Origin: an uncultured bacterium
GTDB lineage: Bacteria > Bacteroidota > Bacteroidia > Bacteroidales > Bacteroidaceae
Assembly (NCBI GenBank): GCA_905216095.1
Contig: CAJMSQ010000008.1
Span: 11,775-75,774, forward strand
Length of the DNA: 64,000 nt
Direction of reading: 5' to 3'
A model generated the notes under the pieces. The model did no database searches. It was not told the DNA's origin and saw nothing but the letters and a program-made list of their open reading frames with translations. Positions 1 through 64,000 of this stretch are shown here, in pieces. The stretch's first letter is position 1. Each line of letters opens with the position of its first letter. The position numbers and the translations under genes are program-made.

Positions 1-470
1 TGCTGTTCAAGCCCTATCGCGTAGGCGACTGGATTGAAGCCCAGGGCGTGCAGGGCAAGGTCGAGGAAATCCAAATATTCCATACGTTGCTCACGATGGC
101 AGACAACAAGGTCGTGTACGTTCCCAACGGTTCGATGAGCACTGCGGTCATCATCAATTACACCCGCAAGGAGACCCGTCGTCTGGAATGGACAGTCGGC
201 ATCGACTATGGCGAGCAGGTTGAGAAGGCCCGCGCCGCCATTGCCGACGTGCTGGCCGGGGACAGCCGCGTACTGGCCGACCCCGCACCCTTCATCGCCG
301 TTTCGGCATTGGCAGACAGCAGTGTGAACCTCGTTGTCCGCGTGTGGGTGAAACAGGAAGACTACTGGGCCGTGTTCCACGAAACCTACCGTCGCATCTA
401 CGACACCTTCAACGAGCGGGGTATCGACTTCCCCTTCCCGCAACAGACTGTCCACGTCGTCAAGGACTGA
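1..470 (+). CDS. MscS-family mechanosensitive channel, C-terminal part (partial)
   Basis: The reading frame is already open at the left edge (codon boundary at base 3), so the N-terminus and membrane helices lie outside the window. The visible protein begins LFKPYRVGDWIEAQG, followed by VEEIQIFHTLL and DNKVVYVPNG. This is the conserved beta-domain signature of small-conductance mechanosensitive channels, just after the pore helix. The remaining ~110 residues fit the cytoplasmic alpha/beta cage and end in a short tail. The role by family is pressure-gated solute release from the inner membrane. It sits upstream of rpsU on the same strand, but a gap of 229 bases with its own promoter separates them. 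The ATG at 48 is internal to the domain and not a real start. Confidence 0.85.
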   Translation, partial: LFKPYRVGDWIEAQGVQGKVEEIQIFHTLLTMADNKVVYVPNGSMSTAVIINYTRKETRRLEWTVGIDYGEQVEKARAAIADVLAGDSRVLADPAPFIAVSALADSSVNLVVRVWVKQEDYWAVFHETYRRIYDTFNERGIDFPFPQQTVHVVKD

Positions 471-611
471 GACCGTGGCCGCCCCGGGCGGGAACGGAGC
501 CCGATGCCGGATTTTTCCTTCCCGGGATGAAGCTTAAACGCTTTTCCGGCGCATCCGAGTGGCCGTCCAACCCTGAAAAAACGGACCTGAAGCCGAAAAA
601 AACGAGTAAAG

Positions 612-643
612 TTTGCTGAATACAAAAATATTATCTAATTTTG
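612..643 (+). promoter_or_regulatory. rpsU promoter (Bacteroidetes sigma-AB type)
   Basis: TTTG at 612-615, a 20-nt spacer and TAATTTTG at 636-643 match the Bacteroidetes -33/-7 consensus exactly. Transcription should start near 649, about 50 nt before rpsU. Confidence 0.8.
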
Positions 644-699
644 CAAGCCGCAAGAACTATGCAAATTAAGTAACAACAAAATAAAAACAAAGCAACAAA

Positions 700-891
700 A
701 TGATTGTAGTACCTGTAAAGGAAGGCGAAAACATTGAACGCGCCCTCAAAAAATTCAAGAGAAAGTTCGAAAAAACCGGTGTAGTGAAGGAACTCCGTCG
801 CCGCCAGCAGTTCGACAAGCCCTCCGTACTGAAGCGCTTGGCCAAGGAACATGCGGTTTACGTACAGAAGCTCCACGCTGCCGAGGACTGA
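700..891 (+). CDS. rpsU: 30S ribosomal protein S21
   Basis: This is a 63-residue basic protein starting MIVVPVKEGENIERALKKFKRKFEKTG and continuing into VVKELRRRQQFDKPSVLKR. That is the standard bS21 sequence, and the length is normal for Bacteroidetes. S21 binds the 30S platform near the 16S 3' end and affects initiation. The ATG at 700 follows an A-rich leader with no Shine-Dalgarno, which is usual for this phylum. As I recall, in Bacteroides rpsU leads the cluster containing a tyrosine recombinase, hpf, tuf and rpoBC. Here about 20 kb of other DNA lies between rpsU and hpf. The gene has its own promoter (612-643) and terminator (921-963). Confidence 0.97.
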   Translation: MIVVPVKEGENIERALKKFKRKFEKTGVVKELRRRQQFDKPSVLKRLAKEHAVYVQKLHAAED

Positions 892-920
892 TATTGTCGG
901 ACGCAGTTACCTTATAACGT

Positions 921-963
921 AACGGACGCGGGAAGCATCAGCTTCCGCGTCCGTTGCGTTTCT
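921..963 (+). terminator. Intrinsic terminator after rpsU
   Basis: The arms AACGGACGCG/GGAAGC and GCTTCCGCGTCCGTT form a ~15-bp stem with one bulged G and an ATCA loop, followed by TGCGTTTCTGT. It lies 30 nt after the rpsU stop and should end an rpsU mRNA of about 300 nt. Confidence 0.75.
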
Positions 964-1069
964 GTCTATATGTCATCCGCCCGTTGTCCGGAGGCCGCTC
1001 AGGCCACCTGTTCTCGGGCTTTCTTTCAAAAATCCTGCATCTTCAGGAAAGTGCGCATCCGACCTGCAT

Positions 1070-1576
1070 TTATATCAGCTTCCAACGTTCTATTCTCTCT
1101 TCTGTCAGTTCCCGGGGCAACCTTGTGTTGATGCGGACAAGCTCTTTTAATTTTTCTATGGCGCAGGTCGCCGTGATGATATGCCGCTCCACCAGTTCGT
1201 CGAATACATATAGGATGCCCCGTACCGTTACGCCGGAATCAATGGCCCTGTTGCGCAATTGTCTGTCGCCCGTGAGCAAGGTATAACCGTTTACCTTCGC
1301 GTACCGCCATACCGCGCAGTCGATGGTGGAAAGGTTGCCGGGAGTAGAATTCTGCAGGTTCAATATTTCAACCAACTCTTCCGGATTCGTTTTCTTCAAT
1401 GTCAGTGCGCCTGAGTCTATGAATTTTTTCACGGCGCTGCGCTGATTTTCATCTTTCAACTCATTTACGACGAAGTCCAATGTGTGTACCTCAAACGGAA
1501 GCCGGAAAAACTCGTCAAGAAAGCCAATCAGGAAGAGATCGATGAATATGTTCGTGTCGTTTACTACGATTTCCAT
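1070..1576 (-). CDS. PIN-domain protein, putative toxin-type RNase
   Basis: The protein is 168 residues. The acidic residues expected of a PIN ribonuclease are visible in order: D7 in VVNDTNIFIDL, E39 in VVNELKDE, D86 in LSTIDCAVW and D104 in LLTGDRQLRNRA. PIN proteins of this size are usually Mg-dependent RNases acting as toxins of toxin-antitoxin pairs. Its ATG (complement 1574-1576) starts on the base after the TAA stop of the upstream HTH-ImmA gene, so the two must be co-transcribed and are probably translationally coupled. No small classical antitoxin is adjacent, so the HTH-peptidase partner is the likely controller. Toxicity and RNA target cannot be read from sequence. Confidence 0.85.
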   Translation of the reverse strand: MEIVVNDTNIFIDLFLIGFLDEFFRLPFEVHTLDFVVNELKDENQRSAVKKFIDSGALTLKKTNPEELVEILNLQNSTPGNLSTIDCAVWRYAKVNGYTLLTGDRQLRNRAIDSGVTVRGILYVFDELVERHIITATCAIEKLKELVRINTRLPRELTEERIERWKLI

Positions 1577-2629
1577 TTATACGAGTGCCAATCTGTTTCT
1601 GACTTCGTTTATCGGACAGCCCAGCAGTACGCTTGCCTTGCTGATTGAGATGATTTCACTTGCCAATGCCCTATACACCAGTCGGTCGAAGCGGGTAGAC
1701 ACTTCCGGCTTGGTGCGGTTTTTTTCCACGGATGCCCTGAAGTCGGTGACGGCATGTTTTTTCTTTTGAAAAGTTTTGTACCTGTTTTCGGTGATGATGT
1801 TCAGGTAGCGGGCCTTGTACATGAGTGCGTCTATGGAGATGCCGAATTGTTCTTGTACCGTTTTCAGTTCCTGTAGCGAAATGTCCGCACGCCGCTCACC
1901 GATTTTCTGGATGAACGCTTCCCTGGATATCAGCATTTCGCTTGCAAACAGGTTGCATAGTTTCTCCACCCGTTTGTTGTCAGTCGAGGCATCGAAAGAC
2001 AGCAGCAGATGTCCGAGTTCGTGAAGCGCGGTAAAGCGTTTGTGTTCGCTTGCAAAGTTCTTGTTCAGAACGACGACGGGGATGCTATTGCTTACGTATC
2101 CGCTCAGACCGTCGAACGATGCGGGAGCGTCAATCTCTATCACCTTTATCCGGTTCTCTTCCAGTACCTCAATCAGATTGTTGATACCGTCCTCACCTAT
2201 TTTCCAGTCGTTCTTGATGCGTGCCACAATGGGAAAGACGTCGTCCTCGCCTTCTATTTTTACGTTGCTGTAAGGATGTCGGAATGCTGCGTCCGTGTCA
2301 GTGATCGATTCAATCTCGAAATAGCGTTCGAGCCTGTCCTTGACCACTTCTTTTATGGATTCAATCTGCTTTACGCCCAGCTTGGACTTTTTGCGGAACT
2401 CGATGTTGTCGATTTCCACGGTGAGCGGGCGAAAAAAATAGTCAAGCGGCATTTCCAAAGCGTTGGACAAAGCGATGAGAATGGTACTGTCGGGCATCAT
2501 TTTCCCTGCCTCGTATTTCGAGACGGATTGCTTCGACAATACGTTCCCGGTCTTTCTGACCAGTTCGTCCATTGAAAGTCCGCGCATCACGCGGGCGTGT
2601 TTCAGTCGGATGGCAAATATTTCGTTCAT
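1577..2629 (-). CDS. HTH (XRE) - ImmA/IrrE-type zinc metallopeptidase fusion
   Basis: The protein is 350 residues from the ATG at complement 2627-2629. An open frame continues further upstream but lacks domain character, and the promoter lies just before this ATG. Residues 5-65 form an XRE/Cro-like HTH (RLKHARVMRGLSMDELV...SKQSVSKYEAGKMMP). Residues ~155-290 carry the COG2856 peptidase, with the zinc motif HELGH at 203-207 and a third-ligand glutamate, E231, in FASEML. Characterised ImmA/IrrE proteins cleave a phage-type or DdrO-type repressor; here the DNA-binding part is fused to the peptidase. The gene runs directly into the PIN gene. Inference: it senses a signal and autoregulates the PIN gene through the 2643-2680 inverted repeat. 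Confidence 0.88.
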   Translation of the reverse strand: MNEIFAIRLKHARVMRGLSMDELVRKTGNVLSKQSVSKYEAGKMMPDSTILIALSNALEMPLDYFFRPLTVEIDNIEFRKKSKLGVKQIESIKEVVKDRLERYFEIESITDTDAAFRHPYSNVKIEGEDDVFPIVARIKNDWKIGEDGINNLIEVLEENRIKVIEIDAPASFDGLSGYVSNSIPVVVLNKNFASEHKRFTALHELGHLLLSFDASTDNKRVEKLCNLFASEMLISREAFIQKIGERRADISLQELKTVQEQFGISIDALMYKARYLNIITENRYKTFQKKKHAVTDFRASVEKNRTKPEVSTRFDRLVYRALASEIISISKASVLLGCPINEVRNRLALV

Positions 2630-2642
2630 TTCAGTTCTGTCA

Positions 2643-2680
2643 GGTTTACAAAAGTACGAAGAAAAGATAGATTGTAAACC
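2643..2680 (-). promoter_or_regulatory. Promoter with overlapping inverted-repeat operator for the ImmA-PIN operon
   Basis: On the minus strand TACTTTTG (complement 2649-2656) is a good -7 element 20-27 nt before the ATG. It is flanked by a perfect 9-bp inverted repeat, GGTTTACAA at 2643-2651 and TTGTAAACC at 2672-2680. The half-sites are 29 bp centre to centre, and one overlaps the -7 box. This is the arrangement expected of an autoregulatory site bound by the HTH domain of the first gene. Confidence 0.65.
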
Positions 2681-2839
2681 TTTTTGAAAACGAATGTTTC
2701 TTAAAGGAGGAACTTTTTCCTGCTTAGGTCGTTTTTTACCCGGATTTCCCGTTGTCCGGGCGCCGTTTCTACGGCGGAACAGGCTGATACATTTCTCAGA
2801 AATCATATTCCCCGGAAATGAATGAGTTGTGAAAATAGA

Positions 2840-2889
2840 AGATATACCTTCTAAAATCTGCGAAAAATGCAATTTTAGAAGGTATATCT
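2840..2889. terminator. Perfect 18-bp A+T-rich hairpin between xer and the ImmA operon
   Basis: Arms 2840-2857 and 2872-2889 are exact reverse complements (agatataccttctaaaat and its complement) around a 14-nt loop. The hairpin lies 26 nt beyond the stop of the minus-strand recombinase gene, so it probably terminates that transcript. There is no long T-tract on either side. A palindromic mobile remnant is the alternative. Confidence 0.55.
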
Positions 2890-2915
2890 CCCCAAAATCG
2901 TATTTATGCCCTGTC

Positions 2916-3818
2916 TCATTCCTCTTTGCTGCGCGGGTGCGCCTTTTCGTAGGCCTTGCGCAGTTCGGCAAACGATGTGTGCGTGTACACTTGCGTGGTG
3001 TTCAGACTTTCATGCCCTAATAGTTCTTTCACCGCCTCGATGTCCGCGCCGTTGTTCAGCATGACGGTGGCAAAGGTGTGGCGCAATACGTGCGGAGTCC
3101 GTTTCTTTTGCGCGGTCACCAATGACAGGTAACCCTTCACCGTTTCCCGCACCTGCGCCACCGTCATCCGCTTTCCGTTTCCGGCCGGGAACATCGCCGT
3201 GGTGTGCCGTCCGTGTTCCGCCCGTTCGGGCAGGTAAGCCGCAAAAGCGTCGCGCAGTTCCCGCCCGAAGGGCACGATGCGCTGTTTGTTACGTTTGCCC
3301 GTCACCTTCAGTTCCCCGTTGTCCGTATCCACGTCGCCGGTGTCCAGTCCCACCAGTTCCGACACGCGCAGCCCCGTGGTGTAAAAGGTCAGCAGGATGA
3401 GGCGGTCCCTCCGTCCCTCGAAAGTGGGCGGGAATGTCACCTTGTCGAGCAGCCGGTCCATTTCCGACTGTTTCAGAAAGGCCGGCAGCGGGCGGTGTGT
3501 CTTCGGATTGACAACGCGCTGCATGGGATTGTGCGTAACATGGCCCGTCAGCAGCAGGTAGCGGTAGAAAGAGCGCAGCACGCTCAGGTCGCGTTTCACC
3601 GTCTGTGCCTGTATGCCTTTCTGCATGAGCGATGCCATCCACCGGCGCACGATGTCGCTGTCCACCTCCCGCCATCCCGGAGCGCCCTCCAGTGCGGCGC
3701 AGAAGTCGGCGAAGTGGCGCAGCACGTCCCCGTAGTAGCGTGTTGTCGCCGGCGAGTATCCCCGGTCAGCCGTCAGGTATTCCAGAAATCCCCTGATGCG
3801 TTCTTCCTGTCCGTCCAT
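2916..3818 (-). CDS. XerC/XerD-type tyrosine recombinase
   Basis: The protein is 300 residues from the ATG at complement 3816-3818. The N-terminal SAM-like core-binding domain (residues 1-90) contains RGYSPATTRYYGDVL. The catalytic domain shows all active-site residues: the Arg in TTGLRVSELVGLD, the Lys in KVTGKRNKQRIVP, HVLRH, GHESLNTTQ and the nucleophile in VYTHTS. The size and lack of extra domains fit chromosome-dimer resolution (dif-type) rather than a phage integrase. An in-frame ATG six codons upstream lies above the predicted transcription start and is rejected. As I recall, a tyrosine recombinase gene normally sits between rpsU and hpf in Bacteroides. Here it faces rpsU on the opposite strand. 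XerC versus XerD cannot be decided from sequence alone. Confidence 0.9.
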   Translation of the reverse strand: MDGQEERIRGFLEYLTADRGYSPATTRYYGDVLRHFADFCAALEGAPGWREVDSDIVRRWMASLMQKGIQAQTVKRDLSVLRSFYRYLLLTGHVTHNPMQRVVNPKTHRPLPAFLKQSEMDRLLDKVTFPPTFEGRRDRLILLTFYTTGLRVSELVGLDTGDVDTDNGELKVTGKRNKQRIVPFGRELRDAFAAYLPERAEHGRHTTAMFPAGNGKRMTVAQVRETVKGYLSLVTAQKKRTPHVLRHTFATVMLNNGADIEAVKELLGHESLNTTQVYTHTSFAELRKAYEKAHPRSKEE

Positions 3819-3822
3819 GGTG

Positions 3823-3830
3823 CAAAGATA
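3823..3830 (-). promoter_or_regulatory. -7 element of the recombinase gene, predicted leaderless
   Basis: TATCTTTG (complement 3823-3830) is a perfect -7 box and ends only 4 nt before the chosen ATG. In Bacteroidetes initiation falls about 5-7 nt after this box, so the mRNA would begin at or next to the A of the ATG. The -33 box is not well formed. Confidence 0.5.
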
Positions 3831-4014
3831 GTGCAAATTGAGTGCAATAAGCTTGCTTAATTGCCGAAATGCCGCCTATCTTATGTAAAGATAGTGATTT
3901 TCATGGGGACGGTTGGGGACGGTTCGGGGTTTTGTGGCGGATTGTTCCCGGCGGACGCGGTGTTGTGCGGGAGTATGGACGGGAAAATCCATTTTCGGGG
4001 CGGGATGCCGTGTT

Positions 4015-4102
4015 GTAGGGACGCGATTCATCGCGTCCACAAGGGACATTGGAGATTTTATTCGATGTATATCCCGGCGGACGCGATGAATCGCGTCCCT
4101 AC
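4015..4102. repeat. REP/BIME-like pair of palindromes
   Basis: A 24-bp arm (4015-4038, beginning GTAGGGACGCGATTC) is repeated as an exact reverse complement at 4079-4102 with 40 nt between them. Each arm is itself a hairpin (GGACGCGAT, TC, ATCGCGTCC). Paired head-to-head REPs of this kind are typical of intergenic BIMEs mobilised by RAYT transposases. No transposase gene is in the window. Confidence 0.7.
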
Positions 4103-4145
4103 GTGCGGGTGGTCCGTTACAACGTGCGACAATGATATTGCGATT

Positions 4146-4393
4146 TTAACACAATTTGCTTTCGGGCCGAAAATGTATTATCTTTGCAGTGCTAAAGTGC
4201 GGGGACGGTGTGAAACCGTCCCTTTTTTCGTGCTCGAAGGCCCGTTTCAGGGAGATACTGTCCCTGTGACGGGATTTTTTAGATGCCTTGTAGTTTTTCG
4301 CAGAAGCCATGTAGGCATTTCCGGCCCTGCATGTAGGCAAAACTACAAGGCATGTACGTTGTCCGGAATGTGCATGAAAGTTAAAAATGTTAA
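4146..4393 (+). repeat. 247-nt repeat family, copy 1
   Basis: The element runs from TTAACA (4146-4151) to TGTTAA (4388-4393), 248 nt. It contains a promoter (TTTG 4155-4158, 20 nt, TATCTTTG 4179-4186), a terminator hairpin (GGGACGGT 4202-4209, ACCGTCCC 4215-4222, then T6), and a 15-bp perfect inverted repeat (4283-4297 with 4339-4353). Inside that repeat the motif CATGTAGGC occurs twice. It matches copies at 19281, 43713, 51775 and 63608. Confidence 0.85.
4191..4228 (+). ncRNA. Predicted ~38-nt promoter-terminator RNA in repeat copy 1
   Basis: Transcription from the promoter at 4155-4186 should start near 4191-4193 and reach a strong hairpin with a U6 tract ending at 4228. The product would be almost only the hairpin plus a ~10-nt 5' tail. 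The same arrangement occurs in all five repeat copies. Its existence as an RNA is inference. Confidence 0.45.
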
Positions 4394-4551
4394 TGTCGGA
4401 CACGGGGCTTTGTGTGGATGTCGGGATGGACAAACAGGGGCCGCTCGGATCGGTTCGGGGCAGATGCTTTCTTTTGTCCGGTAAATGGATTTTTAAGTCC
4501 GTTTGCGTAAATTTTTATAAAAATATAACAATTGGTGAATAGGTGAAAAGA

Positions 4552-4588
4552 TGCACAAAATGTTATATTTTGTGCAATGGGGGGGGGG
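4552..4588. repeat. 10-bp inverted repeat next to a G10 tract upstream of the fimbria operon
   Basis: TGCACAAAAT (4552-4561) and ATTTTGTGCA (4567-4576) flank a 5-nt loop. Two bases later a run of ten G residues begins (4579-4588). The tract lies about 105 nt upstream of the fimbria promoter -33 box, and homopolymers of this length are prone to slippage. Confidence 0.6.
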
Positions 4589-4692
4589 TAATTTTTAACA
4601 TTTTGGAAGACAAAATGAAATTTTTGAGCCTTTTGTTATCTTCTTGATATATAGATAATCCCTGTTTTTAGGATGAAAAAGTAAAGAAAAAG

Positions 4693-4724
4693 TTTGGCTG
4701 AGGTGTCAAAGTGTCGTACATTTG
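4693..4724 (+). promoter_or_regulatory. Fimbria operon promoter
   Basis: TTTG (4693-4696), exactly 20 nt, and TACATTTG (4717-4724) give a full-consensus promoter. The expected start near 4730 leaves a ~150-nt untranslated leader before the first gene. Confidence 0.8.
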
Positions 4725-4880
4725 TATTTTATATATGACCGGAAGGTTTATATAGGTGAGTGAAAAAATGTAAAAAGTGACAAAACGGAAGAATGCCGGG
4801 AGCGGCTGTTCCGGATGCTCCTTTTCGTGGGCAACTTTTGACAATGTAGTACAAGCCTGTGGCTTCAGTTGTTAAAGTAG

Positions 4881-5486
4881 ATGAAAGATAATAGCGATTT
4901 GCAGATAACTGCATTTGCATGGCAGAGGCGCGTTTTCTTCTGGCTGTTTCTGTCCTGCCTGTTTCTGTCCGTCCGCGCCCAGCAGGTGGCTTTGAAGACC
5001 AACCTGCTGTACGATGCGACCCTGACACCCAATCTCGGTGTCGAGTTGGGCGTGTCCCGTCGCGGTACGGTGCAGCTGTTTTACGGTTTCAACCCCTGGA
5101 AGTTTTCGGAGACGAAGCAGACGCGCCACTGGGTGCTGATGCCCGAGTACCGTTTCTGGACCTGTCAGCGGTTCAACGGTCACTTTTTCGGTGTTCACGC
5201 CATGGGCGGCCAGTTCAACGTGGCCGGTGTCAAGTTGCCCTTCGGTCTGTTCGACGAACTGCGGGACCGCCGCTACGAGGGCCGTTTCATCGGTGGCGGC
5301 GTCACCTACGGCTATCAGTGGATACTGTCCCGCCACTGGAACTTCGAGGCCTCGGTGGGCGTGGGCTACGACTACATTAAATATAAAGAGTTCGGCTGCG
5401 GCACTTGCGGCCCGAAACACGCGGACAGGCACCGCCACTATTTCGGTCCCACAAAGGCTGCGCTCAGTCTGTCCTATATCTTTTGA
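4881..5486 (+). CDS. DUF3575 outer-membrane protein of the fimbria operon
   Basis: The protein is 201 residues. A hydrophobic segment (FFWLFLSCLFLSVRAQ, about residues 19-34) serves as signal peptide and leads into VALKTNLLYDATLTPNLGVELG, the usual start of DUF3575 proteins. The rest is rich in alternating aromatic strands and ends in LSLSYIF, as expected of a small outer-membrane beta-barrel. DUF3575 genes commonly open Bacteroidales Mfa-type fimbria operons, next to DUF3868. The exact role is not established; assembly or anchoring at the outer membrane is likely. It is first in the operon, 150 nt from the promoter, and the next gene begins 21 nt after its stop. Confidence 0.82.
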   Translation: MKDNSDLQITAFAWQRRVFFWLFLSCLFLSVRAQQVALKTNLLYDATLTPNLGVELGVSRRGTVQLFYGFNPWKFSETKQTRHWVLMPEYRFWTCQRFNGHFFGVHAMGGQFNVAGVKLPFGLFDELRDRRYEGRFIGGGVTYGYQWILSRHWNFEASVGVGYDYIKYKEFGCGTCGPKHADRHRHYFGPTKAALSLSYIF

Positions 5487-5507
5487 CCTTTCAAACTACC
5501 GGAGATT

Positions 5508-6959
5508 ATGAGAACCCATATCCGCCACACCTTATTATATATAATGTGCGCCGTCCTGCTGACGATGGCCGCCATGCCGCATACCCTCCGTGCCCAGGAA
5601 GCCGTCCGGACGTCCGGCGGGCTTGTGCTGAACAATGTGACCGCCGAACGTGCCGGCGACTTCCTGCTTGTGGGCATGGACCTGTGTTTCGATGGCGTCG
5701 ATGTGCCGTCCAACCGCATGTTGGCCTATAGTCCCGTCGTGCGGGGCCGCAACGGCGAGTCCGTGGTGCTGCCTGCCGTGCTGCTCACAGGGCGCCGCCA
5801 GCACTATGTCTATCTGCGCGAGGGCAGTGCCGCCTATCCCGACGCCCGCGAGGTGCGCCGCGATAACGGTCGTCCGCAGACCGAACATTACACCCACAGC
5901 ATACCGTTCGAACAGTGGATGGCTCACGCCACCGTAAGCCTCATCGAGGATTCGTGCGGCTGCGGGCTCAGCCTCGCTTCGCGCGTGGACGACGTGCTGC
6001 GCCTGCACGGCCGGCCGCGTACCCCCGTATGCGCCTACATCGTCCCCGTTCCGGCCGAGGTGAAAGCCTATGCCATAGAGGGCCGGGCCTATCTTGACTT
6101 CCCTGTGAACCGCACCGAGATTCATCCCGACTATCGCCGCAATCCGCAGGAGCTGCTCAAGATTGTGGAAAGCATCGACCGCGTGCGCAATGACAGCAAT
6201 GCCGTCATCAAGGCCGTAGCCATTCACGGCTATGCCTCGCCCGAGGGTACGTATGCCAACAACGAGCGGCTCTCGAAAGGCCGTGCCGCCGCGCTGCGCG
6301 ACTATGTGAGCAACCTTTACCGCTTCGGCGACGACGTCAGGTTCAGCATAGACAATACGCCCGAGGACTGGGCGGGGCTGGACAGCCTGGTGGCGCGGAG
6401 CAACCTCGGCATGAAGGACGAACTGCTGGCGCTCATCCGCTCCGGCATGGAACCTGACGAACGGGAGGAGGAGATAAAGCGGCGCTGGCCCGAGGCCTAC
6501 CGCTTCATGCTCGGTACGTGGTATCCCGCGTTGCGGCGCTCCGACTACACTGTCAGCTACGAGGTGAAACCTTTTACCACACCCGAGAGCGCGAAACGCA
6601 TCTATCTGGAAAAACCGGAACAGTTGTCGCTCAACGAACTCTATATGGTGGCCGGCACGTACCCGACGGGCAGCGACTCGTGGGCCGGCGTGTTCGAGAC
6701 GGCGGTGCGGCTCTATCCCGACAGCCCGACGGCCAACCTCAACGTGGCCAACGTGGCCATCGCCAACAACGACCTTGACACCGCCGAACGCCATCTGGCG
6801 CTGGCCGGACAGACACCGCAGGCCGTCCACGCCCGGGGCATCGTGGCCCTGTTGCGCGGAGACTACGCCGAGGCGCGCCGACTGCTCGAGGAGGCCCGCG
6901 GGGCGGGAGTGCCCGAGGCCGAAGAAAACCTTCGCATCCTCGGGGAAGTGGAGGACTGA
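5508..6959 (+). CDS. DUF3868 / OmpA-like protein with TPR-like C-terminus
   Basis: The protein is 483 residues with a signal peptide at 1-29 (ending TLRAQ). Residues 30-150 match the DUF3868 pattern (GGLVLNNVTAERAGDFLLVGMDL). An OmpA-type segment follows at about 215-270, with AIHGYASPEGTYANNERLSKGRA, which normally contacts peptidoglycan. The C-terminus (about 395-475) has helical repeats of TPR character (ANNDLDTAERHLALAG, GDYAEARRLLEEA). The family always sits beside DUF3575 and fimbrillin genes, and a periplasmic scaffold for fimbria export or anchoring is a reasonable inference. The major subunit gene follows after 110 nt. Confidence 0.83.
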   Translation: MRTHIRHTLLYIMCAVLLTMAAMPHTLRAQEAVRTSGGLVLNNVTAERAGDFLLVGMDLCFDGVDVPSNRMLAYSPVVRGRNGESVVLPAVLLTGRRQHYVYLREGSAAYPDAREVRRDNGRPQTEHYTHSIPFEQWMAHATVSLIEDSCGCGLSLASRVDDVLRLHGRPRTPVCAYIVPVPAEVKAYAIEGRAYLDFPVNRTEIHPDYRRNPQELLKIVESIDRVRNDSNAVIKAVAIHGYASPEGTYANNERLSKGRAAALRDYVSNLYRFGDDVRFSIDNTPEDWAGLDSLVARSNLGMKDELLALIRSGMEPDEREEEIKRRWPEAYRFMLGTWYPALRRSDYTVSYEVKPFTTPESAKRIYLEKPEQLSLNELYMVAGTYPTGSDSWAGVFETAVRLYPDSPTANLNVANVAIANNDLDTAERHLALAGQTPQAVHARGIVALLRGDYAEARRLLEEARGAGVPEAEENLRILGEVED

Positions 6960-7069
6960 CCGGGAACAACCGCATCCGTGCGTGCATCCGCGTTTCCGCA
7001 CCGGGAACGTCGTCACGGCGGACACGGGAAAACGAAATAAAATTTATTCACCCAATAATTCTTTTAAGT

Positions 7070-8767
7070 ATGAAAAAAACAAGAATGTTAGTATGGGGAC
7101 TCGCCACGCTGCTGCTGGGCGCATGTTCCTCCGACGACCTTGTCACTGACGACGGGGGAGGCAAGGGTAACGGACAGGAAGGCAAAGCCTTGGTTGCGAT
7201 GAAAATCTCCATACCGGTATCCGGCGCCGGCATGGCCGGTCGTGCCGATTCGTATGTGGACGGCGAAAGTTATGAGTTTGCCGTGAAAAACATGTCGGTA
7301 CTGATTTTCGACAAGAATACCAAGAAGCTGGAGCGCATCTATTCCACACTCGACAATTCCTTGGCCGAGCCTTCGTGGACCACGGATGCTTCCAACGCGC
7401 AAATAACGCAGACGGCTAAACTTCCGGCCTGCGCGGTGGAGAACACCCAGCCGAAGGATTTGTTCATTGTCCTCAACAGCAGGAACATCGAAGCTTTGAA
7501 AGGTATCGTGGCCGAGGAAGACGTGGAAAACTATGTCCTGACCGACGATGCAGCCTTGTATGCTTCGAAGGAAGCAACCGGTACCGGTTTTCTGATGTGC
7601 AATGCCGCTTTGTGGAAATCGGGGACCGGTGGCGGCGTGCAGACTTTTGTTTCGGTGGAACCGCAAGAGACCAGAGAGGCCGCCGAGGATGAAAGTCATC
7701 GTGCGAACATCTATGTGGAGCGTCTGGTGGGCAAGGTTTCCCTGACACATGCTAACACGGGTGCGTGGAACGCTTGGAAGTACACCGTGCCTGAGGATGG
7801 TTCTTCCGCGTCGGCCGGTGCGGAGATTACCATGCTGGACTACATACTCGACGTGACCAACAAGAGCAGTTACCTGTTGCACCGTGTTGATGAGGCGGCA
7901 GGTTGGTTCACCGATACCTATAAGTATAAGAACGATCAGAACAGGTTCTACGGTCCGGCTCCCATAGAGGACGACCTGTACCGCATCAATTACGCCGTAG
8001 ACCCCAATTACGATAAGTTTGCTACCTCCGATTTCACGGTAAACTCTACATTCCCCGAGACAGGTGTAGGGCTTGCCAACCCTTCCTATTGTTATGAGAA
8101 TACGTTCGACGTGAAGAATCAGCGTCGTAACCGCACCACGCGCGTCCTGCTCAAGGCCAACTTCAAACCGAAAGGCTTTAGTGAGAATGAGACCTGGTTT
8201 ACCATCGGTCCTTCCGACGTACCTCTTCATGCTGAAGCGGCAAAGACACGTATAGAGAACGCCGTGAAGGCCCTCGCAGATGTAGGCGAGGATGCGACTA
8301 TTACCGTGGACATTGCTAAAATGTCCGGTGAAAACGATTTCGACGATAATGTGAAAATCGACGGTGTGAATCTTTCGGACACCCAAAAGACTGCTTTGCA
8401 GACCGCTCTCGGCGATGTAAAGGCCTACAAGAACGGCATTTGCTACTATGTGGTACGCGTGAAACATTTCGGCGACGCTGAAACGCCCTGGGGTAGTGAC
8501 GATGCACCTGGAATAGGCTCTCCCGAGACCAAATATTGGGCCTATGGCAGCGAGCGCCCCGATGAAAACGAGAACAAATACTATCTGGGCCGTTATGGCA
8601 TCGTCCGCAACAACTGGTATGAGCTGAGCCTGAACAAGGTCAGCGCACCCGGTTCGTGCCAGGTGCTCACACTGGAAAGCACCATCGACGATGAGCACAA
8701 CTATTATATAGATGCTTCCGTGAAGATCCTTTCCTGGAAAAAGCGCAAGCAGGATGTGAACCTCTGA
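7070..8767 (+). CDS. Mfa1-like major fimbrial subunit (lipoprotein precursor)
   Basis: The protein is 565 residues. The lipobox LLLGAC places the lipidated cysteine at 19. After a Gly/Asp-rich linker, VAMKISIPVSGAGMAGRADS leads into FAVKNMSVLIFDKNTKKLERI, the usual N-terminal strands of FimA/Mfa1 fimbrillins. In Porphyromonas the subunit is cut after an arginine in this loop to free a donor strand; R58 (GR/AD) is a candidate here. The C-terminus GIVRNNWYELSLNKVSAPG through VKILSWKKRKQDVNL is the Mfa1-family end that donates the polymerising strand. It is followed by a terminator-like hairpin that should keep its transcript above that of the anchor gene. Confidence 0.85.
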   Translation: MKKTRMLVWGLATLLLGACSSDDLVTDDGGGKGNGQEGKALVAMKISIPVSGAGMAGRADSYVDGESYEFAVKNMSVLIFDKNTKKLERIYSTLDNSLAEPSWTTDASNAQITQTAKLPACAVENTQPKDLFIVLNSRNIEALKGIVAEEDVENYVLTDDAALYASKEATGTGFLMCNAALWKSGTGGGVQTFVSVEPQETREAAEDESHRANIYVERLVGKVSLTHANTGAWNAWKYTVPEDGSSASAGAEITMLDYILDVTNKSSYLLHRVDEAAGWFTDTYKYKNDQNRFYGPAPIEDDLYRINYAVDPNYDKFATSDFTVNSTFPETGVGLANPSYCYENTFDVKNQRRNRTTRVLLKANFKPKGFSENETWFTIGPSDVPLHAEAAKTRIENAVKALADVGEDATITVDIAKMSGENDFDDNVKIDGVNLSDTQKTALQTALGDVKAYKNGICYYVVRVKHFGDAETPWGSDDAPGIGSPETKYWAYGSERPDENENKYYLGRYGIVRNNWYELSLNKVSAPGSCQVLTLESTIDDEHNYYIDASVKILSWKKRKQDVNL

Positions 8768-8794
8768 AACATTGGACGGAAATTCCGGAACCGT

Positions 8795-8852
8795 CCCGGC
8801 GTACCTGCTCCGTGCAGGCCGCCGGGCGTACCGGACGTCCCGTCCGGATTTT
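8795..8852 (+). terminator. Partial terminator/attenuator between Mfa1- and Mfa2-like genes
   Basis: A branched hairpin (CCCGGCG 8795-8801 with CGCCGGG 8820-8826, enclosing CCTGC/GCAGG) is followed by CCGGACG (8831-8837), a TCC loop, CGTCCGG (8841-8847) and ATTTTG. Downstream genes lack an obvious new promoter, so read-through is presumably incomplete. That would give much more subunit than anchor. Confidence 0.65.
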
Positions 8853-8894
8853 GACCACTTGAAAACGTAACTTAAAAAGTATATCCGAATTCGT

Positions 8895-10025
8895 ATGAAC
8901 CGGCTGAAAAATCTTTTCCTCCTATTGGCGGGCGTCGTGATGCTTGCCTCCTGCTCGATGATGGAGACCGACAGGTCCGGATGCCCGGGCGGGGTCTACG
9001 TGAAGTTCGTCTACGACTACAACGTGCAGCGGGCCGACATGCGCAAGGACCATGTAGGAGGAATTACGGTCTATGTGTTCGACGAATCCGACCGCCTGGT
9101 CATGCGCCGCGACGTGGAGAACGAGGGCGACCGCGCACCCCTGCGCTCGTATGACTATGCCATGCACTTCAACCCCGGAGAATTGCCTGCGGGACGCTAT
9201 CGTCTCGTGGCCGTGGCCCAGCAGAAAGGCTATGAGGCCGCATTGGCTACGCCCGGGGCCAAGTTCCGCCGCACCGACCTGCAACCCGGAGACGCGCGCG
9301 ACGGACTGAGAATCAGGCTGGACCGCGGTACAGCCGCCGACATCCCGGACGCTATTGCCGGAACTCCCGACGGTGACGGCGAAGCCCGACCCGTGAGCGC
9401 CGAAGCACCGCTCGACACGCTCTGGACGGGTACTACCGTCAATCCCGACCGCACTGCCGACGAACAAGGCGAGGCCTACATCGAGGTACGCGACGAACTG
9501 CCGACGTATGCCACCGTCTATCTGGTGCGCGACACCAAACATATTCACGTCGAGATGCGGCAGCTGGAAGAGCCTGCCGACATTTCCGACACCGACTTTG
9601 CCGTGACCGTCACGGCCGGAAACGGCCTGCTGGACGGCGACAATACGCTTCTCGACGACGAGAAGCTGGTCTATTCCCCCTATCACGCCTGGACGCTCGA
9701 CAGCGAGGGCGGGTACAGGATGGCACATTACGACCTGAACTGCTCGCGTCTGACGTTCGACGACGAACGCGCCGCAGGCAACGCGCGACTGCGCATTTAT
9801 GACAAGAAAAACCGGAGGGACGTGGTCGTGGCCGACCTGCCGCGATGGCTCATCGAGGGCCGCATCACTCCCGAATACAGATATGGCGCACAGGAATACC
9901 TGGACCGGCAGTACGACTACCGCATCGAGGTCGTCCTGCGCGGCGCCACATGGCACGAGGTGTATATCCACGTGCAACTGAACATGTTGAACTGGGCAAA
10001 ACGCATCCAGAACGTGGACCTGTAA
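8895..10025 (+). CDS. FimB/Mfa2-family fimbria anchor lipoprotein
   Basis: The protein is 376 residues, with lipobox VMLASC giving a lipidated C20. The segment after it (RSGCPGGVYVKFVYDYNVQ, then HVGGITVYVFDESDRLV) is the typical Mfa2/FimB opening. The C-terminal half carries the second transthyretin-like domain and ends in VQLNMLNWAKRIQNVDL. Mfa2 caps and anchors the fimbria at the outer membrane and limits its length. In place here directly after the major subunit gene, it has the same role by inference. The next frame opens within 45 nt. Confidence 0.87.
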   Translation: MNRLKNLFLLLAGVVMLASCSMMETDRSGCPGGVYVKFVYDYNVQRADMRKDHVGGITVYVFDESDRLVMRRDVENEGDRAPLRSYDYAMHFNPGELPAGRYRLVAVAQQKGYEAALATPGAKFRRTDLQPGDARDGLRIRLDRGTAADIPDAIAGTPDGDGEARPVSAEAPLDTLWTGTTVNPDRTADEQGEAYIEVRDELPTYATVYLVRDTKHIHVEMRQLEEPADISDTDFAVTVTAGNGLLDGDNTLLDDEKLVYSPYHAWTLDSEGGYRMAHYDLNCSRLTFDDERAAGNARLRIYDKKNRRDVVVADLPRWLIEGRITPEYRYGAQEYLDRQYDYRIEVVLRGATWHEVYIHVQLNMLNWAKRIQNVDL

Positions 10026-10067
10026 GGCCGCGTGCGTATAATTTGTACTGCTGAAAACGACCGAACC

Positions 10068-11669
10068 GTGAGAAAAACGTTACAGAACAGCATCCTCTGC
10101 CTCGTCACCCTGCTTTTGCCGGCAGGCTGCCACGAGGACGAATGGCCCGCCGCCGACAACGGCAACGGGGCCGGCGATGCGGGTTCGTACGTCACCCTGC
10201 GCATCGGACTTGCCCCGAAAGGCAGGAGTGCCGGGCCCGCCAACGGGGAGGACGGAGACGGGGAAGAGCAGGGCATCAACAACGAAAACAATGTCTACGA
10301 CCTGACGATGTTCGTCTATACCTCTGCCTCGGACCGCGGGGCCAATGATGATGCCGGCATTCCCGTGCAGACGGCCTATTATCTGAAGAATATCGACTTC
10401 AGACCCGCGGCGGGCAGTTCCGAGCCCTTTGTCTACCGCTCGCCGGTGCTGCGGGTCGGAACACTGCTGGAGGAGAAGTCGCGCGTTATCGTGGCCTGCA
10501 ACATGGGAGACCTGACCCACTTGCACACGCTCGGAGAGATACGCGACTATGCCGTGGCACATCCGTGGACCGAAGGGGCGGGCATTGCCGGCTTCGACCG
10601 TTTCACGATGGCTTCCGAGGACGAAGCCGCCCTCACCCTGCGCGACGGTATGGGTAACCGGCTGGGGTATGACGAGGACAAGCCCGTCGAAATCGACCTG
10701 AACGTGGAACGCACCGCCGCACGCATCGACTTTTGCACCAATGACGGGGCTGCGGATGACGACCAACTGTTCCGCTATGCCGTGCGTGCCACTCCCGACG
10801 CTGCGGCTACGGGCGAGTTCCACCTGACCCACGTGCGGCCCGTCAATGTGATGCAACAACCTTCGCGCCTGCTCAAGGCCACGGCCGACGACCCCGTGGC
10901 GGGTGTCCTTACCTACTACGGCCGCGAGACGGTGGATGCGGAAGGCCACGCCGACAACTATGTGGTGGAGCCTACCACGCCGCTCAAGACGGAGCAGAAC
11001 CGTGTCGATGCCGGCCTGCTCGGCAGCTGGTTCGGCGTGACCGCCGCTGCCGGGGAGACGAAGCCCGGCTTCTTCGCGACGGACTATGCGGTTGCGGGAA
11101 AGAAACTGCGCACCACGAACGAGGACGGCCGCGCCGTGAAATCATACATCGTGGGCTATGCCCGCGAGAATACCCTGCCCGCCGATGCCGTCTGTGCGGA
11201 ATATGTCACCGGGCTGGCGCTCAGGGGGACGTATCGCCCGCTGACGGTTTATTCCGCCTGTGATGCCGACGGCAACCTGATGCAGAACACCGCCTTTGCC
11301 GAAGGCATGACGTTCTGGCGTTGTCTGAAGGTGACGGAAACTCCCGTCGAGGCCGATGCCCTCTATTTTTCGAACGAGGCTGCCGCCGAAGCGTACCGCA
11401 AGGCCCATCCCGAGTCCATCTGGCACATCACGAAGTACGACGGAGGTGTCTGCTACTACAACGTATGGATAAGACACGCCAACGACGATGCCCCGTCAGA
11501 CGGGCCTATGGAGTACGGAATCGTGCGTAACAATATCTACCGCGTGTCCATCTCCACGCTGACGGGTCCCGGAACGCCGCAACCCGATCCCCGCGGGCCG
11601 AACGGCATCCATTCCGTCATATATGTGAAGAAGTGGCTGCTGCGGCAAGAGCAGGAACTCGTCATGTAG
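10068..11669 (+). CDS. Fimbrillin-like lipoprotein, probable minor or tip subunit
   Basis: No ATG precedes the signal peptide. The frame is open from a GTG at 10032, but a second GTG at 10068 gives a compact signal (RKTLQNSILCLVTLLLPAGC) and is preferred. That yields 533 residues with the lipidated Cys in LLPAGC. The mature part begins acidic, then shows SYVTLRIGLAPKG and NNVYDLTMFVYTSASD, the strand pattern of FimA-like N-domains. Near the C-terminus YGIVRNNIYRVSISTLTGPGTPQ and IYVKKWLLRQEQELVM resemble the Mfa1 ending (IVRNN...), so it may polymerise into the fibre as an accessory subunit. The exact counterpart (Mfa3 or Mfa4) cannot be assigned. Confidence 0.75.
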   Translation: MRKTLQNSILCLVTLLLPAGCHEDEWPAADNGNGAGDAGSYVTLRIGLAPKGRSAGPANGEDGDGEEQGINNENNVYDLTMFVYTSASDRGANDDAGIPVQTAYYLKNIDFRPAAGSSEPFVYRSPVLRVGTLLEEKSRVIVACNMGDLTHLHTLGEIRDYAVAHPWTEGAGIAGFDRFTMASEDEAALTLRDGMGNRLGYDEDKPVEIDLNVERTAARIDFCTNDGAADDDQLFRYAVRATPDAAATGEFHLTHVRPVNVMQQPSRLLKATADDPVAGVLTYYGRETVDAEGHADNYVVEPTTPLKTEQNRVDAGLLGSWFGVTAAAGETKPGFFATDYAVAGKKLRTTNEDGRAVKSYIVGYARENTLPADAVCAEYVTGLALRGTYRPLTVYSACDADGNLMQNTAFAEGMTFWRCLKVTETPVEADALYFSNEAAAEAYRKAHPESIWHITKYDGGVCYYNVWIRHANDDAPSDGPMEYGIVRNNIYRVSISTLTGPGTPQPDPRGPNGIHSVIYVKKWLLRQEQELVM

Positions 11670-11743
11670 GTATGAACGGCCTGCGGGCAGAGAAGAACAA
11701 TAAGAGAAAAATAAAAGGAAAAAACGTGTTGGATTTTACAGAC

Positions 11744-13096
11744 ATGAAGTTACGCTTCACCGGTACCGTGTCGGCCGCGGCCATGTGCCTGATGCCGCTT
11801 GCGACCTGCCTCCTGGCCGGTGCGCTTGCCGCGTCGTGTGCTGACGATGCCGGGGTGACGGCGCTCTATGACGGACTTGCGGGCCATATCGGTACACGTT
11901 CGCCCGGCGATGGCGGGGCTGCCGAACTGATAGAGGATTATCGTATTTACTTTGTGGCGGAAGATGGCACGATAGCCGATGTGGTGGACGGCCGGGGTGC
12001 GCCTGCGGAGTCGCAGGAGTTCAGGGCGACGCTCAATCCCGGCACTTATCGCGCCTATGGCTTTGGAAACATCGCCCCGGACTATTGGGCCGACAACTAT
12101 CCCGCGGCTGTGAAGGGCGCACCCATGCCCGATCTGACCGATGCCGTATATTCCGGTCCGGAAGACCGCAAGATGGCCAACGGATACGCCGACGGGCTGC
12201 CGATTCCCATGTCCGGGCGCGGGCAGACCGTGGTCGTGACGGGGCGGGAGAATCAAAATTTCGCCGTCGAGGTGGAAAGGATGCTGGGCGCCCTCGAATT
12301 TTCGGTCCGCAACGAGATGTCGTCCGACATAACGGTCAGGAAAATCACCTTTGGTCCGCTGACCGGTGATGGACAAGCCATCTACCTGATGCGGACCACC
12401 GGCGACGGTGACGCACCCCGCCTGCCGGCTGACGTGTCGGCCACACAGCGTTACGAACATGACCTGGGTACGGCGGGCATCCCCGTGAAAATTGGTGCCA
12501 CCGCCGAGAAAGCCGCTTCTTTCTACGTCATGGAGTCCGACGCCAAGGCACATCCTTCGGGCCGTTTCGTCATTTCGGTCACGCTGCAACGCGACGGAAA
12601 TGCCGCGGACGAGGAGCTGCGTTACACCCTGACCGAGCAAATACGTTACATCAACCGCAACGACTACATCAGGATACCCCTCATGCTGACGGACTACGTG
12701 TTCGACGTCCCTGTATGGTTCTATCCGCCCATCGGAGGCTATCCTCCGGCCGAGATAGAGCAGAAGTCCGACGAGGAATTCTACTGTACGTTCCGCTCGG
12801 GTGGCGATTTCATCATGCGTCCCCGCGTCCGCTTCAGCCACAAAGGCGTGGACGAATGGATTCCCCTCAATGACCCGGAACAAGTCCAGGGCCGGCCGGA
12901 AATAGAAGTCAGCGGCGACGACATATACGTGGCCGGCGGCGAACCGTCCGTATCATCGACGGGCGAAATCATCGGCGTGCTTGACAATGACAAGCAGGGA
13001 ACATCCGTTGTCACCTTTACCGTGCACATCAGAAACGGCGCGGACGGTTCTATCGTGCGCGACCTGGTGCGTAAAATATATATCATCAAAACATAG
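11744..13096 (+). CDS. Fimbria-associated lipoprotein, probable accessory/tip component
   Basis: The protein is 450 residues from the ATG at 11744. The open frame extends 37 codons upstream, but only this start places a signal peptide at the N-terminus, ending at LLAGALAASC. The mature domain has IEDYRIYFVAEDGTIADVV and LNPGTYRAYGFGNIAPDYW, similar in pattern to Mfa2-like or minor pilin N-domains. A C-terminal module (about 340-450) with VSGDDIYVAGGEPSVSSTGEIIGVL looks like a separate Ig-like domain. It lies between the putative tip subunit and the giant adhesin, 14 nt before the latter. It could be the adaptor holding the adhesin on the fimbria; this is inference. Confidence 0.7.
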   Translation: MKLRFTGTVSAAAMCLMPLATCLLAGALAASCADDAGVTALYDGLAGHIGTRSPGDGGAAELIEDYRIYFVAEDGTIADVVDGRGAPAESQEFRATLNPGTYRAYGFGNIAPDYWADNYPAAVKGAPMPDLTDAVYSGPEDRKMANGYADGLPIPMSGRGQTVVVTGRENQNFAVEVERMLGALEFSVRNEMSSDITVRKITFGPLTGDGQAIYLMRTTGDGDAPRLPADVSATQRYEHDLGTAGIPVKIGATAEKAASFYVMESDAKAHPSGRFVISVTLQRDGNAADEELRYTLTEQIRYINRNDYIRIPLMLTDYVFDVPVWFYPPIGGYPPAEIEQKSDEEFYCTFRSGGDFIMRPRVRFSHKGVDEWIPLNDPEQVQGRPEIEVSGDDIYVAGGEPSVSSTGEIIGVLDNDKQGTSVVTFTVHIRNGADGSIVRDLVRKIYIIKT

Positions 13097-13110
13097 AACC
13101 ATATACTGAT

Positions 13111-16100
13111 ATGATGAACAGGCTTTCATGCTATCTGATACGTATGACCGGTTGCCTGGCCCTACTTCTGCTCGGCATTTCCGGTCCTGTTTCTGCCGCA
13201 CCTACTTATCCGACGTATTCCACCGAGGCCAATCCCGTGTATTACGGCATCAAGTTTACGAAAGCCGGCCTCTTCCTGAAATATAGGGGCGACGAAGGAA
13301 ACAGCCGCAGGGTGGTAGTTTCCGATATATTTGCTTCCAACAGCGTTTTCTTCTTGCCGGATAAGAACCAATATGTAGCGACAAGTTTCACGGAGTCGAA
13401 GAAAGACAGTTGTTGCTGGGCATTCATTGACTATAACACCAGGAATTCCACCTTCCTGGTGATGACGAAGCCGATGGGACCTGACGGGGAGGTGGAATAT
13501 CTGACCGTGACAAACGGCAGGTTTGCTACGACGAAAAGCCAGTCCGGCGCATCCCGTATGAAGTTTGTGGCTTACGGCAATTCGTTGCAGCTGCAACGCT
13601 CCGGACAAAGTTCCTATATGAACCAGTGGGGCGCGAGCACGGAAGGAGTGGAACTGGGAGAGTGGACCGGTAACGGCGACGCCAACAACCTGTTCGTCGT
13701 TGTAAACGAGGCTGGCATGGTTCCTCCCGATTATTCCGACCTTGTGGATTTGTCTTCCTCGACGGTCGCCGTCAAGCATAAGGACTCCTATTATTTCACA
13801 CGCATAGACAATGACCCGTCTCTGGAGGCCGCTGCGCGCGAGAACGGTTTCCTGTCGGACGCTAATCCTCGTCGCGTTACGGAACACAATTATCAGAACG
13901 TGAATGTCCGGGATCGTGAAATCTATGTGAAGCCCGGTGAGACCGTCCGGCTGTTGATGCCAAACTATATGGGCGGCAACGATTCCCGAAGCAACGTGTA
14001 CCAGCGCTGGTATGACTATGAAACGGACGGTTCCATCAGCGGAGCGGCCATTAACTTCGACGGTGTGGCAAAGAAACTGATTGCCCAGCGGAACGGCATC
14101 GTGTTGGGAGCCGATTTGTCCGGTACAGCCTGTGGCAAGTGGGCGAATTTCTACATGCCGGAGGGGGAAAAGGACACGTATGTGGTGGCCTGTGACATGT
14201 CCCGCTATTCCGATTTCACGAAAGCGTCCGTCGGGAACGGCATAGATACCGAACCGACGTTGGACGCCCGTGCCATTTACCGCATCCGCGATGCCCGCAT
14301 CATGGCCGACAGTCTTGAGTTGCTCCGGGTGCAGAACAAGTGGCTGGAGGACGAGGAAATCCATTTCCCCGCCCGTGTCAATTGCCGCCTCTTCGACCAG
14401 ACGCTGCCGTTGAAGCTGGACGGCAGAAACTATTACGTGTATCAGTTCGACGAAATTGTACATCTGACGCCGAAAATCACGCTGGAAGACCCCAACGGAC
14501 TGGGCATAGAACTGGTAAGTACTACCTTGGCCGACGATTCCCACCTGATTCGATGGCACTATCCCGCCCTGAACGGAAATTCCGTCATAGGGCAGATAAG
14601 GAATGCCACCGACACGGAAGAGGATTACGTTATCATCAAGGTGACCATACAAGGGAAAGACCGAAAAAACTATAACATCGCGCGCTACAAGGTCTGTTTT
14701 GAAGCTTCCACCGAGCCGCGTCCCATCAGCGTGACCCTGGGTAACCGGGCGTCTTCACGCACCCCCGAATACTATCGCCGCGTGGCAGGCGAGCCCGAAC
14801 AGCAGAGAAATTATGACTTTGCGCCGGTCAGCTATTCCGCCCCGAGCGGCAACCGGCAGACAGCCAACTCGTATGGTCTGCCTATGCCCTATGCCAACAT
14901 TTCGTACGGCTTCTCGTCCATTCTGAGCGAAACAAAATTTGACGGTAGCGATACATCCTGGGGAGAGTATGCCGTCGTGAAAAAGATGAAAGCCGAATGG
15001 AGCGAAGCGGGACATCGGACAGTATTCAAGGATATATCCACACTCTATTACGACTGGTACAAGGAAAACGGAACGGATGAGGAGAAAGCGATTTATTGCA
15101 AGGAGGACAAAGAGGCCACACCCGGCTATTTCGCCTACATAGATGCTTCGGAACGTCCCGGTACCATCGCGACCATTCCGCTGAGCAAGAACCTGTGCGT
15201 CGGTTCCAAGATATATGTGTCGGCCTGGCTGGGCAGTGGTGCCGCCTGCTACAAGGGAAATGTCTCGCAAGGTGCCGCGGGGATAGACACGGACAGGGCC
15301 CCGGCCAGCATATCCTTCAAGCTGGTCGGCTACAAGGGCGAGGAATCCACTACGGTCTACTCGTTCTGCCCCGGCCAGATTTCGGGTTTCTGGGTGGAGA
15401 ACGTGAACGGAACCGACGTGTACCATTCCCCCGGCGACGACGAGCCGGGTGTGTGGAAGCATGTGGCTTTTTCGCTGACGGTGCGCGATTCTTATGACCG
15501 TTTCCAACTGTTGTTGCTGAACAACTGTATGAGTTCGAACGGTGGAGATATTCTGCTGGACGACGTTGCCATATACACCATCAGCCCCGTCATAGACATG
15601 GAAGAGATTGCCCCGGTCTGCGACGGCAACGTACAGTTCTTCAAGATTGCGGCAGAGTTCGAAAGTGTCATCTCCTCCATGGGTCGGGACGAGGCACTCA
15701 CGACAGAGGACAGCGATTACAGCAAGTTCGACTGCTATTATTGCTTTATCGACAAAGAAATGTTCGACAAGAACTTCCTGAACCCCGACGGCAGCCGTCC
15801 TGTCTATACGCAGGAAGACCATGCCCGTTACGACGAATATTTCAGCAAGCTGGTCATCGGGGACGTAAACGCACCTGTGGGCGATCCCACGTCGGCTTTC
15901 CACCTGTTCCACATGTCCAACGTCTATAAGGATAGGGAAGAGTTCTCGTTGAAGAAGGCCATGACCGCCAAAGAGGAGGACTGCTTCTGGGAAGATGTGG
16001 TGGACGAGCAGGGCGAACTGGAGAGACGGAACGTCATCTTTACATCCCAGCTCATCAGTGACCGGATAAAGGCGAACAAGAACTATTACATCATTTTCCG

Positions 16101-19100
16101 GCCCGAATATGTTGTCAATGGAAACGGGGTGGTGGCGCACGATGACTACATCCCGCCAAGCGTGTTCTTCAATATGCTGGACGACTGCGTCGTGAAGGAC
16201 GAATTCCCCCTGCATCCGTCCCTGGTCACCAAGGTGGACGGCGAAATCATCCGCAGCGACTCGATTTCCTATTGCACGGGAAGCGTTCCGGTCATCAAAC
16301 TGACGTCCTACGGCTTCGGGGAATCGGGCATCATCGTGCACGAAGACGACAAGTACGACTGGTATATCGGCCCGATGGAGGAACTGAGAGACATCAAGGT
16401 GACGGAAAACGGTACGGACTACGACATGGTCAGGGTGCTGAAGAACTTCCGGCACTACTATCCTGACCTGAAGTCGGCCGAAGGCGTCGCGCCCCGGACC
16501 GAAGAAGAGCTTTTCCTTTTCACGGAAGCCATGCGCGACAAAATAGTCGAGCTGAGTGCGCCGCCTGCCGGCGGTGGCGAGCCCAGGTTAATCCTTTACC
16601 ACAACGCCATCAACTATGCCATCGGGCCGGAAAAGGGCGAGGAGTACCGCCTGGTGGCTGTCCCCTGCGAGGATGAGGAGATGTCCGAGGACAATACGGA
16701 ACTGTTCTGTTACGAGCCGAAGGAGTTCATCATACTGGCCCGGACCGACTCGCCCGAAGGCCTGACCGGCGTGCCCGGTTCGCGCTATCCCGCCGGTTTC
16801 GGTTCCGCCCCGTTGCGCGTGAGCCTCAGCCAGATTGCCGAAATGACCGTCTCGGGCGGCCATACCCTGACCATTCCGTTCCGCTTCCTGCACGGCAGCA
16901 ATGACGAGGTGCATGGCTTTCGTGTGGGCGACGACCCGAACGTTTATGTAACCGAGACGAACGACAGCTCATATCCCCTGTACGTACACGACGACATCGA
17001 AAACGAAGACTTTCTGAACCCCATCGGAACGTTCAGGAGCCTTGTGGCCGAGATTGGCGACGGTGCGCAGAGCGCGGACAACCATGCCGTGATTCAGTTT
17101 GACGACAGTTTCGCGCCGAAAGAAGGGCATACCTATACGTTGCGCCTGTCCTATCACGAAGTGTCGGACAATGCCGAAAACTCGGGCTGCGGCGGGCATT
17201 TCCTTTTCGACCTGAAAATCGTTCCCGACTATCTGGTCTGGACCGGCGATGCCGGCAACAGCGACTGGAACAACGACCGAAACTGGCGCCGGGCCGACAG
17301 GACGGACCTGCTTGCCGCGGGAGACAGCTATAAAGACTACCCCGCCAATGCGGACAACTATCCGGACAAGGACGGCATCCCCTCGGACAGGCCCTGTTTC
17401 GCCCCTCTCTATACGTCGTCCGTCATCGTGCCCGCAGGTCTTGACCGCTATCCCGTGCTGACCACCCGCTATGCGCCCGCCACGGAGGCCGACCTGGACC
17501 CCGATAATCCGCAGCCCGACACCGAAACGGCGGACATACGCTATGACATGACGGCGGACCGCGTGGACGACAAGGGACAGCCCTCGGCCGAATACCGCGG
17601 CGTGACCTACTATGCCAACCGCTGCGAGAACGTACACTTCGGTCCGGGCGGGCAGATGCTCAACACCGAATTGCTGGACTACGGGAAAGCGTGGGTGGAA
17701 TACGAACTGAACTTCAACCGCTGGTACACGCTCGGCACTCCGTTGCAGGACATGTACTCCGGCGACTGGTATGCGCCGGCCGACGGCGCACGGCAGGACA
17801 CGCCCTGCTTTGAAAGCATCGTCTGGGATGCCGGCCGCTACGACCGCTTCGGGCCTGCCGTCTATCAGCAGGGGTGGGACAAGACGCAGGCCAACGTCTA
17901 CCGCCTGGAGAGCAGCACGCACGTGAACTTCGGTCCCAGCCCGTGGAACGTGGCTGTCATGGCCGACTGGAGCAACGTGTACAACGATGTGGCCGTGGCC
18001 TATGACCTCAATGCCTTCTCCGTCAAGGTAGTGCCCCTGAAAGCCACCCATGCCGGACCGGCCGCCCTCTTCCGCTTCCCCAAGGCTGACACGGGCTATT
18101 CCTATTATACGTATGACAAGGAGAACCCGGAGCCGGAACTGACGCCCGTCCCGCGCACCGCGTCCTACCGGCTCTACACCGACCTGCTGAAGGCCGGCCG
18201 CGACGGCTCGTTCGGACAAACGCTCAGGAACGAGGCGGCCGACAACAACTACTTCCTTGTGGGCAACCCGTTTGTCAGCGGTATGGACATGAATGCGTTC
18301 TTCGATGCCAACACCGACCTCGAACGGAAATACTACATCGTGGCCGACGACACGCAGACGGCTTACGTGAAAGACGACGACTCGGAAAACTGGGTGGGCA
18401 GCGACGGAACGCTGTCGCAACCGCGGGTCGCACCGTTGCAGGGCTTCTTTGTGAAGAAAAAAGCCACGGCTTCGGGCGCGGCCAACGAGCTGCAGGTTGA
18501 ATTCAATGCCGGAATGGCCGTGCTCACAGGCGGGGACACCCCCTTGCTTGTCCGGCCGAAACGGAGTGGCGCGGTTGCCCGCAAGTCCGTCGCGGGACTG
18601 GTGATAACGGCCCGCCGCGACGGTGAGACCGGAAGCGCGCTGCTGGTGTGCTCGCCCGAGGCCGCCGACGGATATGTGCCCGACGAGGAAGTCGAACTGC
18701 TCCTGGACGGACACCTTCATGCCGGTCCCAACCGCGTGCCTGCCGTCTACACCGTGGCCGACGGCCGTGCCATGAGCATCAACCGCGTGCGCGGCATCGG
18801 CTGCATAGGCATCGGCGTGGCCGGCGCGGACTGCGGCGACGTGACGCTCGGGTTTGACGGCGTGGAAAACCTGCCCGACGAGGTTTCCCTGTACGACGCA
18901 CAGACCGGAACGGCAGTTCCGCTCCGTTCGGGGATGGAAATAGAGGTTTCGGGCAACTCCGCCGGCCGTTATTACCTGATGGGCACGTCGGTATCGCCCG
19001 ATTCGGACACCGCCGCGGTGACAGTCAGCGTGACGGGCCGTGAAGTCACGGTCAAGGCCGCGGCCGGCGACCGTCTGAGCCGTGTGCGCGTCTTCGATGC

Positions 19101-19230
19101 TGGCGGCCGCAGCGTCTACCTGAGCCATCCCGATGCGGACACCCATATCTTCCGTCTGGAAAAAGGCGTTTACGTCATCGAGACCGTGACGGAAAACAGC
19201 TGCATTGCGACAAAAGTATTGGTCGGGTAG
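13111..19230 (+). CDS. Giant secreted adhesin-like protein with T9SS-type C-terminal domain
   Basis: The protein is 2039 residues. The signal peptide (CLALLLLGISGPVSAA) ends near residue 30. The body is a chain of beta-rich modules of no family I can name. About residues 700-830 look like a jelly-roll (DRFQLLLLNNCMSSNGGDILLDDVAIY). Near 1377 the motif WTGDAGNSDWNNDRNW begins a region typical of large Bacteroidetes surface proteins, and around 1713 NYFLVGNPFVSGMD introduces the C-terminal part. The last ~75 residues (RVRVFDAGGRSVY...LEKGVYVIETV...ATKVLVG) match the type A T9SS sorting domain. It is last in the fimbria operon, the position of mfa5 in Porphyromonas, whose product is a T9SS-exported tip adhesin. 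A tip-adhesin role is inferred by position; no VWA MIDAS motif is obvious. Confidence 0.78.
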   Translation: MMNRLSCYLIRMTGCLALLLLGISGPVSAAPTYPTYSTEANPVYYGIKFTKAGLFLKYRGDEGNSRRVVVSDIFASNSVFFLPDKNQYVATSFTESKKDSCCWAFIDYNTRNSTFLVMTKPMGPDGEVEYLTVTNGRFATTKSQSGASRMKFVAYGNSLQLQRSGQSSYMNQWGASTEGVELGEWTGNGDANNLFVVVNEAGMVPPDYSDLVDLSSSTVAVKHKDSYYFTRIDNDPSLEAAARENGFLSDANPRRVTEHNYQNVNVRDREIYVKPGETVRLLMPNYMGGNDSRSNVYQRWYDYETDGSISGAAINFDGVAKKLIAQRNGIVLGADLSGTACGKWANFYMPEGEKDTYVVACDMSRYSDFTKASVGNGIDTEPTLDARAIYRIRDARIMADSLELLRVQNKWLEDEEIHFPARVNCRLFDQTLPLKLDGRNYYVYQFDEIVHLTPKITLEDPNGLGIELVSTTLADDSHLIRWHYPALNGNSVIGQIRNATDTEEDYVIIKVTIQGKDRKNYNIARYKVCFEASTEPRPISVTLGNRASSRTPEYYRRVAGEPEQQRNYDFAPVSYSAPSGNRQTANSYGLPMPYANISYGFSSILSETKFDGSDTSWGEYAVVKKMKAEWSEAGHRTVFKDISTLYYDWYKENGTDEEKAIYCKEDKEATPGYFAYIDASERPGTIATIPLSKNLCVGSKIYVSAWLGSGAACYKGNVSQGAAGIDTDRAPASISFKLVGYKGEESTTVYSFCPGQISGFWVENVNGTDVYHSPGDDEPGVWKHVAFSLTVRDSYDRFQLLLLNNCMSSNGGDILLDDVAIYTISPVIDMEEIAPVCDGNVQFFKIAAEFESVISSMGRDEALTTEDSDYSKFDCYYCFIDKEMFDKNFLNPDGSRPVYTQEDHARYDEYFSKLVIGDVNAPVGDPTSAFHLFHMSNVYKDREEFSLKKAMTAKEEDCFWEDVVDEQGELERRNVIFTSQLISDRIKANKNYYIIFRPEYVVNGNGVVAHDDYIPPSVFFNMLDDCVVKDEFPLHPSLVTKVDGEIIRSDSISYCTGSVPVIKLTSYGFGESGIIVHEDDKYDWYIGPMEELRDIKVTENGTDYDMVRVLKNFRHYYPDLKSAEGVAPRTEEELFLFTEAMRDKIVELSAPPAGGGEPRLILYHNAINYAIGPEKGEEYRLVAVPCEDEEMSEDNTELFCYEPKEFIILARTDSPEGLTGVPGSRYPAGFGSAPLRVSLSQIAEMTVSGGHTLTIPFRFLHGSNDEVHGFRVGDDPNVYVTETNDSSYPLYVHDDIENEDFLNPIGTFRSLVAEIGDGAQSADNHAVIQFDDSFAPKEGHTYTLRLSYHEVSDNAENSGCGGHFLFDLKIVPDYLVWTGDAGNSDWNNDRNWRRADRTDLLAAGDSYKDYPANADNYPDKDGIPSDRPCFAPLYTSSVIVPAGLDRYPVLTTRYAPATEADLDPDNPQPDTETADIRYDMTADRVDDKGQPSAEYRGVTYYANRCENVHFGPGGQMLNTELLDYGKAWVEYELNFNRWYTLGTPLQDMYSGDWYAPADGARQDTPCFESIVWDAGRYDRFGPAVYQQGWDKTQANVYRLESSTHVNFGPSPWNVAVMADWSNVYNDVAVAYDLNAFSVKVVPLKATHAGPAALFRFPKADTGYSYYTYDKENPEPELTPVPRTASYRLYTDLLKAGRDGSFGQTLRNEAADNNYFLVGNPFVSGMDMNAFFDANTDLERKYYIVADDTQTAYVKDDDSENWVGSDGTLSQPRVAPLQGFFVKKKATASGAANELQVEFNAGMAVLTGGDTPLLVRPKRSGAVARKSVAGLVITARRDGETGSALLVCSPEAADGYVPDEEVELLLDGHLHAGPNRVPAVYTVADGRAMSINRVRGIGCIGIGVAGADCGDVTLGFDGVENLPDEVSLYDAQTGTAVPLRSGMEIEVSGNSAGRYYLMGTSVSPDSDTAAVTVSVTGREVTVKAAAGDRLSRVRVFDAGGRSVYLSHPDADTHIFRLEKGVYVIETVTENSCIATKVLVG

Positions 19231-19280
19231 GGGAAACCGGTGTCGGCATCTTGCTTCCGGTTTTCCTGCCGCCGGCGATT

Positions 19281-19527
19281 TTAACACAATTTGCTTTCGG
19301 GCGGAAAATGTATTATCTTTGCATAGCGAAAGTGCGGGGACGGCGTGAAACCGTCCCTTTTTCGTGCCCGAAGGTCTGTTTCAGGGAGAAACAGTTCCTA
19401 TGACGGGACATTTTAGATGCCTTGTAGTTTTTCGCAGAAGTCATGTAGTCGTTTCCGCCCCTGCATGTAGGAAAAACTACAAGCCATGTACGCCGCGCCA
19501 AAAGTGTAGAAAGGTTAAAAATGTTAA
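19281..19527 (+). repeat. 247-nt repeat family, copy 2
   Basis: The element runs from TTAACA (19281-19286) to TGTTAA (19522-19527), 247 nt. It has TTTG (19290-19293), 20 nt, TATCTTTG (19314-19321), and the hairpin GGGACGG (19337-19343) with CCGTCCC (19351-19357) and T5. It is the closest relative of copy 1, differing by one T in the terminator tract. It begins 50 nt after the adhesin stop, so copies 1 and 2 bracket the fimbria operon in direct orientation. Confidence 0.85.
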
Positions 19528-19713
19528 TGTCCGGTTTTCCTTCACGCCGTTTTCCTCCGCATCGGTCGGCCGCTTATTGCCCCGATATTCCCGGCCGGAT
19601 GATTTCACGTGTACGCATCGCGGGAAATACGCGCGCATGTCCTTCATGAAGATAAGAATGTGAGTTTGGGCAATAAACAGGTTATAAGAATGGGCAATCT
19701 CGTAAATATTTTG

Positions 19714-19721
19714 TAACTTTG
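19714..19721 (+). promoter_or_regulatory. -7 element of the two-gene membrane module
   Basis: TAACTTTG at 19714-19721 is a good -7 box 29 nt before the first ATG. No clear TTTG lies 19-21 nt upstream. Confidence 0.45.
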
Positions 19722-19750
19722 TACTCCTAACACCGATTGGGATACCAATC

Positions 19751-20167
19751 ATGTCATTATTTGAGAGAATGAATAGGATTAATATGATATATGTGCTCTT
19801 TTGGGGTGGAATTTCCTTTATTTCATCCTTTATGGGAGTATTGGACGGAGATTGGAATAAACTTGTCGCGGGTGATTTGCTCCATGATATATTTAATCCG
19901 TTATTCGTTTGGATAATTGCCTTCTTCGGGGAATACTTGTACATAGTTTTCTCCTTGAACAAGAAAACTCAAATATTGGACGAAAGATGGACCAAGGTGT
20001 CGTATGTTCTGGTTGAACTCCTTTTCATCGTTCTTCTGTTGAGCATTCACGTTACCGGTAACTATGGCAGGATGATTTGTGTGGTTGCCTTGTATCTGTG
20101 CATGATGGGATTGAAAACCTCTTCATTATATGCTTTGTGTCCTCGTCAGAAGATAAAATCAATCTGA
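19751..20167 (+). CDS. Small four-helix membrane protein, unknown
   Basis: The protein is 138 residues with four predicted membrane segments at about 10-30, 47-70, 83-101 and 107-127, and short polar loops (DGDWNKL, NKKTQILDERWTK). I do not recognise the family. It has no signal peptide separate from helix 1 and no catalytic motif. Base composition is visibly more A+T-rich than the fimbria genes, suggesting a different history. It is followed after 15 nt by a second membrane-anchored gene on the same strand, and the pair ends at a single terminator, so they form a two-gene unit. Confidence 0.65.
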   Translation: MSLFERMNRINMIYVLFWGGISFISSFMGVLDGDWNKLVAGDLLHDIFNPLFVWIIAFFGEYLYIVFSLNKKTQILDERWTKVSYVLVELLFIVLLLSIHVTGNYGRMICVVALYLCMMGLKTSSLYALCPRQKIKSI

Positions 20168-20182
20168 TAAAATCAAAAGAGT

Positions 20183-20845
20183 ATGGGAAATATGATGCTA
20201 TATATATTTATATCTGCTTTCTTTATTTATTTTGTCATAAAGATTGCTACGGCCAAACGTACGGAAACGATAAATATTGCGTTTGCAGGGGCGTATGACG
20301 GGAACGATGTCGTTGCTGTCATCCCTAAGGATAGGAATAGGACAATCTATACAGAAGGTGAGAATGTTGTCGATTTGTCCGAATATGACAGATTCCTCAT
20401 ATCCGGCCATTCTTTGGAAAGCGTAGGATTGCCTGATGGCGTATTTGTGTATACAAGACCTTTAGGCAATGAAGACGTGCATTCCATTTGTAACCGCTTT
20501 GTCATATTTAAATACGACAATGAGCGATTGTCAAAGGAACATCCCGAAATTACCAATCCCGTGGATGGCTATAAAGCCAGGAAGGCTGTAACCATCATGG
20601 AGAATGGTCTTGCTCGGGAGTCGTTTGAAGAACGAATGACGGGAATACTTTCTTCTGATAAAGACATTAAAGATGTGGATGAATGCCTGAAGCATTTATG
20701 GATGAAGTATGAATTTGCGTCATCGTATTATGCGGCTGAACAAAATCTGATTGTATCAATCACGTATAAAAAAGGAAGATGTAAGGATTATTCTTTCCAT
20801 TCTTCTAAGTTCTTATACGGGGTGGTTAAATATAAATCTGTCTGA
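20183..20845 (+). CDS. Membrane-anchored protein with possible divergent S24/S26 peptidase-like core
   Basis: The protein is 220 residues. An N-terminal helix (MLYIFISAFFIYFVIKIA) anchors it, and the rest appears soluble. No family match is certain. Residues 72-92 read LISGHSLESVGLPDGVFVYTR, which resembles the GxSM...DGDxVxV segment around the serine of LexA/S24 and signal-peptidase domains, with S77 as the would-be nucleophile. K131 or K134 in GYKARKAVTI lie where S24 proteins place the general-base lysine. The second Asp of DGD is Val here, so activity is doubtful. It is paired with the four-helix protein upstream and shares its A+T-rich composition. The peptidase reading is a hypothesis only. 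Confidence 0.55.
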   Translation: MGNMMLYIFISAFFIYFVIKIATAKRTETINIAFAGAYDGNDVVAVIPKDRNRTIYTEGENVVDLSEYDRFLISGHSLESVGLPDGVFVYTRPLGNEDVHSICNRFVIFKYDNERLSKEHPEITNPVDGYKARKAVTIMENGLARESFEERMTGILSSDKDIKDVDECLKHLWMKYEFASSYYAAEQNLIVSITYKKGRCKDYSFHSSKFLYGVVKYKSV

Positions 20846-20867
20846 TAGTAAAAAACAAATATGCCTC

Positions 20868-20906
20868 AATAATAAAAGCCTCATGGACAGTGAGACTTTT
20901 ATTATA
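20868..20906 (+). terminator. Terminator of the two-gene module
   Basis: ATAATAAAAG (20869-20878) pairs with CTTTTATTAT (20896-20905), and CTCA/TGAG extends the stem. The loop is short and the U-rich 3' arm forms the tail. Confidence 0.7.
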
Positions 20907-21076
20907 TGTGATTGGATGTAAAGTTTGCCGTAGCAACGCCTAAAACCGTATGTTTCATTTTGATTAAGCCGAACCGATCGTCAGATTCTTGTGCTTCCGC
21001 GCGTTGCATGCACACGCCCGCGTGCGCGCTCCCGCATGTAAAAAATATTAATGTGTCGAAGAAAATGCCGGATTAT

Positions 21077-21108
21077 TTTGTCTGTTGGCGGGAAATGTAT
21101 TATATTCG
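21077..21108 (+). promoter_or_regulatory. hpf promoter
   Basis: TTTG (21077-21080), a 20-nt spacer and TATATTCG (21101-21108, one mismatch to TAnnTTTG) precede a ~108-nt leader to hpf. About 30 bases upstream, ATGTAAAAAATATTAATGT resembles the right end of the 247-nt repeats. Confidence 0.65.
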
Positions 21109-21221
21109 CCACTACAAGAAATCCGGAGCGGCAAAGGTTGCTTGCGCCGTACCGAAGAAACGCCGCTCTTATTGTTGAACAGCACCCCCTGCGGGGTAAA
21201 ATAAAAAAAGAGGAGGTCAAT

Positions 21222-21521
21222 ATGGATATCAGAATTCAGTCCATTCATTTCGACGCTACCGAAAAGTTGCAAGCGTTCATCGAGAAGAAGGTTGGCAAGA
21301 TTGCCAAGAGTTGCGACAACGCTTCCGGGGCGGAAGTGGTGCTGAAAGTGGTGAAGCCCGAAACCGCACTCAACAAGGAAGTGCAAGTACGTATAGACGT
21401 GCCCGGCGGCAAGCTCCATGCCGAAAAAACTTGCGACACTTTCGAGGAAGCAATCGACCTTTGCGTCGAGGCTTTGCAGCGTCAGGCGGAAAAGTATAAG
21501 GAAAAACTGCGCGCAAAGTGA
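21222..21521 (+). CDS. hpf: Ribosome hibernation-promoting factor, short form
   Basis: The protein is 99 residues starting MDIRIQSIHFDATEKLQAFIEKKVGKI, the beta-alpha opening of the HPF/RaiA fold. It ends after the second helix (FEEAIDLCVEALQRQAEKYKEKLRAK) without the C-terminal dimerisation domain of long HPFs. The product binds the 30S decoding groove in stationary phase and blocks tRNA/mRNA binding. The ATG at 21222 is chosen because an unusually good Shine-Dalgarno for this phylum (AGAGGAGG) lies just before it; an ATG at 21051 lies upstream of the promoter. The gene precedes the tRNA-tuf unit. Confidence 0.93.
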   Translation: MDIRIQSIHFDATEKLQAFIEKKVGKIAKSCDNASGAEVVLKVVKPETALNKEVQVRIDVPGGKLHAEKTCDTFEEAIDLCVEALQRQAEKYKEKLRAK

Positions 21522-21539
21522 AAAAAAACTTTGAAATGT

Positions 21540-21569
21540 TTTGCAGGTAAAAAATATTAAGTAACTTTG
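21540..21569 (+). promoter_or_regulatory. Promoter of the tRNA-tuf operon
   Basis: TTTG (21540-21543) and a perfect TAACTTTG (21562-21569) are separated by 18 nt, at the short end of the normal range. The start should fall near 21575, within the 5' hairpin arm. Confidence 0.6.
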
Positions 21570-21600
21570 CAGCCGTTTCGAGACCTGTTCTCGCGGCTGC
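21569..21600 (+). other. Hairpin at the 5' end of the tRNA operon
   Basis: GCAGCCG (21569-21575) pairs with CGGCTGC (21594-21600), and CGAGA/TCTCG extends the stem inside. It sits at or next to the transcription start. A role in processing or growth-rate control is possible but not shown. Confidence 0.45.
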
Positions 21601-21650
21601 AAAGCTTTCAAGAGCTTCGCCCGTGTCGCGGACGGTACGGCGGAACGGAA

Positions 21651-21733
21651 GGGCAAATACCAGAGTGGCCAAATGGGGCAGACTGTAAATCTGCTGGCTT
21701 ACGCCTTCGGTGGTTCGAATCCATCTTTGCCCA
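21651..21733 (+). tRNA. tRNA-Tyr (GTA)
   Basis: The acceptor arms GGGCAAA (21651-21657) and TTTGCCC (21726-21732) pair fully, and discriminator A is at 21733. The anticodon GTA lies in GACTGTAAATC. The length of 83 nt with a long variable arm is right for a class II tRNA. CCA is not encoded. Confidence 0.95.
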
Positions 21734-21744
21734 CATAAAAGTTT

Positions 21745-21817
21745 GCGGAAATAGCTCAGTTGGTAGAGCACTAGCCTTCCAAGCTGGGGGTCGCGAGTTC
21801 GAGCCTCGTTTTCCGCT
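21745..21817 (+). tRNA. tRNA-Gly (TCC)
   Basis: GCGGAAA pairs with TTTCCGC across a 73-nt cloverleaf. The anticodon loop CCTTCCAAG gives TCC, and GTTCGAGCC is the T-loop. It follows tRNA-Tyr by 11 nt in the same transcript. Confidence 0.95.
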
Positions 21818-21825
21818 CTCTTTTT

Positions 21826-21897
<72 letters not shown>

Positions 21898-21957
21898 CTC
21901 TCTTTTGGAATAGGGATAAACAAACGATAATTCATTCATAAATTTAATAATAAAGCT

Positions 21958-23139
21958 ATGGCTAAAGAAAAATTCGAGCGTACCAAACCGCACGTAAACA
22001 TCGGTACTATCGGTCACGTAGACCACGGTAAGACTACTCTGACCGCTGCCATTACTACCGTGTTGGCAAAGAAGGGTCTCTCCGAGCTCCGCTCTTTCGA
22101 CTCTATCGATAATGCTCCTGAAGAGAAAGAACGTGGTATCACCATCAACACTTCTCACGTAGAGTATGAAACCGCAAAGCGTCACTATGCACACGTAGAC
22201 TGCCCGGGTCACGCCGACTATGTGAAGAACATGGTTACCGGTGCTGCCCAGATGGATGGTGCTATCATCGTTTGTGCCGCAACCGACGGTCCTATGCCTC
22301 AGACCCGTGAGCACATCCTGCTCGCCCGTCAGGTGAACGTTCCCCGCCTCGTTGTGTTCTTGAACAAGTGCGACATGGTTGAAGACGAAGAGATGCTCGA
22401 ACTCGTTGAAATGGAAATGCGCGAGTTGCTCGAATCTTACGACTTCGAAGAGGATACTCCTATCATCCGCGGTTCCGCACTCGGTGCCCTCAATGGCGTT
22501 GAGAAGTGGGAGAACTCCGTAATGGAACTTATGGACGCCTGCGATACTTGGATTCAGGAGCCCGAGCGCGACAAGGATAAGCCGTTCCTGATGCCTGTCG
22601 AGGACGTGTTCTCTATCACCGGTCGTGGTACTGTTGCTACCGGCCGTGTAGAAACCGGTGTCGTTAAGGTAGGTGACGAAGTTCAGATTCTCGGTCTCGG
22701 TGAAGACAAGAAGTCTGTTGTTACCGGTGTGGAAATGTTCCGCAAGTTGCTCGACCAGGGTGAAGCCGGCGATAACGTAGGTCTTCTCCTCCGTGGTATC
22801 GACAAGAACGAAATCAAGCGCGGTATGGTTATCACTCACCCGGGTGTAATCAAACCTCACAAGAAATTCAAGGCTTCCATCTACGTTCTGAAGAAGGAAG
22901 AAGGTGGCCGTCACACTCCGTTCGGTAACAAGTACCGTCCTCAGTTCTACCTCCGCACCATGGACTGCACGGGTGAAATCCACCTCCCCGAAGGAACTGA
23001 AATGGTAATGCCCGGTGACAACGTAGAAATCACTGTTGAGTTGATTTACGCCGTTGCCCTTAACGTAGGTCTCCGTTTCGCTATCCGCGAAGGTGGTCGT
23101 ACGGTAGGTTCCGGTCAGATTACCGAAATCCTCGACTAA
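21958..23139 (+). CDS. tuf: Elongation factor Tu
   Basis: The protein is 393 residues. G1 is [10 protein letters not shown]3 is DCPGHADY, G4 is NKCD and G5 is the GSAL segment, in the usual places. Domains 2 and 3 follow, with [16 protein letters not shown] and the C-terminal [25 protein letters not shown]-Tu delivers aminoacyl-tRNA to the ribosome. Its position after tRNA-Tyr/Gly/Thr and before tRNA-Trp and secE is the classical bacterial arrangement. Codon use is strongly biased, as in other highly expressed genes here. It is followed by a hairpin that may let only part of the transcript continue. Confidence 0.98.
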
Positions 23140-23162
23140 TCGGAAAAGGATTGAATATACAA

Positions 23163-23194
23163 TAGGCTCTCGCTGAGAGGCGAGGCCTATTTTT
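23163..23194 (+). terminator. Terminator or attenuator between tuf and tRNA-Trp
   Basis: TAGGC-T-CTCGC and GCGAG-GCCTA form a stem around TGAGAG, followed directly by T5 (23190-23194). The T-tract abuts tRNA-Trp, whose first base is 23195. The hairpin could reduce transcription from tuf into secE, or serve as a processing signal. Confidence 0.65.
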
Positions 23195-23267
23195 ACGGGA
23201 ATAGCTCAGTTGGTAGAGCACTGGTCTCCAAAACCAGGTGTCGGGAGTTCGAGCCTCTCTTTCCGTG
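23195..23267 (+). tRNA. tRNA-Trp (CCA)
   Basis: ACGGGAA pairs with TTTCCGT (one G-U pair) across 73 nt. The anticodon is CCA in GTCTCCAAAA and the T-loop is GTTCGAGCC. secE starts 15 nt after it. Confidence 0.95.
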
Positions 23268-23281
23268 CTAAAACGAATCTT

Positions 23282-23491
23282 ATGTTGAAGAATATAGTCA
23301 CAAATTGCATTTCATATTGCAAGGACTCTTATGAAGAACTGGCTCATAAGACCACATGGCCTACTCGCAAAGAACTGACGCATAGTGCGATTGTCGTTCT
23401 TATTGCTTCCATTGTCATCGCAATTGTCGTCTTTGCCGAGGATAAGGTGTTCCAGACTCTCATGCAATTGATTTACAGCATTAAATTCTAA
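23282..23491 (+). CDS. secE: Protein translocase subunit SecE
   Basis: The protein is 69 residues from the ATG at 23282; upstream codons lie inside tRNA-Trp. The cytoplasmic part EELAHKTTWPTRKELTHSAI is the conserved SecE amphipathic segment with the TWPT motif. It is followed by one membrane helix (VVLIASIVIAIVVFA). The single-helix short form is usual outside the gamma-proteobacteria. SecE clamps SecY in the translocon. nusG starts 5 nt after its stop. Confidence 0.95.
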   Translation: MLKNIVTNCISYCKDSYEELAHKTTWPTRKELTHSAIVVLIASIVIAIVVFAEDKVFQTLMQLIYSIKF

Positions 23492-23496
23492 TCACG

Positions 23497-24039
23497 ATGG
23501 CTGAAGTAGAAATGTCTTGGTATGTACTGCGCGCTGTAAGCGGCAAGGAAGCCAAGGTAAAGGAATATATCGACGCCGAAATCAAGAATGGCAGCCTCGG
23601 CGGCCATGTGGCGGAGGTACTCATTCCTACCGAAAAGGTCCTTCAGGTACGTGGCGGCAAGCGTGTCGTAAAAGAACGCAACTATCTGCCGGGTTACGTG
23701 CTTGTAGAAGCAAGATTGGTCGGGGAAATAGCCCATACGTTGCGTAATACGCCGAACGTGTTGGGCTTCTTGGGCGGATTGGATAATCCGACGCCGCTCC
23801 GTCAAAGCGAGGTGAACAGAATATTAGGCAAGGTAGACGAGATGCAGGAAGAGACTGTGGACGCAGTTATTCCTTTCGAAGTAGGTGAGACGGTGAAAGT
23901 AACCGAAGGTCCGTTCAACGGCTTCTCCGGTGTCATCGAAAAGGTGGACAGCGACAAGAAGAAAGTCACCGTTACGGTGAAAGTCTTCGGTCGCAGCACC
24001 GGTCTCGACTTAGGTTTTATGCAGGTGGTGAAAGAGTAA
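23497..24039 (+). CDS. nusG: Transcription antitermination factor NusG
   Basis: The protein is 180 residues. The NGN domain (SWYVLRAVSGKEAKVKEYI through LPGYVLVEARL) covers about 6-110. The KOW domain starts at VGETVKVTEGPFNGFSGVIEKVD (about 128). NusG binds the RNA polymerase clamp and couples to Rho or ribosomes. It is immediately downstream of secE, and the ribosomal protein genes begin 58 nt later. Confidence 0.97.
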   Translation: MAEVEMSWYVLRAVSGKEAKVKEYIDAEIKNGSLGGHVAEVLIPTEKVLQVRGGKRVVKERNYLPGYVLVEARLVGEIAHTLRNTPNVLGFLGGLDNPTPLRQSEVNRILGKVDEMQEETVDAVIPFEVGETVKVTEGPFNGFSGVIEKVDSDKKKVTVTVKVFGRSTGLDLGFMQVVKE

Positions 24040-24097
24040 AAGTGTTGTTACGAACTCGGAACTCTTTCAATACAATCAAATAATATAATTAGAAACA

Positions 24098-24535
24098 ATG
24101 GCTAAAGAAGTTGCTGGACTAATCAAATTACAGATTAAAGGTGGCGCTGCAAATCCTTCGCCTCCCGTAGGTCCCGCTTTGGGTTCCAAGGGAATCAACA
24201 TCATGGATTTCTGCAAGCAGTTCAATGCCAGAACTCAGGAGAAGGCAGGCAAGGTTCTGCCGGTTGTCATTACCTATTATAATGACAAGTCTTTTTCGTT
24301 TATCGTAAAGACTCCTCCTGTCGCTGTTCAATTGCTGGAGGCAGCCAAGAAAAAGAGCGGTTCCGCTCAGCCTAACCGTAGCAAGATTGCCGAGATTACT
24401 TGGGAACAGGTAAAGGCTATTGCTGAGGATAAGATGCCCGACCTCAATTGCTTCACCCTTGAAGCAGCTATGAAGTTGGTAGCCGGAACTGCCCGCAGTA
24501 TGGGTATCACAATCAAGGGAGACTTCCCGGGTTAA
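24098..24535 (+). CDS. rplK: 50S ribosomal protein L11
   Basis: The protein is 145 residues. [34 protein letters not shown] is the classical proline-rich N-terminal domain that binds thiostrepton and RelA. The rRNA-binding C-domain ends at [12 protein letters not shown]. It is first in the L11-L1-L10-L12 block, with rplA 28 nt downstream. Confidence 0.98.
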
Positions 24536-24563
24536 TAATTAACTTCAATTTTTGAACTGAACA

Positions 24564-25262
24564 ATGAGTAAACTGACAAAGAATCAGAAGTTGGTCGCTG
24601 ACAAGATTGAAGCAGGGAAAGCTTATACCTTGAAAGAGGCTTCTACTTTGGTAAAGGAAATTACTACTACCAAGTTTGATGCTTCCTTGGATATCGACGT
24701 ACGTCTTGGCGTGGACCCGCGTAAGGCTAACCAGATGGTGCGTGGCGTGGTATCACTGCCCCACGGAACCGGTAAGACCGTTCGCGTGCTTTGCCTTTGT
24801 ACGCCCGATGCTGAAACTGCTGCAAAAGAAGCCGGCGCCGACTATGTAGGTCTCGATGAATATATCGAGAAGATAAAGGGTGGCTGGACCGATATTGATG
24901 TCATCATTACGATGCCTGCAATCATGGGTAAAATCGGTGCTTTGGGTCGTGTGCTCGGTCCCCGCGGACTTATGCCTAACCCCAAGAGCGGTACCGTTAC
25001 CATGGACGTTGCCAAGGCTGTCCGTGAGGTGAAACAAGGTAAGATAGACTTCAAGGTTGATAAGACCGGTATTGTACATGCTTCTATCGGTAAGGTGTCC
25101 TTCACCGCCGAGCAGATTGCCGACAATGCAAAGGAATTCATTTCTACGATTATCAAACTGAAGCCGTCGGCCGCTAAAGGTACGTATATCAAGAGTCTTT
25201 ATCTTTCCTCTACTATGAGCAAGGGAATCAAGATTGACCCCAAGTCCGTTGAAGAAATTTAA
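24564..25262 (+). CDS. rplA: 50S ribosomal protein L1
   Basis: The protein is 232 residues of normal length. The L1 signature is seen in [34 protein letters not shown]1 forms the L1 stalk that guides E-site tRNA release and in many bacteria represses its own operon. rplJ follows 13 nt after its stop. Confidence 0.98.
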
Positions 25263-25275
25263 TTGAATTGAAATC

Positions 25276-25794
25276 ATGAGAAAGGAAGATAAAGCCGTCA
25301 TCATCGAGAAACTCGGTGAGACATTGAAAGAATACGCACACTTCTATCTGGTTGATGTGACCGGCATGAATGCCGCCAGCACAAGCGACCTGAGAAGAAA
25401 GTGTTTCGGTGCCGGAATCAAGATGCTCGTGGTTAAGAACACACTCTTGCACAAGGCATTTGAAGCTGCAGACGTGGATTATTCTCCCCTTTATGACTGC
25501 TTGAAAGGAACTACCGCCGTGTTCTTCTGCAATACGGCTAACGTGCCCGCCAAGCTGATTAAGGAGACCGGCAAGAGCGGTATTCCCGCTTTGAAGGCCG
25601 CTTATGCGGAAGAAGGCTTCTACGTAGGCGCTAATCAGTTGGATGCTCTTTGCGCAATCAAGAGCAAGACCGAACTCCTTGCAGAGGTTGTCGCATTGCT
25701 GCAGTCTCCTGCAAAGAATGTCATCTCAGCTCTCCAGTCGGGTGGACAGACCATTCACGGTGTGCTTAAGACTTTGGGCGAACGTCCCGAATAA
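25276..25794 (+). CDS. rplJ: 50S ribosomal protein L10
   Basis: The protein is 172 residues starting [31 protein letters not shown], typical of uL10. The C-terminal helix that carries L7/L12 dimers is at about 135-165 ([20 protein letters not shown]). It sits 53 nt upstream of rplL and has no separate long leader. Confidence 0.97.
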
Positions 25795-25847
25795 TCGGAT
25801 ACTCCGAAAATAAAACGAATAAAAACAAAACAAATAAATTTAAGAAA

Positions 25848-26225
25848 ATGGCAGATATCAAAGCTATTGCTGAAGAATTGGTAAATTTGACAGTAAAAGA
25901 AGTAAACGAGTTGGCAACGATCCTGAAGGACGAGTATGGTATTGAACCCGCTGCTGCAGCTGTTGCTGTTGCTGCCGGTCCTGCAGCTGGTGGAGCTGCC
26001 GCCGCTGAAGAGAAGACAGCTTTCGACGTTGTCCTCAAGAGCGCAGGTGCTGCTAAATTGCAGGTTGTAAAGGCTGTTAAGGAAGCTTGCGGCGTTGGTC
26101 TGAAGGAAGCTAAGGACCTCGTTGATGGCGCTCCCAGCAAACTGAAGGAAGGTGTTGCTAAGGAAGAAGCTGAAGCACTGAAGAAGGCTCTCGAAGAGGC
26201 CGGTGCTGAAGTGGAAATCGCCTAA
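25848..26225 (+). CDS. rplL: 50S ribosomal protein L7/L12
   Basis: The protein is 125 residues. The N-terminal dimerisation region is [22 protein letters not shown]. An Ala/Gly-rich hinge lies at about 36-56, and the C-domain carries [26 protein letters not shown] and [13 protein letters not shown], the factor-binding face. It is followed by the hairpin at 26250-26287. Confidence 0.98.
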
Positions 26226-26249
26226 ATCCCACTAACCCGATAAGGGTGC

Positions 26250-26287
26250 GGTTAAGAATCCTCTGGTAGAGGGTTCTTAACCTTTTT
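26250..26287 (+). terminator. Attenuator between rplL and rpoB
   Basis: GGTTAAGAA (26250-26258) pairs with TTCTTAACC (26274-26282), with CCTCT/AGAGG inside, then T5. It matches the known logic of partial termination that sets rpoBC below ribosomal protein levels. Confidence 0.8.
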
Positions 26288-26324
26288 GTGTCTATAAAAC
26301 AAGTACAATCATATTATTCAACGA

Positions 26325-29300
26325 ATGTCTTCCAGAGTAATAAACCAACGTGTAAACTTTGCGTCTGTCAAGAATCCGATGCCTTATCCCGACTTCTTGG
26401 ACGTTCAGTTAAAGTCTTTCAAGGATTTCTTGCAATTAGATACTCCTTCGGAATTGCGTAAGAATGACGGTCTGTACAAAGTTTTTGCAGAGAACTTTCC
26501 TATTGCTGATACTCGCAACAACTTTGTACTCGAATTCCTCGATTATTATATCGACCCGCCTCGTTACAGCATTGAAGAGTGCCTTGAGAGAGGACTCTCG
26601 TATAGCGTGCCCTTGAAGGCCAAACTGAAACTCTATTGTACGGACCCGGATCACGAAGATTTCGATACGGTCGTGCAGGATGTATTCCTTGGCCCGATTC
26701 CCTATATGACGGACAACGGAACGTTCATCATCAATGGTGCGGAGCGTGTGGTCGTATCCCAGCTGCACCGTTCGCCGGGTGTGTTCTTCGGTTCGAGCAT
26801 TCATGCCAACGGAACGCAACTTTATTCTGCGCGTATCATACCTTTCAAGGGTTCGTGGATAGAGTTTGCGACGGACATTAATAATGTCATGTACGCTTAT
26901 ATAGACCGTAAGAAGAAATTGCCTGTCACAACGCTCTTGCGTGCCATCGGTTTTGAAAACGACAAGGATATCCTTCAGATTTTCAATCTGGCAGAGGAGG
27001 TGAAGGTCAATAAGACGAACCTGAAGAAAGTCGTAGGCCGCAAATTGGCCGCACGTGTGCTGAAAAGCTGGGTGGAAGACTTTGTGGATGAAGATACCGG
27101 TGAGGTTGTATCCATTGAGCGTAATGAGGTCATCCTTGACCGCGAGACTATTATCGAGCCGGAACACATTGACGAAATCATAGAGAGCGGAACGCAATCG
27201 ATTCTTCTGCATCAGGAAGAAAGTACCGCGTCCGACTACTCCATTATATTCAATACGCTACAGAAGGACCCGAGCAACTCCGAAAAGGAAGCTGTCCTTT
27301 ACATCTATCGCCAGTTGCGTAATGCCGACCCGGCGGATGATGCAAGCGCCCGTGAGGTTATCAATAACCTGTTCTTCTCGGAGAAACGTTATGACCTGGG
27401 TGAGGTCGGCCGTTACCGTATTAACCGGAAGTTGGGGCTGACCACCGATATGGACGTGCGTGTCCTGACCCGCGAAGACATCATTGAGATTATCAAGTAC
27501 CTCGTTGAGCTGATCAACTCGAAAGCGACTGTCGATGATATTGACCATTTGAGCAACCGCCGTGTCCGTACTGTCGGCGAGCAGTTGTCCAATCAGTTTG
27601 CCATCGGTCTGGCACGTATGAGCCGTACCATCCGTGAACGGATGAACGTGCGTGACAATGAGGTGTTCACACCTACCGACCTGATTAATGCCAAAACCAT
27701 CTCCAGTGTCATTAATTCTTTCTTCGGTACGAATGCCTTGTCGCAGTTCATGGACCAGACGAACCCGTTGGCCGAGGTTACGCACAAGCGCCGTCTTTCT
27801 GCGCTCGGTCCCGGCGGTCTGTCGCGTGAGCGTGCCGGTTTTGAGGTGCGTGACGTGCACTATACGCATTACGGACGTCTTTGTCCTATCGAGTCGCCTG
27901 AAGGTCCGAACATCGGTCTGATATCTTCGCTCTGCGTGTATGCCAAGATTAACGAACTTGGTTTTATTGAGACTCCTTATCGTGAGGTGAAAGATTCCAT
28001 TGTGAACCTTCAGAACGAGAAGGTGGTATATCTCTCGGCCGAGGAAGAAGAAGGAAAGATTATCGGCCAGGGTAATGCGCCGTTGCGTGACGACGGTTCG
28101 TTCATCCGTACCAAGGTAAAATGCCGCCAGGATGCAGATTATCCTGTTGTTCCGCCTTCTGAGGTAGAACTGATGGACGTTGCTCCGCAGCAGATTGCTT
28201 CTATCGCCGCCTCCCTTATTCCTTTCTTGGAGCACGACGATGCCCACCGTGCGTTGATGGGTTCTAACATGATGCGCCAGGCTGTTCCTCTCATTCGTTC
28301 CGAAGCTCCTATCGTAGGAACAGGTATAGAGAAGCAGGTTTGTGAGGATTCGCGTACGATGATTACGGCCGAAGGTGACGGTGTCATCGACTATGTGGAT
28401 GCCACTACCATCCGTATTACTTACGACCGCACCGAGGAAGAGGAGTTTGTCAGCTTTGACTCGTCTACGAAGACTTACAACATTCCTAAGTTCCGCCGTA
28501 CGAACCAGAACATGACCATTGACCTCCGCCCCATCTGTGAGAAGGGACAGCGTGTCAAGGCCGGCGACATTCTGACCGAAGGTTATGCCACCGAGAACGG
28601 TGAGTTGGCATTGGGCCGCAACCTGCTTGTTGCCTACATGCCTTGGAAAGGTTACAATTACGAGGATGCCATTGTGCTCAATGAGCGCATGGTACGTGAG
28701 GATATCCTTACTTCGGTCCATGTGGACGAGTTCGCTCTTGAGGTGCGCGAGACCAAGCGCGGTATGGAGGAACTGACTAACGATATCCCCAATGTCAGCG
28801 AAGACGCCACCAAGGACCTGGACGAAAACGGTATTATCCGTGTCGGTGCGCGCGTTGTCCCGGGCGACATCCTTATTGGTAAGATTACGCCTAAGGGTGA
28901 AAGCGACCCCACCCCCGAGGAGAAGTTGCTGCGTGCCATCTTCGGCGATAAGGCCGGTGATGTGAAAGATGCTTCTTTGAAAGCCAATCCTTCGCTTTCG
29001 GGTGTCATCATCGACAAGAAACTCTTTGCAAAAGCCATCAAGACGCGTGCATCGAAGGCTGCCGATAAGGTGAAACTGCAGAAACTGGATGACGAGTTTG
29101 CCAAGGAGACCGGTGAACTGAAGGGCATCATGATAGACAAGCTTCTTGTGCTGGTCAAGGATCAGGTTTCTCAGGGAATCAAGGACAATATCGGTGCTGA
29201 GGTGATAGCCAAAGGCGCCAAGTTCAGCAAGAGTCTGTTGAACACGCTTGATTACACTTCGGTTCAGTTGAGCGGCTGGACGGCTGACGAACATGTGAAC

Positions 29301-30137
29301 GGACTTATCCGTAAGTTGGTCATCAATTATCTGAAGAAGTTCAATATAATGGATGCCGTACTGAAGCGCAAGAAGTTCGCCATCACCATTGGCGACGAAC
29401 TGCCCTCCGGTATAATCCAGATGGCCAAGGTCTACGTTGCCAAGAAACGCAAGATTGGTGTGGGAGACAAGATGGCCGGTCGTCACGGAAACAAGGGTAT
29501 TGTTTCCAAGATTGTGCGTCAGGAAGACATGCCCTTCTTGGCCGACGGTACACCTGTCGATATTGTGTTGAACCCGCTGGGTGTGCCTTCTCGTATGAAT
29601 ATCGGTCAGATATTCGAGGCCGTCCTGGGTGCAGCCGGTCGCAAACTCGGTGTGAAATTTGCCACGCCTATCTTCGACGGAGCCAAGTTGGAGAACCTCT
29701 GTGAATGGACCGATAAGGCCGGTTTGCCCCGTTATTGCGCCACTCAGCTGTATGATGGCGGCACGGGCGAAGCTTTCGACCAGAAGGCTACGGTCGGCGT
29801 TACCTATATGTTGAAACTCGGTCACATGGTCGAGGACAAGATGCACGCCCGTTCCATTGGTCCGTACTCTCTCATTACTCAGCAACCGTTGGGTGGCAAG
29901 GCCCAGTTCGGTGGTCAGCGTTTCGGAGAGATGGAGGTCTGGGCCATCGAGGCTTTTGGCGCATCTCATGTACTTCAGGAGATTCTGACTATCAAGTCCG
30001 ACGACGTCGTAGGACGTTCCAAGGCCTATGAAGCCATTGTTAAAGGTGACCCCATGCCGACTCCGGGCATACCCGAGTCGCTCAATGTGCTCTTGCACGA
30101 ACTGCGAGGCCTGGGTCTGAACATCACCCTTGATTAA
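26325..30137 (+). CDS. rpoB: RNA polymerase beta subunit
   Basis: The protein is 1270 residues, normal for Bacteroidetes. The rifampicin pocket reads [19 protein letters not shown] then [15 protein letters not shown]; the residues equivalent to E. coli D516, H526 and S531 are all wild type. The flap and C-terminal elements ([31 protein letters not shown]) are intact. The start ATG at 26325 lies 38 nt after the attenuator tract. rpoC follows 35 nt after the stop. Confidence 0.99.
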
Positions 30138-30172
30138 TCAACAGTAACTCTTTACATACAATATATATAAAT

Positions 30173-34429
<4,257 letters not shown>

Positions 34430-34482
34430 TTTGAGGTCATAGAAATATCTGAAGCCGTTTTTCGGATAAATACATAAAGGTC

Positions 34483-34522
34483 GCCCGGCCGGGAGTTTAG
34501 TGCTCTCGGCCGGGCTTCTTTG
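34483..34522 (+). terminator. rpoC terminator
   Basis: GCCCGGCCG (34483-34491) pairs with CGGCCGGGC (34507-34515), with GAG/CTC extending the stem, then TTCTTTG. It closes the nusG-rpl-rpoBC unit. Confidence 0.8.
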
Positions 34523-34708
34523 TTGGCTGACGCAGGGGCTTTTCAGTCAGTCCAACAGCCGGATGCGGCCTGTTGTGTGTAAGTTATAGGTTTGGGCGGA
34601 TGAACACGGGCCGTACATCGCTTTTGTTCGTCTTTGACCGGCAGAGGGGCTGTTCCATCCTATTATTGTCGCAGTTTGATGCCCTCTTGGACCTGATGGT
34701 TAGTAATG

Positions 34709-34752
34709 AAAAGAGAGGCGTGCGACGCGGATTTGCGTGCTCGCCTCTCTTT
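34709..34752 (-). terminator. Terminator of the frameshifted gene
   Basis: AAAGAGAGGCG (34710-34720) and CGCCTCTCTTT (34742-34752) are exact reverse complements, with ACGC/GCGT pairing inside. On the minus strand the stem ends in CTTTTC. It lies 32 nt after the minus-strand stop at 34784. Confidence 0.7.
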
Positions 34753-34783
34753 GTGTGAATGGTGTCGTACTTCCCGGCACAGC

Positions 34784-35407
34784 TTAGTTCCGATAACCGG
34801 AGCCGCCGCAGTAGGTGCATCGTCCGCTGCCGTGGCAGGCACTGCAATTGGGCGACTTGCTTCCGGCGGTAGCCTTGCCTGGATGTCCAAGGCAGGCGTT
34901 GCAGGAGCCCTTACCGTTGCAGCGGCCGCATTTCTTGGCAGTCTGTACTGCCGCTCCTGATGAAGTTCCTGTTGTCCCACCATTTACCGGTGCGTTATAT
35001 CCTCCACCTCCTCCTACATATTTCACCCGCAAGTTGCTGCCTCCCGACCTGCCGCCTAATGCTCGTCCGAGGGCATTGCCGACGCTTCTCATCACGGCAC
35101 CGATAATGAGGGCGTTGGTCGCTTGGTTCGTTTCTTGCGCTTGTTGGCGGGCCGCTGCGGCTGCGCGTGCCATTTCTTCTTGCTGAGCCCGGATGGCTTC
35201 GTTTCTCTCTTTCCTTTGTATGTGCTTTTCGTTCTGTTCTATTTCGAGGTTGTAGATGGACACCAGTTGTGCTGCCCGTTTTTGTGCTGCCTCAATCTTT
35301 TGGTCCGTCATGGCAATCAGATTTCTGGCCAACTCGGCCGTTGCCTTATTGGCATAGTCCTTTTGCGCTTGTTCGTAGATTCCTTTCGCGATGTCAAAGG
35401 CGTACAA
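34784..35407 (-). CDS. Cys-rich, DnaJ-zinc-finger-like C-terminal fragment (3' part of a frameshifted gene)
   Basis: The frame has no convincing start. It would need TTG at 35407, yet coding-like sequence continues upstream of it (KLAKEGKEVIKDIESNYHLYAFDIAKG) until it meets the previous reading frame. The product is a coiled-coil (about 10-90, Glu/Gln/Ala-rich), a Gly/Ala linker, and two clusters of CxxCxGxG type (CGRCNGKGSCNACLG and CSACHGSGRCTYCGGSG), as in the DnaJ zinc-binding domain. The clusters probably bind zinc. Deleting one A at the T6 run (35459-35464 on the plus strand) fuses it to the 36842 frame into a 685-residue secreted protein. I therefore treat it as the tail of that protein. 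Confidence 0.6.
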   Translation of the reverse strand: MYAFDIAKGIYEQAQKDYANKATAELARNLIAMTDQKIEAAQKRAAQLVSIYNLEIEQNEKHIQRKERNEAIRAQQEEMARAAAAARQQAQETNQATNALIIGAVMRSVGNALGRALGGRSGGSNLRVKYVGGGGGYNAPVNGGTTGTSSGAAVQTAKKCGRCNGKGSCNACLGHPGKATAGSKSPNCSACHGSGRCTYCGGSGYRN

Positions 35408-36842
35408 GTGATAATTGCTTTCTATGTCTTTGATAACCTCTTTGCCCTCTTTCGCTAATTTTTTCAGTCGTGTATTTTAAGAGTTTAGCACTTTCGTAAC
35501 TAATGAAGTAGCCTTCCAGTCTGGAACGTGCCTCTTTGGTGCAAAAATAATCCACATACGCCAAATCCTTTTCGTCCCATTTGTGATTTTCACCATACGC
35601 CTTATGTATGTTGTAAATAGACATTTCATTGTTTTCAATGGCGCGCTCAACGTTGTTCCTATAATTCGGTGTGGTGTCCATACCGGTCACGTAGGGCTCT
35701 GACTGTCCGAACAGCGTGCGCCTTACGTATGGTTTCCATTGGTTTGCCTTTTCGTCGTACTTATACATGACGTCGGCAAAGAGCGGCGGAACGTCGAGCG
35801 TGCTGTCTGCCAAGAATTTCGCACCTTTCAGGTTGCGATGGTTGTCAAGTACCGTGTATTTTATGGAATGGTCTGGCGCACTGTATTCCAAACCATAACT
35901 ATCGGGGATAATCTGTTCGCTATAATCGTACAACCTGGCGGAAGTGCTGCGATACTTGATTCCCAGCGTGCGGTAAGACAGAATTTCCCCGCCGACCTCC
36001 TGCACCGCGTCCTTTACCTCAAATTCGGTGTTTTCCGGCAGGTTCAGGAAATATCCGCTCTCAATGGAAGGAAAGGGTACGGCGTTCCAAACGCCGGTAT
36101 AGAAGATTTTATTTCCTTTGAAGTCTTTTATATCACGATATTTATAGGAACTCCCCTTTACTCTCCCGCTGGTATAAAAATACTCCGGTGTTTGCGCACA
36201 TAGCATGTCTATCGTTTTCCCATCTACGTTTATGGACTTGACGCCCGGTGTTATGGCCTTGACAAAATTTATGGCGTAGATAAATTCCCCTCCATAGTGA
36301 ACCATGTTGCCGTCTGTGTCGTAGAAGATGCTTACGTCCTTCTGCTTGCACCATAAAAGCACATGATTCAAGTTGCTGACGATTTGGTAAGTAGAGGGAT
36401 TGGAGAACAAACACTTACCGTCCATGTTGCACAATAAGCCTTCGTTGTTTACCTTGTCGGTCAGATACCAAATATAGTCTTTCCCGCGAATGCTATGAAT
36501 CTCCACGGCGTGAACGCGATGGTAATCTGTAATATTGTTTCCCGCACTGTCGAACAGGCTGTAACCGGAATACCGACCACGATATTTATCCGGTTTGGGG
36601 TAGCCTCTCATTCCGGGCTTCCCTGTGGGCAACATTACCGGTTCAACGGACTGCAAACCATATATCTTTTTTACTTTTTTCATCCGTTTGGTCCAATCCT
36701 TGTCTCCGAAAAGTTCGGTTTGGACCTTAATTTCAAAAGTTCTGGCATGGGGATTCATTGGTATCTGCCCCGTGGTCTTGACAGGCATGAGAATGCACAG
36801 CAAAAGGAGTGTGAAAATGGTTTTGAGGGTTTGTTTTTTCAT
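35394..36842 (-). CDS. Secreted protein of unknown function, WG-repeat-like (5' part of a frameshifted gene)
   Basis: The frame is 482 residues with a clear signal peptide (TIFTLLLLCILMPVKTTGQ, about 7-26). The body shows loosely repeated strands of the type DSAGNNITDYHRV, NMDGKCLFSNPS, DTDGNMVHYGG and NVDGKTIDML. They recall WG/KWG-type beta repeats, but I cannot assign a family. The last ~24 residues are basic and low quality (ERGQRGYQRHRKQLSLVRL), consistent with reading out of frame after the A6 run at complement 35459-35464. In the other frame the protein continues into a zinc-finger-like tail. It has its own consensus promoter. It lies alone between rpoC and the sialidase, facing rpoC. 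Confidence 0.65.
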   Translation of the reverse strand: MKKQTLKTIFTLLLLCILMPVKTTGQIPMNPHARTFEIKVQTELFGDKDWTKRMKKVKKIYGLQSVEPVMLPTGKPGMRGYPKPDKYRGRYSGYSLFDSAGNNITDYHRVHAVEIHSIRGKDYIWYLTDKVNNEGLLCNMDGKCLFSNPSTYQIVSNLNHVLLWCKQKDVSIFYDTDGNMVHYGGEFIYAINFVKAITPGVKSINVDGKTIDMLCAQTPEYFYTSGRVKGSSYKYRDIKDFKGNKIFYTGVWNAVPFPSIESGYFLNLPENTEFEVKDAVQEVGGEILSYRTLGIKYRSTSARLYDYSEQIIPDSYGLEYSAPDHSIKYTVLDNHRNLKGAKFLADSTLDVPPLFADVMYKYDEKANQWKPYVRRTLFGQSEPYVTGMDTTPNYRNNVERAIENNEMSIYNIHKAYGENHKWDEKDLAYVDYFCTKEARSRLEGYFISYESAKLLKYTTEKISERGQRGYQRHRKQLSLVRL

Positions 36843-36917
36843 ATCGTTATGGTTTTTATAAGAAATTTCCTGGTCTTCTATGGGACAGCTTGGCAGATGC
36901 TGCTTCCTTTTCTATGG

Positions 36918-36949
36918 CAAATTTAACAATTATCTTTAATTACGGCAAA
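36918..36949 (-). promoter_or_regulatory. Promoter of the frameshifted secreted-protein gene
   Basis: On the minus strand TTTG (complement 36946-36949), 20 nt and TAAATTTG (complement 36918-36925) form a full-consensus promoter 75 nt before the ATG. The gene is therefore still expressed in principle. Confidence 0.75.
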
Positions 36950-37072
36950 TAGTTTTAGTAATTTTATGTATTTAGTGTATCTATGTCTGCCTTGCTTTCA
37001 TAAAGACGGAACCGGTAGGCGCAATCTTTTCTCTGATGTTCGGACTCTCTAAGACTAAGAAAAGGATAGGAA

Positions 37073-37140
37073 AAACTAAGATAGGGTTAGGAAAAACTAT
37101 CCCTATCTTAGTTTAAACTACAATAGGGATAGTTTTTCCT
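37073..37140. repeat. Nested, mutually exclusive hairpins in the sialidase-side intergenic region
   Basis: Arm 37089-37106 (aggaaaaactatccctat) is an exact reverse complement of 37123-37140. Its loop contains the palindrome TAGTTTAAACTA. A second pairing (37073-37086 with 37101-37114, AAACTAAGATAGGG) uses part of the same arm, so only one can form at a time. The 3' words (AGTTTTTCCTACATG) also occur in repeat copy 5 near 63752. Confidence 0.65.
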
Positions 37141-37239
37141 ACATGTACATGTGTTTTTCAGAGGGTGGAATGTCGTGGATTTTTGGTGTCGTTACCGTAG
37201 CTGTAAAATGTACTGTGCATCCGCATAGCTTGCAGGATT

Positions 37240-37290
37240 GCATAAAGAAACGCTCCTCGGACATTGCTTTTTGAGCTTGTCCGAGGAGCG
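37240..37290 (-). terminator. Sialidase terminator
   Basis: CGCTCCTCGGACA (37251-37263) and TGTCCGAGGAGCG (37278-37290) are a perfect 13-bp stem. On the minus strand it is followed by TTTCTTTATG. It starts 26 nt after the sialidase stop. Confidence 0.8.
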
Positions 37291-37315
37291 AAGTTTTATG
37301 TATTCCGCTCAGGCC

Positions 37316-40300
37316 TTATTTTACGAAGACCTTGCGGCGGTCGTTGGTCACGTAGATGGAGCCCGGGACGAGTTTCATGACGCGACGGCCCTGCAGGTCA
37401 TAGTAGACCGTCTTTTCGGCCGGTGTCTCCGTGGCTATTTCGTCGATGTCAGTGATAGTGAACTCTGTCGGTTCGATGTACCAGAACGAGGCCGGGTTGT
37501 TGCTTGTGCTACCGGCCGACCAAGGCACGAGTTTCAAACTGCCGTCGAGGTGAATGGCCGGCAAGGATGCCGTGGCAGGAGACTGGCACAGCAAGGCACT
37601 CAGGCCTTCTTTCAGGGAATTTACCTTATACAAGGCTGCGTTAGCTTCGCCTACCATGGGGATCTTGACGTTCTGGGCGCCGGTGGAACCGATGTATACG
37701 TTGCGGTTCTCGTTCAGGATGGTCCATGTGCCGTCTTCTTCGCCGGGTATGAATGCGAACAGCTGGTCCTTGTTCGTCTCGTTGAGGTCACCCACGCTCA
37801 TTTCGTTGCTCAGAGCCTGCAGGTAGCGGTTGTTCGCACGTCCGTAGTTGCGCAGGCGGTACATCAGGCCGGCTTTGATGCCGATGGTCTCGGCATTGGC
37901 TATGGCGGCATTGAGGGCAACGTTGTTTGCTATGCTCGGGTTGGCGGTGTAGTCGGCGAGCGCTGTTTCGATGGAAGCCAGTCCGTCTTCGGTCAGCTGG
38001 CCTACGCAGCCGTTGGCCGGTATTTCCTTGATGGCATTGACCTTGCGTTCGGCAATGCTCTTCGTCAGCGCGTTGGCGACGGCGTTGTCTGTATCGGCGC
38101 AATAGCTGTAAACGCTGTCCGTAATCTGTTCTATGCTCAGGCTCTTGTACACTCCGCAGTAGCCCTTGCCGTAGGTGGCTTCTTCATAGAGGAAGGCCAG
38201 CTTGTTGTCGTGCTGCCAGGACATTGTGGAGTAGGCTGCGTCGAGTGCGGTCACCTGATAGGCACCGTCCCAATCCGCTGCGAAGTTCTCAACCGTTCCG
38301 TAGTCTTCGTAACCATTCAGTTCCTTGAAGTTGATGCCCACGTGTGAGCGGCTGGGGCCGAACGGGATGCTCTGGAGGGCCAGATACATCTTCTCGCCGG
38401 TAGCCTTCTTTTCGACGGGAAGTACCATGATTTCGCCGTTGCAGGCATTGCTGGACGCCTGTACGAGCGTACTCTTGGTGCAGTTGCCCCAAGTGCCTTC
38501 TGCCTTGGCAATGTCCGTGTAGTTGAAAATGTTGTACCAGCGTCCTCCGCCCACGCGCGAGCTGCATATCACGCTTCCGTCGGGCAGTTCTTCGGCTTTC
38601 GGCTCGTCTGCGCTGGCCGGTACGGGCGGTGTCATGGGGTCTCCCAGTATGGCCCAGTTCTGTCCGAAGTCGTCGGAGTACATCACCCAGTTGGAGATGT
38701 TGCCTGCGGCAATGTTACGGCCGCTCATGACGGCGTAGAGACGGTAATATTCGCCCACCTTGACACGTGAACTCTGTACGATGCGGCCGGAGCCGAAGAA
38801 CATGGAGTCGATGTATCCGTAGGGTACGGTTCCGTCGAAGAGAGAGTAGATTTGTTCGGTGATGTCTTCGAACTTGGTCCAGGTGTTGCCGCCGTCTTCA
38901 CTGTACCAGCGTGCCACGGCGTTGGGGGTCTGGCGTGTGGCCGAGAAGAAAGGTGTGCGTCCGCATACGCTCAACATCAGCACGCGCGAACTTTCGCTGT
39001 CGCCCACGATGGCTGCGTCGCCGAAGCCGCAGTCGCGGTTCTCGTTGGCAGTTGCCAGTGTGCCCTGTCCGTCGCCCTGTGTTACGGCGTTGCCGTTGGC
39101 GTCGCGGCAGAGGTCGGGTTCTGTCCATGTAGCTCCGTTGTCGTCCGATACGGAGATGTGGAGGTCGATGCGTCCGTTGCCGATGTCACCTCCGCAATAG
39201 CGGTAGTCGTTGATGGCAATGAGTCGTCCTGTCGTGCCCACGGTGGCTATGGCCGGAATACGGTAGACTATGTTGTGGTCGCGGTCACCGCCGTAGTTGA
39301 AGATAATCGTCTTGCTCTTGTCCAGCCCTTCGACAAAGCGGCGGATGGTCACGTTGAAGTTGTTCAGCGTGACGTCCGTGTTCGTACCCGTCATGGCGAA
39401 GGTGGCCGTGTTTTCCATGAGCCCGTTCACGGTGATGTTCTTCCATTCGGAGTTGGTGCTCGTCACGGTCTCTTCGTTGGCCGGCGTGATGCTGATGGTC
39501 GCGGCGGCATTGGCGGCGGCAAAGTCGAAGGTGTAGCCGGCAACGGTGTATTGTGTGCCGGTCTGGAATATATAGGTGCAGTTTCCTGACCGTCCCGAAG
39601 CAATCATGAACTCTTCACCTGCTTTCTTCATGTTGTTGGCATCACCTGAAGATATGGTGAATTCCGGTGTGCCTTTGTAGGTCCATGTCGCGAAGTAGTT
39701 GGCCGAGGCCGTCGAACCTTCAGCCATGAAGCCTTCGCTCTTGACCACGGGAATGGTGGTTTCGGCAAAGCGTATGGCCACGGTCGAACCGGCGTCCTGT
39801 CCTTCGGCCCAGAAAGCGAGGTCGCCACGGCTGGCGAAGTTGTTCATGGCATAGTTCGTGCCGTGCAGGAAGATGAACTGGCCTTCCACGTCTTCAAAAC
39901 TGATTTTGTCCGAAGCCCTGAAGTCCCAGCGGTCCACGTAGCCGGCGGGCAGGGCGTCCGGGTCCTGCAGGGTGGGGTAGGTGGAGCCGCCCGTTCCCCC
40001 AACGCCGGCGATGGCATTCATTGTGGTGCCCGAAGCCAGCACCTTGCCGGCGCCGGCAGCCTTGTTGTAGATGCGGTATCCGTTTTCATCATCACCTGCG
40101 AAGCACCACAGGTCCTTGTCCTCGAGTTCCGTATATACGCGGCTCAGTGTGATGCGGTCCGCTTCGCCGTTGTCCGAGATGAACTGGCCGGCGGTGCCGA
40201 TCTGCAGGGTGTACCAGACTGTTTTAGGTGCGAATTGTCCGTCTGTGACGGTGGTCGGGATGAATACCCGGCTGTCTTCTTCCACGCGGGATACGGTTAC

Positions 40301-40810
40301 GGTGAAGTCTTTGGTGACAGCCGCCTTGTTGGCATTGTCCGAAACCGTGAAAGCCGTGCTCCGGGTGGAAAGTCCGCTGACGGTCACCGTCTGCTCTGCC
40401 GATGCCGAGCTGACGACGGCAGTTCCGCCGGCGGGAGTCACGGTGCAATTCACCGCGGCGTCGCTACCCGCGAATTTGAAGGAGTAACCTTCGATGATGT
40501 AACCCGAGGGAACGGCCAGGGTATAAGTGGAACTATTGGCCGTACCCGTATAGAGTTCGAGGTTGCTCCCGCTGTTGCTTTGTTTCATGTTGTTGGTTGT
40601 GCCGCAACTGAGCGTGAGGGCCGGTGTTCCTGTCGCCGTCCATTCCGACCGGAAGTTACCGCTTCCGGCGGTGAAAGAGCCGTGGTCATTATCCACCGAG
40701 ATGACGATTTTCTCGTCAGCTGCTCCTCCTTCTTCGGCAGTGGCTGCCGAACCGTTCGTGAATGCCATGCCGAGGCACAGCATTGAGAGAAGTAGTTGTT
40801 TTGTTCTCAT
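37316..40810 (-). CDS. Secreted sialidase (GH33-type, BNR/Asp-box)
   Basis: The protein is 1164 residues with signal peptide 1-24. Two related N-terminal modules (about 50-175 and 370-490) each contain W-T-x-x-G-T-P and YTF/YSF strands and may bind carbohydrate. The catalytic propeller starts near 500. The RIP motif is YRIPAIA (R517), and Asp-boxes are SDDNGATW (555), SEDGGNTW (637) and SDDFGQNW (712). A FIVAR-like helical part (about 900-990) and a ricin-like or LamG-like domain follow. The tail YYDLQGRRVMKLVPGSIYV...KVFVK is the short sorting-like end common in Prevotellaceae. Sialidases release terminal sialic acid from host mucins and glycans. No NanA/NanT catabolic genes are adjacent, so it works as a stand-alone secreted enzyme here. 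Confidence 0.88.
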   Translation of the reverse strand: MRTKQLLLSMLCLGMAFTNGSAATAEEGGAADEKIVISVDNDHGSFTAGSGNFRSEWTATGTPALTLSCGTTNNMKQSNSGSNLELYTGTANSSTYTLAVPSGYIIEGYSFKFAGSDAAVNCTVTPAGGTAVVSSASAEQTVTVSGLSTRSTAFTVSDNANKAAVTKDFTVTVSRVEEDSRVFIPTTVTDGQFAPKTVWYTLQIGTAGQFISDNGEADRITLSRVYTELEDKDLWCFAGDDENGYRIYNKAAGAGKVLASGTTMNAIAGVGGTGGSTYPTLQDPDALPAGYVDRWDFRASDKISFEDVEGQFIFLHGTNYAMNNFASRGDLAFWAEGQDAGSTVAIRFAETTIPVVKSEGFMAEGSTASANYFATWTYKGTPEFTISSGDANNMKKAGEEFMIASGRSGNCTYIFQTGTQYTVAGYTFDFAAANAAATISITPANEETVTSTNSEWKNITVNGLMENTATFAMTGTNTDVTLNNFNVTIRRFVEGLDKSKTIIFNYGGDRDHNIVYRIPAIATVGTTGRLIAINDYRYCGGDIGNGRIDLHISVSDDNGATWTEPDLCRDANGNAVTQGDGQGTLATANENRDCGFGDAAIVGDSESSRVLMLSVCGRTPFFSATRQTPNAVARWYSEDGGNTWTKFEDITEQIYSLFDGTVPYGYIDSMFFGSGRIVQSSRVKVGEYYRLYAVMSGRNIAAGNISNWVMYSDDFGQNWAILGDPMTPPVPASADEPKAEELPDGSVICSSRVGGGRWYNIFNYTDIAKAEGTWGNCTKSTLVQASSNACNGEIMVLPVEKKATGEKMYLALQSIPFGPSRSHVGINFKELNGYEDYGTVENFAADWDGAYQVTALDAAYSTMSWQHDNKLAFLYEEATYGKGYCGVYKSLSIEQITDSVYSYCADTDNAVANALTKSIAERKVNAIKEIPANGCVGQLTEDGLASIETALADYTANPSIANNVALNAAIANAETIGIKAGLMYRLRNYGRANNRYLQALSNEMSVGDLNETNKDQLFAFIPGEEDGTWTILNENRNVYIGSTGAQNVKIPMVGEANAALYKVNSLKEGLSALLCQSPATASLPAIHLDGSLKLVPWSAGSTSNNPASFWYIEPTEFTITDIDEIATETPAEKTVYYDLQGRRVMKLVPGSIYVTNDRRKVFVK

Positions 40811-41217
40811 AATAATAGATTAAAAAAATAGTTGTTTGGGGCAAAAATAAGAAAAAAAGGCGAGATACCCCTATTCTTCTTTGTTAAAGTCTGTGACAGA
40901 CCGGGAAAGGGTATCCCGTGAGGGCTGTATGTGTCGTGCGGGTGTCTCCGCCTCCGGAACGGCCGGCGTTTGTTCCTGTGCGTCTGCCCGCCGTTCCCGT
41001 TATCGGTTCTTTTTTTTAGTGTAAAATGAGGAAAAATACTGTCACGGGTTCCTTTTATTGGGCAGTTTTGTTGTTTTAGTGTTAATTAAATGTTAAATCG
41101 GGGGGGGTAAATTGTTCTATTATGTAAAAATTATACATTTGCAGCACGTCTAAGGTATTTTTCACCTTCAGACCGGTGATGAAAGAACAAATGTATTTAC
41201 TTTAACTATTCAGCACA
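40811..41217. promoter_or_regulatory. Divergent promoter region of sialidase and OmpA gene, with a G8 tract
   Basis: For the OmpA gene, TACATTTG at 41134-41141 is a full -7 box with ATTG 19 nt upstream. A run of eight G (41100-41107) followed by TAAATT lies just upstream of it. For the sialidase, TATTTTTG on the minus strand (about 40842-40849) is a -7 box without a clear -33 box. The ~200 bases between hold no gene that I can support. Confidence 0.55.
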
Positions 41218-42531
41218 ATGAAAAAAGTATTCATGTTGTCCCTCCTTTCCCTCATGATGGGAACGGCTTGGGCGCAAAATGCGGGTGTAAATCTCGACAA
41301 ATGGTATTTTGGTGTGGGCGGAGGCTTTCATACCTCGTTCATGAGGTACTCCGACCTGAACGAAGACTTCTTCCCCACCAAGAAGAACCTGAACAGCGGC
41401 GTGGTTTCGCTGTTCGTACAGCGTGAGTTCGGCAAGGAACATAACTTTGCCGTCCGTCCGGAACTGGCCTACCTGAAGCGTGGCGGCAGCCTGACCGAAA
41501 TCGGAAGCGGTCTGGAAGGATTCTATGAGGAAGAAGGTGTGAAGGACATCCGTTACCGGCTGAAGTCACACTACCTTGACATCCGCGTGCCCCTCATCTA
41601 CCAGTTCGGCAAGGCATCTTCCGCTCTCCGTCCCTATGTCTATGTCGCTCCCGTCTTCGGCTTCTCGCTCGGCGGCAGCATCTCGATGGAACAACAGTCC
41701 TACCTTTTCGAAGAAAATGACGCAGAGGAACTCGTATCGCGCGGCGACGAGGTTTATACCTACGAAGGCGTGCACATGGACCTGTCCAAGTCGAACATGA
41801 GTTCCTTCTACTTCGCCGCTGCCGTGGGCGCGGGTGTCAAGTGGCAGTTCAACGTCGGCCGCCATACGTGCTTCCTCGGTGCGGAAGCCATGTACGAGCA
41901 CGGCATCACCGATACTTACGGCGACGACAATACGGCCAAGTACAAGTATGTGATTGAAGGACTTGGCGACAAGGTGGAAGGCACGCGCAAGTTCAGCGGT
42001 GTGGAGGTGAAGGTGACGCTCGGCATCCCCTTCAGCGTGTTCACCAAGGCCGCCCCGGCACCTGTGGTCGTTCCCGTGCGCGAACCGGAGCCCGAACCCG
42101 TGGTCGAGGAGCCCGTGGTCGAAGAGAAACCCTGTTACAGCCTTGAGGAAATCAACGACCTGATGGCACGTGGCGAGCGCGTGGAGGGCAAGACCATCTG
42201 CGCCATCGACGATGCCATCAATTTCGAGTTCGGAAAGAGCACCATCAATCCCCGCTCCTACGGCTATCTTGACCGTCTGGCCACCACGCTCAAGCGTGTC
42301 AATACGCGCATCATGGTGAAAGGCCACACCGACAACGTGGGTTCGGAAGAGTTCAACCTGAATCTTTCCAAGGAGCGCGCCATGGCCGTTGTGGACTACC
42401 TGGTCAAGAAAGGTGTTTCGCGGGCCAATCTTGCCTATGACTATTATGGCATGTCCCGTCCGCTCATGTCCAATGACACGGAAGAGGGCCGCTCCATGAA
42501 CCGTCGTGTGGAATTTGAGATTATGAAGTAA
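41218..42531 (+). CDS. OmpA-family outer-membrane protein with N-terminal beta-barrel
   Basis: The protein is 437 residues with signal peptide 1-20 (LMMGTAWAQ). Residues 25-275 are an outer-membrane beta-barrel of porin/PorT type (VGGGFHTSFMRYSDLN, FAVRPELAYLKRGGSL). A Pro/Glu/Val linker (PVREPEPEPVVEEPVVEEKP, about 285-305) leads to the OmpA domain with INFEFGKSTINPRSYGYLDRLA, VKGHTDNVGSEEFNLNLSKERA and a final SMNRRVEFEI. The domain holds peptidoglycan. The gene is co-transcribed with a lipoprotein gene 16 nt downstream. A variable G8 tract in the promoter region may affect expression. Confidence 0.9.
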   Translation: MKKVFMLSLLSLMMGTAWAQNAGVNLDKWYFGVGGGFHTSFMRYSDLNEDFFPTKKNLNSGVVSLFVQREFGKEHNFAVRPELAYLKRGGSLTEIGSGLEGFYEEEGVKDIRYRLKSHYLDIRVPLIYQFGKASSALRPYVYVAPVFGFSLGGSISMEQQSYLFEENDAEELVSRGDEVYTYEGVHMDLSKSNMSSFYFAAAVGAGVKWQFNVGRHTCFLGAEAMYEHGITDTYGDDNTAKYKYVIEGLGDKVEGTRKFSGVEVKVTLGIPFSVFTKAAPAPVVVPVREPEPEPVVEEPVVEEKPCYSLEEINDLMARGERVEGKTICAIDDAINFEFGKSTINPRSYGYLDRLATTLKRVNTRIMVKGHTDNVGSEEFNLNLSKERAMAVVDYLVKKGVSRANLAYDYYGMSRPLMSNDTEEGRSMNRRVEFEIMK

Positions 42532-42547
42532 TTAAAAAGAATTGGAA

Positions 42548-43603
42548 ATGAAAAAGACAAACATTATCTTCAAGAGTTTAGGGATAGCGGCTTTCGCGCT
42601 CTCCGCACTCACCTTCTCCTCCTGTCTGGGCGACGGAGACGACACCATTATCCTGGAGGAAAATCATACTCCTTTGATTGACAATTTGTTCACTATCGGA
42701 GGAGCTGAATTTCAGAAAGGCGAAATGCCTCCTTCGACGACCGACGACATCATTGGAACTGTTTCGGGCAATACGCAAGCCCTTGCAGGAGGTATGAACT
42801 TCGTGACAATCACTTCACCCACGCCTTATGACAAGTTTTATGTCGGCGTAAGAGGCAAGGGCGGATATTGGGTCGTGCCTGCAGAGGGGGCGTACAATAG
42901 TGGTACAGGGCTTTACACCTATAAAATCCCTGTGATGTATAGTGAGGGATATAATGAGAACATCGACATGGTAATCCGTGGCGTTAAAAAAGGTTCCGGT
43001 GAAGTCTCCCAGCCGGGAGAGATACACGTAGAACACGTGGATAGCCGTTCAGGTGATTTGAATGTGAACCTTACGTTCGATAACGAGAAAGATGTGGACC
43101 TTCATTTGATAACTCCGAGCGGGAAGCATATATATTATGGTAACAGAGGAGAATTTTCAACGGATGAGAACGGAAATCGTGTCCAGGTATATGGCCTTGA
43201 CCATGATTCCAATGCCGGATGTACCATAGACAGACTCAACAATGAGAATATATTCTTGCCCGCAGATATGATTGAACCCGGCACTTACACGGTCGGGGTC
43301 GCTCTTTACTCGAATTGCACGCCGCATTCGGAGCCTACAAGTTGGTCGGTAGCGGTACGTTACCGTGGTGCGCTGGTAGCCAATGAACTGACAAACTATG
43401 CTAATCCTGCATCAGGTACTTATACCGCCAATGCCTCGTCGCAAGGAAACAATTATGTGCCTGTCGTGAAATTCACCCTCACGGCTGCTCAGGCTGCAAG
43501 TAAGAAAGCACGTGCCGCACAACGCGGACTCCGTCCTATTCCTGCGACGGATATGGACATAGTGAAGATGGAACAGGCCCGTCTTGACGGTTTGTCCGAC
43601 TAA
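42548..43603 (+). CDS. Lipoprotein with DUF2135/YfaP-like beta-sandwich domain
   Basis: The protein is 351 residues from the ATG at 42548 (a TTG two codons earlier is less likely). The signal peptide ends at the lipobox LTFSSC. Residues about 175-280 show NLTFDNEKDVDLHLITPSGKHIYYGN, then LDHDSNAGCTIDRLNNENIFL and GTYTVGVALYSNC. This is the pattern of the DUF2135/YfaP-type domain (D-x-D-L-H-x-x-x-P-x-G, L-D-x-D, E-N-I, G-x-Y-x-V), often found in surface or stress-linked proteins. The C-terminus has an Ala/Lys/Arg-rich helix. It follows the OmpA gene by 16 nt and ends at a strong terminator, so the two make an envelope unit. Function is unknown. Confidence 0.75.
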   Translation: MKKTNIIFKSLGIAAFALSALTFSSCLGDGDDTIILEENHTPLIDNLFTIGGAEFQKGEMPPSTTDDIIGTVSGNTQALAGGMNFVTITSPTPYDKFYVGVRGKGGYWVVPAEGAYNSGTGLYTYKIPVMYSEGYNENIDMVIRGVKKGSGEVSQPGEIHVEHVDSRSGDLNVNLTFDNEKDVDLHLITPSGKHIYYGNRGEFSTDENGNRVQVYGLDHDSNAGCTIDRLNNENIFLPADMIEPGTYTVGVALYSNCTPHSEPTSWSVAVRYRGALVANELTNYANPASGTYTANASSQGNNYVPVVKFTLTAAQAASKKARAAQRGLRPIPATDMDIVKMEQARLDGLSD

Positions 43604-43636
43604 GATGAACCGGAATTATTTTATTCCTTATAAACA

Positions 43637-43679
43637 GGGGGACGATAAAGGGACTTTCTTTATCGTCCCCCTTGTTTTT
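43637..43679 (+). terminator. Terminator of the OmpA-lipoprotein operon
   Basis: GGGGGACGATAAAG (43637-43650) and CTTTATCGTCCCCC (43658-43671) form a perfect 14-bp stem, followed by TTGTTTTT. Confidence 0.88.
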
Positions 43680-43712
43680 GGCGCGGATAAAGGCTTCAGC
43701 TTCCTCCCGACA

Positions 43713-43961
43713 TTAACATTTTTAACTTTTACGGGTGCGAAAGGTGCGCGTTCCCCGCTCTTGTTTTTCGCTACATGCAGGGGTAGAATCGCCTACATGG
43801 CATCTGCGGAAAACTACAAGTCATCTAAAAAATCCCGTCACAGGGACAGTTTCTCCCTGAAACGGGCTTACGGGCACGAAAAAAGGGACGGTTTCACACC
43901 GTCCCCGCACTTCAGCAATGCAAATATACTACATTTTTCCGCCAAAAGCAAATTGTGTTAA
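43713..43961 (-). repeat. 247-nt repeat family, copy 3 (minus orientation)
   Basis: The element is 249 nt. Read on the minus strand it has TTAACA (43956-43961), TTTG (43949-43952), 20 nt, TATATTTG (43921-43928), the GGGGACGG/CCGTCCC hairpin with T6, and ends in TGTTAA (43713-43718). The right arm of the large inner inverted repeat is degenerate. The copy lies between a terminator and the 3' end of the porin gene. Confidence 0.83.
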
Positions 43962-44015
43962 AATGCCAGGCCGCTCCGGCGGCGGGATAATGCACTTATC
44001 GGCAAGTATGTCCGG

Positions 44016-45053
44016 TTAGAAATGCACCACGCACTCCGCCACGAATTTGTTTCGTTCCGATACTTTAGGCGTCGCGCCTTTGCGGTAGAAGTATTGTTCG
44101 TAGTTGAGGCGCAGGTCTACTTGTGCCGGCCCTTTGCCGAGGCTCAGCGTCGTGCCTCCCGTCAGCCGGTGGCGCTCGGGGTCGTCAAGTGTCAGGCGTC
44201 CGCCGGCATCGGTGTTTCCCCTGCTGTGGTCCGACATGTAATCGTAACGTCCGAGCAGCGACAAGGCCGTCAGCGCCTTCCGGGGTGTCAGGCGATAGGC
44301 TATGAAGGCGTCGAATGCGTTCACGGGCCGGAACGCGCCGTGCGCATAATGCTTGCGCAGGTATTCGGCCTCGATGTGCCAATGCGCGTCCTGCCAATAG
44401 GCACCGGCGTCGTACATGATGACGCCGGTCTGTCCGCAGGTGGCTTTTTGCAGGCTGAGCGTGATGTTCGCGCGGCGGGCAATCTGTGTCTGCGCCTTCA
44501 GGGAGAAATTGTAGCCGGATGTCCAGTAGTCCTTCTGTTGTGTCAGTCCCGAACCGCTGAATATGCCGCCCTCCAGCGTGACGGGTGTCCGGTGTCCGCC
44601 GGTCCACGATGCCGCGACGCCCACATCGCGGACATCGCCCACCTGTTTGGCTATGAACGAGCGGTTGGCAAAGTATTGCAGGTGAGGGGAGCGGTGGGCG
44701 TCTATCGTAAACGGGACGCGCATCTGTCCGGCGGTGATTTTCAGCGACCGGGCTGCCCGCATGTTGGCGTAGGCATCGAGCATACGGATGTTTCCCTCGT
44801 CGGACAGGTCGATTTCGGCCTTGAATCCGACGGTCGGGATGATGAATCCCTCTGCGCTCAGCCGCGCGTTCCTGACTTCGAACCGCCCTTTGTCGGTTTC
44901 GGGCTGGTATTCGTATTTGGCTCTGACGGTGGCGTGTACTTCGGAGATGAAGTCGGTCGGGCCGGTTACGTTCTTTGTTTCCTGTGCCTGCGCGCCGGGT
45001 ACGGACATGGCGGTGGCTGCCGCCAGCAGGACTGTCGGTCTGATGAGTCTCAT
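44016..45053 (-). CDS. OprO/OprP-like phosphate-selective porin
   Basis: The protein is 345 residues with signal peptide 1-23 (MSVPGAQAQ). The barrel includes VRNARLSAEGFIIPTVGFKAEIDLSDEGNIRMLDAYANM, KITAGQMRVPFTIDAHRSP and VGVAASWTGG, the family pattern of porin O/P. It ends in an outer-membrane signal with terminal Phe (ECVVHF). The gene begins 25 nt after the Pit transporter stop on the same strand, so the two are co-transcribed. Together they give an outer-membrane pore and an inner-membrane carrier for phosphate. Confidence 0.85.
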   Translation of the reverse strand: MRLIRPTVLLAAATAMSVPGAQAQETKNVTGPTDFISEVHATVRAKYEYQPETDKGRFEVRNARLSAEGFIIPTVGFKAEIDLSDEGNIRMLDAYANMRAARSLKITAGQMRVPFTIDAHRSPHLQYFANRSFIAKQVGDVRDVGVAASWTGGHRTPVTLEGGIFSGSGLTQQKDYWTSGYNFSLKAQTQIARRANITLSLQKATCGQTGVIMYDAGAYWQDAHWHIEAEYLRKHYAHGAFRPVNAFDAFIAYRLTPRKALTALSLLGRYDYMSDHSRGNTDAGGRLTLDDPERHRLTGGTTLSLGKGPAQVDLRLNYEQYFYRKGATPKVSERNKFVAECVVHF

Positions 45054-45078
45054 GTACGTGGTGTTTCTTTTATGAGAA

Positions 45079-47388
45079 TCAGTCCCTTCCGTCTTCGGTG
45101 GAATGTGTGGGAACGGGGGTCGGGTCGGCCCCGGTGCGGGTGCGGAAGCCGGAGTCGCGTAGCTTGGCGTAAGCGCGCAGGTACTTGCGTATGGCCGAGA
45201 CCATCTCTTGCGTTTCCTGCAGGATATTGACGTAGACGAACAATACCGTCATGGATGCCGGGTCGCCGTCGTGCAGGTGGTTCTGTATGCGGTGGTATGC
45301 TCCGGAGACGGTGTCCTTGATGCTTTCGCACCGGCGGCGGAGCATTCTGACGCTTTCGGTGTCGCCGCTGTGCATGACGGCCGTCACTTCGTCGAAGAGT
45401 GCGCCGACGCAGGCGCGCAGGGAGTGGTATTCGTCCGTGTAACGCCCGGGCAGGGGCAGGAAGTTGTTTTCCACATGCTCCTTGCATACCTCGTCGATGC
45501 GGCGCAGGTTGTAGAGCATGGACATGCAGAGGTTGTTGCTCAGGTAGAACCAGGGACTTTTCTCTATGGCCGTCTCGTGCGGCAGGTGGCGCAGGCAGAG
45601 CGTCTCCTTGCGCCGGGCGCTTTTCAGCAGGTTCTTTTGCTGCGCCAGCGCGGTTTCGCTCTTTCGCAGCGCACCCGGGTTCTCCGAGATGAAGGCTGCT
45701 GTGATGTTGCGGTAGCTCTGTCCCGCGAAAGAGAGGAACGCTTCCTGCTGTTCGGTAATGTAGAGCATCAGCAATGGCCAGGTACGGTTTTTGTCCTCGG
45801 TGGTGATGATGGTCTGGAAGAGGGTGTCGCCGCCTTCCTCGTCCTGTTTTTTCCCGAAGCGCCGGTTGCTGTGCACAATCAGGACGACGGTCAGCACGCC
45901 TAAGGCGAACATGGCGTAATGGCCGCCCCAATACATCACGGCCACGATACATCCCGCGCCGATAAAGGCGGCCGCGGCCGTGATGAACCAGCCTCCGATG
46001 ACCGAGATGACGCCCGTGATGCGGAACACGGCGCTCTCGCGACCCCAAGCGCGGTCGGCCAGCGACGTTCCCATGGCCACCATGAACGTGACAAACGTGG
46101 TGGAAAGCGGAAGCTTCAGCGAGGTGCCGAGGGCAATCAGCATACCGGCCAGTACAAGGTTCACCGAACCGCGGATGAGGTCGAACGACGCGCCCGGCTC
46201 CATGATGCTTTCTTCGGTGTCGAACCTTCCGTTCACCCAGCGCCGCACCCGTGCCGGGGTGACGCGCCCGGCCCATGCCAGTCCCGAGAGCGTCCATCTG
46301 ACCAGGCGGCGCGCAATCCGCGAGGAGCCGAACATTTCGTCGCCTCCCTGCTGGCTGCCCAGCCCGATTTCGGTCTTCGACACGTTGTGCGCCTTTTTCG
46401 ACGTGGCGAGCGCCACCACCATGATGCCGCCCGCGGCGATGAGGAAGCCTACCGGCGTGTCGGCGGGCCCGTTGAGCGAGCCCATCAGGAATCCGTGGGC
46501 ATCCCCGCCGCCGTTGGCCGCGAAGTCCCGGTACGCGGAAAGCCCGCTCAGCGGCACACCTATGAAGTTCACGAGGTCGTTCCCCGCGAAAGCCATCGCC
46601 AGCGCGAACGTCCCCATCAGCACGACGACCTTCAGCACGTTCACCCGCAGGAAGTGCAGTAGTTGCATGAGGACGGTGAAGCCTGCAAGGCTGCCGATGA
46701 TGATGGACGTGGTATGTGTGTGAATCCACATCTTCACCTCGGGGGTCATGAATGTCAGGTTCTTCGTGCCTTTAATCAGCAAAAAGTAAAGGATGGCCGT
46801 GGCGCACACACCGCCGTACAGGCCGATTTTCCAGGTCAGTCGGCTGCGGAAATTGAACGAGAAGATAAGGCGCGAAAGGAACTGCACCACGATGCCGAAG
46901 AAGAACGCAATCGCTACCGAAAGGAAGATGCCGAGGATTATCGTGAGGGCTTTTTCAGTGTTGAGCAGTTCGCTGAGTCCCGGTCCGGCATCGCCCGCCG
47001 TCTTGATGACGGCCACGACGAACGTGGCGCCGAGCAGTTCGAACACCATCGAGACTGTCGTCGATGTAGGCAGGCCGAGTGTGTTGAAGATGTCGAGTAT
47101 GATGATGTCTGCCACCATTACCGCCATGAATATGCACGTCAGCTCGTAGAATGAGAAATGCTCCGGCCGGAATATGCCGTGGCGGGCGATGTCCATCATG
47201 CCGTTGCTCATGGCGGCGCCGAGGAATACGCCGACGGAGGCCACTGCAAGGATGCGCTTGAAGGATGCTGCTTTCGTCCCGATGGCCGAATTCAGGAAAT
47301 TGACCGCGTCATTGCTCACGCCAACAGACAGGTCGAAGACGGCCAGCAGCAGCATGAACAGAACGACGCAAAGAAAAACGGTTTCCAT
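45079..47388 (-). CDS. Pit-family inorganic phosphate transporter with PhoU-like C-terminal domain
   Basis: The protein is 769 residues from the ATG at complement 47386-47388; upstream codons look non-coding. Two inverted PiT signatures are visible: VGVSNDAVNFLNSAIGTKA near residue 20, and FAGNDLVNFIGVPLSG near 270. There are about ten membrane helices through ~540. The last ~220 residues are a soluble helical region (LRKSETALAQQKNLLKSARR and onward) resembling the PhoU-type fold seen in Bacteroidetes Pit proteins. It should be a low-affinity phosphate symporter. A porin gene follows, and a response regulator and histidine kinase lie upstream on the same strand. Confidence 0.88.
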   Translation of the reverse strand: METVFLCVVLFMLLLAVFDLSVGVSNDAVNFLNSAIGTKAASFKRILAVASVGVFLGAAMSNGMMDIARHGIFRPEHFSFYELTCIFMAVMVADIIILDIFNTLGLPTSTTVSMVFELLGATFVVAVIKTAGDAGPGLSELLNTEKALTIILGIFLSVAIAFFFGIVVQFLSRLIFSFNFRSRLTWKIGLYGGVCATAILYFLLIKGTKNLTFMTPEVKMWIHTHTTSIIIGSLAGFTVLMQLLHFLRVNVLKVVVLMGTFALAMAFAGNDLVNFIGVPLSGLSAYRDFAANGGGDAHGFLMGSLNGPADTPVGFLIAAGGIMVVALATSKKAHNVSKTEIGLGSQQGGDEMFGSSRIARRLVRWTLSGLAWAGRVTPARVRRWVNGRFDTEESIMEPGASFDLIRGSVNLVLAGMLIALGTSLKLPLSTTFVTFMVAMGTSLADRAWGRESAVFRITGVISVIGGWFITAAAAFIGAGCIVAVMYWGGHYAMFALGVLTVVLIVHSNRRFGKKQDEEGGDTLFQTIITTEDKNRTWPLLMLYITEQQEAFLSFAGQSYRNITAAFISENPGALRKSETALAQQKNLLKSARRKETLCLRHLPHETAIEKSPWFYLSNNLCMSMLYNLRRIDEVCKEHVENNFLPLPGRYTDEYHSLRACVGALFDEVTAVMHSGDTESVRMLRRRCESIKDTVSGAYHRIQNHLHDGDPASMTVLFVYVNILQETQEMVSAIRKYLRAYAKLRDSGFRTRTGADPTPVPTHSTEDGRD

Positions 47389-47563
47389 GTCTTTACAATG
47401 ATTTATTGGGTTTCTTTTCCGATGCAAAGGAATCGGGAAAAGGTTACATAAATGTTGCAAAAAGTTGAACCGTTCGTAAAATATGCTGCGCGGAAAGCCG
47501 GTTACGCACATCTTTCCGCCCGTGAAAAACAAGAAGAACCGTTGTCCGCGTCTGCTGGCCGGT

Positions 47564-49024
47564 TTACCGTGAATCGGTCGCCAGGGTAATGGTAAATTCC
47601 AGACCGCCGCCGTTCCGGTTGCGCGCGGTGATGTTTCCTCCGTGCAGCATGATGGCGTTTTTCACGATGGCCAGTCCCAGCCCCGTGCCGCCGGCTGCGC
47701 GTGAACGGCCCTTGTCGATGCGGTAGAAGCGCTCGAACAGCCGTGGCAGGTGCTCCGCCGGCACGCCGCAGCCGTTGTCGGCGACGGAGAGTGTGATGGT
47801 GTCTCCCGTGACGGACGCAGGCCCGACGGAAATGCGGTTGCCGCCGCTGTATATGATGGCATTGTCGAGCAGGTTGTTGAAAACGGAGAGCAGGAGCGTC
47901 TGGTTGCCGTTCATGTGGATAGGTCCGGCGATGTCGCAGGTGATGTCGATGCCGCTTTTTTCGGCCCGCGGCCGTTTGTCCGCCACGCACTCGGCAATGA
48001 TGTCCGCCAAGTCGATGCGTTCCTTGGTGATGGCTGTTCCTCCGTCGTCCATGCGGGTGATGAGGGATACGTCTGCGAGCAGGCTTTTCAGTCTTTCGCA
48101 GTGCGAGATGCTGCGTGCGAGGAAGTCCATGCGGCGTCCGGCATCCATTCCGGGGTGGTTGATGAGCGTTTCGAGGCAGACCTGGATGGAAGCCACCGGG
48201 GTTTTCAGCTCATGATTGATGTTGTTGGTCAGTTGTTTCTTGATGCGTTCCTTTTCCCGCTGTTCGTGCAGCGCGGCGCGGTGTTCGCGGTCACGGTCCG
48301 CGTTGGCCTGCTGCAGTCCTGCATACAGGCGGACGATGTGCCTCGATATGCGTCCCAGTTCGTCGTCGGGAAAGGGCTCGACATCCGATATGCGGTCGCC
48401 CCTTTCGGCCTTTTCCGCAAAGCGGTCCAGGCGGATGATGTGCTGTCCGACGCGCCTGGTGGCAAAATACCCGAGGACGCACATGACCAGCGTGACGACT
48501 CCCATCATCCACAAGAAGCCATAGTCGGCGCGGAGCAGGGATACGAGCGTCAGGGTATAGGGTATGGCGGTGCGCACCACGTTTCCGCCGGCGTCGGACG
48601 TGGCCGAGTAGAAATAAGTCTCGCCTGTGCTTTCGCTATGGCGGTGTACGGCGAATCCCGAGCCTTTTGCCCGCGCTTCCCTTATCTCTACGCGGTTGCG
48701 GTGATTGGTGTGCGGGATGCTGTCAAGGATGTTGTCGTAGACAAGATAGCCCTGCTTGTCGAAAAGACTGATGCGCAGGTTGCCGAAAGGCGGGAACTCG
48801 TCGCGGCCGAGGTCCCTGATGTCCTTTCCCTCCCTGATTTGTGTCAGTATGAAGCGGTTGATGAGCTGCATCTGCAGGTTGAGCTCCGTTTGCTTGACTT
48901 CTTTTTCGCGGTGGTACTGGAAAAATATGAAACTTCCTACCAGCAGCAGGGAGTAGCCCAGCAGCCAGAGGAACAGCCGTACCGGATAGGTAATCTTTTT
49001 ATTCAGTGAAGAAACCGTAACCAT
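47564..49024 (-). CDS. Sensor histidine kinase, PhoR-like position
   Basis: The protein is 486 residues from the ATG at complement 49022-49024, which overlaps the response regulator's end by 26 nt. Helices at about 17-35 and 170-188 enclose a periplasmic sensor domain. A HAMP-like segment follows (RRVGQHIIRLDRFAEKAERGD). HisKA has NNINHELKTPVASIQ with phospho-acceptor H271. The ATPase domain shows NNLLDNAI, DNGCGVP and GGTGLGLAIVK. The overlap with the regulator fits translational coupling. Control of the adjacent Pit-porin operon is inferred from position only. Confidence 0.9.
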   Translation of the reverse strand: MVTVSSLNKKITYPVRLFLWLLGYSLLLVGSFIFFQYHREKEVKQTELNLQMQLINRFILTQIREGKDIRDLGRDEFPPFGNLRISLFDKQGYLVYDNILDSIPHTNHRNRVEIREARAKGSGFAVHRHSESTGETYFYSATSDAGGNVVRTAIPYTLTLVSLLRADYGFLWMMGVVTLVMCVLGYFATRRVGQHIIRLDRFAEKAERGDRISDVEPFPDDELGRISRHIVRLYAGLQQANADRDREHRAALHEQREKERIKKQLTNNINHELKTPVASIQVCLETLINHPGMDAGRRMDFLARSISHCERLKSLLADVSLITRMDDGGTAITKERIDLADIIAECVADKRPRAEKSGIDITCDIAGPIHMNGNQTLLLSVFNNLLDNAIIYSGGNRISVGPASVTGDTITLSVADNGCGVPAEHLPRLFERFYRIDKGRSRAAGGTGLGLAIVKNAIMLHGGNITARNRNGGGLEFTITLATDSR

Positions 49025-49700
49025 AGCCCGAGCGTGTGATGATGTGCTTGCCGTATCGTCCGAGCTTCTGCCGGATGCGTGTGATATTGACGTCGATGAC
49101 GCGGTCCAGCACCACGACGTCATCGTCCCAGATGTCGTGGAGCAGGGCTTCGCGTGAGAATATCCGTCCGGGGTGGGAGAGGAGTTTGCTCAGTATTTCG
49201 AATTCCTTGCGCGGCATTCTCACTTCCTTTCCATCGACGGTGCAACTCTTGCGCGAGGGGATAATCACCAGTCCCTCGTAGGCGATGCGCTCTTCGTCGC
49301 TTACGGGTGCGGCCGTCGCAGGCGCGGTGCGTCGCAGCACGGTCCGGATGCGTGCCAGCATGGTCTTGAGCGAATAAGGCTTCGTGATGTAATCGTCTGC
49401 CCCGAGGTCCAGTCCGCGGACCATGTCGTCCTCTGTGTCCCTGGCCGTGCAGAAAATGAGGGGGATGTCGCAGGTGGCGGGGTTGCCCTTCAGGATGGCC
49501 GCGAGTTGCAGCCCCGAGATTTCTCCCATCATGATGTCGAGCAGAATCAGGTCGTATCCGGAGAGGTTGTACGTCAGTGCCTGTTCCGCGCTGTGTGCGG
49601 TGTCGGCGGTGTAACCTTCGGCTTCGAGGTTGAAGCGCAGGGCCTCGCAGAGTGTTTCCTCGTCATCGACTATGAGTATGCGTCTTGCGGAAGTTTTCAT
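48999..49700 (-). CDS. OmpR/PhoB-type response regulator
   Basis: The protein is 233 residues. The receiver domain has D12/D13, phospho-acceptor D55 (DLILLDIMMGE), T85 (FCTARD) and K107 (ITKPYS). The winged-helix DNA-binding domain (about 135-233) has PRKEFEILSKLLSHPGRIFSREALLHDIW and VNITRIRQKLG. It is followed by the kinase gene with overlap. The -7 box TATTTTTG (complement 49705-49712) ends only 4 nt from the ATG, so the mRNA may be leaderless. Confidence 0.93.
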   Translation of the reverse strand: MKTSARRILIVDDEETLCEALRFNLEAEGYTADTAHSAEQALTYNLSGYDLILLDIMMGEISGLQLAAILKGNPATCDIPLIFCTARDTEDDMVRGLDLGADDYITKPYSLKTMLARIRTVLRRTAPATAAPVSDEERIAYEGLVIIPSRKSCTVDGKEVRMPRKEFEILSKLLSHPGRIFSREALLHDIWDDDVVVLDRVIDVNITRIRQKLGRYGKHIITRSGYGYGFFTE

Positions 49701-49704
49701 GTCG

Positions 49705-49712
49705 CAAAAATA
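49705..49712 (-). promoter_or_regulatory. -7 element of the response regulator gene, predicted leaderless
   Basis: TATTTTTG on the minus strand is separated from the ATG by the four bases CGAC. A good -33 box is not seen. Confidence 0.45.
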
Positions 49713-49855
49713 CGAAACATTATGCTTACGCCGTTTTTGTGTGCACGAAGTTTAATAAAAGTTTAACACCGTCTGTCCGCTCCGGCGCGTGGTCCGGCCG
49801 GCCGGTTCGGCATCCGTTCCGTCCGCACGGTTCGACAGTCCCGTCCTTATGCAGG

Positions 49856-49886
49856 AAGAGCCGTCCCGACAAGCAGGACGGCTCTT
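49856..49886. terminator. Strong hairpin between OmpA and regulator genes
   Basis: AAGAGCCGTCC (49856-49866) and GGACGGCTCTT (49876-49886) are exact reverse complements. The T-rich tract (CTTTTATTTTTTT) follows on the plus strand, opposite to the flanking genes. It may act in both directions. Confidence 0.65.
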
Positions 49887-49935
49887 CTTTTATTTTTTTC
49901 AGCGAGCCTTTGTCAAGGCTTCCGTTTTTCCGGAA

Positions 49936-51084
49936 TTATTCGCCGAGCGTGCAGATGCTGACGCGGTTCCAGTCGGGCTCCTCGAACATGTTGCCTACGC
50001 CTTGGCCTTCGGCCGTGATGCGGCTGGCGGCAATCTTGTACTTGTTCACGAGGATGCTCTTGACGGCTTCTGCACGGGCCTTTGCGATGCGTGTGTTGAT
50101 TTCGATGCTGCCTTCGGGAGAAGCATAACCCTTGATGGAAACCTTGGCCTTCTTGTGGTTCTTCATGTAAGTGGCGATGCGCTCAACGTTGGGGAGCTGC
50201 GAAGCGTCTACCACGCTCTTGCCCTGACGGAAGGTCACGTAAGATTCGAGCGTCTTCGTTTCCTTGGTGTTTACAACCTGCTGAACGGCCGGCTTCTTGT
50301 TGCGTGCGTCGTTGAGTTCCTGCTGCAACTGACGGAGCTGTGCGTCCTTGGCGCTGATGGCCTTGTCCTTGTCGCTCACCTGTCCGCGGAGGTCGTTGAT
50401 TTTGGCGTTCAGGCCGTCCACTTCAGCTTGGTCGTAAGGACGTACCACCGTGAAGTGGTGTGCGCCGTTGCTGCTCTTGAAGTGGTAAGTTACGCCTGCG
50501 GTGAGTTCCAGTGCGGAAGAGTTGATGTTCATCTGAGCCTTGTCTACGGCAGGAGCATCCCAGTCCCAAGCCATTGCGGGGCGCAGAGATACGGTCCAAG
50601 CCTTGCTTTCGCCAAGGTTGAAGTTGAAGTTCAGACCCACCTTGCTTGTGGCGGAGTTGAAGCCACCGTCACCGAAGTAGTGGTTGATACCGATACCGGC
50701 CATGGCTTCTACCTCGAAGAAGCGGGGAGTTCCGGTGTAGCCGAAGAAGAGGTTGGAGAGGTTGCCCTTACCGAAGAAAGTGGTGTTCACGTTGTCCACT
50801 ACGGTATATGAGCCTTCAGCGCCCTTGCTGCCGCAGATGCCGAGCGTGTTGAAGCCGGCAACGCTCTGTACGCCTACGCTGAATACCGGGGTGATGCCTT
50901 TGGTCAGTTCGAGACCGGCAACGCCGCGTGCGTCACTGAAGACCGAGTGATGGGTGGTGGGGGCAACAGCGCCACCGATGACACCCAGCGACCAGTTGTC
51001 GAAGAACTTGTGACCTTCATAACCCTGTGCGCTTGCGGAGAGACCGGCTACACCCAACATTAAGATAGTAAAAAGTTTTTTCAT
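49936..51084 (-). CDS. Major OmpA-family outer-membrane protein
   Basis: The protein is 382 residues with signal peptide 1-20 (LGVAGLSASAQ). An eight-stranded-type barrel spans about 25-205. A coiled-coil linker follows (VDGLNAKINDLRGQVSDKDKAISAKDAQLRQLQQEL, about 215-255). The OmpA domain has YVTFRQGKSVVDASQLPNVERIA and IKGYASPEGSIEINTRIAKARAEAV and ends NRVSICTLGE. It resembles the abundant Porphyromonas Omp40/41-type proteins that form hetero-oligomers. Biased codon use and a promoter with a long A+T-rich leader (51165-51194) suggest high expression. Confidence 0.9.
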   Translation of the reverse strand: MKKLFTILMLGVAGLSASAQGYEGHKFFDNWSLGVIGGAVAPTTHHSVFSDARGVAGLELTKGITPVFSVGVQSVAGFNTLGICGSKGAEGSYTVVDNVNTTFFGKGNLSNLFFGYTGTPRFFEVEAMAGIGINHYFGDGGFNSATSKVGLNFNFNLGESKAWTVSLRPAMAWDWDAPAVDKAQMNINSSALELTAGVTYHFKSSNGAHHFTVVRPYDQAEVDGLNAKINDLRGQVSDKDKAISAKDAQLRQLQQELNDARNKKPAVQQVVNTKETKTLESYVTFRQGKSVVDASQLPNVERIATYMKNHKKAKVSIKGYASPEGSIEINTRIAKARAEAVKSILVNKYKIAASRITAEGQGVGNMFEEPDWNRVSICTLGE

Positions 51085-51164
51085 AAACAGTTAAATTAAT
51101 TTAGTTAATAATGTTTTGAACTACCCATGCAGGCTAAAATGCCTTTTAACGGGATTCTCGGGTG

Positions 51165-51194
51165 CAAAGATACATATCTTTATTGATAATCAAA
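51165..51194 (-). promoter_or_regulatory. Promoter of the major OmpA gene
   Basis: On the minus strand TTTG (complement 51191-51194) and TATCTTTG (complement 51165-51172) are 18 nt apart. The leader to the ATG is about 75 nt. Confidence 0.65.
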
Positions 51195-51252
51195 GCAACC
51201 GTTTGATAAATTAGATTTTATAACGTAATAAAAGACGAAAGAATGGCATAGT

Positions 51253-51284
51253 CTTGCAAGTTTCGTTTCAAAAAGCTAAATTTG
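51253..51284 (+). promoter_or_regulatory. Promoter of the DUF3467 gene
   Basis: CTTG (51253-51256), 20 nt and TAAATTTG (51277-51284) lie 87 nt before the start codon. Confidence 0.65.
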
Positions 51285-51370
51285 TACGCGTAAGTGCCAA
51301 CCGGAGATGACATTCCGGCCGGCAGTTCCCTGTAAAATCATTCTATAATACAAACTAAATACACATCGTT

Positions 51371-51694
51371 ATGGCTAACGCAAACAATGACAACCAACTC
51401 AAGATTGAACTTTCGCCCGAAGTGGCCGAAGGTATTTATGCCAACCTGGCTATCATCACGCACTCCAGCGCAGAAGTGGTGCTGGACTTCATCCGCGTGT
51501 TGCCGGGTGTCCCCAAGGCCAACGTGAAGAGCCGCATCGTTCTCGCTCCCGAGCACGCCAAGCGTCTCTTGTTCGCCCTCCAGGACAACGTGGCCAAGTA
51601 TGAGAAGGCCTTCGGCCCGATCAACCTGCCCGGGAACGAGCCGCAGGGCGGACGTACCGCCACTCCGTTCGGCGCACCCGAGGGCAACGCATAA
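51371..51694 (+). CDS. DUF3467 protein
   Basis: The protein is 107 residues. LKIELSPEVAEGIYANLAIITHSSAEVVLDFIRVLPG and KSRIVLAPEHAKRLLFALQDNVAKYEKAFG are the whole DUF3467 fold. A Gly/Pro-rich tail of ~20 residues follows. The function is unknown. As I recall, in Bacteroides this gene lies between rpoC and rpsL, so here it marks the old junction, now with 17 kb on its left and 7 kb on its right. It is a monocistronic unit with its own promoter. Confidence 0.9.
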   Translation: MANANNDNQLKIELSPEVAEGIYANLAIITHSSAEVVLDFIRVLPGVPKANVKSRIVLAPEHAKRLLFALQDNVAKYEKAFGPINLPGNEPQGGRTATPFGAPEGNA

Positions 51695-51774
51695 GCCGGA
51701 AAGGCCCGACGACATCCGGCAGGCGGATACTTGCGAAAATGTCAAGTAACGCGGTCTGCGGGACGGTCGTTGTT

Positions 51775-52021
51775 TTAACACAATTTGCTTTTGGCGGAAA
51801 AATATAGTATATTTGTATGACAGAAGCAGGGGACGGATTCTTCCGTCCCCTTTTTTGTGTCTGCAGGCCGGGTTTTCCGTGTTTTTTGTCCGCGGGAAAG
51901 GTTTTCGCAGATGGCATGTAGTGTGTTTTACATGCCATGTAGTATTTTTCAGCCCCGTCCTGTGTTCCGGAAAGTGGCTTTTGCCACGTCGTTCCCGCGC
52001 GTCGGAAGTTAAAAATGTTAA
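51775..52021 (+). repeat. 247-nt repeat family, copy 4
   Basis: The element is 247 nt from TTAACA (51775-51780) to TGTTAA (52016-52021). TTTG (51784-51787), 20 nt and TATATTTG (51808-51815) are followed by GGGGACGGA (51829-51837) paired with TCCGTCCCC (51842-51850) and T6. The middle has diverged strongly from copies 1-3 but keeps CATGTAGT words, and the total length is unchanged. Confidence 0.8.
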
Positions 52022-52034
52022 TTCCGTCCGGCCG

Positions 52035-52757
52035 TCATGCCCGCGTGATACGCGCCAGATAGTCGTAGTGGTTGCCCTCGCAGAGCAATTCGGCGCGGAA
52101 GCCCGCCCGGGCGGCGCTGCGTGCCAGGGTGGCGAAGTCTATGTAGAGCCAGTCGAAGCGCGGTCCTTTCACCTTGCCGTAGACCATGCGGAAATCGACT
52201 TCGCCATAGTACCTTCCGTCCTGTTCGGGCGTGAAATTCCCGTCTTCGTCCTCGAATACGTAGCGCAGGTCCGAGGAGTCGGCCAGCACCTGTCCGCCGT
52301 CGGCCAGCACCCGGTCGATGCGCTCGAAGAACAGGGGCAGGCGGTCGAGCCGGCCGCAGACGCCCATGCCGTTCATGAGCAGCAGCACTGTGTCGAACGG
52401 GCCTCCGCAATCGTCGTCGAAGAAGTCGCACGCCCGGGCGTCGTTTACGCCGCGCCGCCGCATGGTATCGACCGACAGCGGCGAGACGTCGATGGCCGTG
52501 ACCGGCAATCCGCGGTCCTGGAGTACAAGGGCGTGGCAGCCTGTCCCCGCGCCTACGTCCAGCACCCTGCCGCGGCAGTGGCGCAGGGCCGTGCGCTCCA
52601 AAGCGTTCATGTCGCTTTCCGTGCGGAAGAGCATGGGGACGGGCATTTCGTCGTCGTCGAACAGTGACGAGCATACCCGCAATGTGCCGGCACGGCCCTG
52701 TTCAAAATAGTCCCTGACGGCTTGCCCCATCGGGTCTTTCTTTTCATCCAAAATCAT
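52035..52757 (-). CDS. Class I SAM-dependent methyltransferase
   Basis: The protein is 240 residues from the ATG at complement 52755-52757; an alternative Met is nine codons later. Motif I is RVLDVGAGTGCHAL (about 64-77), motif II VTAIDVSPLSVD, and the motif IV region is FDTVLLLMNGMG. A strand with VLADGGQVLADSSD follows. The substrate is unknown; the fold is that of small-molecule methyltransferases (UbiE/Coq5-like). It is downstream of ddh on the same strand, but a strong hairpin at 52820-52866 separates them. Codon use is G+C-rich like its neighbours. Confidence 0.8.
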   Translation of the reverse strand: MILDEKKDPMGQAVRDYFEQGRAGTLRVCSSLFDDDEMPVPMLFRTESDMNALERTALRHCRGRVLDVGAGTGCHALVLQDRGLPVTAIDVSPLSVDTMRRRGVNDARACDFFDDDCGGPFDTVLLLMNGMGVCGRLDRLPLFFERIDRVLADGGQVLADSSDLRYVFEDEDGNFTPEQDGRYYGEVDFRMVYGKVKGPRFDWLYIDFATLARSAARAGFRAELLCEGNHYDYLARITRA

Positions 52758-52819
52758 ATCCTGCCGTTTTTTTCTTTTGATTACCCGGAAACGTTCTTTG
52801 CTCCGAGCCGGAAACGGAC

Positions 52820-52866
52820 GGCCCCGGAGGATTATCCGCGTCGAGGCCGATAACCGCTCCGGGGCC
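52820..52866 (-). terminator. Terminator between ddh and the methyltransferase gene
   Basis: GGCCCCGGA (52820-52828) pairs with TCCGGGGCC (52858-52866), and GGATTATC/GATAACC pairs inside. It lies 31 nt after the ddh stop. No clear T-tract follows. Confidence 0.55.
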
Positions 52867-52896
52867 GGGCTTATGTGTTCGTTGGTGCCCGTAAGG

Positions 52897-53796
52897 TTAT
52901 ACCAAGTGTGCGATGAGTTCCTCGCGGTCGCCGTGCAGCAGGTCGATGACGGGAATCTCGACCATTGTGTAGCATCCCGGCTGCTGGCGCATGGTGGCAC
53001 GTGCGGCGCATACCAGCACCTGTCCCGTGAGTGCCGGGTTGTTGATGTGCATGTTGAACTCGAAGAGTTGGTTCTGTGTCTTGCCGCTCACGCCCTTGCG
53101 GGTCAGGTTCACGCCGTGTCCCATGTCGATGACATCGTCCACGCAGGGCACCTGGATGACGTGCGTCTCGTCGTTGGCGAAATAGGCATCGGCCTTGATG
53201 GCTGCGGCTACGGTGGCGAAGTCATGCCCCTCTTCCACCTCGATATAGACCATGCGGCGGTGTATGCCCGTCCCGGTCGGTATGGTCATGGAGAGGGCCG
53301 CCTTTACGCCCGGTATGGCCTTGACTGCTACGGTATGGCCCATTGACATGCCCGGACCGAAGTTGGTGTAGGTGATGCCTTTTGGTGCGATGGCCTGCAG
53401 CAAGGTGCGCACGACCGAGTCGCTTCCCGGGTCCCAGCCCGCGGAAATGATGCTTACCGCGCCGGCCGCTTTCGCGCTCTCGCCGAGGGAGCGGCGCAGG
53501 GCCGTGATTTGCGTGTGGATGTCGAAACTGTCCACGGTGTTGATGCCGAGTGCGAGGATGTCTTTGGCATAGGTCTCGACGCTGCGTGTCGGGGTGGCGA
53601 GTATGGCCACGTCCACGTCGCCGAGTTCGCGTATGTCTTTCACCACCTTGTAGGCGGCCAGTTCTGCCGGACAGTTTTCCGCGCCTTTGCGGCGCACGAT
53701 GCCCGCAACTTCAAAGTCGGGGGCGGCTTCGAGCGCCTGGAGCGTGTAGTGGCCGATGTTGCCGTATCCCACGACTGCTGCTCTGATCTTTTTCAT
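52897..53796 (-). CDS. ddh: meso-Diaminopimelate dehydrogenase
   Basis: The protein is 299 residues starting KKIRAAVVGYGNIGHYTLQALEAAPDFEV, the NADP-binding Rossmann motif of Ddh. Family segments include TPTRSVETYAKDILALGINTVDSFDIH, SAGWDPGSDSVVR, NFGPGMSMGHTVAVKAIPGV and NLTRKGVSGKTQNQLFEFNMHINNPALT. The enzyme makes meso-DAP from tetrahydrodipicolinate, ammonia and NADPH in one step, giving a lysine/peptidoglycan precursor. It is complete and of normal length. The -7 box TAAATTTG lies about 35 nt upstream of the ATG. It sits alone between terminators. Confidence 0.95.
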   Translation of the reverse strand: MKKIRAAVVGYGNIGHYTLQALEAAPDFEVAGIVRRKGAENCPAELAAYKVVKDIRELGDVDVAILATPTRSVETYAKDILALGINTVDSFDIHTQITALRRSLGESAKAAGAVSIISAGWDPGSDSVVRTLLQAIAPKGITYTNFGPGMSMGHTVAVKAIPGVKAALSMTIPTGTGIHRRMVYIEVEEGHDFATVAAAIKADAYFANDETHVIQVPCVDDVIDMGHGVNLTRKGVSGKTQNQLFEFNMHINNPALTGQVLVCAARATMRQQPGCYTMVEIPVIDLLHGDREELIAHLV

Positions 53797-53856
53797 TTGT
53801 GCTTACTTTTAGTGTTGTTTGAATACGGCTGCAAATTTAGTAATAATATTGTAGGA

Positions 53857-53903
53857 AATAAAAAGTGGCGGGAAACATTTTGTTGCTTCCCCACCACTTT
53901 TAT
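53857..53903 (-). terminator. Terminator of the 53.9-55.4 kb secreted-protein gene
   Basis: AAAAGTGG (53861-53868) pairs with CCACTTTT near 53894-53901, with a GGGAA/TTCCC extension. On the minus strand the stem runs into CTTTTTATTTCC. Confidence 0.65.
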
Positions 53904-53925
53904 TGGAATTAAGAAGATTTTCGTA

Positions 53926-55368
53926 TTACTTCTTTATCATCTTGTAAACTTTGTTCCCTTTCTTGACAATGTACATGCCTGCGGGCAGGTTGTCGGTGGA
54001 AGTGCCTGCGGAAACGCCCTGCAGGTTGTAGACCGCCGTGGGAGCGTTTGCGTTGCCGGTCGCGCTCTTGATGGAGGTCACGGTAACGTCGCTGATGCCG
54101 GAGTAAACGTATTTTTCGAATAAGGAATATTGGCCGGGCAGGGGCTCTTCGGTTTCTTCGTTCCAGTCTTGTGTAAAGGCTTCGACAACGCGTTCAAGCA
54201 GGGCGCCCGTCTCGTCGTCGTAGCTGCAGTTTGCGCGCTGGCCTTCTACGAGTTCGAACTCGCCGGTGCCTTCGTCGCTGTAGGCTTCGTCAAGGACGAT
54301 GTTGCCCAAGGCATCCACGCCGAATTTGGTAAGGTAGAAAATGTATTCTTCGCCTTCATCATCGAAGTACTCGTCCTTCCGGAGCGTGTAGCTGCCGTAG
54401 GCGTCGGTCTCGTTATAGGTGTTCACAACCTTTCCGGGCTCGTCTGCGAACGTTTCGGTGTAGACATAGTCGGCCTTGCCTGCCGTGTACTGCACTTCGG
54501 CGCTGCTGACAAGAATTTCTTCCTCGCCATCGACTTCGTAGATGTTGGCTTTCTTGATGCGGTTGTTGCCATAGAGCAGTTCGGCAAAGTTTTCGCAGAT
54601 GATTTGCCCGTCGGTGTTTTCCCACTCGATGTCTTTCAGAATTTCGGGATCGCCCAGCAGGATTTGGTTTTCATCGTCATAGCCGGCCATATGGCGGATG
54701 GCGATGCTCGAAGCCTGGCCGGAAACCTCGTCATAAGTGATGTCGGTGCGCATGGTCACACCCCAGGAGTCGGTATAAGAGAAGTAGGCGGTTCTTTCCA
54801 CCGAAGTCACGCGGCCCTGTGCGTCGCGCGTGATGATACGCTTCTGGGACTGCTTGCTGCCGTCGGCCCAGTCGCTTTGGACGTCGTCCCAAATGTATTC
54901 CATCTTGGAGGTCTGGATGTTTGCCACGACACCGTCGTAGGTGTAGGTGGTCTTTTCGGACTGCGTCCATATGTCCGGTTCGTCCTCGGTGCCGTATTCC
55001 ACGACCTTGCTCGTCACGAAGTTGTTGTCGTTATAGACATAGGAGTTGCGGGTAAGGTCTCCGGCTTCATTGATGGTCTCGGACAGAAGGTTTCCCTTCT
55101 TGTCGTACGTCAGGTCTGTGCCGGCATAGAGTGTCCACTCGCCTTCTTCGTAGGTGTAGAAGTCTTCGTGTGCGGGTTTCCAGATGGACCGGGCGGCGGC
55201 AGCCTTCTTCTTGACGACGAAGGATTTGGAGAATTTGGAGGCTGATGGCTTCTGTGCAAGCGTGGTCTTGTGCGTCTTCTTCAGGTAATTGGCTTTCGCC
55301 GTCGAAACCTGTGCTGTGGCGGTGCTTGCGCAGAGTGCGAAAGCGGCAATTGCGTAGAATTTTCTCAT
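53926..55368 (-). CDS. Secreted protein with repeated beta-strands and sorting-like tail, unknown function
   Basis: The protein is 480 residues with signal peptide 1-19 (ALCASTATAQ). A basic stretch follows (KKTHKTTLAQKPSASKFSKSFVVKKKAAAARS). The body holds repeats of the kind LTYDKKGNLLSETINEAGD, RIITRDAQGRVTSVERTAYF and FGVDALGNIVLDEAYSDEG, of YD/RHS-like character but without the full toxin-delivery architecture. The end (APTAVYNLQGVSAGT...LPAGMYIVKKGNKVYKMIKK) is the short C-terminal module shared with the sialidase and the C10 protease in this window. I do not recognise the family. It is transcribed away from the protease gene. Confidence 0.7.
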   Translation of the reverse strand: MRKFYAIAAFALCASTATAQVSTAKANYLKKTHKTTLAQKPSASKFSKSFVVKKKAAAARSIWKPAHEDFYTYEEGEWTLYAGTDLTYDKKGNLLSETINEAGDLTRNSYVYNDNNFVTSKVVEYGTEDEPDIWTQSEKTTYTYDGVVANIQTSKMEYIWDDVQSDWADGSKQSQKRIITRDAQGRVTSVERTAYFSYTDSWGVTMRTDITYDEVSGQASSIAIRHMAGYDDENQILLGDPEILKDIEWENTDGQIICENFAELLYGNNRIKKANIYEVDGEEEILVSSAEVQYTAGKADYVYTETFADEPGKVVNTYNETDAYGSYTLRKDEYFDDEGEEYIFYLTKFGVDALGNIVLDEAYSDEGTGEFELVEGQRANCSYDDETGALLERVVEAFTQDWNEETEEPLPGQYSLFEKYVYSGISDVTVTSIKSATGNANAPTAVYNLQGVSAGTSTDNLPAGMYIVKKGNKVYKMIKK

Positions 55369-55748
55369 AAGCGTTTTTGTTTATATATTATATATATTGT
55401 GTGTGCCGTTATGTTTATGGTGTATGTCCGTGGGTGTCCGGAAGCATGGCTTCGATGCGACGAAGACGTGCGAATATTGTGCAAAGGAAGTAAAAATATT
55501 ATATAAGCGCGAAAAAGTCGGTTGCTTTTTTGCGCTTTTGTCTGCAAAAAAGCATTTTCCGCTGCAAAATGAAACAAAATGCGGTGCTTTTGTTGTCTTT
55601 GGCATCGTTGCGCTCGGTCGAGATAGGATGCGGTTCGGAAAAGTTCAGGCAAACTTGGCTTTTTACTTGTTTTTCGCTATCTTCGCACCGATTTCCGCGC
55701 GACGGCCGCGGATCTTTTTATGACTAATGCAGACAACAGATTGAACCA
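55369..55748. promoter_or_regulatory. Divergent intergenic region with the C10 protease promoter
   Basis: CTTG (55654-55657), 20 nt and TATCTTCG (55678-55685) precede the protease ATG by 63 nt. The side facing the 53.9 kb gene is A+T-rich (TATATATTATATATATTG) without a clear -7 box. No gene is supported in these 380 bases. Confidence 0.5.
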
Positions 55749-58196
55749 ATGAGGAATTTTTACTTCTACCTATTGCTTTTCGCGCTCCTGTCGGCCATCC
55801 CGTCGGGTGCAAATGCCCGCCGGCTGACGCCGGATGAGGCGCGCCGGACCGCTGAGGCCTTTTACGCATCGCGTTTCAAGGCATCGCGCGCCTCGGCCAT
55901 GCCGCCTGCGCTGACCTATGTGGAACCGGTGCGCTTGCGCTCGCTGGCTTTGCAACCTGTCTTTGCCTTCAATGCGGGCGAGAACGAGGGTTTCGTGCTC
56001 GTGTCGGCCGATGACCGTATGCGTCCCATAGCAGGTTATGCCCTTGAGGGCCGTTTCTCTTACGAAGATATGCCCGTGCAGTTGCGTGCCCTGCTGGACA
56101 GTTACGCCCGGCAGTATGACGCGCTGACGGCGGCCGGCGTCACGGTGAGCGATGTGGCTTCCGCATCCGCTTCGTCGCCTTATGCCTCTGAAAAAGCCCC
56201 TGCGCAGGCTGCCGGGTCGGTGGCTCCGCTTCTGCAGAACATCTGCTGGAGTCAGGACGAGCCGTTCAACCGCCTTTGTCCCATGGACAAGAACTACCCC
56301 AAGGAACGTACGCCGGCCGGGTGCGTGGCGGTGGCGGCGGCACAAATCATGAAGTATTACGGTTATCCGCAGCACGGTGTCGGTTCGCGCAGTTATAACA
56401 CCGAGAGCCAGCGGATTCCTGTGAGCGCGGACTTTGCTTCGGCCACCTATGACTGGGCCGCGATGCTCCCCGACTATAACGGCGGCTACACCGAGGCGCA
56501 GGCCGATGCCGTGGCCGAACTGGTTTATCACGTGGCCGTGGGCTGTAAGATGGACTTCAATTATGAAGGCAGCGGCGCTACGGCACAGGAAATAGCCAAG
56601 GCCTTCACGCGCTATTTTTCCTATGATGAAAACATTGAATACGTGGACCGCACCCACTATGACGAGTCTGCGTGGGAGGCGCTGATGCGTGCCGAACTCG
56701 ACGCAGGACGTCCCGTGCTGCAATTTGGCGAGGGAGAGGGCGGAGGCCATGCCTTCGTCTGCGACGGCTATGATGCCGACGGGCTTTTTCACTATAACTG
56801 GGGCTGGGGCGGCATGAGCGACGGCTATTATTGCTCTTCGGTGCTCGAACCCGAATACCTGGGCATCGGCAGCGGGCTGGGCGCATACAACCACCTGCAG
56901 TCCATGCTGACCAACATACAGCCGCCCAATCCCGCTTCGACGCACGTGGCCGGCTTGCATTTGGCCAAGAAACTCCAGATGCTGAACCCGACAACACAGC
57001 GTGACGCCGAGACGTCGGTGATAGCTTCTTTCTATAATTATGGCCTGCGTAACTTTACGGGAGAAGCCGCGTTGCAACTCTGCAATGCAGACGGAAGCGA
57101 AGTGGCGACGCTGGCAACTTTGCCGCTCAATAATATCCGTGAACTGCAGGGTGGAACAAAAGGGACGACCATCCGTTTCAGCGTTCCCGAAAGTGTGGCC
57201 CCGGGAACGTATCGCCTTTACCTTTCGCACAAGGAGCAGGGTGCGGTTGCCTACACCAAGATGCGCGCACCCGTGACGCAGGTCAATTATCTGCTGGTTA
57301 CGGTCACGGACAACACTGTAAGCTATGCCGATCCCGACTATGCCGCACACCTTTCGCTTACGGCCAAGCCTGAAGTGGTGGGGCAGCTCTATCATGCCCG
57401 CCGGGCTACGTTCCGCGTCACGGTGAAGAATGACGGTGAGGAGTTTTATTCCTATCTGGGTGTGCTCATGCAGAAGAAAAGCACCGGAATAGAAAAAGAA
57501 CGCCAGTATGTCGGGGTCATACTGACGCGTGTGCCCAAGGGTGTGACGCGGACCTTTACCTTTACCACGGACAGCGTAGAGGTGACATCCGGCGAATATG
57601 ACATCGTGGCGGTATGTGACCATTCCAATTCGGCGAGCAACTATTTCGATGCCATCGGACCCGACGAACTGATGGTGACTGACGCGACCGTGAACCCCCG
57701 CCCGCTGTTGCCGCCTAACTTTACGCTGACGGAATCGCTGAAACTGGAGACTTCGGACGGTACGGGTGTCGTGTCGCCCAACCGTATGTTCTCCGTGCGC
57801 GCGCAGTTATATAATATGGGTGATTACGGCGACGGCTCTTTCGCGCTCATCTTCTTCAACCGTGCGGAGGAAATGATAGGAAATTCCAACATAATGCCGC
57901 TTTCGCTCGGCCGGCGCAAGAAGGGCGAACTCGTAATAACCCATAAGTTGAACGTACCTGCCGGCGAATATGCTGTGGTGCTGGCCTCGGTCCGTGACAT
58001 GGAGGCTTCGGCGGTCGGTCCGAACACACTCAACGGTCTTACGTTTATGGTAGGCGAACCTACGGGTATAGATGAACTGGAGCGTGACGGGATTTCTGCC
58101 GGGGAACAGTGGTATGACCTTTCCGGTCGCCCCGTAATCCGTCCCGTTTCGGGCATTTACGTGTCGAAAACCGGGAAAAAGATTTTTGTGAAATAA
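55749..58196 (+). CDS. Secreted C10-family (streptopain-like) cysteine protease
   Basis: The protein is 815 residues with signal peptide 1-23 (AIPSGANA). The prodomain (about 25-155) has the Spi-like pattern RLTPDEARRTAEAFYASR and FVLVSADDRMRPIAGYALEG. The catalytic domain runs from about 158 (APLLQNICWSQDEPFN). The nucleophile is C192 in TPAGCVAVAAAQIMKYYGYP and the partner is H334 in GGGHAFVCDGYD, followed by FHYNWGWGG. Two or three beta-sandwich domains follow, and the protein ends in the short sorting-like module QWYDLSGRPV...GIYVSKTGKKIFVK. Related proteases (PrtT, SpeB, Bfp) degrade host proteins. It has its own promoter and terminator. Confidence 0.9.
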   Translation: MRNFYFYLLLFALLSAIPSGANARRLTPDEARRTAEAFYASRFKASRASAMPPALTYVEPVRLRSLALQPVFAFNAGENEGFVLVSADDRMRPIAGYALEGRFSYEDMPVQLRALLDSYARQYDALTAAGVTVSDVASASASSPYASEKAPAQAAGSVAPLLQNICWSQDEPFNRLCPMDKNYPKERTPAGCVAVAAAQIMKYYGYPQHGVGSRSYNTESQRIPVSADFASATYDWAAMLPDYNGGYTEAQADAVAELVYHVAVGCKMDFNYEGSGATAQEIAKAFTRYFSYDENIEYVDRTHYDESAWEALMRAELDAGRPVLQFGEGEGGGHAFVCDGYDADGLFHYNWGWGGMSDGYYCSSVLEPEYLGIGSGLGAYNHLQSMLTNIQPPNPASTHVAGLHLAKKLQMLNPTTQRDAETSVIASFYNYGLRNFTGEAALQLCNADGSEVATLATLPLNNIRELQGGTKGTTIRFSVPESVAPGTYRLYLSHKEQGAVAYTKMRAPVTQVNYLLVTVTDNTVSYADPDYAAHLSLTAKPEVVGQLYHARRATFRVTVKNDGEEFYSYLGVLMQKKSTGIEKERQYVGVILTRVPKGVTRTFTFTTDSVEVTSGEYDIVAVCDHSNSASNYFDAIGPDELMVTDATVNPRPLLPPNFTLTESLKLETSDGTGVVSPNRMFSVRAQLYNMGDYGDGSFALIFFNRAEEMIGNSNIMPLSLGRRKKGELVITHKLNVPAGEYAVVLASVRDMEASAVGPNTLNGLTFMVGEPTGIDELERDGISAGEQWYDLSGRPVIRPVSGIYVSKTGKKIFVK

Positions 58197-58223
58197 GACA
58201 CTCCATGCTTGACGCAGACTGAC

Positions 58224-58268
58224 GCATCGGCGTGACGGTTTTCCCCGTTGCGCCGATGCTTTTCTTTT
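58224..58268 (+). terminator. Terminator of the C10 protease gene
   Basis: GCATCGGCG (58224-58232) and CGCCGATGC (58251-58259) form a 9-bp stem with ACGG/CCGT inside, followed by TTTTCTTTT. Confidence 0.85.
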
Positions 58269-58522
58269 GTGCTTCCGGCCCGTTGGGGACTTGTACAGGT
58301 ATGACGCGCATACACATATTACAATAAAGGAACACCATATTATATATAGGAATATCGTTTCTCTTTTCCGCTTTCCTTTAGACCGTTGTCCTGACGGCCG
58401 TCGGCTGTCAGGTGAAAACCGGGAAGAGGAAAATCGGAAGGGTGACGGGGACAGGGGAGTGTATGTCCGGATTTTGCTTGTGTAAATTACGTACATTGTC
58501 TGCAAAATAACGGCTTGAAAAT

Positions 58523-58554
58523 CTTGCCTATCCCGATTTTTCTTTCTAACTTTG
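58523..58554 (+). promoter_or_regulatory. str operon (rpsL) promoter
   Basis: CTTG (58523-58526), 20 nt and TAACTTTG (58547-58554) lie 82 nt before rpsL. The rest of the 58269-58520 gap holds only a weak hairpin (58390-58412) and no gene. Confidence 0.7.
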
Positions 58555-58636
58555 CAGCCCGAAAGGTGTAGTGTGCACCTATGAAACTTGAAAAATAGAA
58601 AAGAATAAATATATAACAAATTAAAAAAACAAACAA

Positions 58637-59020
58637 ATGCCTACTATTCAACAATTAGTAAGAAAGGGCCGTTCGGTGGCAGCCGACAAGAGCAAGTCGC
58701 CGGCTTTGGATTCGTGCCCTCAGCGTCGTGGCGTGTGTGTCCGTGTGTACACCACCACGCCGAAGAAACCTAACTCTGCCATGCGTAAGGTGGCTCGTGT
58801 GCGTCTGACCAACTCGAAGGAAGTGAACTCCTATATTCCCGGAGAAGGCCATAACTTGCAGGAACACAGTATCGTGCTCGTTCGCGGTGGCCGTGTGAAA
58901 GACCTCCCGGGTGTGCGTTATCACATTGTGCGCGGTACGCTTGATACCGCCGGTGTGGCTAACCGTACGCAGCGTCGCTCCAAGTATGGTGCAAAGCGTC
59001 CCAAAGAAGCTAAGAAATAA
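58637..59020 (+). CDS. rpsL: 30S ribosomal protein S12
   Basis: The protein is 127 residues. [21 protein letters not shown] carries the wild-type lysines of the streptomycin site, and [17 protein letters not shown] the second loop, so no resistance mutation is seen. It is first gene of the str operon, with its own promoter. Confidence 0.98.
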
Positions 59021-59120
59021 ATGAAAAACGAATTGGTTCGCAGGGGTTGAGTAAACGTGTCCGGCAAGGACGTTGAAGAACTGACATGCAGCCACTCAAG
59101 AACAAAATTCAAAATAAAAA

Positions 59121-59597
59121 ATGAGAAAAGCAAAACCTAAGAAGCGCATTATCCTTCCGGATCCCGTCTATGGTGATCAGAAGGTTTCCAAGTTCGTGAA
59201 TCACTTGATGTACGACGGTAAGAAGAACGTGTCCTACGAAATCTTCTACGGCGCACTCGCTATTGTCGGCGAGAAGATGAAAGACCAGGAGAAATCGGCA
59301 CTTGAAATCTGGAAGGCCGCTTTGGATAAGATTACCCCGCAGGTGGAGGTGAAGAGCCGTCGTATCGGTGGCGCTACCTTCCAGGTTCCGACGGAAATCC
59401 GTCCCGACCGTAAGGAGTCCGTGTCCATGAAGAATATGATCGGTTATGCCCGTAAGCGCGGCGGCAAGACTATGGCCGACAAGCTCGCAGCCGAAATCAT
59501 GGATGCTTATAACGAACAGGGTGGTGCCTTCAAGCGCAAAGAAGATATGCACCGTATGGCTGAGGCTAACCGTGCATTCGCACACTTCAGATTCTAA
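59121..59597 (+). CDS. rpsG: 30S ribosomal protein S7
   Basis: The protein is 158 residues starting [30 protein letters not shown], with the conserved C-terminal [21 protein letters not shown]7 organises the 30S head. The 100-nt gap after rpsL is longer than usual and might hold a regulatory leader. fusA follows 18 nt later. Confidence 0.98.
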
Positions 59598-59615
59598 TAA
59601 AGGAGGATTTACGAA

Positions 59616-61736
59616 ATGGCAAAGAACGATTTACATTTAACTCGTAATATCGGTATCATGGCTCACATCGATGCCGGTAAGACTACGACGTCTGAACGTA
59701 TCCTCTTCTATACGGGTAAGACCCATAAAATCGGTGAAGTGCACGATGGTGGCGCTACCATGGACTGGATGGCCCAGGAGCAGGAGCGCGGTATTACCAT
59801 TACTTCCGCCGCTACCACCACTTTCTGGAACTGGCAGGACAAGCAGTTCAAGATTAACCTGATTGACACCCCGGGACACGTGGACTTCACGGCCGAAGTG
59901 GAGCGCTCGTTGCGCGTCCTTGACGGTGCCGTGGCTACGTACTGCGCCGTAGGTGGCGTTGAACCGCAGTCTGAAACCGTATGGCGTCAGGCCGACAAGT
60001 ATAACGTACCCCGTATCGGATATGTAAACAAGATGGACCGCTCGGGTGCGGACTTCTTCGAGGTGGTACGCCAGATGAAGGATGTGCTTGGCGCAAATCC
60101 TTGCCCCATCGCAATACCTATCGGTGCCGAGGAAAAATTCAAGGGAATCGTAGACCTCATCAAAATGAAAGCCATTCTGTGGCATGACGAGACGATGGGT
60201 GCCGAGTACGACGTGGAGGATATTCCCGCCGACCTGCAGGCCGAGGCCGAGGAATGGCGTCAGAAGATGCTTGAAGCGGCTGCCGAGTGCGACGATACCT
60301 TGATGGAGAAATTCTTTGAAGACCCTGACTCGCTTACCGAAGAAGAAATAGTTGCTGCTATCCGTAAGGGTACGCTCTCTATGGACATTGTGCCGATGAC
60401 TTGTGGTTCTTCTTTCAAGAACAAAGGTGTGCAGACGTTGCTGGACTACGTATGTATGTTCCTCCCGTCGCCTCTGGATACGCCCAATATCGTGGGTACG
60501 AACCCCGAGACCGGCGAGGAAGAAGACCGTAAGCCGAGCGAGGACGAGAAGACTTCCGCACTTGCGTTCAAGATTGCCACCGACCCGTATGTAGGTCGTC
60601 TGACATTCTTCCGCGTATATTCCGGTAAGGTGGATGCAGGTTCTTACATCTACAATGTACGTTCGGGCAAGAAGGAACGCGTATCCCGTCTGTTCCAGAT
60701 GCACTCCAACCATCAGAACCCCGTAGACCGCATCGGCGCAGGTGACATCGGCGCAGGTGTCGGTTTCAAGGATATCCGTACCGGTGACACGCTCTCCGAC
60801 GAGGATGCACCTATCGTACTTGAATCCATGGACTTCCCCGATCCCGTTATCGGTATCGCCGTTGAGCCCAAGACTCAGAAGGACCTCGACAAGTTGTCGA
60901 ACGGTTTGGCCAAGTTGGCCGAAGAAGACCCGACCTTTACGGTTCGTACCGACGAGCAGAGCGGTCAGACCGTCATTTCCGGTATGGGTGAGCTTCACCT
61001 CGACATTATCATCGACCGTCTGAAGCGCGAGTTCAAGGTGGAATGTAACCAAGGTAAGCCTCAGGTGAACTATAAGGAAGCCATCACCAAGACTGTGAAC
61101 CTCCGTGAGGTATATAAGAAGCAGTCCGGTGGTCGTGGTAAGTTTGCCGACATCATCGTGAACGTCGGTCCTGTAGACGAAGACTTCAAGGAAGGTGGTC
61201 TGCAGTTCATCAACAAGGTGACCGGCGGTAACATCCCCAAGGAATTCATTCCTTCCGTACAGAAAGGTTTTGAAAACGCCATCAAGAGCGGTGTGCTCGG
61301 CGGTTATCCGCTCGACAGCCTGAAGGTTGAGTTGCTCGACGGTTCTTTCCACCCCGTGGACTCCGACCAGTTGTCGTTCGAAATCGCCGCATTGCAGGCT
61401 TACAAGAACGCTTGCGCACAGGCAGGTCCCTGTCTGATGGAGCCGATCATGAAGCTGGAAGTCGTTACGCCCGAAGAAAACATGGGTGACGTTATCGGCG
61501 ACTTGAACAAGCGTCGTGGTCAGGTTGAAGGTATGGAGAGCAGCCGTAGCGGTGCCCGTATTGTGAAGGCTTTGGTTCCTCTGGCCGAAATGTTCGGTTA
61601 TGTTACGGCTCTGCGTACCATCACTTCGGGTCGCGCAACCTCTTCCATGCAGTACGACCACCACGCTCCCGTATCCAACTCCATAGCCAAGGCTGTGCTT
61701 GAGGAAGTGAAGGGACGCGTAGACCTCATTAAGTAA
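59616..61736 (+). CDS. fusA: Elongation factor G
   Basis: The protein is 706 residues. The P-loop [30 protein letters not shown] and [11 protein letters not shown] give the G domain. Domain IV has [28 protein letters not shown], and domain V ends before [16 protein letters not shown]. It is a complete translocase. A good AAAGGAGG-type Shine-Dalgarno precedes the ATG. The gene lies between rpsG and rpsJ as in other Bacteroidales. Confidence 0.98.
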
Positions 61737-61772
61737 GAACATCCTATCAAACAATCAATGCCGTCCGGGCGG

Positions 61773-61798
61773 CGGGCTAACGAATGACTCTTAGCCCG
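61773..61798 (+). other. Hairpin in the fusA-rpsJ gap
   Basis: CGGGCTAA (61773-61780) and TTAGCCCG (61791-61798) form a perfect 8-bp stem with a 10-nt loop, 32 nt before rpsJ. There is no U-tract, so it is more likely a leader structure than a terminator. Confidence 0.5.
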
Positions 61799-61830
61799 TC
61801 CATCCCCCGGCCGGAAACAAACAAAACAAC

Positions 61831-62136
61831 ATGAGTCAGAAAATCAGAATCAAACTGAAAAGTTACGATCACACGCTCGTAGAAAAGTCTGCCGAGAAGA
61901 TCGTCAAGAACGTGAAGGCTACCGGTGCCATTGTCAGCGGCCCGATACCCCTTCCCACGCGCAAGCGCATCATTACCGTGAACCGCAGTACGTTCGTAAA
62001 CAAGAAGTCCCGCGAACAGTTCGAGATTTCTTCTTACAAGCGCCTCATCGACATCTACAGCTCTACGGCCAAGACCGTGGACGCGCTGATGAAGCTGGAA
62101 CTTCCCTGTGGTGTGGAAGTGGAAATCAAGGTGTAG
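61831..62136 (+). CDS. rpsJ: 30S ribosomal protein S10 (NusE)
   Basis: The protein is 101 residues: [25 protein letters not shown], then [29 protein letters not shown], ending [12 protein letters not shown]10 is part of the 30S head and also a NusB partner. In most bacteria rplC follows as the second gene of the S10 operon. Here a strong terminator begins 27 nt after the stop and an unrelated gene on the other strand follows, so the operon is cut at this point. Confidence 0.98.
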
Positions 62137-62163
62137 TCCTCATTTCTGAAGAAATAGAAAATC

Positions 62164-62204
62164 ATCCTCTGCTGTGTCCTTGGGCATGGCAGAGGATTTT
62201 TTTT
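62164..62204 (+). terminator. Terminator directly after rpsJ
   Basis: ATCCTCTGC (62164-62172) and GCAGAGGAT (62189-62197) pair perfectly and run into a T8 tract. It ends the str transcript at rpsJ. Confidence 0.9.
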
Positions 62205-62231
62205 GTTCCGGCCTTATGGTATGAAACCGGA

Positions 62232-62275
62232 ACGCAACCGTCCGGAGCGGATATACCCGTTCCGGACGGTTGCGT
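62232..62275. terminator. Hairpin at the 3' side of the hydrolase gene
   Basis: ACGCAACCGTCCGGA (62232-62246) and its exact complement at 62261-62275 form a 15-bp stem with GG/CC inside. It lies 63 nt beyond the minus-strand stop at 62338 and has no T-tract. Confidence 0.55.
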
Positions 62276-62337
62276 ATTGCTTTATCACCGGTGGTCGTTC
62301 CTGTGATTTCGGGCAAAATGCCCGGTCGTACCTTTTC

Positions 62338-63423
62338 TTATTGGTCACCGGAGTCCGTTTGCCCTATCTGTACGGTTTCAATCGGCTGGACCGGCGAAGA
62401 ATCCAGCGGATGCGACTGATAGGCCACCCTTCCGAAGTCGATGCCCCCGAGGTCTATGCAGCGGATACTCCGGTTGTAGGCGGTGTGGTAGTATATTTTC
62501 CCGTGTGTCAGGTCGATGGCCGATGTCCACTGCGTGGCGCTCGGTATGTCCGGGGCTTTCCCCATCGGATGCTCGCTGCCGATGGGTACATTGAAGTTGT
62601 CCAGCAGGTGGAAACATTGCATGACCGGCTCGAAAGCCGTAGCCCGCTGCGGAGCGGTCGCCCTGTAGAAAGCGGCCCTGACGAAGCGGGAGGGCGGGGT
62701 GGCGTCGCCCGGCAGTCCCAGCAAGCCTGAACCGGCACCCAACGGCCGCAATGCGACACCGCCCATCCGCATACCCTGTGCGTCGCCCGGTTGCAGGTTG
62801 ATGTAGTTCTTGAGGTTCGTCAGGTGCCATTCGAATCCCGGCGCGTTGGTCAGCACACCCACCGTGTTTTCGTAGAACCTCGGTGTGCCGTTCACGATTT
62901 CCAGCACGACCTGCCGCCCGGATTTATCCCCGATGCGCCAGTGTACGGTGGACTCGGGCACAAGACCGGCGACGCGGACCTGTCCGAAACCGGCCATCAC
63001 CTCGTCCACCGTGGCAAAACTGCATAACATCCATTGCACCACCTGCAGGTCGGCGAGCGAATGTTCCCGATGTCGCTCGTCAAAGGGCAGATAGCCGCCG
63101 TAGCCCGGAAAGAAGAAAAGCCCGGCCGACAGTCCGACCTCGTTGATGCCCTCCGCCATGAATTCCGGTCTGACCACCGACATCCCGGCCACGCCGTAGC
63201 GGGCGGTGAACATCTTTCCGCCCTTCCCGTCGGCTGTCAGCGAGGTGAAGGACTGTCCGCGCGGAATAATCACATACCGGCTCTCCAATGCGCTCTGTGC
63301 CCATTCTATGGTGCGGGCCTGCACATAGCTGCTGTCGGCCGCAAACAGCGAGATGCCTGTGCAGGCCGGGGAAAATTGTACGCTGCCGCATACGGCGGCC
63401 GCCAAGAGGAAAAGTTTTTTCAT
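62338..63423 (-). CDS. Choloylglycine hydrolase / linear amide C-N hydrolase family protein
   Basis: The protein is 361 residues. The signal peptide (MKKLFLLAAAVCGSVQFSPA) ends right before C21, which would become the N-terminal nucleophile, as Ntn hydrolases require. Aligned to bile salt hydrolase C2/R18/D21/N175/R228 the residues are C21, R37, E40 (Glu for Asp), N193 in VLTNAPGFEWHL and R249 in SRFVRAAF. Other family segments are EGINEVGLSAGLFFFPGYGGY and GLPGDATPPSRF. It may hydrolyse conjugated bile salts or other N-acyl amides such as penicillin V or acyl-homoserine lactones; the substrate is not decided by sequence. A -7 box TATTTTTG lies at complement 63453-63460. It follows rpsJ tail to tail. 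Confidence 0.85.
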   Translation of the reverse strand: MKKLFLLAAAVCGSVQFSPACTGISLFAADSSYVQARTIEWAQSALESRYVIIPRGQSFTSLTADGKGGKMFTARYGVAGMSVVRPEFMAEGINEVGLSAGLFFFPGYGGYLPFDERHREHSLADLQVVQWMLCSFATVDEVMAGFGQVRVAGLVPESTVHWRIGDKSGRQVVLEIVNGTPRFYENTVGVLTNAPGFEWHLTNLKNYINLQPGDAQGMRMGGVALRPLGAGSGLLGLPGDATPPSRFVRAAFYRATAPQRATAFEPVMQCFHLLDNFNVPIGSEHPMGKAPDIPSATQWTSAIDLTHGKIYYHTAYNRSIRCIDLGGIDFGRVAYQSHPLDSSPVQPIETVQIGQTDSGDQ

Positions 63424-63607
63424 AAGCTGATATAGTTGGTTCTGTACGATGGCAAAAATAAGGAATAAATCCCGGCGCTCCTTCCCCTCACGCTCTAAAT
63501 TACCTTAATGCAGGATTAAAAGAAGTTATCCCGGCATGTGCCGCAATGCCGTCCCCGGACAAGGTTTGAACCGGCATCAGTGAGGTCTTTCTCCGTCAGT
63601 CGGAATT
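63424..63607. other. Intergenic region upstream of the hydrolase gene
   Basis: Apart from the hydrolase -7 box (63453-63460, minus strand) I see no gene, hairpin with a T-tract or repeat before copy 5 begins. Confidence 0.5.
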
Positions 63608-63854
63608 TTAACACAATTTGCTTTTGGCCGAAAAATGTATTATCTTTGTACTACGGAAGAGCGAAGGACGGCGGATGCCGCCCTTTTTCGTAGGGTACGG
63701 GCCTGTTCTCGGGGCAAACTATCCCTATGACAGGAAAAAGCGGATGCCTTGTAGTTTTTCCTACATGCCATATAGTTTTTCTTTTCTCCGTTCAAGAAAG
63801 GAAAAAGCCGCGGGTCAGGCCGCGCCAAATGTATTCGAAAGTTAAAAATGTTAA
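63608..63854 (+). repeat. 247-nt repeat family, copy 5
   Basis: The element is 247 nt from TTAACA (63608-63613) to TGTTAA (63849-63854). TTTG (63617-63620), 20 nt and TATCTTTG (63641-63648) are followed by a changed hairpin (GGCGG, ATG, CCGCC) that still runs into T5. The inner region has GATGCCTTGTAGTTTTTCCT and CATATAGTTTTTC. From 63855 to the window end I see no supported gene. Confidence 0.8.
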
Positions 63855-64000
63855 ATCCAAATCGGTCATTAGACTTTTGTCCGTATTGTTTCTTTTTCCC
63901 AACCATATTCTTTCACGGGCGGGCGCAGGCATAGCGGGCTATGTCAAGCACGGACGGGGAAAAAGATGACGGGAAAAAGGAGTAAGACGGCAAAAGAGCC

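Follow-up and report, generated by a model that had tools for sequence, protein, structure and literature searches.

Correia elements of Neisseria are short, dispersed intergenic elements that carry promoters and have long terminal inverted repeats and TA duplications. REP/BIME repeats occur in more than 100 extragenic copies, contain palindromic pieces, serve as targets for IS elements and are associated with TnpA-REP.

Two further repeats come from the lineage or order of bacteria treated here. According to its summary description, PINSR of P. intermedia measures 188 bp and occurs in four species; two genomes carry 177 and 184 copies, respectively. The BrickBuilt elements of Porphyromonas gingivalis are described as 19 copies of 84–991 nt with up to 22.8 bricks of 23 nt and with 12-bp ends of the IS5 type, GAGACCTTTGCA (PMC4596501).

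We describe five repeats in a 64,000-nt stretch of DNA (the window, i.e. the whole stretch that was analysed). They belong to a large dispersed family of Prevotella-type bacteria. We read this family as lineage-wide, apparently non-coding, self-terminating and homogenised within each genome, a reading that we regard as evenly balanced between right and wrong.

Repeat Copies in the Window

An earlier note on this DNA had proposed a five-copy repeat family, and all five copies were found at the coordinates it gave, apart from a small shift at one end. Copy 1 is at positions 4144–4393 (plus strand, 250 nt), copy 2 at 19279–19527 (plus, 249 nt), copy 3 at 43713–43963 (minus, 251 nt), copy 4 at 51773–52021 (plus, 249 nt) and copy 5 at 63606–63854 (plus, 249 nt). 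Each is delimited by alignment, by its left and right boxes and by a match to covariance model R3. The constant size noted previously (247–249 nt) holds, but the true left end (TTTTAACA) lies 2 bases further out and the lengths are therefore 249–251 nt.

The left box, TTAACACAATTTGC, has five matches in the window, all perfect, and still five when up to 2 mismatches are allowed (0.45 expected by chance; none of 100 shuffles reached five). The right box, GTTAAAAATGTTAA, has seven matches in the window at up to 2 mismatches (0.27 expected), and the five perfect ones are those of the five copies. Model R3, whose training set included the five window copies among others, gives all five at 68–75 bits, and no other match in the window exceeds 20.6 bits. 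The copies can be aligned from end to end and their flanks cannot. The alignment displays the diverged middle previously pointed out in copies 4 and 5, and the 6-bp ends TTAACA...TGTTAA are present in the window copies.

Distribution in Related Genomes

Prevotella sp. MGM2 shows 81% DNA identity to the window across 11.4 kb containing rpoB-rpoC. The many dispersed copies expected of a mobile or structured element do exist outside the window; in MGM2, e.g., the left box has 120 matches, as against 3 with a reversed control. Ten more relatives (among them genomes designated here by G numbers) each have 17–86 covariance-model matches. The family is patchy, i.e. 44 of the 58 genomes of the genus are without any match. 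Copies have sharp boundaries in common. Length is nearly constant: 53 of 65 MGM2 copies have 257–264 nt. G080 and G070 have one copy at the same place; there, an 861-nt match of 96% identity extends about 217 nt into the element.

Many MGM2 matches are at contig ends, and the family is associated with broken assemblies. In 903 kb of MGM2 there are 19 unpaired left boxes, 16 of them truncated by the end of a stretch and 3 not. An IS-like end was found inside at least six MGM2 copies.

Copies are located mostly between genes. In MGM2, 63 of 65 copies do not overlap by more than 90 nt with open reading frames of at least 110 codons, and such open reading frames occupy 85% of the sequence. With a looser open reading frame caller (80 codons, >60 nt), 10 of 42 MGM2 copies overlap one, and in G237 overlap is found in 6 of 18 copies. 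The gene pairs that flank copies are co-directional in 36 cases, divergent in 14 and convergent in 7, and the corresponding numbers for copy-free gaps are 154, 27 and 39; this is a weak lean to divergent pairs (p 0.057). A location beside accessory genes, suggested from the window, is not a rule, as one MGM2 copy lies about 350 nt downstream of the rpoC match, a site without a copy in the window.

Leader, Hairpin and Tail

The copies display a recurring order: a promoter motif of the Bacteroidetes type, a terminator-like hairpin within about 40 nt, an array and an AT-rich tail. In copy 1 (all positions on the plus strand), the –33 TTTG of the predicted promoter is at 4155–4158, as read off the sequence with the consensus TTTG / TAnnTTTG quoted in PMC7366714. 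The –7 box, TATCTTTG, is at 4179–4186, offset 35 from the left end. The hairpin, assigned by covariation and fold energy, is at 4201–4223 and is followed by a T run; the right box, a tail box, is at 4380–4393. The hairpin of copy 2, read off the sequence and assigned by fold energy, is at 19336–19357 (plus).

Stem covariation, named in the earlier note as a sign of a structured element, was detected, and the hairpin shows compensatory changes above shuffles. Over 48 copies, 93 cells are altered on both sides, compared with 21.8 +/- 7.6 in shuffles. A 70-copy alignment gives 12 pairs altered on both sides vs. 10.3, which is not unusual (77 of 500 shuffles reach it). The hairpin folds at –8 kcal/mol or lower in 64 of 65 MGM2 copies, and promoter motif and hairpin are intact in nearly every copy.

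Among the 45 copies of 261–262 nt, mean pairwise identity is 0.90 in the left box, 0.45 in the spacer at 88–118, 0.74 in the array and 0.82 in the tail. Conserved blocks with unconserved spacers between them are consistent with old copies under constraint or homogenisation rather than with a fresh burst.

That nearly all copies have an intact promoter motif and hairpin would be just as compatible with working elements owned by the host: each copy might encode a small RNA or insulate transcription, and the cell would keep it between genes for its product, either the short hairpin RNA or the stop signal. The compensatory changes agree with this, as does folding of the arrays in some genomes, where they fold better than shuffles (mean z –5.8 for 8 copies of G080/G070, –3.7 for 15 copies of G018). 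Array folding is only weakly better than that of shuffles in MGM2, however (mean z –1.6), and z is –2.0 or weaker in 3 of the 5 window copies. The preference for convergent gene pairs expected of a stop signal is absent, and the patchy distribution also argues against a host function. Rfam at gathering score gives only tRNAs in the window and no match at the copies, nor any in eight loci of relatives. Ownership by the host is considered unlikely.

Period and Words of the Array

The large inverted repeat reported between hairpin and end box exists, but it is a piece of a 21-nt array. The array of copy 1 is at 4283–4357 (plus), with the words CTTGTAG / CATGTAG and the inverted CTACAAG. Array mapping places that of copy 2 at 19417–19491 (plus), that of copy 3 at 43765–43822 (minus) and a degenerate one in copy 5 at 63743–63772 (plus). 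In copy 4, the array at 51910–51945 (plus) has the CATGTAG word twice.

When the five window copies are pooled, the best lag is 21 (z 5.8). A blind scan of the window does not single out this lag, since 21, 25 and 27 each give one locus. The window and 9 of 11 other genomes have 21 as their best lag; the exceptions are G237, best at 22, and G067, best at 42 and then 21. In a blind scan of G005, a non-carrier, loci occur at lags 18 (21 loci), 27 (9), 24 (3) and 21 (1), and these are provisionally taken for coding repeats. Some of the lag-21 and lag-22 loci in the blind scan of G237 are other repeats. A stepping of copy length by 21 nt was considered and rejected: lengths of 241, 262 and 281–283 fit such steps, but 236, 246, 247, 257, 258 and 269 do not.

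Inside one genome, array words are common to 0.67–1.00 of copy pairs. Sharing between genomes is mostly below 0.2 with four genome pairs excepted, and pairs not known as sisters include G018–G002 (0.62) and G030–G070 (0.42). The words are found in both orientations, and there are leaderless arrays in G002/G067 and perhaps also in G237.

These properties may be viewed as those of a nucleoprotein site, at which a DNA-binding protein reads the array every two helical turns and, as its specificity shifts from species to species, pulls the array words of every copy along. A period of 21–22 that lineages have in common while words differ, the two orientations and the leaderless arrays are all compatible with this. 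The binding protein is purely hypothetical, though; gene conversion alone could homogenise the words, and a period divisible by 3 could instead reflect former coding repeats. We judge such a site quite unlikely. If it did exist, the family may represent a lineage-wide class of chromosomal site in bacteria with a conserved promoter-plus-stop leader and a two-turn phased array, its words rewritten in all copies at once from one species to the next, i.e. a bacterial counterpart of fast-evolving satellites with a co-evolving DNA-binding protein. That extension is likewise rather improbable.

Evidence Bearing on Mobility

The original proposal of a mobile or structured element, of the MITE type, is supported as regards dispersal, stem covariation and sharp ends; it is not supported as regards the MITE. 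A MITE would be mobilised in trans by a transposase acting on TTAACA...TGTTAA as its ends. Sharp ends and high copy number suit it, as do the inverted 6-bp ends common to window and MGM2 copies and the copy behind rpoC that MGM2 has and the window lacks.

The target duplication proposed as a test was not detected: in a statistical test of 60 copies pooled with their flanks, no pair of flank positions exceeds |z| 3. Judged by eye, the TTAACA...TGTTAA ends of the window and MGM2 are not found in G018 and G080, and no terminal repeat is common to the species (ends differ in G018, G080 and G237). Copy 2 as a blastn query (E 1) gave no match in plasmid and phage records, and the exact left pattern gave none in viral contigs. 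A Y1 transposase is present in 6 of 11 carriers and in 6 of 14 non-carriers (hand-picked out of 44) and is absent from MGM2. It has no link to the family, and was dropped as a candidate mobiliser.

Two comparisons, the window against MGM2 and G002 against G067, show different site content, with flanks that are also altered or cut by contig ends; among the sites compared in these two pairs there is no clean empty site. An inversion between G002 and G067 was considered as a product of recombination between two copies, and this was rejected because the breakpoints adjoin copies and are not within them. The claim is therefore limited to breakpoints that adjoin copies.

The term MITE is unsupported because there is no target duplication in the pooled test, no common terminal repeat by eye, no plasmid or phage match of copy 2 and no Y1 link, and the MITE explanation is regarded as improbable.

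Discussion

The preferred reading remains a homogenised, self-terminating, mostly intergenic family. The sequences themselves show its layout, copy number, placement, stem covariation, period of about 21 and words private to each genome; promoter, stop and homogenisation are inferred. The leader would act as a promoter of the housekeeping type, giving a transcript of about 40 nt that stops at the hairpin, and a copy could thus adjoin a gene without sending transcription into it. Recombination or gene conversion between copies may keep those of one genome alike, with occasional copying to fresh intergenic places, and the array would change from species to species.

A repeat reported as specific to one Prevotella group may be part of a family that spans many species. 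A constant transcription module joined to an array that is uniform within genomes and different between them allows a direct test of concerted evolution in bacteria. The family is also a hazard for the annotation of sRNAs and small open reading frames, and is one to consider where assemblies are broken.

Comparison with Known Repeats

Like Correia elements, the copies are short, dispersed and intergenic and have promoters (here predicted), but the long terminal inverted repeats and TA duplications of Correia elements are not seen here. High extragenic copy number, palindromic pieces and the IS-like end in MGM2 copies recall REP/BIME repeats. Unlike REP with TnpA-REP, the unit has about 250 nt and a promoter motif with hairpin, and the occurrence of Y1 transposases shows no link to that of the family.

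As far as BrickBuilt is described, the plan of leader, tandem bricks and tail, the intergenic location, the promoter elements and the bacterial order are the same (PMC4596501). The differences are a period of 21 (22 in G237), more copies and a nearly constant length, and IS5-type GAGACCTTTGCA ends were not encountered, those of the window and MGM2 being TTTTAACA...TGTTAA.

PINSR is the nearest published repeat, as compared by description and not by sequence. It is intergenic, judged non-coding and of the Prevotella lineage, and its summary description reports no terminal inverted repeats; MGM2 resembles it in its number of left boxes and in copies that are nearly all clear of long open reading frames. 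PINSR differs in its 188-bp size, and that description mentions no promoter, hairpin or 21-bp array. By analogy, the family appears to act as REP/BIME or PINSR do, i.e. as tolerated and perhaps useful intergenic DNA rather than as an autonomous mobile element.

Copies in the Window

The five repeat copies described in the earlier note lie where it placed them and their ends are invariant, as seen in the window sequence and in scans with the boxes that form the two ends of the element. At ≤2 mismatches, the left box has 5 matches in the window (0.45 expected) and the right box has 7, five of them perfect (0.27 expected). The bounds proposed there, 247–249 nt between TTAACA and TGTTAA, were right as to place, but the true start is two bases earlier (TTTTAACA), which gives a length of 249–251 nt.

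Nine open reading frames near the window copies were compared with Pfam. The matches are a tyrosine recombinase, a TPR/DUF3868 protein, porin O/P, DUF3467, a methyltransferase and choloylglycine hydrolase; 3 of the nine have no match, including one of 2039 codons (window positions 13111–19230; no match at E 0.001) immediately upstream of copy 2. Copy 1 is adjoined on its left by an inverted repeat, GGGACGCGATTCATCGCGTCC / GGACGCGATGAATCGCGTCCC, at window positions 4018–4110.

Copies in Prevotella sp. MGM2

A search of an 84,980-species collection with the exact left pattern yielded 10 stretches: eight from Prevotella sp. MGM2, one from Paludibacter and one from a Neomarinimicrobiota MAG. The right box is absent within 400 nt of the left pattern in the last two. 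MGM2 displays 120 left boxes at ≤2 mismatches vs 3 with the reversed control; thus many dispersed copies exist outside the window, a property that the earlier note had proposed as support for a mobile or structured element. In none of 60 further genomes near MGM2 does the left box (≤1 mismatch) occur more than 5 times, which is about the level of the reversed control. We take the window organism for a congener of MGM2, because the two sequences have 81% identity across 11.4 kb bearing rpoB-rpoC.

In 653 kb of MGM2 there are 52 left boxes, of which 42 have a right-box partner and 10 are truncated by a stretch end. The same sequence has 70 right boxes at ≤2 mismatches; 28 are unpaired; some of these come from copies whose left end is variant or lacking, and others are chance-like. 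Over 903 kb, 65 full copies were found (53 of 257–264 nt, 6 of 281–283 nt and 6 of other lengths), but these stretches were picked for holding copies and no density can be drawn from the counts.

Placement Relative to Genes

In MGM2, 63 of 65 copies are without an overlap of >90 nt with open reading frames of 110 codons or more, which fill 85% of the sequence. With a looser caller (80 codons, over 60 nt), 10 of 42 copies overlap an open reading frame. In G237, a relative's genome, 12 of 18 copies are free of open reading frames, five overlap frames of 117–136 codons, and one overlaps a 408-codon frame near the stretch end. The orientation of flanking genes is about that of the background, with divergent pairs weakly favoured.

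In another relative, G032, sequence conservation continues past the boxes (e.g. loci L173, L174 and L180), and in 23 of 24 copies the left box is preceded, at a distance of ~26 nt, by TTTTCCAC(A/G)CC. This motif resembles a DnaA box.

Leader

Fixed-length, poorly conserved spacers alternate with conserved blocks along the element. A -7 box is present at offset 35 in 68 of 70 copies (65 from MGM2, 5 from the window), a figure to be read with the fact that these copies were gathered by requiring a -7-type motif inside a 32-nt range. For sigma-ABfr, TTTG (-33) and TAnnTTTG (-7) are quoted as the published motifs (PMC7366714). Downstream of the promoter motif is a hairpin with a T run.

Covariation in the stem, which the earlier note had named as a check, is present. 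For a 14-pair stem in the 70-copy alignment, 98 cells are changed on both sides vs 45.6 ± 5.5 when shuffled and ≤59 when slid. For an 8-pair stem in 48 copies, drawn from eight genomes as well as the window, the count is 93 vs 21.8 ± 7.6 shuffled and ≤28 slid, this alignment having been fitted to the model and being biased towards it. The promoter and terminator of the leader are predicted from sequence.

Array

The array is located 3′ of the hairpin. In a stretch 3′ of each leader, chosen by the analyst, lag 21 is the top lag in the window, MGM2, G032, G018, G030, G002, G004, G080, G070 and G201 (one copy), i.e. the best in 9 of 11 genomes besides the window. In G067 (3 copies) the best lag is 42 with 21 second; in G237 it is 22 with 21 third. 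A blind scan of all positions at lags 16 to 28 shows 13 loci at lag 21 in MGM2 and ≤2 at each of the remaining lags. The same scan of the 64 kb window finds 1 locus each at lags 21, 25 and 27.

Array words are genome-private, four genome pairs excepted. Inside one genome, a proportion of 0.67–1.00 of the copy pairs share a GC-bearing 9-mer; between genomes the proportion is ≤0.20, apart from G080-G070 (1.00), G002-G067 (0.83), G018-G002 (0.62) and G030-G070 (0.42).

Leaderless 21-nt arrays with the same words also occur, in tens of copies: at L213:9645–9717 and 19682–19768 in G002, and many in G067. G237 has 22-nt arrays with GTGCA words (L313:14784, L323:19162), with no leader match among those listed there; these are perhaps a second array type.

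Spread Among Relatives

Two covariance models were used, R1 built from 70 copies and R3 from 48 copies of nine sources, including G001 (MGM2), G032, G018, G030, G002, G067, G004 and G071. Among 58 genomes of the genus, R1 has matches in 8 and R3 in 14 (ten with 17–74 matches, four with one); 44 of the 58 are without any R3 match. With up to 150 candidates scored, R3 counts are 86 in G018, 73 in G237, 28 in G032, 26 each in G030 and G071, 25 in G080, 20 in G070, 19 each in G002 and G004, 17 in G067 and 1 in G201. G237, G080, G070 and G201 are independent finds outside the training set. The matches were read individually in part, e.g. 10 of 73 in G237, 6 of 25 in G080 and 3 of 20 in G070.

In a family-wide draw, R3 matched 29 of 399 genomes (10 candidates scored per genome). 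Six have 8 or more matches; the others have at most 3, which may be due to chance. In 400 kb of G237 (one contig), partly picked around known copies, there are 18 matches at E below 0.001. The non-carrier G005 has none at E below 0.1 over an equal length of 400 kb.

Apparent Turnover of Sites

A target duplication, which at empty-site orthologs the earlier note would have taken as support for a mobile or structured element, was not found in a test across 60 flanked copies, 5 of them window copies. The MGM2 contig with a copy behind rpoC ends within that copy, and the window lacks a copy at this place. The place of window copy 4 in MGM2, between the orthologous genes, has 2 kb of other DNA and no copy, though past the second gene a further copy begins that is truncated where the contig ends. 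Both copies compared between G002 and G067 (90%–96% identical over the compared stretch) differ, one being absent and the other having a single flank. G080 and G070 have one copy at the same place with different tails. Because of these comparisons, and because about three quarters of the regions of PINSR, a P. intermedia repeat, are common to two strains (PMC4755523), the places of the element seem to turn over slowly. Synteny breakpoints between the close relatives G002 and G067 adjoin element copies (L213 and G067 C35/C12).

Comparison with Known Repeats

The copies look old, block-constrained, alike inside a genome and renewed between species. These properties fit a dispersed repeat that would be kept alike by recombination among the copies of a genome, and whose leader would stop its own transcription.

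An IS-like sequence with the end GGGTCAAGCCGAAA lies inside element copies at at least 6 of 17 places in the MGM2 stretches fetched (L067, L074, L078, L091, L124 and L135, near stretch ends). IS elements have likewise been reported inside REP repeats. Within the literature covered, a single Prevotella paper uses the name PINSR. In the literature on Prevotella dispersed repeats, mostly outside subscription journals, the nearest among the matches listed are PINSR and BrickBuilt, a repeat of Porphyromonas gingivalis.
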